DNA from: Gemmatimonadaceae bacterium
Lineage (GTDB): Bacteria; Gemmatimonadota; Gemmatimonadetes; Gemmatimonadales; Gemmatimonadaceae
Direction of reading: 5' to 3'
Assembly: GCA_025928335.1 (NCBI GenBank)
Contig: JAICJQ010000016.1
Span: 1-37,557 of the forward strand
DNA length: 37,557 bases
A model generated the notes under the pieces. It did no database searches and was not told the DNA's origin. It saw only the letters and a list, made by a program, of their open reading frames with translations. The position numbers and the translations under genes are program-made. Below, piece by piece: positions 1 to 37,557 of the stretch (positions within the stretch are counted from its first letter, which is position 1; each line of letters begins with the position of its first letter).

Positions 1-803
1 CACGACGCCGCCGAACGCGACGAACCCGACGACGCCGAAGAAGAGAGCGCGAAGCTTGGCACGCGCGATCGCCGCGGTAACGACGTCCGCGAGCTGCGCA
101 CCGTAGCGACGGACCTCGGAGTCTTCTCGCCGAAAGCTCTGCACGGTGCGAATCTGCGCGAACGCTTCGTCGGCGCCGGCCATCGCCTCGGCGATGCGAT
201 CCTGAACGCCGGTGCTCGCGCGCCGTAGCCGGCGGCCGAAGAGAAACGCCGCCCCAATGACGACCGGGGTGACCGCCAACGTCGTCGTGGTGAGCCGCGG
301 ATGGGTCAGCGTGAGCAGCACGATACCGCCGACGAGGAAGAGCACTTGTCGCGACATCTCGGAGATCCAGGTGCTGAACAACGACTGGATGATCGTGAGG
401 TCGCTCGACAGTCGGCTCGTCAGCTCACCCGTGCGCCGCTCGGTAAAGAAACCGGGCGACAACCGCACGAGATGGGCGAACACGTCTTGCCGCAATCCGG
501 CGACGACGCGCTCGGTCGTGGAGGTCAGAAGAAAAACCTGCACGAAATTCATCACGCCCTGGAGCGCGAAGAGGCCGAGAAGCCCGAGCGCGATGCGATC
601 GAGCAGCGCGCGATCGTGGCGCTGGAACGCGGCGTCGAGCAAGTGCCGCACGACCTGCGGGAAGATCAGTCCGACGGCCGCGGCAACGAGAAGGCAGACC
701 GCCGCGACGGCCAGTCGTCCGCGATGAGGACGCAACTTGGGAAGCAGCCTGCCGAGTGGCTTGGGCGAACGGAGGCGCCGCGAGCGCTCAGCGGCGGGGG
801 CTG

Positions 804-807
<4 letters not shown>
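1..807 (-). CDS. ABC exporter transmembrane domain (partial, runs off the window)
   Basis: N-terminal 269 residues of an ABCB/MsbA-like half-transporter; the rest, including the ATPase domain, lies beyond base 1. Reading the minus strand from a GTG at 807 gives a basic N-terminus, then hydrophobic segments at about 31-52, 70-95 and a pair at about 160-200. A charged coupling-helix region follows (IAEAMAGADEAFAQIRTVQS), typical of the type I exporter fold. The GTG overlaps the ctaB stop codon by four bases (GTGA), so the start is probably set by translational coupling. Such exporters flip lipids or expel drugs and peptides; the substrate cannot be told. Its place in a haem A operon may be coincidental or may hint at a role in the cell envelope or cytochrome maturation (inference). 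Confidence 0.85.
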
Positions 808-1693
<886 letters not shown>

Positions 1694-1697
<4 letters not shown>

Positions 1698-2680
1698 GCG
1701 TCCACCGTCCGTGTCATCCCGATCCTGGGCTCGGATCGTGGCGGCGCGACCGCGGCGCCCTCGACGAGCGGACCTGAACGCGCGCGGCTCGCCAGGTAAG
1801 CGAAGACGAAGCAGCTCAGCCAGATTCCCACGCCGGTCGCCTCATGCAACGATCGCAAAACCGGCGGCAGATGCAGCAGAATCATGCTCGACGCCACCAC
1901 GAGTTGAAGCACGACCAGGCCGAGCGCGACGCGCGACGCCGTTACGACGATGGGCGCCTCCGATTCACGCCGCTTTCTGAGCATCATCGCGACGCCGATC
2001 AGGTGCAGCAGCAGCAAAACGGCCAGCGTACGGTGGACGACCTGGACATAAACGCCGCCCGCGTCCACCGCCGGATTCCGGCCGCACATCGGAACAGTCG
2101 TACATCCAACGGCGGCGCCGGGAACCTTCGCGGTAAGTCCGCCCAACGCGACAACCAGAATGGCGAGAATCGCCGCACCGCGCGCCGATCGTGCCGCGCG
2201 AGCTGTCCCGTGTTGCGAGAGCACGGACGTCCCGCCCAATGCGCCGGCGCGAATGGCCGTCGTCGCAACGAGCGCGAGGAGTGTCATCGCGACGAGCCAA
2301 TGTGCGACAGTCGCCCATGGGGCATTCCCGAATTTGACCGTCACCCCGCCGAGAACAGCGGCGGTGATCACCGCCCCGAACGCGCCGATCGCCGAGCGGA
2401 GCGCTCCCGCTGCTCCTCCGACGCGTGGCTCGCGGCGGTTTCGGTAGGCAACGACGACGAGCAGCGCGACGGTGAACGTCAGAATCGACGCCAGGTACCG
2501 ATGGCTCACCTCGACGATGAGATCAGGCCGGCTAAAAGGCGGGAACCAGTACCCGTAGCATTTCGGCCAATGATCTCCGCAGCCCATCCCGGAGCCGGAG
2601 ATGCGGACGATCGCTCCGAAAACCAGATGGAGGCACGCGACAATGAGCGCCGCGATCGACACACGCCGAACGGATTTCAT
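1694..2680 (-). CDS. ctaA: Haem A synthase (COX15/CtaA family)
   Basis: Membrane enzyme that oxidises the haem O methyl group to a formyl group, making haem A for aa3/caa3 oxidases. The 328 residues hold about eight transmembrane helices in two four-helix halves. Visible family landmarks are the first periplasmic loop GMGCGDHWPKC, the haem-ligand helix EVSHRYLAS, the paired cysteines in GCTTVPMCGRN, a second HRTLAVLLLLH helix and the C-terminal LHEATGVG helix. It overlaps the upstream small gene and ctaB by four bases each. The product of the next gene (haem O) is its substrate, so the two act in sequence. No strong Shine-Dalgarno is seen; coupling probably supplies translation. Confidence 0.93.
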
Positions 2681-2928
2681 CTCGGCGGCAGCGTGATCGG
2701 CGAGGCCGCGTGCATCGCGCGCCAGGTAAAGACAAAGAGCACGGCGAGTGCGATGCCGGGGAGTCCGGCCCAGGCGATTTCGAGCGCTCGGCGAAGTGCC
2801 GGCCGGCTCCCCTCCGCCGACGCCGTCTGCGGCGCCGACAGGATAGCCGATCGAAGAATCATGACTTGGGCAGCCGCGCTCGACAGAGCAGCGAGCCAGA
2901 AAATGGCGGTGGTCAGTAGGACACGCAT
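2677..2928 (-). CDS. Small membrane protein resembling the COX2 transmembrane region
   Basis: An 83-residue protein heading the haem A operon. It starts with a hydrophobic segment that reads like a signal peptide ending SSAAA followed by Q21. A second hydrophobic segment at about 46-70 (ALEIAWAGLPGIALAVLFVF) resembles the second helix of cytochrome c oxidase subunit II (pattern LEIxWTxxPAxxL). There is no CuA domain. I chose the ATG at 2928 because a longer reading to 2997 would overlap the start of the divergent permease. Its stop overlaps the ctaA start by four bases. It could be a reduced oxidase accessory subunit or an assembly factor; function is not established. The similarity is judged by eye. 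Confidence 0.6.
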   Translation of the reverse strand: MRVLLTTAIFWLAALSSAAAQVMILRSAILSAPQTASAEGSRPALRRALEIAWAGLPGIALAVLFVFTWRAMHAASPITLPPR

Positions 2929-2988
2929 TGGATCGCTGAAAAAGTTAACGATCGTATCGGAAGTGCGCTTCCAGTGGTAGCATAGAGA

Positions 2989-4413
2989 ATGGCCCACTCC
3001 ACCATGCCGGCCCGCTCGAGCTCCGGCCCCGACCTATCGCCGGGAACGACCGCACAACCGGCGCTCCCCAGACGTCTGGGTCTCTGGAGCGCGATCGCGG
3101 TCGTCATCGGCATTACCATCGGCAGCGGCATTTTCCGTACGCCGGCGAGCGTGACCAATCGACTGCCCGGCCCGCTTCCCCTATTTGGCGTATGGATCGC
3201 CGGCGGCGTCGTCGCGCTATGCGGCGCACTGACGCTCGCCGAGGTGGCCGGCGCTTTTCCGGACACGGGCGGCATCTACGTCTTTATCAGAAACGCGTGG
3301 GGACGCTTGCCTGCGTTCCTCTTTGGCTGGGCGGAGCTGGCGATCATCCGCGCGGCCGCGCTCGGCGCGATTGCGACCACATTTGCCGAATATCTGCTGC
3401 GCGTCTCGGGGTTCGATCCGACGGTCGCGCCGTACGATGGTTGGGTGCACTACGTGGCGGCGATCGCGATCGCGGTGGTTGCGGCTCTCAACTATGTGGG
3501 CGTTCGCTGGGGCTCTCTGATCCAGAACGTCACGACGGTCGCCAAGTATTTTGGCCTGTTGTTCATCATCGTCGTGGCGATCGCGGTTGGCCTTCCAAAG
3601 ACCGGCGGCCATTTCACGCCGGTCTCGCCGCCGGGCAGCTTCTCGATCGCGCCGTTCGGACTCGCACTCGTCTCGGTGCTCTGGGCGTACGACGGATGGG
3701 CCGACCTCGCGTTCATCTCGGGCGAGGTGAAGGATCCAGAGCGCAACTTGCCGCGCGCGCTCATTTTTGGAACCATCGCCGTCGTCGTGATCTATCTGCT
3801 GGCGAACGTCGCGTATCTCGGTGTGATGTCCGTCGACGAAATTCGGCATTCGAAGCTCGTTGCAGCGGACGTCGCATTGCGCCTCGTCGGTCCCGTCGGC
3901 GTCACCTTCGTCTCGATCACGGTGATGCTCTCCACGCTGGGTACGCTCAATGGATCGATTCTCACCAACCCGCGCGTGTTCTTCGCGATGTCGGCGGACG
4001 GGATGCTCTTCAAGAAGATCTCGGCGGTGCACCCGCGCTTCGAGACGCCGTACGTCGCGATCGCGCTTGCGGCGGTGCTCGGCATCATCTTCGTGCTGCT
4101 GCGGACCTTCGAGCAGCTGGCCGACACGTTTGTCACGGCGATCTTGCCGTTCTACGCCCTTGGCGTCGCGTCGATCTTCATCTTCCGCCGCCGCGCGGGG
4201 TATGAGCCGCCCTTCCGGGCACCGCTCTATCCTTTCGCACCGATCCTGTTCGTCGTCGCGTCGGCGTACCTGCTGGGCAACGCGCTGATCGACGACAGCA
4301 GCCGCTGGCCGACGCTGGCGATTTTTGGCGTGATCCTGGTCGGGGTGCCGGTCTACTATCTCACGGTCGGGCGACGCGTGCGTAGGGTGGACGGGTCGAC
4401 TCAAAGCTACTAG
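2989..4413 (+). CDS. APC-family amino acid permease
   Basis: A 474-residue inner-membrane transporter with about twelve hydrophobic helices. The N-terminal helix carries the family signature GITIGSGIFRTPASV (about residues 38-52), where the unwound GSGIF stretch contacts the substrate backbone. Also typical are WAYDGWADLAFISGEVKDP (about residues 228-246) and the NPRVFFAMSADGMLFKKI loop. The order and motifs resemble LAT-type or serine/threonine-type exchangers, but the amino acid carried cannot be inferred. It is transcribed alone, divergently from the ctaA operon across a gap of only 60 bp, and convergently with the mla operon. The ATG at 2989 has only a weak purine stretch (AGAGA) before it. 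Confidence 0.92.
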   Translation: MAHSTMPARSSSGPDLSPGTTAQPALPRRLGLWSAIAVVIGITIGSGIFRTPASVTNRLPGPLPLFGVWIAGGVVALCGALTLAEVAGAFPDTGGIYVFIRNAWGRLPAFLFGWAELAIIRAAALGAIATTFAEYLLRVSGFDPTVAPYDGWVHYVAAIAIAVVAALNYVGVRWGSLIQNVTTVAKYFGLLFIIVVAIAVGLPKTGGHFTPVSPPGSFSIAPFGLALVSVLWAYDGWADLAFISGEVKDPERNLPRALIFGTIAVVVIYLLANVAYLGVMSVDEIRHSKLVAADVALRLVGPVGVTFVSITVMLSTLGTLNGSILTNPRVFFAMSADGMLFKKISAVHPRFETPYVAIALAAVLGIIFVLLRTFEQLADTFVTAILPFYALGVASIFIFRRRAGYEPPFRAPLYPFAPILFVVASAYLLGNALIDDSSRWPTLAIFGVILVGVPVYYLTVGRRVRRVDGSTQSY

Positions 4414-4414
4414 T

Positions 4415-4451
4415 CGCCAATCTGGCGCCGACTTCCCTCACGTTCTCGTGA
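4415..4451 (+). terminator. Two small hairpins just after the permease stop (possible terminator)
   Basis: Directly after the TAG stop are CGCCA-ATC-TGGCG (4415-4427) and then TCACG-TTCT-CGTGA (4438-4451), both perfect 5-bp stems with short loops. There is no T-run after either, so this is at best a weak or factor-assisted terminator for the permease mRNA. Confidence 0.3.
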
Positions 4452-4562
4452 ACAGCATTTGGACGCGGAGAAAAGCACGGATTCTGCGGACAGGCGCGGA
4501 GACGACGTGACAAGTGAATAGCAGTGAAGAAAAGGCAGCGATGCGTTGGTATCTGCCCGTAT

Positions 4563-4658
4563 CAATCGCCCAATCGCCCAATCGCCCAATCGCCCAATCG
4601 CCCAATCGCCCAATCGCCCAATCGCCCAATCGCCCAATCGCCCAATCGCCCAATCGCC
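4563..4658. repeat. Perfect tandem repeat, 12 x 8 bp (CAATCGCC)
   Basis: Twelve identical copies of CAATCGCC cover 96 bp in the gap between the convergent permease and mlaD genes, ending 5 bp from the mlaD stop codon. Every junction creates CCC on the plus strand and GGG on the minus strand, so the minus strand reads GGG-CGATT-GGG-CGATT over and over. This is a textbook G-quadruplex pattern with 5-base loops, with the potential i-motif on the other strand. If the mla operon is transcribed past its stop, the same G-tracts occur in its 3' UTR. The lack of any unit divergence suggests recent slippage or homogenisation. Around it (4452-4562) I see no gene. Confidence 0.97.
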
Positions 4659-4663
4659 CGTTG

Positions 4664-5560
4664 CTAGAAGATCCGAACGTTGATGTACTTCTTCGGGTTC
4701 GCCTTGATGTCGGCGACGAGCGAATCGATCTGGCGGAGCAGACGATGCGTGTCGGTATAGAGCGTCGAATCGGTGAGGAACTTGCCGATCGTGCCGTTTC
4801 CGCTCTGTGCCAAGGTGAGCAATTTTCGAATCTCGGTATTCGTTGAATCGAGATTCGCGACCAGTCGCGCTCCGTTCTCGCTCGTCTTCCGCAGGTTCTT
4901 GATCGTCGAGTCGATCTGCGCGGAATCGGCCAGGGTGCTCAAGTGGCCGGCGGCGTTGCGGAACGATGCCATCGTCTGCGTCAGATTCTCATTCTGCTGG
5001 GCGAGGACTTTCTGGAGCTGCACCGAGAGCGCGGCCGTCGACGCCACCGTCTTGTTGATGTCTTTCAGCGTGCCCGCTTCAACGATCTGTTGTTGCAGCG
5101 AATGCATCAACACCGTCAGGGCGACGCCGATCGTGTCGACGCGGCTCATGATCTGGCCGATGTCGGACGCCGCCGGGCCCGGAGGCACCGTGTCGCCCGG
5201 AGAATAGGATGCCGCGGGGACTGGAATCGGTGGCGTGAGTGCGACCGCGACGTCGCCGAAGATGCCGACCGGTTTCACCGCGGCGGTCGAGCCCTTGGGG
5301 ACCGTATACTGGTCGTCGATGCGGATCATCACGTCCAGAAAGCCATCGCGTCGCAAGTTGACGTCGCCCACGTAGCCCACGCTCACGCCGGCGAGCAGCA
5401 CTGGCTGCCCCTGCTTCAGGTTCTGGCCCCAGGCGAAGCGCGTATACAACGGATAGCCCGCTTTGAGCTTGCCGCGCGCGAGCCAAAGCGTTCCCAGAAC
5501 GAGAACGACGACAGCCACCGTGATGAGAATTCCGACGCTGACTTCGTTCCGACGTTTCAT
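4664..5560 (-). CDS. mlaD: MlaD-family MCE-domain lipid-transport protein
   Basis: A 298-residue periplasmic protein anchored by one N-terminal helix (about residues 8-28, VGILITVAVVVLVLGTLWLA). One MCE domain follows at about 37-112, with the characteristic GQPVLLAGVSVGYVGDV stretch and the VKPVGIFGDVAVALTP stretch. The C-terminal half is predicted helical (repeated leucines, Q-rich around LQKVLAQQNENLTQTM), as in MCE proteins that oligomerise into a channel. Its start overlaps the mlaE stop by four bases (ATGA). Known family role: hexameric lipid-binding subunit of an ABC complex that moves phospholipids between inner and outer membranes. It is the last gene of the operon and ends next to the 8-bp repeat array. 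Confidence 0.9.
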   Translation of the reverse strand: MKRRNEVSVGILITVAVVVLVLGTLWLARGKLKAGYPLYTRFAWGQNLKQGQPVLLAGVSVGYVGDVNLRRDGFLDVMIRIDDQYTVPKGSTAAVKPVGIFGDVAVALTPPIPVPAASYSPGDTVPPGPAASDIGQIMSRVDTIGVALTVLMHSLQQQIVEAGTLKDINKTVASTAALSVQLQKVLAQQNENLTQTMASFRNAAGHLSTLADSAQIDSTIKNLRKTSENGARLVANLDSTNTEIRKLLTLAQSGNGTIGKFLTDSTLYTDTHRLLRQIDSLVADIKANPKKYINVRIF

Positions 5561-6405
5561 GTCTGGAGCAGGGGACCCAGGACGCCCGCCGTCAGAGCAT
5601 CCAGCACGAGAATGGTCATCGACGTGATGACGACCGCTCTCGCGGTCGATCGGCCGACACCTTCGGCGCCGGCTTCGGTAATGTAACCCTCATAAGAGCA
5701 GACCAACGAGATCGCCATCCCGAACATCATCGCCTTGAGCAGACTATAGACCACTTGGAACGTGCCGAAGCCCAGGCGCAGACCGGTGATGAAGTCTTGC
5801 GGCGTCACGTCGGTAATGCGGACGGAGACGGTGTATGCGCTCAGCAAGCCGGTCGCGTCGGCGAGGATGACGAGAACCGGCAACATCACCGTCGCGGCGA
5901 GGAACCGCGGCACGATGAGAAAAGCGACCGGATCGTAGGCCAGCGTCTCCAGCGCGTCGATCTGCTCCGTGACGCGCATCGTCCCGATTTCGGCGGTCAT
6001 GCGGCCGCCGACCCGCCCGGTGAGCACGAGGCCCGTCAGCAGCGGTCCGAGCTCCAGCACGACCATTAGCCGGCTGGCGAGACCGATGATCGACAGCTCG
6101 ACCCCGGGGAAGAGCTGGTAGCGCGTCTGCAGCGCGATGACGCCACCGATGAACGCCGCCACGACGAGGACGATCGGGATCGAATCCACGCCGATGTTCT
6201 TCATCTGGCGGATCGTTTCCGGGACGTAGGTCGCCGGATCGCCCATGGCGCGGGCGATGTCTCGAACGAAGTAGCTCCGGACGCCGACGTCGCGGAACAG
6301 CCCGACCCACCAGCGGGTTACGCGCCGGAAAAAGCGGATCGACGTCCGCTGGACGACCGGAAATTGTTGAGTTTCTCGCCCGAACTGCGGAAGCGGACCG
6401 CTCAA
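5557..6405 (-). CDS. mlaE: MlaE-family ABC lipid transporter permease
   Basis: Inner-membrane permease of the Mla-type phospholipid transporter, 282 residues from the chosen start. The family core is clear: GVDSIPIVLVVAAFIGGVIALQ, then the conserved VLELGPLLTGLVLTGRVGG-type stretch, EIGTMRVTEQIDALETL and a C-terminal hydrophobic helix. An in-frame ATG at 6465 would lie well inside lptG, so I prefer the TTG at 6405, which overlaps the lptG stop as TTGA, mirroring the four-base overlaps elsewhere in these operons. It is followed directly by mlaD. The ATPase (MlaF) that must energise it is not in this operon, which is unusual. Confidence 0.9.
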   Translation of the reverse strand: MSGPLPQFGRETQQFPVVQRTSIRFFRRVTRWWVGLFRDVGVRSYFVRDIARAMGDPATYVPETIRQMKNIGVDSIPIVLVVAAFIGGVIALQTRYQLFPGVELSIIGLASRLMVVLELGPLLTGLVLTGRVGGRMTAEIGTMRVTEQIDALETLAYDPVAFLIVPRFLAATVMLPVLVILADATGLLSAYTVSVRITDVTPQDFITGLRLGFGTFQVVYSLLKAMMFGMAISLVCSYEGYITEAGAEGVGRSTARAVVITSMTILVLDALTAGVLGPLLQT

Positions 6406-7490
6406 GTCCGCACCCGTGCCAGAAGCACGAGTCCGATCAACCCGAAAACCGCTCCGGGAATCCACGCCGCCAGATCGGGCGGAATGAGCGCCTTGCCCCC
6501 GATTGCCCGCGTCAGCTGAATCATCAGCAGAAAGATCATCGTCGTTGCAAGGCTCACGGCGATGCCATACGCCGAGCCGCCGCGCTGTGTACTCGTGGCG
6601 AGCGGAGCGCCGAACAGCGCAATAATGATGCAGGTGACGGGAATGGCGATCTTGAGGGCGCGCTCGACGCGCAACACGTTGGCGTCACCGCCCGACCGCT
6701 CGAGCGCATTGATGAACTGCGTCAGCTCCCGATAGCGCATGTCGTGCGGATCGCGGGCTTTCGCCATCATGTCGAGCGGCTGCTCCGTGAAATTCTTGTC
6801 GTGCGCGACGGCGAACGAGACGGTGAACGTGTGCCCGGTGTCGGTGACGATATTCATCGCCCCGTTGCGCAGCGTCCAATTGCGGCGTCGCGCATCGTAC
6901 TTCGCGGTGTCCGCGGCGAGCACGTAGGTCGGGTACGCCGCGCCCTGACCCTTTCGCTCGATCTGCAAACTGCGAATTCGCGCCGAATCGGTTCGCAGCT
7001 CGGATGCCTTGTAGACGCGTCCCTGTTCGCCCGCGAAGGCAAAGTTGAAGCGCACCGAGCCGATTTGTGCCTTGTCTTCTTGCAGAAGGTGGCTGCGCCG
7101 CGCATTGCTGATCGGCACGAACTCGCCGAGTCCCAGATCCAGCCCACAGGCGAAAACGGCGCCGACCAAGATCGGCGTGATGAGGCGATAGAAGCTGATC
7201 CCCGACGCCTTGGCCGCCGTGACCTCCGAGTGGCGCGTGAAGCCGCCGATCGAGAACACCGTGGCGAACAGCACCGCCGCCGGCAACACCATGAACATCG
7301 AATCAGGAATCCAGAACAGATAGCTCAGCGCGATGTCGCGCGTCGACAAGTTCCGCTCGAGATATCCCTGAACGTGATCGGTGAGATCGATGACGATCAG
7401 CAAAATCGGAAAGCCGAGCGCCGTGACCGTGAAGATCTTCGCGAACTCCGCGAACACATACCGGTCGAGCGGTCGAAGGATGTGTTTCAT
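6402..7490 (-). CDS. lptG: LptG-like LPS export permease (YjgP/YjgQ family)
   Basis: A 362-residue inner-membrane permease of the lipopolysaccharide export complex LptB2FG. The N-terminus (LDRYVFAEFAKIFTVTALGF) and the three following helices are typical, with the cytoplasmic coupling region SEVTAAKASGISFYRLITP. A periplasmic beta-jellyroll follows at about 135-270, then RALKIAIPVTCIIIALFGAP, the standard entry to the last three helices. Its length is normal for the family, unlike its partner. The ATG at 7490 overlaps the upstream lptF stop (TGATG), so the two are translationally coupled. I call it lptG rather than lptF mainly by its second place in the operon; the two paralogues are hard to tell apart by eye. 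Confidence 0.87.
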   Translation of the reverse strand: MKHILRPLDRYVFAEFAKIFTVTALGFPILLIVIDLTDHVQGYLERNLSTRDIALSYLFWIPDSMFMVLPAAVLFATVFSIGGFTRHSEVTAAKASGISFYRLITPILVGAVFACGLDLGLGEFVPISNARRSHLLQEDKAQIGSVRFNFAFAGEQGRVYKASELRTDSARIRSLQIERKGQGAAYPTYVLAADTAKYDARRRNWTLRNGAMNIVTDTGHTFTVSFAVAHDKNFTEQPLDMMAKARDPHDMRYRELTQFINALERSGGDANVLRVERALKIAIPVTCIIIALFGAPLATSTQRGGSAYGIAVSLATTMIFLLMIQLTRAIGGKALIPPDLAAWIPGAVFGLIGLVLLARVRT

Positions 7491-9268
7491 CACGTCGTCG
7501 AGCGGGTACGGCTGAACCACCCGCCGATCTTGTCGATCGTCTCGGCGAAGTTTCCACCGCGTGACGTCACGCCCTCGCGTCCCATGCGCGAGACGAGGAG
7601 CAGGCCGACGAGCAGAAAGATCACGTTGTCGGCCCACATCGCCCAGAAGGGCGAAACGATGTTGTGATTGGCCAGCGACTCTCCGCCGATCAAACCGACG
7701 TAATAAATCGCGAATACGGCGAAGCTGACGCCAATGACGAGGCCCACGCCGCCGCGAGGAAAGCGCAAGGCGATCGGCGCGCCGACGAGCACGAAGACGA
7801 TGCACGCCGCGGCGAGGGAGAACTTCTTTTGGATTTCGACGCCGTACCGGTTGCGCCAGTGGCGCGCGTCCTCGAGACGGATCTTGGCGTCGCCGAGCTC
7901 CATCGCGGCGGCCGTCCCCGCGGTGTCGTTCGTGGTCGCAACGCCGGGTGTCGCCGCGGCCGGCGTCGCCGTGCCGGATGGAGACGCCGGCGCGTTGGTC
8001 GCCGGAGCAGCAGGCGTGGGTACGGGGATAATTCCGTTCGGCACCGGGCCATTCATCGCCGGCGCCACGACGGAATCGCCGAGCCTTGTCATGGGACTCG
8101 TGTCGCGCCTGGCGACGCTGTCCTTCTTCGCCGCGCTGTCCTTCTTCGCCGCGCTGTCCTTTCTTGCCGCGGTGTCCTTTTTCGCGCTCGTGTCGCGCTT
8201 CACCGTGTCCTGCGGCGTGCCGCTCGCCTGCCGAGCAAAGCGTCGGAATTTCGGTACCTCGGCCGCGCGCGCCTCTTTGATGACAAAGTATTTACCGAAT
8301 TTCTTGTTGATCAGGTTGCAGTACATGGCGCCAATCCCGCCCGCCCGACGAAACACGGGTGCGGCCGGCTTCGGCAGGTTCTTGCCCTTGTCGCGCTGGA
8401 GACGCCAAACGGCTGTCAGACTATCCGTCATGGCGCTGATGTACGCCCGATTTCGCGTTTCGTACTCCTTCTGCATCTCGCACACCGACATCTCGCGCTC
8501 GCCCTTGGACGCCGTGTCCGCGTTGATCGACTGAAACGAATTGGAGACGTCCCTCACCCGAAGTTGATCTTCCACGTAGTAGACGCGATCGAGCTGCGCG
8601 ACCTCATTGTTCGGCGACGAGAGCATCATGCCGTCGAACAGATGCATGATCAGGTCGCGCTTGTTCGACGCGAAAGCGAGAGTGCCGTGGTTCGCGTAGA
8701 TCGTGCGCCGGCGCTGCGGATCGTTCAGATCATAGATGGTGATGTCGCGCATCTTTCCGGACTGATCGCGATCGATGTATCCGGCGCGCAGATACAGTTG
8801 GCCTTCCTTCACCGTGTTGATGACCTGTTCCTTCAGCGCGAAGGTCGGCTTGGTGCGAAGAATGGCCAACTGCAGCGTCGCCAACTCATGGTTCGCCCGC
8901 GACAGCACCTGATCGTTGAACCAGAGCATGAAGAGAGCGACGAACACCGAAACGATCAACGCCGGGCGCATCAGCCGGCGCGTCGAGACGCCGCCCGCTT
9001 TGAACGCCGTGATCTCGTTCTCGGACGCGAGCCTGCTGAAGGCGTAGAGCACCGCGACGAGGACGGCCATCGGCAACGTCATCGCGACGGTGAAGGGAAT
9101 CGACAGGATGAAAAACTCCGTGATCACCTGCCACGACAGCCCGCGCCCGACCAAGTCGCCGAAGCGCCGCGCGATGTACTGGAGCAGCATGAGCGACGTC
9201 AGCGCCGAAAGGGCGAAAACGAAGGGCCCAACGTGCTCTTTGAGGACGTAACGGCTGATTATCTTCAC
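7490..9268 (-). CDS. lptF: LptF-like LPS export permease with a large periplasmic insertion
   Basis: A 592-residue YjgP/YjgQ permease, well over the usual 360-400. Helices 1-3 (about 14-115) and the coupling stretch SENEITAFKAGGVSTRRLM are normal. The jellyroll (about 130-245) is followed by some 200 extra residues: a helical part (about 255-345), a K/D/S/A repeat (357-390) and an Ala/Pro/Thr-rich linker (401-455). The canonical EIQKKFSLAAACIVFVLVGAP entry to helix 4 then resumes near 478. The start is a GTG at 9268, chosen because the family N-terminus (IISRYVLKEHVGPF) begins there. It is the first gene of lptF-lptG-mlaE-mlaD. The insertion would face the periplasm and may contact the Lpt bridge or peptidoglycan (inference). 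Confidence 0.88.
   Translation of the reverse strand: MKIISRYVLKEHVGPFVFALSALTSLMLLQYIARRFGDLVGRGLSWQVITEFFILSIPFTVAMTLPMAVLVAVLYAFSRLASENEITAFKAGGVSTRRLMRPALIVSVFVALFMLWFNDQVLSRANHELATLQLAILRTKPTFALKEQVINTVKEGQLYLRAGYIDRDQSGKMRDITIYDLNDPQRRRTIYANHGTLAFASNKRDLIMHLFDGMMLSSPNNEVAQLDRVYYVEDQLRVRDVSNSFQSINADTASKGEREMSVCEMQKEYETRNRAYISAMTDSLTAVWRLQRDKGKNLPKPAAPVFRRAGGIGAMYCNLINKKFGKYFVIKEARAAEVPKFRRFARQASGTPQDTVKRDTSAKKDTAARKDSAAKKDSAAKKDSVARRDTSPMTRLGDSVVAPAMNGPVPNGIIPVPTPAAPATNAPASPSGTATPAAATPGVATTNDTAGTAAAMELGDAKIRLEDARHWRNRYGVEIQKKFSLAAACIVFVLVGAPIALRFPRGGVGLVIGVSFAVFAIYYVGLIGGESLANHNIVSPFWAMWADNVIFLLVGLLLVSRMGREGVTSRGGNFAETIDKIGGWFSRTRSTT
8099..8200 (-). repeat. Coding repeat in lptF: six-residue K/R-D-S-A-A-K units
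   Basis: Five to six tandem 18-bp units encode the pattern KDSAAK (variants KDTAAR, KDSVAR, RDTSAK) at residues 357-390 of LptF. The nucleotide units are nearly identical, so the tract probably grew by slippage in multiples of 18 bp, which keeps the frame. The encoded peptide is strongly charged and likely extended or helical in the periplasm. Confidence 0.8.
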
Positions 9269-9342
9269 GATGGATTCCGAGCTGGCCGAGCGGCGTGGAA
9301 CTCCAAGAATTCCACAGGGTTGTACGCCCGTGCCCGGCCTGT

Positions 9343-9372
9343 ATATTCCACCCGCCGCCAGCCCGAGTTCAA
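9343..9372 (-). promoter_or_regulatory. Candidate sigma70-type promoter for the lptF operon
   Basis: On the minus strand TTGAAC (9372-9367) and GAATAT (9348-9343) are separated by 18 bp, about 75 bp before the lptF start. It lies in the 218-bp divergent gap (9269-9486) to sprA, in which I see no gene. The match is modest and Gemmatimonadota promoter rules are poorly known to me, so confidence is low. Confidence 0.25.
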
Positions 9373-9486
9373 GGTCATTCCTCCGGTCGCTCCGACGCGA
9401 CTTCCCCTGACCGCTCGAGGGTATGGCGACGGGCCCGGCCAACGGCACGATTCGTCGGCGGGTTCCTACCCCACCTGTAGTCTTTG

Positions 9487-12400
9487 GTGCGCCTCTCCCC
9501 CCTCTTTCCCGGCGTTGGCTCGAGAGCCCTGATCGGCGTCGTCGCGGTGCTGACGACCGCGGGAGCTTTGGGCGGGGTTAGGCAGGCCGCGGCGCAGGTG
9601 GTACCGGCACGGGACACGGCGCGGGCAAGGCCCGACACGGGACGCCGGGTCGTCCTGCCCCGGCCGGCTGCCGACAGCGACTCGACCCGCCGACCCGGCA
9701 CATTCGTCGTGCCCGGGCTCGACATTCCCGTCGATTTCAATCTCCGCATCGAAGGAAAAACGGAGCGCGACCGCAACCTCCGCTGCAACTCGCTCGAGGC
9801 GGTGCAGATCAGTGCGCTGTCCGGCTGCAATGCGGGCTTCCTCCCATGGAATCTCGACTTCAAAGGCACCCTCAAGACGGCGGGCGTCATCGGCGATCGC
9901 GTGCACGTGAATGTCGACTACGACATGCAGCGCGAGTTCGACGCCTCGAACACCGTGTCGCTCTACTACGAGGGCGACTCGACTGCCCGCTTCCGACGGG
10001 TGGACCTCGGCAACATCGCCTTTGTCGCTCCGGCCTCGCGATTCATGACGTCTTCGTTGCCCAGCGGCAACTACGGCATGCAGGTCACGAATCAGTTCGG
10101 CTCTCTCAAGCTGCGATCGATCTTCGCCCGCCAGACGGGAAACGTCGTCCAAAATCGCGAATTCCGCCTCGGCGGACGCGTCGCGCAGACAAACGAGCAG
10201 GAGATCGCCGACTACCAGATCGAACGGCTGCGCTTCTTCTTCACCCTCGATCCCGCCCTGTTCGGAAGCGCCTATCCGAACATCGACATCCTGAACACGT
10301 TGCAAATGCAGCGGCTCAGCCGGTCGCTGCCGGATACGCTCCGCCCGACGCGCGTTCTTCTCTATCGACTGCAGTTCGGCACACAGCCGCAGAACGCCAA
10401 CGGCCCACGGTTTCGCGTCCGCGGCGGCGCCACGGCGGGGACGCAGACGTACGACCTGTTGCGCGAGGGTGTCGACTACTACATGGACCAGTCGCTCCTC
10501 TGGTTCGCGCTCGTACGCCCCCTGAACGAGACGAACGAGCGGCTCGTCGTCGCGTACAACGTGAAGATCAACGGGCGCGATACGATTTGGACGACGACCG
10601 GCGGGACCCCCGACATTCAGTACATCGCCGCGCACGACCAGGTCGCGAACCTCGTGATGGATCCGAGCGTTGGCCCATCGTCGCCGCAATTCCGCAACGA
10701 GATTCGCGCGGTGTACCGCATCGCCGGCGCCAACCTGGTCCGGCGCTCCGTACAGCTGCGTGTCGTGACGGGCAGCGGTCTGCTGGAGCACCCGGTCGCC
10801 GGCAGCGACGCAACATTCCTCCAGATGTTCGGCCTCGCGCAGCCGACGAGTCCGGCCGAATTCGATTTCGAGAATCGGATATGGCCGCGGCCGAGCGATC
10901 CGGTGTTCGACCTCGGAGCGGGTGCCGCGGACCTGCGGGGTGGGCAATCGCTCGATCTGGCGCACGTGATCAAGGACTACTTCCTCGTCTTTCCATCGCT
11001 GCACCCGTTCAGCGCGCGCAACGCCGGACTCGTCGTACCGGGAAACCCGACGAACGATCCGATTTACACGACGCCCGGCGAGTACATCTACTCGGCGCAG
11101 CATCCGACCACCATCTATCGGCTTCGCTTTCGCTACGAGACCGGCGTCGGTGACGAGGCGGGCGCGCTGAACCTGGGCTCGTCGCAAATGCGGCCCGGCT
11201 CCGAGCGCATTCTGATGGACGGACGGCCCCTCGTGCGAGAGCTCGACTATCGAATCGACTACGACGTCGGCCGGCTCGAGTTTCTGCGTCCCGATACGCT
11301 GTTCCGCTCGGAGCGCCGCGTGCTCGTGAGCTACGAGGAGAACGCGAGCTACGGCGCGTCGCAGACGACGCTCGCCGGACTCGTATCGGAGCTGCCGGTC
11401 TCACACGGCACGCTCACCTTCGCCGCGATCAATCAGTCGCAGTCGACCCCCTTCAACCGCCCGCAACTCGGTCTGCAGAGCAACTCGACGCTGACGACCG
11501 GGGCCACGGCGCAGTTCAGCTGGGACCTTCCGTCGCTCACGCGATTGACGAGTCATTTGCCGTTCGGCGATTCGAAGACGCCGTCGCGACTCTCACTCTT
11601 CGGTGAAGTTGCCAGCAGCCATCCGCAATTCGCGGCACGCAATCAGGGACAAGCCTACGTCGAGACCTTCGACGCCGGCAGCGGGACGACGATCGCACTG
11701 GGCGACCAGGCGTGGTATTGGAGCAGCCTGCCGGCGTACGGCTCGGCACTTCGCAACAAGTTTCCCGGCGCTCTCTTCGAGGAGAGGAATGCGTCGACGC
11801 TCGTCTGGCAGACGAACGTCCAGACGCCGGGCGGCCAGCGACTCACGGTGACGAGAAGCGGGATCGATCCGCTGCTGCGGCTCACCGGCTCAGGCATCGA
11901 GTCGAACGAGCCCGTGTTGTGGCTCACGCTTCTTCCGCTCGACCAGGCCGGCCGATACGACAGAACCTCGAAGCGATATCAGTGGACGGCGGGCTTGCCC
12001 ACGAGTCGCCGGCGCTTTCGCAGCATTCGCACGGTACTCCGACCAGGTGGACTGGATTTGACGCGCGGCGAGCATCTCGAGTTCTGGACGTTGCTCGACA
12101 CGAGCGCCGCCGTTCGTCCGAGAAATCCGACGCTCGTGTTCGACTTCGGCGACGTGTCGGAGAACTCGCTGACTTTTGCGCCGGAAACGCTCACGATCAA
12201 GCGGACGGGAACTGGGGTCGACAGCCTGTTCGGCGGGCGAAAAACCCAGGGGTTTGATCGTCTCGACAGCGAGCGTGATCCCTTTTCACGCGCCTTCAAC
12301 GCCGACGTCAACGACACCGGACTGCCCGGCGACGTCGTCGATACGCTCGTCGTCGTCGACGGCACGACGATTCGGCGCGAGACAAATGTGCGGACCTGTC

Positions 12401-15400
12401 GCGGCGCGCCCGGGGCGCTCGACATCATCGGCGACCCCCGAACCAACTGCACGGTCGCCAACGCGAAGCTCGACGAAGAGGACATCGATCTCGACAACGC
12501 GCTCAACCTCGGCAGCGCCGACCGCGAGCGAGAGCGGTTGCTTCGCTACATCGTCGATCTGAGTCTTCCCACCTACTACAAGCGTGTCGGCAATACCTTC
12601 ACCGACACGCTGTACGTGCAAGGCGTGCCGCGCCCGCGCACTCGACAGTGGGTGCTCGTCAGTGTGCCGTTCGGCACACCAAGCGATTCGCTGAACGACG
12701 TCGATCGACGCAAGCTGCGCGCGTTGCGACTCACCGTCGTCTCCGGCGCCGAGCAGGACCCCGAAGAGCCGACGCAGCTGCCGATCGCCGAGTTGCACGT
12801 GACGGGGTCGCCCTGGCTCGATCGAAGCCCGCAAACCCTCGCCGGCATCGGCGGCCTCCGCCCCGACGGCGGCTTCGTGATCACGTCGACGGTTGGTACC
12901 AATGACTCGAGCGCGGTGCTCGCCTATCAGCCGCCGCCAGGTGTCATCGACGAAGCGAACTTCAAGGGCGCGGAGTTCCAGGCAGGGTTGACCGCGATTA
13001 ACGAATCCTCATTGCGAATTCAGGCGGGCAACCTGCCGCTCTACGATCGCGCCGAAGCGTATTGGCGGTTCCCGACGGGCGCGGAAGACTACCTGTTGTT
13101 CGAGCAGCTTCGCGTGTGGGGGCGAGGGCGCGTGAATCGTTGGGGGCAGCCGGGCGAGTTGGAGATGTACGTCAAGATCGGCCGCGACGAGAACAACTTC
13201 TATTTGTATCGATCGCCCGTGAACGCCGGGCAGACGCAAGCAGCGTGGAGCGACCTCACGATCGACCTGTCGCGCTTCGTCCAGCTGCGCAATCAGATCC
13301 AGCAGGCGTATCTCGCCGGGAAGAAAGAGCTGCTCGCCTGCAGCGGCGCCGACTCGGCGATCATCGCGAAGTCGCCGGTTCCGACTGGCGTGGTTGTCCA
13401 TCGCTTCGCGGCATGCGACAACGGCTACATGGTGTACACCGTCGATCCGGCCGTCACCGCGCCGAATCTGGCCTCGGTGCAGGAGGTCGCGGTCGGCATA
13501 GTGCGAGTCGGAGCGAGCAGTGGCGCGTTCACAATGGCGGGCGACACACTCGAGCTGTGGGTGGACGACATCCGGCTCGACCGCCAGAAGAACAGCACGG
13601 GCTGGGCGGGCCAAATCACCGGCCAGCTCAATCTGGGCGACTTCGCGGACGTGCGCGTCAACGTGAGCAATCGCGATCCGAATTTTCGTCAGCTCGGTGA
13701 GCAGGCGTCCTTTCTCGGACAGCGGACCACGGAGATCGGCGCCACGGTGCGGTTGGATCGCATGCTGCCCGACGCGTTCGGCTTGGCGATGCCGCTCACG
13801 ATCTCGCGGATCTCGCTTGCCAGCGATCCGTTGTATCTGTCGCAGACGGACATCTCCGGTAGCGCGATCGCCGGACTGCGGAAGCCGAAGAACGACATCA
13901 CGACCTACAGTCTCACCATTCGTCGAACTACGCCTTTCTCGAATCCTCTCGTCGGCCCGCTGCTCAACAATCTTTCCGCGACGACGACATACACGAGTGG
14001 TATCGACCGGACGGAATTCCAGGACGGCAAGGCGCACAACTTCGCGTTCTCCCTCGACTATCTGCTCACGAACGACACCGCGCACACCCTCGGTCTCGAT
14101 GCATGGAAGCTTCGCTGGAATCCGACGCAGTTCCGCGTGACGAGCGGCATCGTCCAGGGCAACGACCGACGAACGTCGTTCATCCAACCGTCGGGAGCGG
14201 CGGTGGACGAGCCGTCACTCACGACCGCCTCCACTCGTCTCTGGCGCAACAGCAGCGTCGTCGAGCTGCGTCCAACGACCGGCAGTTCGGTGCGGTGGGA
14301 AGTTCAATCGTTGCGCGATTTCCGAAACTATGGCGACACCGCGTCCGGCCAGACGCTTGTGCCGGGGGGCGAATTGCCGGGTCGCGGATTCGAGCGCGAA
14401 CGGACGATGATCGCCAGCGTGGGCGTCGCCCCGATTTTCTCGAGCTGGTTCCGGCCCCGCGCCGACGTCGAGACGCAGTACAACATGCTACGAGACCCGA
14501 ATGCGGCGTCGTTCTTGTCGCTGCCCGGCGTGATCGGCGTGGACAGTGTGCTCGCGGCGCGTGACAGCGCGAGTCTGTTGCAGCGCGTTCTGCCCCGGCG
14601 CATGACGGCGGCACAAACGGCGAGCGCATCCTCCGCCATCGACGTCGCCGCTCTATCCCGTTATGCCGGCGACTCGAGCGTCTTTCATCGGCTCGCCGCG
14701 CACCTCGCGCCGATCGACGTCTCGATCACACGAAGCCTTCTCTCCGCGCTCGACGCGTCGCCCGTCGACGCACCGCTCGCCTTCCAGCTCGGGGTCGGAG
14801 GCCCGTCGTCCTTCCGTTCGGTCAATGGCATGACCGCGACGACCGCCGGCCAGACCGACATGCTGAGCGCCGCGAGCACGATCATGCTGCCGTTCGGCGG
14901 CGCGCTCGAGAACCGGTATCGGCACACGACGACGAACAACTGGATCGCGCGGCTGGATTCCACGCAGGCCCGCGCGGACGGTGAGCAGACGTACTTCCCC
15001 GATGCACGGCTGCGCTGGTCGTATCATCCGACCGGCCGAACGTTGTCGAGCGTGGAGGCAACCACGGGGTTCACCCACAGCGACGCGACGGTCAGCTTGC
15101 CGAGCCTATCCGACGTGCTCGGCCCCCCGCAAATCAGGCGGAGTCATTCGGAGACGTTTCCGATCGGCGGTTCGATCGCCTGGGGCGGCCGCGCCGGATT
15201 GAGCCTCGGTTCCCGTTTCGCCCACACGAATCGCGTGGACAGCTTGCCCGGCAGCGTCGCGCGCTCGGGCATCGATGAGCTGGGTTTCGATTTCGGCCGC
15301 TCCTTCCACGTGCCGGAGGGCCTGGGCCTCGGTTTGCGTAGCGACGTCCGCACGCGCGCCGGTCTCACGAGAAATCGGCTCACCACCTACATCACCGACC

Positions 15401-15603
15401 CGCTCACCGGGCTCCGCAGTCGCCTCGCCGACAACGGCAAGACGCAGTTCAATCTCACCGCGGACAGCAACGTGAGCGACAACTTGGTTTTGACCCTCCA
15501 GGGCTCGCACATCGTGACCTTCGACAACAACCTCAATCGTCGCTTTCAGCAAACACTGTTTTCGACGATTCTCCAGTTTCAGTTTTTTGGGGTAGGAAAG
15601 TAG
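9487..15603 (+). CDS. sprA: SprA/Sov-like type IX secretion outer-membrane translocon
   Basis: A giant secreted protein of 2038 residues. The signal peptide (about 1-36) ends VRQAAA with Q37 as the predicted first mature residue. Near residues 70-200 is the SprA-type start of the barrel (NVDYDMQREFDASNTVSLYY, then GNIAF and FGSLKLRSIFARQTG). Many alternating beta strands follow, with the middle signature ESSLRIQAGNLPLYDRAEAY and YVKIGRDENNFYLYRSPV, and a C-terminus ending in strands (TILQFQFFGVGK). In Bacteroidota, SprA is the 36-strand channel through which type IX cargo crosses the outer membrane. Flavobacterium SprA is longer (about 2400 residues). The start is GTG 9487 or the adjacent TTG 9484; no clear ribosome-binding site. 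A glutaminyl-cyclase-like gene follows 74 bp downstream. Confidence 0.87.
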   Translation: MRLSPLFPGVGSRALIGVVAVLTTAGALGGVRQAAAQVVPARDTARARPDTGRRVVLPRPAADSDSTRRPGTFVVPGLDIPVDFNLRIEGKTERDRNLRCNSLEAVQISALSGCNAGFLPWNLDFKGTLKTAGVIGDRVHVNVDYDMQREFDASNTVSLYYEGDSTARFRRVDLGNIAFVAPASRFMTSSLPSGNYGMQVTNQFGSLKLRSIFARQTGNVVQNREFRLGGRVAQTNEQEIADYQIERLRFFFTLDPALFGSAYPNIDILNTLQMQRLSRSLPDTLRPTRVLLYRLQFGTQPQNANGPRFRVRGGATAGTQTYDLLREGVDYYMDQSLLWFALVRPLNETNERLVVAYNVKINGRDTIWTTTGGTPDIQYIAAHDQVANLVMDPSVGPSSPQFRNEIRAVYRIAGANLVRRSVQLRVVTGSGLLEHPVAGSDATFLQMFGLAQPTSPAEFDFENRIWPRPSDPVFDLGAGAADLRGGQSLDLAHVIKDYFLVFPSLHPFSARNAGLVVPGNPTNDPIYTTPGEYIYSAQHPTTIYRLRFRYETGVGDEAGALNLGSSQMRPGSERILMDGRPLVRELDYRIDYDVGRLEFLRPDTLFRSERRVLVSYEENASYGASQTTLAGLVSELPVSHGTLTFAAINQSQSTPFNRPQLGLQSNSTLTTGATAQFSWDLPSLTRLTSHLPFGDSKTPSRLSLFGEVASSHPQFAARNQGQAYVETFDAGSGTTIALGDQAWYWSSLPAYGSALRNKFPGALFEERNASTLVWQTNVQTPGGQRLTVTRSGIDPLLRLTGSGIESNEPVLWLTLLPLDQAGRYDRTSKRYQWTAGLPTSRRRFRSIRTVLRPGGLDLTRGEHLEFWTLLDTSAAVRPRNPTLVFDFGDVSENSLTFAPETLTIKRTGTGVDSLFGGRKTQGFDRLDSERDPFSRAFNADVNDTGLPGDVVDTLVVVDGTTIRRETNVRTCRGAPGALDIIGDPRTNCTVANAKLDEEDIDLDNALNLGSADRERERLLRYIVDLSLPTYYKRVGNTFTDTLYVQGVPRPRTRQWVLVSVPFGTPSDSLNDVDRRKLRALRLTVVSGAEQDPEEPTQLPIAELHVTGSPWLDRSPQTLAGIGGLRPDGGFVITSTVGTNDSSAVLAYQPPPGVIDEANFKGAEFQAGLTAINESSLRIQAGNLPLYDRAEAYWRFPTGAEDYLLFEQLRVWGRGRVNRWGQPGELEMYVKIGRDENNFYLYRSPVNAGQTQAAWSDLTIDLSRFVQLRNQIQQAYLAGKKELLACSGADSAIIAKSPVPTGVVVHRFAACDNGYMVYTVDPAVTAPNLASVQEVAVGIVRVGASSGAFTMAGDTLELWVDDIRLDRQKNSTGWAGQITGQLNLGDFADVRVNVSNRDPNFRQLGEQASFLGQRTTEIGATVRLDRMLPDAFGLAMPLTISRISLASDPLYLSQTDISGSAIAGLRKPKNDITTYSLTIRRTTPFSNPLVGPLLNNLSATTTYTSGIDRTEFQDGKAHNFAFSLDYLLTNDTAHTLGLDAWKLRWNPTQFRVTSGIVQGNDRRTSFIQPSGAAVDEPSLTTASTRLWRNSSVVELRPTTGSSVRWEVQSLRDFRNYGDTASGQTLVPGGELPGRGFERERTMIASVGVAPIFSSWFRPRADVETQYNMLRDPNAASFLSLPGVIGVDSVLAARDSASLLQRVLPRRMTAAQTASASSAIDVAALSRYAGDSSVFHRLAAHLAPIDVSITRSLLSALDASPVDAPLAFQLGVGGPSSFRSVNGMTATTAGQTDMLSAASTIMLPFGGALENRYRHTTTNNWIARLDSTQARADGEQTYFPDARLRWSYHPTGRTLSSVEATTGFTHSDATVSLPSLSDVLGPPQIRRSHSETFPIGGSIAWGGRAGLSLGSRFAHTNRVDSLPGSVARSGIDELGFDFGRSFHVPEGLGLGLRSDVRTRAGLTRNRLTTYITDPLTGLRSRLADNGKTQFNLTADSNVSDNLVLTLQGSHIVTFDNNLNRRFQQTLFSTILQFQFFGVGK

Positions 15604-15677
15604 CGCGGCTCGCCGACTCGCAGTGGCATTTGACCAACTCCGCTAACGTTCAGTCTATTCACCGAAGAGAACTTTCC

Positions 15678-16643
15678 GTGCGAATGCCGATCCTCCTCTG
15701 CGCGCTCGTAGCCCTCACTGCTTGCGGCGACCTGAAGAGCCGCTTCTCGAAGCCGAAGACCGGTTTCGACGGCCAGGCGGCGCTCGGTTACGTGCAGCAG
15801 CACCTGGCGTTCGGTCCGCGGACGCCAGGCACGCCGGCGCATGACAGCGCGGCGAATTGGATCATCGCCGAGATGAAAAAGCGCACGGACAGTGTGTGGG
15901 TTCAGCGTTGGACCCAGACGACGCCGGAAGGGAACACGCTTCCGCTGACAAATGTGCTAGCGCGCTTCAACCCGACGGCAACGCAGCGGGTGCTGTACAT
16001 CACGCATTGGGACACTCGCCCCAAAGCCGACGACGATCCGAATTTCGGAAACCGCGCGCGCCCCATCATCGGCGCGAACGATGGTGCGTCGGGCGTCGGC
16101 CTCTTCATGGCACTTGGCGACGTGTTCAAGAAAACGCCGCCGTCGGTCGGGGTCGATCTCTTATTCGTCGACGGTGAGGACTGGGGCAACTTCGACGCCG
16201 ACCAGAGCGGCGCGTACCCCGACGCGCTCTTCGGCTCGCAGTACTTCGCCGCAAATCCACCAACGCCGGATTACAAGCCGCTCTATGGCGTGCTGTTCGA
16301 CATGATCGGCGACGCCGATTTACAGATCTATCAAGAAGCCAACTCGGTGCAGAAGGCGCCGGAAGTCGTGCGCCGCGTCTGGGACACGGCAGCGGAGCTG
16401 GGGTACGGGAGCATCTTCCGCAATCAGGTCGGCCTCGCCATCACCGACGACCACGTGCCCTTCCTCAACAAAGGCTTCCACGTCATCGACGTGATCGATC
16501 TGCAGTACGGACCGGTCGCGCAGAATGACCCGTTCGCCAACGCCAATCCGAACTACCACCACACGATGGAAGACACGATCGACAAATTGTCGGCGAAGAG
16601 CCTGCAGACGATCGGCGACGTGGCGGTGACGCTGGTGAAATAA
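15678..16643 (+). CDS. Glutaminyl-cyclase-like M28-fold lipoprotein
   Basis: A 321-residue zinc-enzyme homologue with a lipobox (LTAC, Cys16), so probably a periplasm-facing lipoprotein. The fold is M28, but the motifs match glutaminyl-peptide cyclotransferases better than peptidases: THWDTRP (109-115), GANDGASGVG (D135, zinc), FVDGEDWG (E167/D168, catalytic/zinc), ALFGSQYF (183-190), LFDMIGD (D208) and ITDDHVPFLNKG (H259, zinc). The SLYGS-like and DDHxPFL stretches are QC hallmarks. Such enzymes turn N-terminal Gln into pyroglutamate. I chose the GTG at 15678, 7 bp after GAAGAGA; an ATG at 15684 is possible, and the in-frame 15630 start would bury the signal sequence. It follows sprA on the same strand. 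An aminopeptidase role cannot be excluded. Confidence 0.82.
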   Translation: MRMPILLCALVALTACGDLKSRFSKPKTGFDGQAALGYVQQHLAFGPRTPGTPAHDSAANWIIAEMKKRTDSVWVQRWTQTTPEGNTLPLTNVLARFNPTATQRVLYITHWDTRPKADDDPNFGNRARPIIGANDGASGVGLFMALGDVFKKTPPSVGVDLLFVDGEDWGNFDADQSGAYPDALFGSQYFAANPPTPDYKPLYGVLFDMIGDADLQIYQEANSVQKAPEVVRRVWDTAAELGYGSIFRNQVGLAITDDHVPFLNKGFHVIDVIDLQYGPVAQNDPFANANPNYHHTMEDTIDKLSAKSLQTIGDVAVTLVK

Positions 16644-16650
16644 TCGCGGG

Positions 16651-17769
16651 TCAGCGGCTGCCGCGCAGCCAGATCACGTAGTACGGGGGATGCTCGAGAA
16701 GGCTCTGCGCGCGACAGGCAGGATCCCGCATCTTGTCGGAGACGGTCCCGGTGACCTCGGTGCCAGGCGGGTACACCTCGAGCATCTCGACTTGCGCGGC
16801 GCTGAAGCTCCTCAGCGGTTGGTGCAGCTGCGTCTTGCCGTCGAGCAAGATGCAGTCGTCGCCGAAGGATGTTCGGGGCGCCGGCTCTCCCGGACCGAGC
16901 AGCCGGGGAACCTGCTTTGCCTGCATCATCCGCTCGGCGACCGCGATCGCGCCCGCTCCGCCCAGGCCGACGAGCGCCTGATCCAATCCCATGGTACCGA
17001 GCGGCTCGAGTCGATCGCGGCCCGCGACCACCGTCTTGAAGCTCTGCCAACGGAGCCGCTTGTCGAGATCCTCGAGCGCATGGTCATCCGGCGCGTAGCC
17101 GCTCCGCGCCGCGATGGTCATTGCGTCGAGCTTCACCGGCAAGGCTCGCAGCTTGATGATGACTTCGCGGTCGTCGTGGTCGACGAGATTCAGCGTCATG
17201 TTCGTCGGAGCGTACCCCAACTTCCGGACGCGAATCAGGTACTGCCCAACCGGCAATGGCCTGAAGAGGAAGCCGCCGTTCGGTCGGGTGACACCGACGC
17301 GATTGGCGCCGACCAACTGGACCTCTGCCTCGTCGACCGCCGTTCCGGCTGAATCGATCACCAGACCGAGAATCGACGACGTCCCTTTGAGTCGGCGATC
17401 CTCTTCGGCGCGCACGACCACCGGATCCAGCGTCCGCGGAATCGCGTGGAGGACAACGGTGACCTCCGTTCGCTGGTCAGGCCGCGCCTCCCAGTTGTAG
17501 TCCACGCTCCGATAGCCGAGGCGCCGGAACCACACCTGGTAGGCGCCGGGCGCGATATCGCGTAGCGTGAATTCGCCGCGCGCGTTGGTGCGAGTTCCTT
17601 GCGTCAGCTCACGCACCACGACTTCGGCGTCGGCGATTGGTGCTCCGGTCGAGTCGCGTACGACGCCGGCGATTGTCGCTGGCAGCAGCGCCGGAGGCGC
17701 CGGATTCTGGCCGGCCGCGCCTCTCGCGGTAGCGACGGCGATAACCAGCGCAACCAGCGGACGTCTCAT
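16651..17769 (-). CDS. Secreted protein: two carboxypeptidase-regulatory-like domains plus TonB-plug-like domain
   Basis: A 372-residue exported protein with signal peptide (1-20, ending RGAAG, then Q21). Two immunoglobulin-like CarboxypepD_reg domains follow at about 30-110 (IAGVVRDSTGAPIADAEVVV) and 120-205 (ILGLVIDSAGTAVDEAEVQL), each with the GxYxVxxRxLGY-type strand. The C-terminal part (about 225-372) contains CILLDGKTQ and FSAAQVEMLEVYPPG, which resembles the plug of SusC-like receptors (LLVVDGV ... IESVEVVKG) but there is no barrel after it. It is the second gene of a two-gene operon, starting 2 bp after the S8 peptidase stop, and converges on the QC-like gene with a 7-bp gap. No enzymatic residues are visible; function unknown, perhaps a periplasmic or surface partner of the peptidase. 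Confidence 0.8.
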   Translation of the reverse strand: MRRPLVALVIAVATARGAAGQNPAPPALLPATIAGVVRDSTGAPIADAEVVVRELTQGTRTNARGEFTLRDIAPGAYQVWFRRLGYRSVDYNWEARPDQRTEVTVVLHAIPRTLDPVVVRAEEDRRLKGTSSILGLVIDSAGTAVDEAEVQLVGANRVGVTRPNGGFLFRPLPVGQYLIRVRKLGYAPTNMTLNLVDHDDREVIIKLRALPVKLDAMTIAARSGYAPDDHALEDLDKRLRWQSFKTVVAGRDRLEPLGTMGLDQALVGLGGAGAIAVAERMMQAKQVPRLLGPGEPAPRTSFGDDCILLDGKTQLHQPLRSFSAAQVEMLEVYPPGTEVTGTVSDKMRDPACRAQSLLEHPPYYVIWLRGSR

Positions 17770-17771
17770 CG

Positions 17772-19472
17772 CTACGGCTTCGGTTTCCCGTTGCTCATTT
17801 CTTCAGCCATCTTCAGCGCGTTGTAGGCATTCACGATGCCGCCCGTGACCGAGAGCGTTCCGAACGACACTTTCTGCGCCTGGTCGGGCGGGCCCGGCCG
17901 AACGACCATCTGCCCCGAATAGTTGTTCACCGACGCCAGGATAATCCGTCGCACGTCGGACGGGGTCAAGTTCGGATAGTAGTCCATGATGAGCGCCGCA
18001 AGCCCGCTCACGACGGGTGCCGCCATGCTCGTGCCGCTGTCTCGCTCGTACTGATTGCCCGGTACGGTCGACAGGATGTCCACGCCTGGAGCGAAGACGT
18101 CCACCTGTTGCTGCCCGTAGTTCGAGAAGTTCGCCGCGAGGCTGTCGCCGCCCTTCCACGACGAGGCGCCGACCTCGATCCACAGATTCGGCTTGCCGCC
18201 CGCCAGATACGTCGTGGACGGGAAGCTCGGCTTCTTGCTCAGGTCCTGGCCGTCGTTGCCCGCGGCGTGAACCATTAAGACGCCGTGCGCGTCGGCGTAC
18301 TTCACGGCGTCGTCGACCGCCGCCTTGAACGGCGAATACGGCTTGCCGAAGCTCATGCTGATGATGCGAGCGCCATTATCGACGGCGTAGCGGATCGCGT
18401 TGGCAACGTCCTTGTCGCGCTCATCGCCGTCCGGCACGGTGCGAATCATCATGAACTTCACGGCTGGCGCGATGCCGTCGACGCCGACTCCGTTACCGCG
18501 CACGGCGCCGATGATTCCCGCGACGTGTGTTCCGTGCTTCGCGTCCTGACCCATCACGTCGGCGTTGCCATAGTGGCGCTCCGACGGGTCGGCGTAATTG
18601 TCGCCGACGATCGTGCGCGAGTTGTAGTCAGGATTGAGAGAATACTTGAGCTGCCCCTCCAGCGACTTGAAACCGTCCTCGATCACCGACGGCGTCGCGC
18701 CCTGCGACGTGAGATCGAGATAGATCTGGCGCGCCTGGCCGATCATCGGATTCGACGGGGCGACAGCGCGGACACGATCCGCCGTCAGCGAGTCGGCGCT
18801 GACATGTGCCGCGCCGGCGAGAACGGGAAGAATCTGCTGATAGATGTCGTGGGCCTGGCGGTAGTTGTTGACGTTGCCCTCGAGCTCCTTGCGCTGCTTG
18901 TCGTAGTCCTCGTCGACCTGCTTGCATCGCGCCGCGTCGGTGATTGGCGGCACGCCGCTGGCGGCCGCTTTGCCGTGGCAGCGAGCGTATTCTCGCGTTA
19001 CCTCGAAGGTGTCCCAATGCACATCCTGCCCATCCTTGCCGCCGATGAAATTCCAACCGTGGACGTCGTCCACGAACCCATTGTTGTCGTCGTCCTTCTT
19101 GTTGCCGCCGACTTCTTTCGGGTTGACCCAAAGGTTCGCCCGCAGATCGACATGCGACGTATCGATGCCGTTGTCGATGATCGCGACGAGCACCGTCTGC
19201 TTCGGCGCTTTTCCCGCGAGTAATTGCGTCATCGCGCGCTCGACGCTGATGCCGGGGACGTGATCCACCGTCTCGTCCAGGAGCTGCCAGTTCCGCGGCG
19301 CCTCGGGGAGCGTCACCCGCGGCACGGTCGACGGCGCTGTGCTCGGAGTTGGCGTCGCCGCCGGTGCGCTCGGTGCCGGTGAAGACGTCGGCGTCGGCGC
19401 GGTCGCCACCGTCGATGGAGCGCCGCACGCAACCACGGCGAAAGCGGCGAGCAAGATGCGTGAGAACTGCAT
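17772..19472 (-). CDS. Lipoprotein subtilase (S8 family serine peptidase)
   Basis: A 566-residue protease. A lipoprotein signal (AAFAVVAC, Cys16) is followed by an Ala/Pro/Thr/Ser-rich linker (about 18-56). The catalytic triad is complete: D100 in LVAIIDNGID, H313 in KHGTHVAGIIGA and S482 in SGTSMAAPVVSG, with the oxyanion Asn in VHAAGNDG (about 405). The D-to-H distance of over 200 residues is unusual. It holds KKDDDNNGFVDD (125-136), a calcium-loop-like motif seen in Bacteroidota-type subtilases, and a helical segment (about 180-285). AGGATCGTCCATG gives a plausible ribosome-binding site. It leads the operon with the plug-like protein. Likely acts at the cell surface or in the periplasm on extracellular protein; substrate unknown. 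Confidence 0.92.
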   Translation of the reverse strand: MQFSRILLAAFAVVACGAPSTVATAPTPTSSPAPSAPAATPTPSTAPSTVPRVTLPEAPRNWQLLDETVDHVPGISVERAMTQLLAGKAPKQTVLVAIIDNGIDTSHVDLRANLWVNPKEVGGNKKDDDNNGFVDDVHGWNFIGGKDGQDVHWDTFEVTREYARCHGKAAASGVPPITDAARCKQVDEDYDKQRKELEGNVNNYRQAHDIYQQILPVLAGAAHVSADSLTADRVRAVAPSNPMIGQARQIYLDLTSQGATPSVIEDGFKSLEGQLKYSLNPDYNSRTIVGDNYADPSERHYGNADVMGQDAKHGTHVAGIIGAVRGNGVGVDGIAPAVKFMMIRTVPDGDERDKDVANAIRYAVDNGARIISMSFGKPYSPFKAAVDDAVKYADAHGVLMVHAAGNDGQDLSKKPSFPSTTYLAGGKPNLWIEVGASSWKGGDSLAANFSNYGQQQVDVFAPGVDILSTVPGNQYERDSGTSMAAPVVSGLAALIMDYYPNLTPSDVRRIILASVNNYSGQMVVRPGPPDQAQKVSFGTLSVTGGIVNAYNALKMAEEMSNGKPKP

Positions 19473-19505
19473 GGACGATCCTGTGGTGAGGGCTCAATAA
19501 CGATA

Positions 19506-19526
19506 ACCGCCCTCAACTGAGGCGGT
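19506..19526. promoter_or_regulatory. Inverted repeat upstream of the S8 peptidase gene
   Basis: ACCGCC and GGCGGT flank TCAACTGA-like sequence (ACCGCC-CTCAACTGA-GGCGGT), a 6-bp perfect outer stem 34 bp before the start codon. It could be an operator or an mRNA leader hairpin. Nothing else in 19527-19691 looks like a gene. Confidence 0.3.
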
Positions 19527-19609
19527 CAGCGTGCCTTACTGCTTACTTACGAAGGCCAACTGCAAGTCACCGGCCGAGTCCGTGACCGATTGGTGCGGAT
19601 CCCGCCAGT

Positions 19610-19622
19610 GGGGTCAGACTCC
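19610..19622. repeat. Imperfect palindrome GGGGTCAGACTCC, REP-like
   Basis: GGGGTC-A-GACTCC is a near-palindrome with one G-T mismatch, in non-coding DNA between the S8 peptidase and the helix-hairpin-helix gene. Sequences of the type GGGGTCAGACCCC recur as repetitive extragenic palindromes near REP-associated transposases in many bacteria (from memory). Only one copy was noticed here, so this is tentative. Confidence 0.3.
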
Positions 19623-19691
19623 GAATTGGTTGTGGTACGGTCTGCGATGAAATGGTGATGGCGCCGAATGGAAGGCGGGTAGCTTCGGCCC

Positions 19692-20252
19692 ATGTCACTT
19701 CGTGCTGATCAGAAAGCGCTCGTGTTCTTCGGGGCGGTGGCAGTGCTCGGAGCGGGCGTTCGCGTAGTGCGCGCCGCCGGCGCTCCCGTCTCGAGCGCGT
19801 CGCAGCCTGCCCTCGACCGGCAGATCCAATCGTCCGATTCCGCGCGAGTCTTCCAATCAGGGGGGCGACGGAAAACCGGCCGCTCGACGACCGGGCGAAA
19901 AGCCAATCGATCCGCGGCCGCCGCCGCGATTGACACAGGCCAACGGCGGCGGCCCGCCGGTCCGCTGGATCGTCGAGGATACGTCGGGGACCGTTTGGAC
20001 TTGGACATCGCGACCGCGGCGCAAATCGATTCACTCCCGGGTGTGACGCCGCTCATGGCTCGGCGAATCGTCGCGGATCGCATGGCTCGCGGGCCATTCA
20101 CGACGGTCGATGGGCTTCGTCGGGTGATCGGCGTCGGGCCGGGCTTTCTCAAGCGCATCGACACGTTGATCACCTTCTCCGGTACGTTCCTTCAGTCGAG
20201 CGCATCGGACACCATCATCCCGAAGCGGCGCAAAGGCCGCGGCGGCAGGTAG
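19692..20252 (+). CDS. Membrane-anchored ComEA-like helix-hairpin-helix protein
   Basis: A 186-residue protein with an N-terminal hydrophobic anchor (about 9-30), a Ser/Arg/Gln/Gly-rich linker (about 31-98) and a C-terminal pair of helix-hairpin-helix motifs: LDIATAAQIDSLPGVTPLMA (104-123) and VIGVGPGFLKRID (145-157). The layout matches ComEA, the periplasmic DNA receptor of natural transformation, where an anchor and flexible linker hold the double-stranded-DNA-binding domain. Similar domains occur in other small proteins, so a transformation role is inference. No comEC or other competence gene is in the window, but pilB and pilT (also used in DNA uptake) lie about 15 kb away. It converges with the next gene with a 7-bp gap. 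Confidence 0.75.
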   Translation: MSLRADQKALVFFGAVAVLGAGVRVVRAAGAPVSSASQPALDRQIQSSDSARVFQSGGRRKTGRSTTGRKANRSAAAAAIDTGQRRRPAGPLDRRGYVGDRLDLDIATAAQIDSLPGVTPLMARRIVADRMARGPFTTVDGLRRVIGVGPGFLKRIDTLITFSGTFLQSSASDTIIPKRRKGRGGR

Positions 20253-20259
20253 CAGAGCG

Positions 20260-20907
20260 TCAGCTTCGCGCGATGTGAAAATTGAACGTTGCGGTCTTGA
20301 ACGTCCCCATCAGCCGCAGCCAGAGCGGTAGCAGCATTTCCACGCCGCGCGACGCGGAGATATCGCCGAGGTCGATGATCGTCCGCCAGCCGAACGACCG
20401 CAGCAGTTCGCTGACCGTGGCCTTCGCGTCCGCGTCGTTGCCACAGATGAACAGATCGTGATCGCCCGGCACCACCGCGGGGTCGACCATCACCGCGGTG
20501 TTTGTCGTGTTCAGCGTCTTCACGACCTTGGCGTCTGGAAACGTTCGCTGAATCTGCTCGCCCACCGAATCGGTGTTGCACACCGAAAGCGTCGGCGGCA
20601 TGCCGCGCGAGAAGTCGAGCGGATTGGAGACGTCCACGAGCACCTTGCCGGCGAGATGGTCGGCACCAGCGCTCCGCAACGCTTCGAGCGACACCGTGCC
20701 CGAGGTGCAATTGAAAATGATCTCGCCGAACGATGCGGCGTCGGCGAATGTCCCCTGACTGGCGCGGGACCCGTGTTGCGCGACCCACGTCGCGCCCTTT
20801 TCGTTCGTTGCCGTGCGCGAACCAAGCCTCACGTCGTGCCCCAACTCGACGAGCTTGCCGCCGATGGTCTGACCGACGACTCCGGTGCCAAGAATTCCGA
20901 CTCGCAC
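20260..20907 (-). CDS. F420/NADP oxidoreductase-like Rossmann protein
   Basis: A 215-residue protein of the NADP-oxidoreductase, coenzyme-F420-dependent superfamily. The N-terminal Rossmann signature RVGILGTGVVGQTIGGKL (GxGxxG) is followed by LGSRTATNEKG, where the Ser-Arg after the second strand favours NADP. Family stretches NCTSGTVSLEAL, VDVSNPLDFS and VVKTLNTTN are also visible. The GTG at 20907 is chosen because AGGGAGG lies 4 bp before it and the Rossmann strand starts at once; a longer in-frame reading (to 21390) runs through serA and is not credible. It stands alone, divergent from serA. Whether the cofactor is F420 or another hydride carrier is not decidable here. Confidence 0.85.
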   Translation of the reverse strand: MRVGILGTGVVGQTIGGKLVELGHDVRLGSRTATNEKGATWVAQHGSRASQGTFADAASFGEIIFNCTSGTVSLEALRSAGADHLAGKVLVDVSNPLDFSRGMPPTLSVCNTDSVGEQIQRTFPDAKVVKTLNTTNTAVMVDPAVVPGDHDLFICGNDADAKATVSELLRSFGWRTIIDLGDISASRGVEMLLPLWLRLMGTFKTATFNFHIARS

Positions 20908-21036
20908 GGTGCCCTCCCTGAACGTTGCCGAAAACCTCGCGTGGGGTGGAAGGCCGAGCCTTCCCGAACTGTCCGCGCGCGTATTTCTTGAAACGCGATT
21001 CCTGAACCCATCGGCCCGATTGACAATTTGATTCGA

Positions 21037-22668
21037 ATGAACCGGTTCCGCGTTCTCGTCACCGACGAAGTCGATCCGCGCGGCGTGGAGCTCCTCCGCG
21101 CCGAGCCCGCACTCGATGTCGACGAGCGCCCCACCCGTCCATGGCAGGAATTGCGCGGTGAGATCGGCGACTACGACGCCTTCGTCGGCCGCAGCGCGAC
21201 CCGGCTTCCCGCCGAGCTGTTGCGCGACGCGAAGCGGCTGCGCGTGATCGGCCGGGCGGGAGTCGGAACGGACAACATCGATCTCGCGGCGGCGACCGCG
21301 CTCGGCATCGCGGTGATCAACGCGCCGAGCGGGAACACGATCGCTGTCGCCGAGCTGTTCTTCGGCGCGCTGTTGTCGTTCGTTCGACACCTGCCGTTCG
21401 CGTTCGAATCGATGCGCGCCGGCCGCTGGGACCGAAGCGACCTGCTCGGCACCGAGTTGTCGGGTCGAACGATCGGCATCGTCGGGCTGGGTCGCATCGG
21501 CGGAGAAGTCGCGACGCGCGCGCGTGCGTTCAACATGACCGTCGTCGCCTACGATCCCTACGTCCAGCGCGATCGATTCGGGCTTTTTCGCGCCGAGCGT
21601 GCCGATCGGCTAGACGATCTGCTGTCGCGCGCCGACGTGCTCACGGTGCACACGCCGCTGACCGACGAGACACGCGGCATGATCGACGCCGACGTGCTGT
21701 CACGCCTTCCGCGCGGCGCGATCGCCGCGAACTTCGCGCGCGGCGGAATCATCGACGAGTCGGCGTTGGCGGCGGCGCTCGCCGGCGGCGATCTCGCCGG
21801 CGCTCTCCTCGACGTCTACACGACGGAACCTCTTCCCGCCGACCATCCGCTTCGTCGCGCAAACAACGTCCTCCTCACGCCGCACCTCGGCGCTTCGACG
21901 GCCGAAGGGCAGCGGAATGTCGCGATAGACGTCTGCATCGCGGTCCGCGACGCGCTGATGAGCGGACAGCTCTCCGGCGCGGTGAACCTGGCGGGTGTCG
22001 ACCGCGCACGCTGGCGCGACCTGCGCGGCGCGCTCTATCTCGCACGGCAAGAAGCCGCGATTGCGCGCGCGATGCTCGCCGAACGCGGGACGAGAGCGCC
22101 GGAGCAGCTCACGCTGCACTTCGGGCGGCAGTTCGTCGGCGCCGATTCGCTCCTTGGCTCCGCGGCAGCGGAAGGAGTGCTCTCGGCGATCATGAACAAC
22201 GATCGCATCAACATCGTCAACGCGCGCGAGCGGGCAACCGAGCGCGGGATCGCGATCGCGATCGTTCCATTGCCACCGACGGACGATGGGCACGCCGTGC
22301 GCGTGACCGTGAGCGGAGACGGACGGCAACTGTCGATCGGAGGGACGGCGACGCCGGGAGCCCCGCCGCGCATAACGCGCATCGGCGATTTCAAGGTCGA
22401 TGTCGCCCCGCGACGAACGCTCATCGTCCTGACCAATGCGGACGTACCGGGCGTCATCGGCCAGGTCGGAACGGTCCTTGGCAGCGCGGGAATCAACATC
22501 GCCGAGTATCATCAGGCGCGAATGACACAGGGTGGTGAGGCGCTGGCCGCGATCTCGGTCGACGGCACCGTGAGCGAGCAAGTGCGGCGCCGCTTGCTCG
22601 ATGTAGGGTCGGTTCGTTCGGCGACCGTCGTCGTGGGCGACGGCCAGGACGCCGACATCTTCGAATGA
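21037..22668 (+). CDS. serA: D-3-phosphoglycerate dehydrogenase
   Basis: First enzyme of serine synthesis: oxidises 3-phosphoglycerate to 3-phosphohydroxypyruvate with NAD. The 543 residues follow the long (type I) SerA plan: substrate-binding N- and C-parts around a Rossmann domain (GRTIGIVGLGRIGGEVATRA, about 146-165), catalytic Arg in FARGGIIDE, Glu in the following helix region and His in LLTPHLGAST. An intervening ASB domain (about 315-450) and a C-terminal ACT domain (RTLIVLTNADVPGVIGQVGT, about 462-535) follow; the ACT domain is commonly the serine feedback site. I chose ATG 21037; a TTG at 21028 adds three residues. Its stop overlaps the serB start (ATGA). Confidence 0.95.
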   Translation: MNRFRVLVTDEVDPRGVELLRAEPALDVDERPTRPWQELRGEIGDYDAFVGRSATRLPAELLRDAKRLRVIGRAGVGTDNIDLAAATALGIAVINAPSGNTIAVAELFFGALLSFVRHLPFAFESMRAGRWDRSDLLGTELSGRTIGIVGLGRIGGEVATRARAFNMTVVAYDPYVQRDRFGLFRAERADRLDDLLSRADVLTVHTPLTDETRGMIDADVLSRLPRGAIAANFARGGIIDESALAAALAGGDLAGALLDVYTTEPLPADHPLRRANNVLLTPHLGASTAEGQRNVAIDVCIAVRDALMSGQLSGAVNLAGVDRARWRDLRGALYLARQEAAIARAMLAERGTRAPEQLTLHFGRQFVGADSLLGSAAAEGVLSAIMNNDRINIVNARERATERGIAIAIVPLPPTDDGHAVRVTVSGDGRQLSIGGTATPGAPPRITRIGDFKVDVAPRRTLIVLTNADVPGVIGQVGTVLGSAGINIAEYHQARMTQGGEALAAISVDGTVSEQVRRRLLDVGSVRSATVVVGDGQDADIFE

Positions 22669-23336
22669 CCGGGCCACGCTACGCGGGCGTCGTGCTCGAC
22701 GTGGATTCGACCGTCTCGGGAATCGAGGGCATCGATTGGCTCGGACGGCTGCGCGGCGGCGACATCGGTGCGCAAATCGCACGGTTCACCACCGACGCGA
22801 TGCACGGAGTGATTCCGCTCGAAGAAGTGTATGGTCGGCGTCTGGCGCTCATTCGCCCGACGCGCGACGAGATCGATGCGTTGGCCGGCGCCTACATCGA
22901 CGCGCTGGCGCCCGATTGTCCGTCGACGATTGCGTCGCTTCGCCGGGCCGGAGTCCGGCTGGCGCTCGTCAGTGGCGGAATTCGGCAGGCAATTCTTCCG
23001 ATGGCCGCAACGCTGGGCTTCGCCGGGCGCGACGTGCGTGCGGTCGACGTCGAATTCGACGAACGCGGAAACTATGCGCGCTTCGACGCGTCATCGCCAC
23101 TCACGAGATCATCGGGGAAGGCGGCCGTTGTCGCGTCGCTCGACTTTCCGCGCCCGTTGCTCGCGGTCGGCGACGGCCACACCGACCTCGCGATGCGCGG
23201 CGCCGCCGATTCGTTCGCCGCGTTCACGGGCTTCATCACGCGCGACGCTGTCGTCCGCGGCGCGGACTGTGTCATTCAATCCTTTCGAGATTTACAATTC
23301 GCGGTGCTCGGGTTCGAGCGGGATGTCGCAGGCTAG
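22665..23336 (+). CDS. serB: Phosphoserine phosphatase (HAD family)
   Basis: A 223-residue haloacid-dehalogenase phosphatase, probably giving L-serine from phosphoserine. Motif I is VVLDVDSTVSGIEG (nucleophile D12, acid/base D14), motif II is ALVSGGIRQAI (Ser in SGG) and motif III/IV is LAVGDGHTDLAM. In most bacterial SerB the last motif reads GDGxND; the Asn is Thr here, as in some other phosphoserine phosphatases. A cap domain lies between I and II. It overlaps serA by four bases, so the two steps are translationally coupled. The transaminase SerC is not in the window. A start at 22665 is forced by the overlap and the early nucleophile. Confidence 0.9.
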   Translation: MTGPRYAGVVLDVDSTVSGIEGIDWLGRLRGGDIGAQIARFTTDAMHGVIPLEEVYGRRLALIRPTRDEIDALAGAYIDALAPDCPSTIASLRRAGVRLALVSGGIRQAILPMAATLGFAGRDVRAVDVEFDERGNYARFDASSPLTRSSGKAAVVASLDFPRPLLAVGDGHTDLAMRGAADSFAAFTGFITRDAVVRGADCVIQSFRDLQFAVLGFERDVAG

Positions 23337-23541
23337 TCAACGGGCGCGGATGACTGCGAAATGGATGACGCGTCAATCTTTCGCGCAAGCTTCGCGTTCG
23401 TTCGGAAATTCGCTCCTTCCGCCGTTGAAAAATCGCGTGTAGGTTCGCCGCGAAGTCACCTCGCTTCCCACCCGCGTCGTTGTCTCCAAGCGCTTCAGCG
23501 CGTGGAAGCTCCGGCGCACACCCGGCGGAGGTCCGACGCTA
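23337..23541. other. Non-coding gap between serB and the first SusC gene
   Basis: 205 bp with no convincing gene. A GGAGG at 23527-23531, 10 bp before the SusC ATG, is a good ribosome-binding site. No clear promoter was recognised. Confidence 0.6.
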
Positions 23542-26500
23542 ATGAACGGCGCACGTGTCTTGTCACGCGCCTCGTCCGCCACGACGAAGGCGCTTCTCAT
23601 CCTCGCGACGACGGTCGTCGTCGCTCGCGCTCAGACGGGGCGGATTACTGGAGCGGTATCTGATTCCGCCGCTGGGTTCCCGATCCCCGGTGTGAGCGTC
23701 ACGATCGTTGGCTCGAACGCCGCCGCGGTCAGCACGAACGAAGGCCGGTACGTGCTCACGTTGCAGCCCGGCACCTACACCGTCGAAGCTCGTCGCCTCG
23801 GCTACATCGCCGGACGGCGCACGGGTATCGTGGTGACGTCCGGACAACCGACGACACTCGATTTCAAGCTCCAGGCGACGGCGCTTCATCTCGAGGAAAC
23901 AGTCATCACGGGCGTCGTCGACCCGACGGCGGGCACCAAGGTCCCGTTCACCGTCGGGCGCGTTACGCAGGAAGACATTCCGGTACCGCCCCTCAACGCG
24001 ATCGCCTCGATCGAGGGAAAAGTTGCCGGCGTTACGGTTCTCTCACCCGCGCAACCCGGCGACGGCGTCGATATCCAACTGCGCACGCCGAGCAGCATCA
24101 GCAAGAGCAACTCGCCGCTGCTCGTCGTCGACGGCGTCATTCTGTCCGCGAGCTCGGCGGATCTTAATTCTCTCGACATCGAGAGTGTTGAAGTCGTGAA
24201 GGGCGCGGCGGCGGCGTCGCTGTACGGATCGCGCGCCGCGAGCGGCGTCATTCAGATCAAGACGGCGCGCGGCAACGGACTATCGCTTGGCCAGACGCAG
24301 TTCACGGTTCGCTCGGAGCTCGGCGGCAGTTCATTGGATTACGACATGCCGCGTGCGCAATACCACTTCTATCTCACGAACGCTCAGGGACAGTACGTCG
24401 ACGCGACCGGCAAGGTCCTGACGCGCGACACTCGCGTTGCGCGTCCGGCAGCCGAGCGCTTCCAGGACGTGCCGTACATCGTCCCAATCTTCAATCCGGT
24501 GAACGAGCTCTTTCATCCCGGCAACATGAGCACGAACTCGGTCTCGATCGCGCAGAACGGCGAGAAGACCAACTTCCTCACGACGCTGTCGCATCAACGA
24601 CAGGACGGCGTGTTGCGCGATCACGGCGGGTACGATCGAACGGACGTGCGCATCAATCTCGATCATCGACCGCGCGACGATATGCAGTTTTCGATCAGCG
24701 GCTACCACGCGCGCTCGAACCGCGAGGAACTGGACGGGAACACCTTCTTCTGGCTCACGTCGATGGCGCCCGATGTCGACATGCTTCAGAAGGACCCCGA
24801 CGGGACGAAGTACATCTTCCAGCCGGATCCGCTCGGCGTTCACCCAAGCCCGCTCTATACCGCTGAAGCGCAGAAGAGCAACACGCAGCGCATCCGAACG
24901 CTCGGGTCGATGGATTTCCGCTATACGCCGCTCACCTGGTTGTCGGCCGACGCGAACGCCAGCTACGACCGCTCTGACGCGAACGGGTCGACGTGGCTGG
25001 ATCGCGGACTCAAGTCCGAGGCGCAGGCGTTGGGTGGGCCGGGCTCGCTGACCCTGACCGACGCGTACACCAGCGCGCTCAACGCCTCGGGGAGCGTGAG
25101 TCTGCTCAAGGATTTCAGGAACCTCACGGGCCGTACGACCGCCCGCGTCCTGATCGAAAAGCAAACGTCCGAGAGTCAGGAGGCGGACGGGACGAACTTC
25201 GCAGTGAGCGGTGTTCCACGCATCGACGCCGCGCTCTCGCGCAATAGCTCGTCGTCGCAGACGGACATTCGCGCCGAGGGCTACTTCCTCACCGCGGGCC
25301 TGGACTACAGCAGCAAATACATCGCCGACGCGCTCGTGCGCCGCGACGCCAGCTCGCTCTTCGGTCCTGGCGAGCAGTGGCACACCTACTATCGCGCCAG
25401 CGGCGCGTATCGTATGGCACAAGAAAACTGGTGGCCGTTCAAGCGTGTGAACGAATTCAAGCTGCGTCTCTCGCAAGGAACCGCGGGCACGCGGCCGTCG
25501 TTCGCCGACCAGTTCGAGACGTACACTGTGAGCTCCAACGGCACGCTCGCCAAGTCGACGCTCGGCAACCGATTCCTCAAGCCCGAGACGGCGCGTGAGC
25601 GTGAGTACGGCCTCGACATGGTCGTCGACAACCGGTTCTCGCTGCAGCTCTCGCGCGCCGACAATCGGACCACCGACGAGCTCGTGCAAGTCCCGCTACC
25701 GGGCGCGATCGGGTTCACGACGCAGTGGCAGAACGCCGGTACGGTTGTTGGATCGACCCTCGAGGCGACATTCGAAGCGCAGATGTTCCGCCGCGGCTCC
25801 ACGACCTGGCGGCTCGGAGTCACCGCCGATCGCTCGCGGCATCACATCAGCGAGTACGGACGGGCGTGCGTGCGCACGGCGACGATTTCGTATCGCTGCG
25901 TCGGCGAAGATCTCAGCACGATGTACGGCAACGCATTCGTGCATTCCCTCTCGCAACTGCCCGCGGCGCAGAAGGGCCACGAGTCGGCGTTCGAGGTCAA
26001 TGACGACGGGTTGGTCGTCGCCGTCGGCGATGGCAGCCACTGGTACAACCGCAACAGCTGCGGCGCGTCGCATACGTCGGCGTGCTGGGGGACTACCGTC
26101 GCGAGCAACGGCGTGAACTACGCGTGGGGGATGCCGATCATTCTGCTCGACTCGACCGGGCAGCAAGCGGTCGTCAAGATCGGGAGCGGCAACCCGCGCT
26201 TTCACTACGGCGTCTCGAACAGCGTACAGTGGCGCGGCTTCCAGTTCTATGGTTTGCTCGACACGCAACTCGGCGGCGACGTCTACGATCAGAACCACCA
26301 GCGTAGCATGCAGTACAACCGGACGGCCGAGACGGATCAATTCGGGAAACCCGACTCGCTCAAGAAGACCGTCGACTATTACGCGCTCATCTACAACGGC
26401 AACGCGATCGAAGATTGGTTCGTCGAGCCGGGCGGTTTCGTGAAGATCCGTGAAATGTCGGTCCGATATCAGTTGCCGCAGCGACTGCTCTCGCGCCTGC

Positions 26501-26670
26501 CCGGCCGCCGCGGCATGGGCGCATCGATCTCTGTCGTCGGCCGCAACCTGAAGACTTGGACGAACTACAAGGGCTACGATCCGGAGGTGGGTACCGTCAC
26601 CAACCGGCTCGACAGCTACGACTATCCGCGATACCGCAATTTCAGCGGTGTCCTCCAAATCCAATTCTGA
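23542..26670 (+). CDS. SusC/RagA-type TonB-linked outer-membrane receptor
   Basis: A 1042-residue outer-membrane transporter. The signal peptide ends VVVARA, with Q31 first in the mature protein. A CarboxypepD_reg domain (about 34-115, GRITGAVSDSAAGFPIPGVS) precedes the plug (about 120-235), with LLVVDGVILS and LDIESVEVVKGAAAASLYGS, typical of SusC. A 22-strand barrel follows and ends in an aromatic (SGVLQIQF). GGAGG lies 10 bp before the ATG. A SusD-like lipoprotein gene follows after 14 bp, the usual bipartite pump with SusD as lid. No glycoside hydrolase or peptidase is adjacent, so the ligand (glycan, peptide or other) cannot be inferred. Confidence 0.93.
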   Translation: MNGARVLSRASSATTKALLILATTVVVARAQTGRITGAVSDSAAGFPIPGVSVTIVGSNAAAVSTNEGRYVLTLQPGTYTVEARRLGYIAGRRTGIVVTSGQPTTLDFKLQATALHLEETVITGVVDPTAGTKVPFTVGRVTQEDIPVPPLNAIASIEGKVAGVTVLSPAQPGDGVDIQLRTPSSISKSNSPLLVVDGVILSASSADLNSLDIESVEVVKGAAAASLYGSRAASGVIQIKTARGNGLSLGQTQFTVRSELGGSSLDYDMPRAQYHFYLTNAQGQYVDATGKVLTRDTRVARPAAERFQDVPYIVPIFNPVNELFHPGNMSTNSVSIAQNGEKTNFLTTLSHQRQDGVLRDHGGYDRTDVRINLDHRPRDDMQFSISGYHARSNREELDGNTFFWLTSMAPDVDMLQKDPDGTKYIFQPDPLGVHPSPLYTAEAQKSNTQRIRTLGSMDFRYTPLTWLSADANASYDRSDANGSTWLDRGLKSEAQALGGPGSLTLTDAYTSALNASGSVSLLKDFRNLTGRTTARVLIEKQTSESQEADGTNFAVSGVPRIDAALSRNSSSSQTDIRAEGYFLTAGLDYSSKYIADALVRRDASSLFGPGEQWHTYYRASGAYRMAQENWWPFKRVNEFKLRLSQGTAGTRPSFADQFETYTVSSNGTLAKSTLGNRFLKPETAREREYGLDMVVDNRFSLQLSRADNRTTDELVQVPLPGAIGFTTQWQNAGTVVGSTLEATFEAQMFRRGSTTWRLGVTADRSRHHISEYGRACVRTATISYRCVGEDLSTMYGNAFVHSLSQLPAAQKGHESAFEVNDDGLVVAVGDGSHWYNRNSCGASHTSACWGTTVASNGVNYAWGMPIILLDSTGQQAVVKIGSGNPRFHYGVSNSVQWRGFQFYGLLDTQLGGDVYDQNHQRSMQYNRTAETDQFGKPDSLKKTVDYYALIYNGNAIEDWFVEPGGFVKIREMSVRYQLPQRLLSRLPGRRGMGASISVVGRNLKTWTNYKGYDPEVGTVTNRLDSYDYPRYRNFSGVLQIQF

Positions 26671-26684
26671 CGGTGGAGCATCCG

Positions 26685-28316
26685 ATGACACTCCAGAGCA
26701 CAGTGCTGATGACACTGCGATCGGCGGTGCGTCGTGTGGCGTGGGTAGGAGGCGCCATGACGCTCGCCGCATCGCTATCCTGCATGGACCTCACGGTCGC
26801 CAACAACAACAATCCCGATCGCTTGCGCGCGACCAACACACCGGGCGACGTCGAGGGTCTCATCGCCGGCACCTACCAGCGATTCTGGCCCAACGTCTAC
26901 GGCACCACGCCGACGATCATGCTGAGTGAGATGGGCTATGAGTTCAGCACGCCCTTCCTCTGCTTCGGCGGACAGCCGAACGGCCAGGAACCGCGACCGG
27001 CGTGGAACAACAACTCGTCGTATACCTACGCCAACGTCTCGTCGACGACGTGGCTCAACATGTACGGCGTCATTTCCCTCGCCAACGACGGGCTCCAGGC
27101 ACTCGACCGCGGCATCAAGATCGGACCGGATGGCGCGAACAACAGTCGCGCGCGCGCCTTCGCGAAGTTCATGCAGGGCGTCGCGCATGGGTACCTGGGC
27201 CTCTTCTGGGACCGCGCCGTCATCATCGACGAGAAGACCGACGTCGATACGCTCGTCGTCCCGCATTACGCGCGATATGACACGGTGATAACCGCGGCGA
27301 TCGCCATGCTGAAGCAGTCGATCGCGATCTCCGATACGGCCAAGTTCACCATCCCGAACACCGGCTGGATTCCGGGGCTCACGCTGACGAACGCCGATCT
27401 CTCGCGACTCGCCCATACGTACATCGCCCGCTTCGAGGCGTACATGGCCCGGACCGCCGCCGAGCGCGCGGCGGTGAATTGGGCCGACGTCATGACGCAG
27501 GTCGATGCCGGGATCACGACCGATTTCGCGCCGATCGGCTCGCCGACCACACTGTCGGACTCGTATAAGCAGGTGGCGGCGCGCGTGCGCACACTGCCGG
27601 GCGACTACATGCGCGGCAGCGGTTGGCTCGTCGGGCCAGCCGACTCCACCGACGCGTGGAAGAACTGGGTAGCGACGCCCGTCGCGAGCCGCGTGGCATT
27701 CCAACTTCGCACGCAGGATCGACGCATCGTCGGTCCCGACAGTCCGACGTCGCCCGGCAGTTATTTCGCGTACAACTCGAACGTCAGCTTCTACAATCCG
27801 ACCCGCGGCACGTACCTACAGTCTTTCTATTATTATCTCCGCTACGGCGCGGGCACGTCGTACCAGAACGGTCCGCTGGCCGCCATCGGCCGCACAGAAA
27901 TGGACATGCTCAAAGCCGAAGCGCTCATCCGCCTCAATCGGGCGAGCGAGGCCGTTCCGCTCATCAACAAGACTCGCACCGCCAACGGCAAGCTACCGGC
28001 CGTGGACGTGAACGGACCGCCGAACGTGGCCGGCTGCGTGCCGCGGAAGACGACCGGCGCGTGCGGCAGCCTGTGGGATGCGCTCCGCTATGAGAAACGC
28101 ATCGAAGGCGCGGGCGTAGACGGTCAGGTTGCATACCTCGATGCGCGCGGATGGAACACGCTGACCGAGAACTCGTTCGTGATGTTTCCGATTCCGGGCC
28201 GCGAGCTCGAGATCCAACAGCTGCCGATCTACACGTACGGCGGCGGCAGCACCGGAAGCGCTCCAAAGGCGACGTGGGACGCCTGCCCGACCGGCGTCAC
28301 GCTCACGCGCTGTTGA
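26685..28316 (+). CDS. SusD/RagB-like surface lipoprotein (first pair)
   Basis: A 543-residue lipoprotein with lipobox LSC (Cys33, MTLAASLSCMD). The mature protein begins with the SusD-type NNNNPDRLRATNTPGDVEGL stretch and TYQRFWPN. Helical TPR-like regions follow (for example AFAKFMQGVAHGYLGLFWDR), and the C-terminal part carries MLKAEALIRLNRASEAVPLINKTR and LRYEKRIEGAG, both typical of the family. The ATG at 26685 is preferred over an upstream in-frame start inside SusC because GGTGGAG lies 6 bp before it. It is the lid partner of the preceding receptor. One odd detail is four Cys residues near the C-terminus that could form disulfides. Confidence 0.9.
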   Translation: MTLQSTVLMTLRSAVRRVAWVGGAMTLAASLSCMDLTVANNNNPDRLRATNTPGDVEGLIAGTYQRFWPNVYGTTPTIMLSEMGYEFSTPFLCFGGQPNGQEPRPAWNNNSSYTYANVSSTTWLNMYGVISLANDGLQALDRGIKIGPDGANNSRARAFAKFMQGVAHGYLGLFWDRAVIIDEKTDVDTLVVPHYARYDTVITAAIAMLKQSIAISDTAKFTIPNTGWIPGLTLTNADLSRLAHTYIARFEAYMARTAAERAAVNWADVMTQVDAGITTDFAPIGSPTTLSDSYKQVAARVRTLPGDYMRGSGWLVGPADSTDAWKNWVATPVASRVAFQLRTQDRRIVGPDSPTSPGSYFAYNSNVSFYNPTRGTYLQSFYYYLRYGAGTSYQNGPLAAIGRTEMDMLKAEALIRLNRASEAVPLINKTRTANGKLPAVDVNGPPNVAGCVPRKTTGACGSLWDALRYEKRIEGAGVDGQVAYLDARGWNTLTENSFVMFPIPGRELEIQQLPIYTYGGGSTGSAPKATWDACPTGVTLTRC

Positions 28317-28341
28317 CGGTCAGCCCGACGCCGGGTGTCGT

Positions 28342-29487
28342 ATGAGGTCGCAGATCCCCAAAGATCCGACCAAGGCACCCGGCGCGCCAACCACTCCAGT
28401 CGGCGCGCGTTCAGAGTTCGCTAAAGCCGCGCGCGCGCCGACCGGCGCCATCGCCGGAAGCGCGTTCACCCCGCTGCAAGATCTGTCCGGCACGATCACG
28501 CCGGCCGATCTGCATTTCGAGGTAAACCACGGTGGCGTTCCGGCGATCGATCCCACGCGTCACACACTCCTCGTCCATGGGTTTGTTCGTCGGCCGCTGA
28601 TCTTCACGCTCGCCGACCTTCGACGCTTTCCGCAGATTGTACGTGTGTGCGCCATCGAGTGCGCGGGCAACGGGAGTCTGGCGTGGGCCGGTGGACCATT
28701 CGGCAAGCCGGATCCGGGACTCACCCCGCAGCAGGTCTCCGGCATGACCGGCAATACCGAGTGGACTGGTGTCCCGCTCCGTGTGCTGCTCGCCGAAGCG
28801 GGGCTATCCAATCAGGCGAAGTGGATGCTCGCCGAAGGCGGCGACTCGTGCCTTTTCGCGCGCAGCATCCCCGTCGAAAAAGCGATGGACGACGCGCTCG
28901 TCGCCTGGGCGCAAAACGGCGAACCGCTCCGGCCATCGCAGGGCTATCCGTTTCGCCTCGTACTGCCGGGATGGGAGGGAAGCACAAACGTCAAATGGCT
29001 ACGTCGTCTCGAGCTCGGCGCGCAGCCGTGGATGACGCGCTGGGAAACCGCCACCTACACCGATCCGCTGAAGGACGGCACGGCGCGGCAGTTCAGTTTT
29101 GTCATGGACGCGAAATCCATCATCACGACGCCGGCATATCCCGAAACGATCACTCCGGGTTGGCGGCAGATCAGCGGCCTCGCCTGGAGCGGCCGCGGCA
29201 AGATCGCGCGTGTCGAAGTGAGCGCCGACGCCGGAGCGACGTGGCACGACGCCGCACTGCAGGGACCCGTGCTCAGCCAGGCACACGTGCGGTTCACAAC
29301 GACGTGGCGTTGGGACGGTTCCGAGACGACCCTTCTGAGCCGCGCCACCGATGAAACGGGCTACCTGCAACCGACGCGCACCCAACTCATTCAGGCGCGC
29401 GGCATCGGAACGCTGTACCACTACAACCCGATCTACGGTTGGCGCGTCATGCCGAACGGCCGCGTATTCTTCCGCGGCGACACATGA
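28342..29487 (+). CDS. SoxC-like molybdopterin sulfite-oxidase-family protein
   Basis: A 381-residue member of the sulfite oxidase family. The SoxC-type N-terminal stretch TPLQDLSGTITPADLHFE (43-60) leads into the molybdopterin domain; the molybdenum-binding Cys is C107 in IECAGNG. The active-site stretch GYPFRLVLPGWEGSTNVKWL (about 206-225) and a C-terminal dimerisation domain (about 255-375) complete the fold. Known SoxC is the molybdenum half of periplasmic sulfane dehydrogenase SoxCD. Here there is no Tat signal, although the family needs Tat for export, and no SoxD-type cytochrome next to it. It follows SusD by 25 bp, so it may be co-transcribed with the SusCD pair. The in vivo substrate is unknown. 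Confidence 0.87.
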   Translation: MRSQIPKDPTKAPGAPTTPVGARSEFAKAARAPTGAIAGSAFTPLQDLSGTITPADLHFEVNHGGVPAIDPTRHTLLVHGFVRRPLIFTLADLRRFPQIVRVCAIECAGNGSLAWAGGPFGKPDPGLTPQQVSGMTGNTEWTGVPLRVLLAEAGLSNQAKWMLAEGGDSCLFARSIPVEKAMDDALVAWAQNGEPLRPSQGYPFRLVLPGWEGSTNVKWLRRLELGAQPWMTRWETATYTDPLKDGTARQFSFVMDAKSIITTPAYPETITPGWRQISGLAWSGRGKIARVEVSADAGATWHDAALQGPVLSQAHVRFTTTWRWDGSETTLLSRATDETGYLQPTRTQLIQARGIGTLYHYNPIYGWRVMPNGRVFFRGDT

Positions 29488-29493
29488 CGGCCC

Positions 29494-31059
29494 TCACCAC
29501 CCCGGATTCTGCTGCAGCAGCTTGTTCAGGTCGATCGCCCGCTGCGGAATTGGCATGAGCTTGTACTTGTCGGGGATCGGCGAGTTGTTCGCCTTCGGGA
29601 ACTTGCTACTGGTCGATTTTGCGTGCTTCATGCTCGCTTCGATGCGCGCTTTTGCCCAGTTCCAGTTGCGCTGACTGTCGAAGTAGCCGTTCGGGCCCTC
29701 GAGCGACAATTCCCACCGCCGCTCATTGAACACGGAATCGCGGAAGAGATCGTGGTTCAGCCCGGGCGTCATGTTCGGGATTCCGGCCCGCGCGCGAACG
29801 GCGTTGACCGCGGCGTATGCTTCCGGCGTCGGACCGTTGCTTACCTCGTTCGCCGATTCAGCGATCATCAGCAACACTTCCGCGTAGCGCAGCATGATGT
29901 AGTTCGGCTCCTCGGCGCCGGTGCCGGTCATCTGAATATCGAGGAACTTGCGGGGGAATGGCGTCTCGCTCGCGTAGGGCTGCGAAGCAGTCTGCGCCTC
30001 GTTCCACGTCACGTTCGTGCCACCCTTGTTCCAGGTGAAGATGAACGTGCCGTCGCGCCGCTTATCGTCGGCGCGGAAGGTGTGAAACCAGATGCTTTCG
30101 GCCTCGAACGAGCCGTTTGTCGAAGCGCCAAGAAAAGGAGCCGTGTTGGTCGGCGCCATGTGCGACGAGATGCGGCCGCCAAGGCCCGGCGCGCGGATGT
30201 TCTCGACGGCGAAGATCACTTCGCTGTTGCGCTCGTTCACCGTGCCGCCGAAGAAGTCGAACAGCGACTTGTAGTCGCTGACAAGCGCGTAGTCGCCGTC
30301 GCTTTGGACCTGCTTCGCCATGGCAAGCGCATTCTGCCAATCCGCGGCGGTGCCGACGCCCGTACCGGCGCGCTGCAGGTACATCTTCGCGAGCAGCGTC
30401 TTCGCCGCGCCGCGCGATGCACGGCCCTGATCCGATCCCGTGTACGATTTCGACGGCGGCAAGACCGTGATCGCATCCTTCAGGTCCTGTTCGATCAGCG
30501 TGTACACCTCGGCTGCGGTGTTGCGCGGGATGGAAAGACTATCGAGCCCTTGCGTTTCGTGCACCTTGACCGGCACGCCACCGAACATGCGCACCAGATT
30601 GAAGTAATGCGTGGCGCGGAGGAACTTTGCTTCGCCCACGATACGCTTGCGCAGAGTCGTGTCCATGTCGATCGCCGGCACGTGGTCGAGAACCGAGTTG
30701 GCACGGTTGATCGCGTCGTACGCCGATGCCCAGACGGATTGCACGTAGGCGTGATTGACGGGAATCGCATACACGTCGGGCTGGCTGCGCTCATTCGTCG
30801 CCGACAGGCGCGAGGTCCACATCTCCGTCGGATGCTCGACGAGCATGACGAAGTTGCGGCCATAGTAATTGTCGCCGGTGCTGTTGATGAAATCCGCGTA
30901 CACCCCGTTCACCGCGGCGAGTGCGTCACCGGCATTCTTATAGAAATTGGCCGGTCCGATGAAATCGAATGGCTGTTCCGTCAGAAACTGTTTGTCGTTG
31001 CATGCCAGCGCCACGGAGACCGCTCCGAGCGAGGCGAGGAAGCGAATTCGATTGCGCAT
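29494..31059 (-). CDS. SusD/RagB-like surface lipoprotein (second pair)
   Basis: A 521-residue lipoprotein; lipobox VALAC at Cys20 (MRNRIRFLASLGAVSVALAC). The mature start NDKQFLTEQPFDFIGPANFY and GDALAAVNGVYADF are classical SusD N-terminal features. TPR-like repeats include KFLRATHYFNLVRMFGGVPV, a strong family signature (YFNLVRxFGxVP), and the C-terminal part has YIMLRYAEVLLMIAESANEV and RRWELSLEGPNGYF. A GAGGAAA ribosome-binding site lies 7 bp before the ATG. It is downstream of its SusC partner on the minus strand, with a 15-bp gap, and converges on the SoxC-like gene with only 6 bp between stops. Confidence 0.93.
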   Translation of the reverse strand: MRNRIRFLASLGAVSVALACNDKQFLTEQPFDFIGPANFYKNAGDALAAVNGVYADFINSTGDNYYGRNFVMLVEHPTEMWTSRLSATNERSQPDVYAIPVNHAYVQSVWASAYDAINRANSVLDHVPAIDMDTTLRKRIVGEAKFLRATHYFNLVRMFGGVPVKVHETQGLDSLSIPRNTAAEVYTLIEQDLKDAITVLPPSKSYTGSDQGRASRGAAKTLLAKMYLQRAGTGVGTAADWQNALAMAKQVQSDGDYALVSDYKSLFDFFGGTVNERNSEVIFAVENIRAPGLGGRISSHMAPTNTAPFLGASTNGSFEAESIWFHTFRADDKRRDGTFIFTWNKGGTNVTWNEAQTASQPYASETPFPRKFLDIQMTGTGAEEPNYIMLRYAEVLLMIAESANEVSNGPTPEAYAAVNAVRARAGIPNMTPGLNHDLFRDSVFNERRWELSLEGPNGYFDSQRNWNWAKARIEASMKHAKSTSSKFPKANNSPIPDKYKLMPIPQRAIDLNKLLQQNPGW

Positions 31060-31074
31060 GTCTCGTTTCCTCGC

Positions 31075-34000
31075 TCAGTAGGAGAGGTTGATGCCGAGCG
31101 TGATGCTCTTGGCGAGGGGATACTGCCCGACATCGATGCCCCGGTTCACGTTCCCGATGCCGAGGCTGCTCACGTCGGGATTGAACCCGCTGTAGTGCGT
31201 CCATGTCACGAGGTTGGTTCCGGTCACGTACAGCCGCGTGTTCGAGATCCCGTAACGCGCCAGCAACCGATCGGGGAGTCCCATGTCCAGCGTCACCGAG
31301 CGAAGACGCAGATACGATCCGTCCTCGAGCAAATCGCTCGTGATGTCAGAGCCGATCGTCTCGGGCGTGAAGTTCACGCGCGGAAATTCGGCGCCGGTGT
31401 TCGACGGCGTCCACGCGTCGAGATAGCGGTCGGCGATGATGTTCGTGCCCGGACTACCCTGCTCGAGACGGACGTTGTTGAGGTTCAGGATCTTGTTGCC
31501 ATACACACCGTCCAGCAGCGACGAGAGACGGAACGCACCGAGCGTAAACGTGTTCTGCCAACCGCCACTGAACTTCGGATTCGGATCGCCGATGATGGTG
31601 CGATCGTTCGCGTCGATCTTGCCGTCAGGCGGCGTGAGGCGACCGAGCGAGTCCAGCGGACCCGAGATGTCGATCAGCTTTACGTCGCCCGCCTTCCAGG
31701 ACGTGCCCGTGAGCGGCTTCACCGCGGCGGTGTAGGCCGCGGCCGTCGCTGAATCACGGAGAATGCCGGCGGCCTTGTAGCCGAAGAAGACGCCGAGCGG
31801 CTGGCCGACCTGAATCAGTGAACCGCCGAGCTTCAGGTCACTGTTCACGCTCGACGCGAAGATCGACTGAACGCCGCCGAGATCCAGCACCGTGTTCTTG
31901 TTGTGCGAATAGCTGAGCGTCGAAGACCAACCGAGCGAGTTGGTGCGCTTTGCGTCGAGAATCGTGAGGGTGAGCGCCAGCTCGTACCCGTTGTTGCGAA
32001 CGGCACCGATGTTCTGCAGCGCCGTGCCGAAGCCACTCTCGAACGGCAGGTTCACCGCGAGAAGAAGGTCGGAGGTCTTCTTGCGATACACATCGCCGGT
32101 GAAGCTCACTCGTCCGCCGAACAGTCCCAGGTCGACTCCCACATCGGTCTGGCGCGTCGTCTCCCAGCCCAACTCTGGATTGCCGATCGCCGCCGGGTAA
32201 TAGCCTGGTACAACGGTGCCCCCGAAGGTGTATGGCTGCGACAGGAGGTGGGACATCGATTGATACGGCCGAATCGAGGGGTTGCCCGCCAGACCGTACG
32301 ACGCGCGGAACTTGAGGAGCTCAACCTTCGGGTACTTCGCCATGAACGGTTCGTCCGACACGCGCCACCCGAACGCGGCCGAAGGGAAGAAGCCCCATTG
32401 ATGATCGGCGCCGAAGCGCGATGAGCCGTCTTCGCGCCCGGTGACGGTGAACAAGTACCGATTGGCCAGCGTGTAATTCACGCGGCCGAGATATGACGCG
32501 AGCGTCCATCGCGTGTGGCCCGATCCGACTTGCGGCCCACTCGCCTGCGTGCCGGCGCCGATGTTCTCGAACACGTCGATGTCACTGACGAAATTGCTGT
32601 TCTGGATGAAGCTCGATGTCAGATCGCTCTGCTGCCGGGTATAGCCGGCCACCGCGTCGACCAGGTGTTCGCTGCCGAACGAACGGTTGTACGACAGCGT
32701 GTTCTCGTTCAGAAAATTCGTCGTCTCGGTGCGCCCGCGCTTCGCGTAGCCGTTCGTCTGCGAACCCATGAGCGTCGTGCGCGGGTAATAGGTGTCACGC
32801 CCGCGGTTCGAGATGTCGCTGCCGAGACTGATGCGCGCCTTGAGGCCCTGGAAGAACTCGTATTCACCGAAGGCGTTGGCGAGGACGCGCGTGTCGTTCA
32901 GCTTGTCCGTCACGTCGGCCGCCATCGACACCGGATTCGGGATGTTCGTCGGCGCGAGGACTGAAGACGGACTGTTCTGCCCCATCAGCGTGTAGGTCCC
33001 GTTCGGCTGGCGTACCGGCAGGATCGGGTAATAGTCGATCGCCGCGCCGACCGCGCCGGCACCGGCGTTGAGCGAACCATCTGTCGGCACCGAGTTGCTG
33101 TTGACGCGGGCGAGCATGATCGTGCTCGCGAGGCGCGCCTTGCTCCCGATCGACTGATCGAGGTTACCGCGCAAGGAGAGTCGCCGGAACGCCGAATTGA
33201 TCACGACGCCTTGCTGCTGAAAGATGCCGCCCGACAGCGCGTAGCGCGTCGCGTTGGCTCCCGCGCCGCCGCCATTCACGCCGACTTGAAGATTGGAGAG
33301 CGGTGCGCTGCGGAAGATGAGCGACTGCCAATCGGTGTTCGGCAGCGTGTCCGGGTTTGCGAACACGACGCCGGTGCCGTTGTTCTGCGACCAGGTGTTC
33401 ACGAACTGCGCGAACTGCTGCGCGTTGAGCAGATCGTAGCGATGCGCCACGCTCTGTGTTCCACTATAGGTGTCGAGTGTAAAGCGCGGCCGCGCCGACT
33501 GGCCATGCTTCGTCGTGATGATGATGACGCCGTTCGCGCCGCGTGCCCCGTAGATCGACGTCGCCGAGGCGTCCTTGAGAATCTCGATCGACTCGATGTC
33601 GTTCGGATTGAGCGCGGCGAGCGGGTTCGACGGAACCGTCGTCGTATTATCTCGGCCCCCGTCGCTCGGATTCTGCGCATCGGGATCGTTCTCGATCGGG
33701 AAACCGTCGATCACGTACAGCGGTTCGTTGTTGCCGGTGACCGAGGACCCTCCGCGCACGCGGATCGAGAGCGCCGCGCCTGGCGCCGACGACGCCTGCG
33801 TCACCATCACGCCCGCCGCCGCACCTTGAAGCGCCTGCTCGAGCGAGAGGATCGGCGTCTGCTCGACGTTCGGCGTCACCGATGTCACGGCGCCGGTGAG
33901 GTCCGATCGTCGCTGCGTGCCATACCCGACGACCACCATCTGGTCGAGAGTCACCGACACCGCGGACAGCGCGATGTTGACGGTCGCGGTCTGTCCGACG

Positions 34001-34308
34001 CTGACCGTGACTTGCTGGTCCACCGGCGCATAGCCGATGCGTGCCACGTGCACTCGGCGCGCACCGGATGGAACCTCGGCGATCGTGTATCGACCGTCGG
34101 TCCCGGTCCTTGCCGCGAGCGTCGTCCCGGTAACCGTTACGTTGACGTTGGGGATGGGAGCGCCGGCCGTGCGGTCGGTGACTGTGCCGGTGATTCTTCC
34201 CGTGCCGGTTTGTTGGGCGCCGGCGGCGTTGACGGTCGCCCCGAACAGGGTGGCGACGGTGAGGCGCGTCAGGGCTCGCATCGTGGTCGAGCGGCGCGTC
34301 CGGGTCAT
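31075..34308 (-). CDS. SusC/RagA-type TonB-linked outer-membrane receptor (second pair)
   Basis: A 1077-residue receptor from the chosen ATG at 34308, which has a strong AAAGGAG ribosome-binding site 8 bp before it; a longer in-frame reading to 34431 has none. The signal peptide ends NAAGA with Q32 first in the mature protein. Next come a CarboxypepD_reg domain (about 38-115), a Ton-box-like MVVVGYGTQRRSDLTG (about 123-138) and the SusC plug with EPLYVIDGFPIEND and IESIEILKDASATSIYGARG. A barrel follows with the usual C-terminal aromatic (TLGINLSY). The plug and barrel look like the standard Bacteroidota SusC, closer to type than the first receptor in the window. Ligand unknown; no degradative enzymes nearby. 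Confidence 0.94.
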   Translation of the reverse strand: MTRTRRSTTMRALTRLTVATLFGATVNAAGAQQTGTGRITGTVTDRTAGAPIPNVNVTVTGTTLAARTGTDGRYTIAEVPSGARRVHVARIGYAPVDQQVTVSVGQTATVNIALSAVSVTLDQMVVVGYGTQRRSDLTGAVTSVTPNVEQTPILSLEQALQGAAAGVMVTQASSAPGAALSIRVRGGSSVTGNNEPLYVIDGFPIENDPDAQNPSDGGRDNTTTVPSNPLAALNPNDIESIEILKDASATSIYGARGANGVIIITTKHGQSARPRFTLDTYSGTQSVAHRYDLLNAQQFAQFVNTWSQNNGTGVVFANPDTLPNTDWQSLIFRSAPLSNLQVGVNGGGAGANATRYALSGGIFQQQGVVINSAFRRLSLRGNLDQSIGSKARLASTIMLARVNSNSVPTDGSLNAGAGAVGAAIDYYPILPVRQPNGTYTLMGQNSPSSVLAPTNIPNPVSMAADVTDKLNDTRVLANAFGEYEFFQGLKARISLGSDISNRGRDTYYPRTTLMGSQTNGYAKRGRTETTNFLNENTLSYNRSFGSEHLVDAVAGYTRQQSDLTSSFIQNSNFVSDIDVFENIGAGTQASGPQVGSGHTRWTLASYLGRVNYTLANRYLFTVTGREDGSSRFGADHQWGFFPSAAFGWRVSDEPFMAKYPKVELLKFRASYGLAGNPSIRPYQSMSHLLSQPYTFGGTVVPGYYPAAIGNPELGWETTRQTDVGVDLGLFGGRVSFTGDVYRKKTSDLLLAVNLPFESGFGTALQNIGAVRNNGYELALTLTILDAKRTNSLGWSSTLSYSHNKNTVLDLGGVQSIFASSVNSDLKLGGSLIQVGQPLGVFFGYKAAGILRDSATAAAYTAAVKPLTGTSWKAGDVKLIDISGPLDSLGRLTPPDGKIDANDRTIIGDPNPKFSGGWQNTFTLGAFRLSSLLDGVYGNKILNLNNVRLEQGSPGTNIIADRYLDAWTPSNTGAEFPRVNFTPETIGSDITSDLLEDGSYLRLRSVTLDMGLPDRLLARYGISNTRLYVTGTNLVTWTHYSGFNPDVSSLGIGNVNRGIDVGQYPLAKSITLGINLSY

Positions 34309-34333
34309 GCGGCGATCTCCTTTAGCCGTGGGG

Positions 34334-34363
34334 CTTATCGCAGTTTGTTCTTCAAAAGGACAA
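34334..34363 (-). promoter_or_regulatory. Candidate promoter for the second SusCD operon
   Basis: On the minus strand TTGTCC (34363-34358) and GATAAG (34339-34334) are separated by 18 bp, and the GATAAG is about 25 bp before the ATG. The surrounding DNA is much less GC-rich than its neighbours, which supports a promoter region. The hexamers match the sigma70 consensus only moderately. Confidence 0.35.
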
Positions 34364-34576
34364 AATCGACAAAAGGCGCCTGCAACGTCGAAATCCGAGC
34401 TGCGCGAACTGAGGGGAACCAGCGCCGTCACTGCCGTTACAACCGGTTAGAACACCCCCTGTGGGGTCGCCGGTCACAACAGTTCGGCGCGCCGCCGGAT
34501 ATTGTTCGCACAACGAACTATTGCGGGTTTAACCTGTCGCCTCCCGCCCAAACGCGCCAGGGGGATCGTGCCAACG

Positions 34577-34619
34577 GGCCCGGGTGGATCGTCAGTGGGG
34601 CGTCGTCCCCACTCGGGCC
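34577..34619 (+). promoter_or_regulatory. Strong stem-loop in the pilB leader
   Basis: AGTGGGG (34594-34600) and CCCCACT (34607-34613) pair perfectly around the loop CGTCGT. Directly outside, CGGGCC (34614-34619) pairs with GGCCCG (34577-34582), leaving an 11-base bulge on the 5' side. The structure ends 33 bp before the pilB ATG. It could act as an attenuator, a protein-binding leader hairpin or an mRNA-stabilising element. There is no T-run, so it is not a typical terminator. Confidence 0.45.
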
Positions 34620-34652
34620 ACGTCCAGCCCTCCGCCTTTCGACCCGGCAGTC

Positions 34653-36500
34653 ATGGCCGCTCCGCAAGTCAATACCAACGCACCCGACCGCATCGGGGAT
34701 CTTCTTGTCAAAGAAGGCCTGATCACTCGGGAACAACTGGCCAAAGCCATCCAGGAACAGAAGCAAACGGGTGCGCGACTTGGCTACTGTCTGGTGAAGT
34801 TGGCGCTCGTCCCCGAGGTCGAGCTCACCAAGGTCCTGGCGAAACAGCACAAGATGCCCGCGGTCGATCTGTCTCGCTTCGAGATCGATCCCAAGATCGC
34901 CAAGACCGTCCCGGCGGACATCGCCCGCAAGCACTGTTTGATCCCGGTAAAGCGCGACGGTCGCACGCTCACCGTCGCCATGGCCGATCCGATGGAGCTC
35001 GGCGTCCTCGAGGACCTCAAGTTCATCACGCGCTACGACATCTTCCCGGTCCTCGCCGGCGAGTTCACCGTCCGATCGTTGATCGACAAGGTCTTCGGCG
35101 CGACCGACGAAGCGCAGATGGCGTCGCTGATGGACACCATCAACGAGCTCGAAGCGGAAGTCGGCGCCGACATCGAGGTCGTCGAGGACGAGGACGAGGA
35201 CGTCTCGCAGGCTGCGCTTCAAGCGCAGATGGAAGACGCGCCCGTCGTCAAGCTGATCAACGCGATCCTCACCGATGCCGTGCGCCGTGGCGCGTCGGAC
35301 ATCCACTTCGAGTGCTTCGAGCACGAGGTGCGCGTCCGCTATCGAATCGATGGCGCATTGCTCGACGTGATGAAGCCGCCGCTCAAGCTCAAGGCCGCGT
35401 TGATCTCGCGCTTCAAGATCATGTCGCAGCTCAACATCGCCGAGCGCCGTGTCCCGCAGGACGGCCGCATCAAGCTGAAGATGGGGAATCGCGTCATCGA
35501 CTTCCGGGTCTCGACGCTGCCCACCCTGTTCGGCGAGAAAGTCGTACTTCGAATTCTCGACAAGGGCAACCTGACGTTCGATCTCGCGGCATTCGGCATC
35601 GAGCCGCGCGCCGAGCGCGAGTTGATGGAGGCGATCTCCAATCCGTACGGCATGGTGCTCGTCACCGGCCCCACGGGTTCCGGGAAGACGACGACGCTCT
35701 ACTCGGCGCTGTCCAAGGTCAATACGATCGACGTGAACATCATGACCGCCGAGGACCCGGTCGAGTACAACCTGTTCGGCATCAATCAGGTGCTCGTCCG
35801 CACCGACATCGGCATGACGTTCGCCGCGGCGTTGAAGGCGTTCCTGCGACAGGACCCGAACATCATCATGGTCGGCGAGGTTCGTGATCTCGAAACCGGC
35901 AGCATCGCCATCAAGGCGGCGCTCACCGGCCATATGGTCCTCTCGACACTGCACACGAATTCGGCGCCGGAGACCGTGACACGCTTGCTCGACATGGGGC
36001 TCGAGCCGTTCAACGTGGCGTCGGCGCTGAACCTCGTGCTGGCGCAGCGACTCGTACGACGCATCTGCAACAACTGCCGGACGCGCTACGAACCAACCGC
36101 CGAGGAGTTGTCCGCGGCCAAGGTCACCCGTGAGACGACGCTACGCGAGCTGCACTTCACCGAAGAAGCGGTCACGAACACGCGCACCAAGGCGACCAAG
36201 GAAGCCGCGCCGTTCCTCGAAAACCTCACTCTCGACACAAAGATTGGCGACATCGCCTTCTTCAAGGGAGCGGGTTGCGAGAAATGCGAGCGGACGGGCC
36301 TCAAGGGACGTCAAGGCGTATACGAAGTCATGACGATGACACCGCTGATCCGAAAGCTCGTCATGCAAAACGTCGGGGCCGCCGAGATCCGCGACGCGGC
36401 GATCGAAGAAGGCATGCTGACGTTGCGCATGGACGCCTGGCTCAAGGTGATCAAGGGGATCACGACGACAGAACAGATGATCCGAGAGACGTCAGCCTGA
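34653..36500 (+). CDS. pilB: Type IV pilus assembly ATPase
   Basis: A 615-residue secretion ATPase that drives pilus extension. An N-terminal MshEN/T2SSE_N domain (about 12-150, IGDLLVKEGLITREQLAKAI) precedes an acidic linker (about 160-185) and the ATPase core: Walker A GPTGSGKTTTL (about 337-347), Asp box MTAEDPVEYN, Walker B IIMVGEVRD and His box TGHMVLSTLHTN. The zinc-binding tetracysteine (CNNC near 470, CEKC near 540) is present, separated by about 66 residues, which seems long. PilB rather than PilT or GspE is favoured by the following pilT. The ATG 34653 is preferred to an upstream in-frame GTG at 34584 because the domain begins soon after. Confidence 0.92.
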   Translation: MAAPQVNTNAPDRIGDLLVKEGLITREQLAKAIQEQKQTGARLGYCLVKLALVPEVELTKVLAKQHKMPAVDLSRFEIDPKIAKTVPADIARKHCLIPVKRDGRTLTVAMADPMELGVLEDLKFITRYDIFPVLAGEFTVRSLIDKVFGATDEAQMASLMDTINELEAEVGADIEVVEDEDEDVSQAALQAQMEDAPVVKLINAILTDAVRRGASDIHFECFEHEVRVRYRIDGALLDVMKPPLKLKAALISRFKIMSQLNIAERRVPQDGRIKLKMGNRVIDFRVSTLPTLFGEKVVLRILDKGNLTFDLAAFGIEPRAERELMEAISNPYGMVLVTGPTGSGKTTTLYSALSKVNTIDVNIMTAEDPVEYNLFGINQVLVRTDIGMTFAAALKAFLRQDPNIIMVGEVRDLETGSIAIKAALTGHMVLSTLHTNSAPETVTRLLDMGLEPFNVASALNLVLAQRLVRRICNNCRTRYEPTAEELSAAKVTRETTLRELHFTEEAVTNTRTKATKEAAPFLENLTLDTKIGDIAFFKGAGCEKCERTGLKGRQGVYEVMTMTPLIRKLVMQNVGAAEIRDAAIEEGMLTLRMDAWLKVIKGITTTEQMIRETSA

Positions 36501-36521
36501 AGCCGGCGACGGACGACGGCG

Positions 36522-36545
36522 CCGAGCCGCCGAGCCGCCGAGCCG
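36522..36545. repeat. Short tandem repeat, 3 x 8 bp (CCGAGCCG), between pilB and pilT
   Basis: Three perfect copies of CCGAGCCG lie 21 bp after the pilB stop in the 87-bp pilB-pilT gap. The period equals that of the large array at 4563 but the unit is unrelated. Probably a slippage product. Confidence 0.8.
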
Positions 36546-36587
36546 GCCAATCATTGACCGAACGCCGTCACCACTCGTCCAACTATC

Positions 36588-37557
36588 GTGAGCACAACGA
36601 CTAGCCAGACGCCATCAGGCTCCCAAGCCCTGAATCTCCGCGTCCTCCTCGAGGAAATGATCGAGAAGGGGGCGTCCGACCTGCACATCACCGCGGGCGA
36701 CCGGCCGAAACTTCGCGTCGACGGCGACATCGTGAACTCGAATATCGAGGTCGTGATGCAGCCGAAGGACACGCTGCAGCTCGCGTACTCGGTGCTCACC
36801 GAAAATCAGAAGAAGCGGTTCGAGATGGAGGACGAGCTGGACTTCTCGTTCGGCATCCAGAACCTGGCGCGCTTCCGCGGCAACTGCTTCAAGCAGCGCG
36901 GTTGCGTCTCGATGGTCATTCGTCAGATCCCCTTCAACATCCGCACGTTCGAGGAGCTCGGCCTTCCGCGCGTCATCGCCGACCTCTCGGACAAGCCGCG
37001 CGGTCTCATCCTCGTCACCGGACCCACGGGCTCCGGAAAGTCGACGACGCTCGCGGCGATGCTCGACCGGATCAATCGGCAGATGAAAGGGCACATGATC
37101 ACGATCGAGGATCCGATCGAGTTCATTCACAAGCATCAGCAGTGCATCGTCAATCAGCGCGAAGTCGGCTCCGACACCAAGAGCTTCCAGGCGGCGCTCA
37201 AGTACGCGCTCCGTCAGGATCCTGACGTCGTGCTCATCGGCGAAATGCGAGATCTGGAAACGATCCAGGCCGGACTCACCATCGCCGAGACCGGACACCT
37301 GGCGTTCGCGACGCTGCACACGAACAGCGCCGCGGAAGCCGTGAACCGTATCATCGACGTGTTCCCGAGCCATCAGCAGGCGCAGGTCCGCGCGCAGCTG
37401 GCCTTCTGTCTCGAGGGCATTGTCACCCAGACGCTGCTGCCGAAGATCGGCGGTCGCGGCCGCGCCATGGCCGCCGAGATCCTCGTCGTCACCCCCGCGA
37501 TTCGCGCGCTGATCCGCGACGACAAGATCCACCAGATCTATTCGATGATGCAGTCCG
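36588..37557 (+). CDS. pilT: Type IV pilus retraction ATPase (partial, runs off the window)
   Basis: First 323 residues of a PilT-type twitching-motility ATPase that powers pilus retraction. N-terminal PAS-like domain (LRVLLEEMIEKGASDLHITAG, about 16-36, RPKLRVDGD), Walker A GPTGSGKSTTLAA near 144, Asp box ITIEDPIEFIH, Walker B VVLIGEMRDLET near 213 and His box ETGHLAFATLHTN. The PilT-specific tail AIRALIRDDKIHQIYSMMQS is visible at the edge. The start is a GTG at 36588; no in-frame ATG fits before the domain. It follows pilB in the same direction. A pilC gene is expected just beyond the window (inference). Confidence 0.93.
   Translation, partial: MSTTTSQTPSGSQALNLRVLLEEMIEKGASDLHITAGDRPKLRVDGDIVNSNIEVVMQPKDTLQLAYSVLTENQKKRFEMEDELDFSFGIQNLARFRGNCFKQRGCVSMVIRQIPFNIRTFEELGLPRVIADLSDKPRGLILVTGPTGSGKSTTLAAMLDRINRQMKGHMITIEDPIEFIHKHQQCIVNQREVGSDTKSFQAALKYALRQDPDVVLIGEMRDLETIQAGLTIAETGHLAFATLHTNSAAEAVNRIIDVFPSHQQAQVRAQLAFCLEGIVTQTLLPKIGGRGRAMAAEILVVTPAIRALIRDDKIHQIYSMMQS

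Follow-up and report, generated by a model that had tools for sequence, protein, structure and literature searches.

Glutamine at the predicted mature N-terminus of exported proteins and candidate glutaminyl cyclases in Gemmatimonadota

The genome of this Gemmatimonadaceae bacterium follows, with a probability of roughly 0.8, a Q-rule of the Bacteroidetes kind, and the glutaminyl cyclase (QC) of the analysed stretch of 37,557 nucleotides (the window), representing the usual type II in the phylum, would then cap the exposed Gln. Signal peptidase I would cut most exported non-lipidated proteins just before Gln, a membrane-anchored and periplasm-facing QC would convert this Gln to pyroglutamate, and pyroglutamate would block the N-terminus against aminopeptidases. 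Across the phylum this role would usually fall to the window's type II enzyme, often encoded close behind sprA, and in some lineages to a type I enzyme instead. The sequences display the Gln enrichment, the enzyme families, most of the active-site residues, the lipoboxes and a complementary distribution of the two cyclase types; cyclisation, its location in the cell and its protective role we infer. For P. gingivalis, in which the enzyme is indispensable, a protective role has been published (PMC10653852, partial text).

The original prediction was based on five window proteins with Gln at the likely +1 position, and all five N-termini were read in the sequence as it described them (Table 1). 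Signal peptides were called by using a home-made caller, which searches for a positively charged n-region followed by a hydrophobic core and a cleavage site of the A-x-A type, credits no +1 residue, Gln included, and bars Pro at +1. Its cuts for OmpA, OmpC and LamB of E. coli agreed by eye with the known sites, and that for MalE was placed two residues early. The caller agreed with the described cuts in three window proteins (both SusC receptors and the small protein, in which one further TM segment was called), placed that of the plug-like protein five residues earlier (ATA/RGAAGQ) and made no call for SprA, the gene start of which had been placed downstream. The small protein was without any Pfam or NCBIfam match. 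The helix-hairpin-helix protein at 19692, which had been suggested as a possible exception, does possess a hydrophobic N-terminus; it was not scored as a signal peptide by the caller. The second SusC shared 71% and 78% identity with genes of two Gemmatimonadetes records (L156 and L158, respectively) and about 40% identity with SusC of Chitinophaga and Flavihumibacter, and its score against the SusC model was far above that of the first SusC.

Table 1. Features of the window and the type I cyclase of the same genome. A slash marks the predicted cut.
Feature	Coordinates	Strand	N-terminus	Basis
sprA (T9SS outer-membrane translocon)	9487..15603	+		TIGR04189 530 bits, cut-off 200; translation
SprA signal peptide	9487-9594	+	GTG start at 9487; AAA/Q37, Gln37 codon 9595-9597	translation
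Type II (animal-like, M28) glutaminyl cyclase homologue P0002, predicted lipoprotein	15678..16643	+	LTA/C16	PF04389; PDB matches
Plug-like protein	16651..17769	-	start 17769; AAG/Q21, Gln codon 17709-17707	ORF and N-terminus
SusC/RagA TonB-linked receptor (first SusC)	23542..26670	+	ARA/Q31, Gln codon 23632-23634	TIGR04056 441.7 bits; caller
SusC/RagA TonB-linked receptor (second SusC)	31075..34308	-	start 34308; AGA/Q32, Gln codon 34215-34213	TIGR04056 794.8 bits; caller
Predicted lipoprotein adjoining second SusC	29494..31059	-	ALA/C	signal peptidase II class, outside the Q-rule
Small protein, COX2-like in the original prediction	2677..2928	-	start 2928; AAA/Q21, Gln codon 2868-2866	translation; caller
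Type I (plant-type) QC of own genome, L059	G000:C8:32782-33459			PF05096; solved type I QCs matched at 2.6e-54 (PDB entries of this type: 3mbr, 3nol)

For the genome as a whole (a 4.52 Mb draft, 79% complete, with the window as contig C44), the sample comprised 31 of the 281 contigs, some in part, with 437,933 bases and 359 called genes. The count excluded 13 lipoproteins as well as 23 candidates in which additional TM segments were called (Gln in 4 of the 23). Among the 45 non-lipoprotein signal peptidase I candidates without a later TM segment, Gln was at the strict +1 position in 21 and at any acceptable site in 29, some false calls among the 45 being suspected. The Gln background was 3.7%, against which 21/45 gave a binomial value of 1e-18, and Gln at each of the offsets from -6 to -1 and from +2 to +12 was found in 0-5 of the 45; a +1 frequency no higher than background, which would have spoken against the prediction, was thus not observed. 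In 12 of the other 24 candidates an A-x-A-type motif before Gln lay near the chosen cut, and several of the 24 look non-exported by eye. The predicted enrichment was therefore borne out, whereas the wording that all signal peptidase I substrates start with Gln did not hold genome-wide, Gln being reached in 29/45 even at any site. When the Q-rule is understood as Gln at +1 in most substrates, the genome follows it, with the strict share just below half and the any-site share just below two thirds.

The same caller was run on E. coli K-12 (250 kb; strict 1/19, any site 3/19) and on S. meliloti pSymB, a replicon of high GC (250 kb; strict 2/20, any site 3/20). Pooled as negative controls, they gave 3/39 and 6/39, respectively, and the difference of the own genome from them was significant at 8e-5 for strict and 6e-6 for any-site counts by Fisher's test. 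Bacteroidota (69 loci, 1.48 Mb around SusC genes) gave 119/188 and 139/188. The +1 Gln of the own genome is therefore far above the background and the two negative controls, and near the Bacteroidota level; the mean share in published Bacteroidetes Q-rule data is 71% (PMC5837995, partial text).

These counts depend on a caller that was adjusted once, after its output for the own genome had been seen. The first version cut too early, and the adjustment shifted the distance prior, excluded Pro from +1, and introduced a term for residues +2 to +6, an upstream Pro/Gly bonus and a looser candidate cut-off. The own genome, G019, G058, G075, G013 and the first samples of G034, G035, G009, G089, G093, G096 and G120 are not wholly independent of this adjustment; E. 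coli, pSymB, Bacteroidota, the named Gemmatimonadota and G073 were run for the first time after it, and the caller has been unchanged since. Such a history, together with the many candidate sites per protein, could be taken to mean that Ala-rich c-regions in a high-GC genome give A-x-A/Q by chance or that the caller is bent towards Gln, and at any acceptable site Ala was indeed found in 16 of the 45 proteins, Gly in 11, Arg in 11, Thr in 7, Leu in 6 and Val in 3. However, we regard an artefact as extremely improbable: at the same sites Asp and Asn were found in 2 each and Glu, Lys and Ser in 1 each, against 29 for Gln; the same loose count gave only 3/20 in pSymB; and the unadjusted caller had already placed Gln at +1 in 12/44 (18/44 at any site).

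Gln at +1 was also frequent in other members of the phylum. Strict and any-site counts were 12/23 and 19/23 in G075, 10/14 and 11/14 in G034, 13/31 and 22/31 in G035, 7/10 and 8/10 in G073 (which has no sprA match), 12/22 and 16/22 in ten named Gemmatimonadota loci centred on SusC genes, and 6/14 and 9/14 in the pooled small samples of G009, G089, G093, G096 and G120. Low strict values were obtained for G019 (7/23; any site 15/23), G058 (3/13; any site 9/13) and G013 (4/19 by both counts), many of the calls in G013 resembling pilins or membrane proteins by eye. The sum for Gemmatimonadota, including the own genome, was 95/214 strict and 142/214 at any site, versus the pooled negative controls given above.

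The QC-like gene of the window starts 74 bases past the end of sprA. Its best solved relatives are 6qro (1.7e-60) and five further bacteroidal PDB entries; 6qro, 6qql and 7cje carry the name glutamine cyclotransferase in the PDB, and 3tc8 and 4fuu (deposited as aminopeptidases) as well as 3gux are handled as QCs in PMC7948796 (partial text). A profile from 22 Gemmatimonadota homologues (A1) matched the six bacteroidal entries at 1e-83 to 1e-78, followed by 7d1b (Leucine aminopeptidase by name) at 3.2e-56 and 7d18 (Peptidase M28) at 2.2e-44, then by the YwaD-type aminopeptidase 6hc6 at 6.9e-18 and by animal QCs from 1e-17. D135, E167, D168, D208, H295 and the lipobox C16 were invariant in 22/22 homologues. 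According to our own reading of the HMMER alignments, with residue roles from the literature, D135, D168 and H295 correspond to the zinc ligands PgAsp149, Asp183 and His299, and E167 and D208 to the catalytic HsGlu201 and HsAsp248, D168 being the Asp typical of the bacteroidal enzymes in place of HsGlu202. The pocket Trp (PgTrp298/HsTrp329) is His294 in the window QC; the Trp is kept in 2/22 relatives, and His at this position was also found in the Bacteroidota homologues L255, L256, L259 and L261 (at least 4/10). The loops around the counterparts of PgPhe294 and PgTrp193 align poorly. A lack of cyclase residues, which would have undermined the prediction, was thus not found: the catalytic and zinc residues are kept and one pocket residue differs.

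In a quick tree, 35 Gemmatimonadota QCs formed one group (support 84) and 10 Bacteroidota QCs another (82), and both groups stood together, apart from five M28 peptidases of the own genome (SH-aLRT 100); the tree omits two Bacteroidota rows, and nine of the 14 remaining M28 loci of the own genome, in which the motif was not found. The window QC grouped with the QCs of the L156 and L158 genomes (support 99); together with the SusC identities, this assigns the window to Gemmatimonadota and probably to Gemmatimonadaceae. In sequence, the window protein resembles known QCs more than it does M28 aminopeptidases, with 7d1b and 7d18, peptidases by name, in between. It shares with PgQC and TfQC (PMC7948796; 6qro, 6qql) the M28 family, the Asp/Asp/His zinc ligands, the catalytic Glu and the lipobox, but differs from them in its separate tree group, in the His for PgTrp298 and in the pairing of its gene with sprA.

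The own genome has homologues of both QC types, which have unrelated folds (PMC7948796, partial text). Its type I gene lies elsewhere, outside the window; the protein has a possible lipobox by eye and, also by eye, Q, E, N and K at the presumed key places of the papaya enzyme. Among 121 Gemmatimonadota genomes, 71 had type II only, 29 type I only, 14 both and 7 neither, so that at least one type was detected in 114/121; these counts exclude five weak matches, three to type II and two to type I. One of the five (G071:C55:2-148) is part of a type II QC truncated by the end of its contig, and G071 probably has both types rather than type I only. Independence would give 23 genomes with neither type and 30 with both, as compared with the observed 7 and 14 (Fisher 3e-11 by genome, kinship ignored); by genus, there were 11 with both, 39 with type II only, 8 with type I only and 5 with neither (p = 0.014). 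For Bacteroidetes species, 574 with the animal-type QC, 507 with the plant-type and 63 with both have been reported (PMC5837995, partial text). This complementary distribution appears to be the strongest indication of cyclase activity in the M28 protein, because an unrelated enzyme of the same activity seems to stand in for it.

Seven genomes had neither type, and two of them, G034 and G035, follow the Q-rule with the counts given above. A search with profile A1 for a divergent type II QC gave no match in G034, G035, G089 and G009 and only weak M28-type matches in G093, G096 and G120. The M28 loci of G034, G035, G096 and G149 were also considered as QCs; 25 were fetched, motifs were readable in 14, and these resemble other M28 peptidases. 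In G035 a helix-hairpin-helix gene directly follows sprA with no QC between, and in G034 the contig ends just past sprA. The 'neither' assemblies were 84-96% complete, and incompleteness may explain part of the seven; it explains less easily three genomes of one genus (95, 91 and 73% complete). It is conceivable, though we hold it doubtful, that the Q-rule is kept in genera g42 and g43 in the absence of either known QC, be it through a third, unrecognised cyclase or through a rule imposed by signal peptidase itself. Genomes in which no QC was detected are candidates for the search for a new cyclase.

Those two rule-keeping genomes speak for a different reading, in which +1 Gln is a signal peptidase I preference of the phylum or a relic of one, the M28 protein acts as an aminopeptidase, and Gln cyclises non-enzymatically or not at all. 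The unconserved pocket Trp of the window enzyme would agree with it, and the intact active sites of animal-type homologues fit either activity (PMC5837995, partial text). We nevertheless consider it unlikely, since profile A1 scores the bacteroidal QCs far above 6hc6 and nearly every genome of the phylum (114/121) has at least one QC. Enzymatic capping by a QC remains the preferred reading. The own genome also has 32 places with M28-family matches, which would fit heavy secreted aminopeptidase activity, and aminopeptidase pressure is plausible there because of them.

Within the phylum, 89/121 genomes had a sprA match, which exceeded the cut-off in 87, and the window itself encodes the SprA/Sov translocon of type IX secretion (Table 1). 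Of 30 Gemmatimonadota QC loci, 21 had the end of sprA in the 1.5 kb preceding the QC, and the same order was seen in 5/5 loci from named genomes, at least two of these five being near-copies of loci in the first set. According to the listed coordinates, in which the sprA position of G011 is not included, 44 of the 64 genomes with both genes had sprA upstream on the same strand, at a distance of 0.9-3.6 kb between the profile matches; with G083 and G113 (split sprA or unlisted position), where the sprA end is also beside the QC, the pairing is present in at least 46/64. It was seen in families f1, f2, f3, f4 and f8 and was unseen in ten f5 and four f9 genomes, the genes being on different contigs in 12 of these 14. 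No sprA was found within the 1.5 kb flanks of the 12 PF05096 loci fetched (one a weak match). None of 12 Bacteroidota type II loci showed the pairing with the window SprA as query, by which distant ones could be missed.

The adjacency of a QC-like gene to sprA, as originally predicted, is thus common in the phylum, and both its frequency and its absence from the Bacteroidota loci speak for a QC that serves type IX secretion by acting on T9SS cargo or on SprA itself. We judge such a role decidedly unlikely, and the proposed link to type IX secretion was not upheld: 21 genomes have a type II QC and no sprA match, +1 Gln is found also on TonB receptors, and the f5 and f9 genomes lack a visible pairing. 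G073 is among the 21 and has +1 Gln in 7/10, and therefore type IX secretion seems not to be required for the Q-rule. Published work speaks against the idea that cyclisation contributes to type IX targeting, with RgpA as the named exception (PMC5837995, partial text). The T9SS was restricted to Bacteroidetes according to a 2016 report (PMC4793230, partial text) and is possibly present in Gemmatimonadetes according to a 2024 one (PMC11285876, partial text). In G035 (L335, G035:C7:141001-147000), sprA and the helix-hairpin-helix gene are followed, by eye, by a pilus-type ATPase and membrane genes; the window has its helix-hairpin-helix gene (19692-20252) 3 kb past the QC and ATPase-like genes further on (34638-37556). 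A link between the surroundings of sprA and pilus genes is possible.

With the Q-rule of Bacteroidetes (Bochtler et al. 2018, PMC5837995, partial text) the Gemmatimonadota share Gln at +1 in most signal peptidase I substrates, a QC that is a predicted lipoprotein, and animal- and plant-type QCs that seldom occur together; they differ in that the QC is often beside sprA and that two rule-following genomes are without a detected QC. In the available text of that paper the Q-rule is described as typical of Bacteroidetes and not of related phyla, with scattered high values (e.g. Ignavibacterium album, 77%), and the name Gemmatimonadota does not occur. To explain the lack of the Q-rule in other phyla, the heavy proteolysis around Bacteroidetes cells has been invoked (PMC10653852, partial text). 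No report of a Q-rule in Gemmatimonadota was found in a literature search that was thin in subscription papers. A Q-rule across a second phylum, with two unrelated cyclases replacing one another, would be older or more mobile than thought and would not hang on type IX secretion, and it would be of practical use in the prediction of mature N-termini of Gemmatimonadota proteins.
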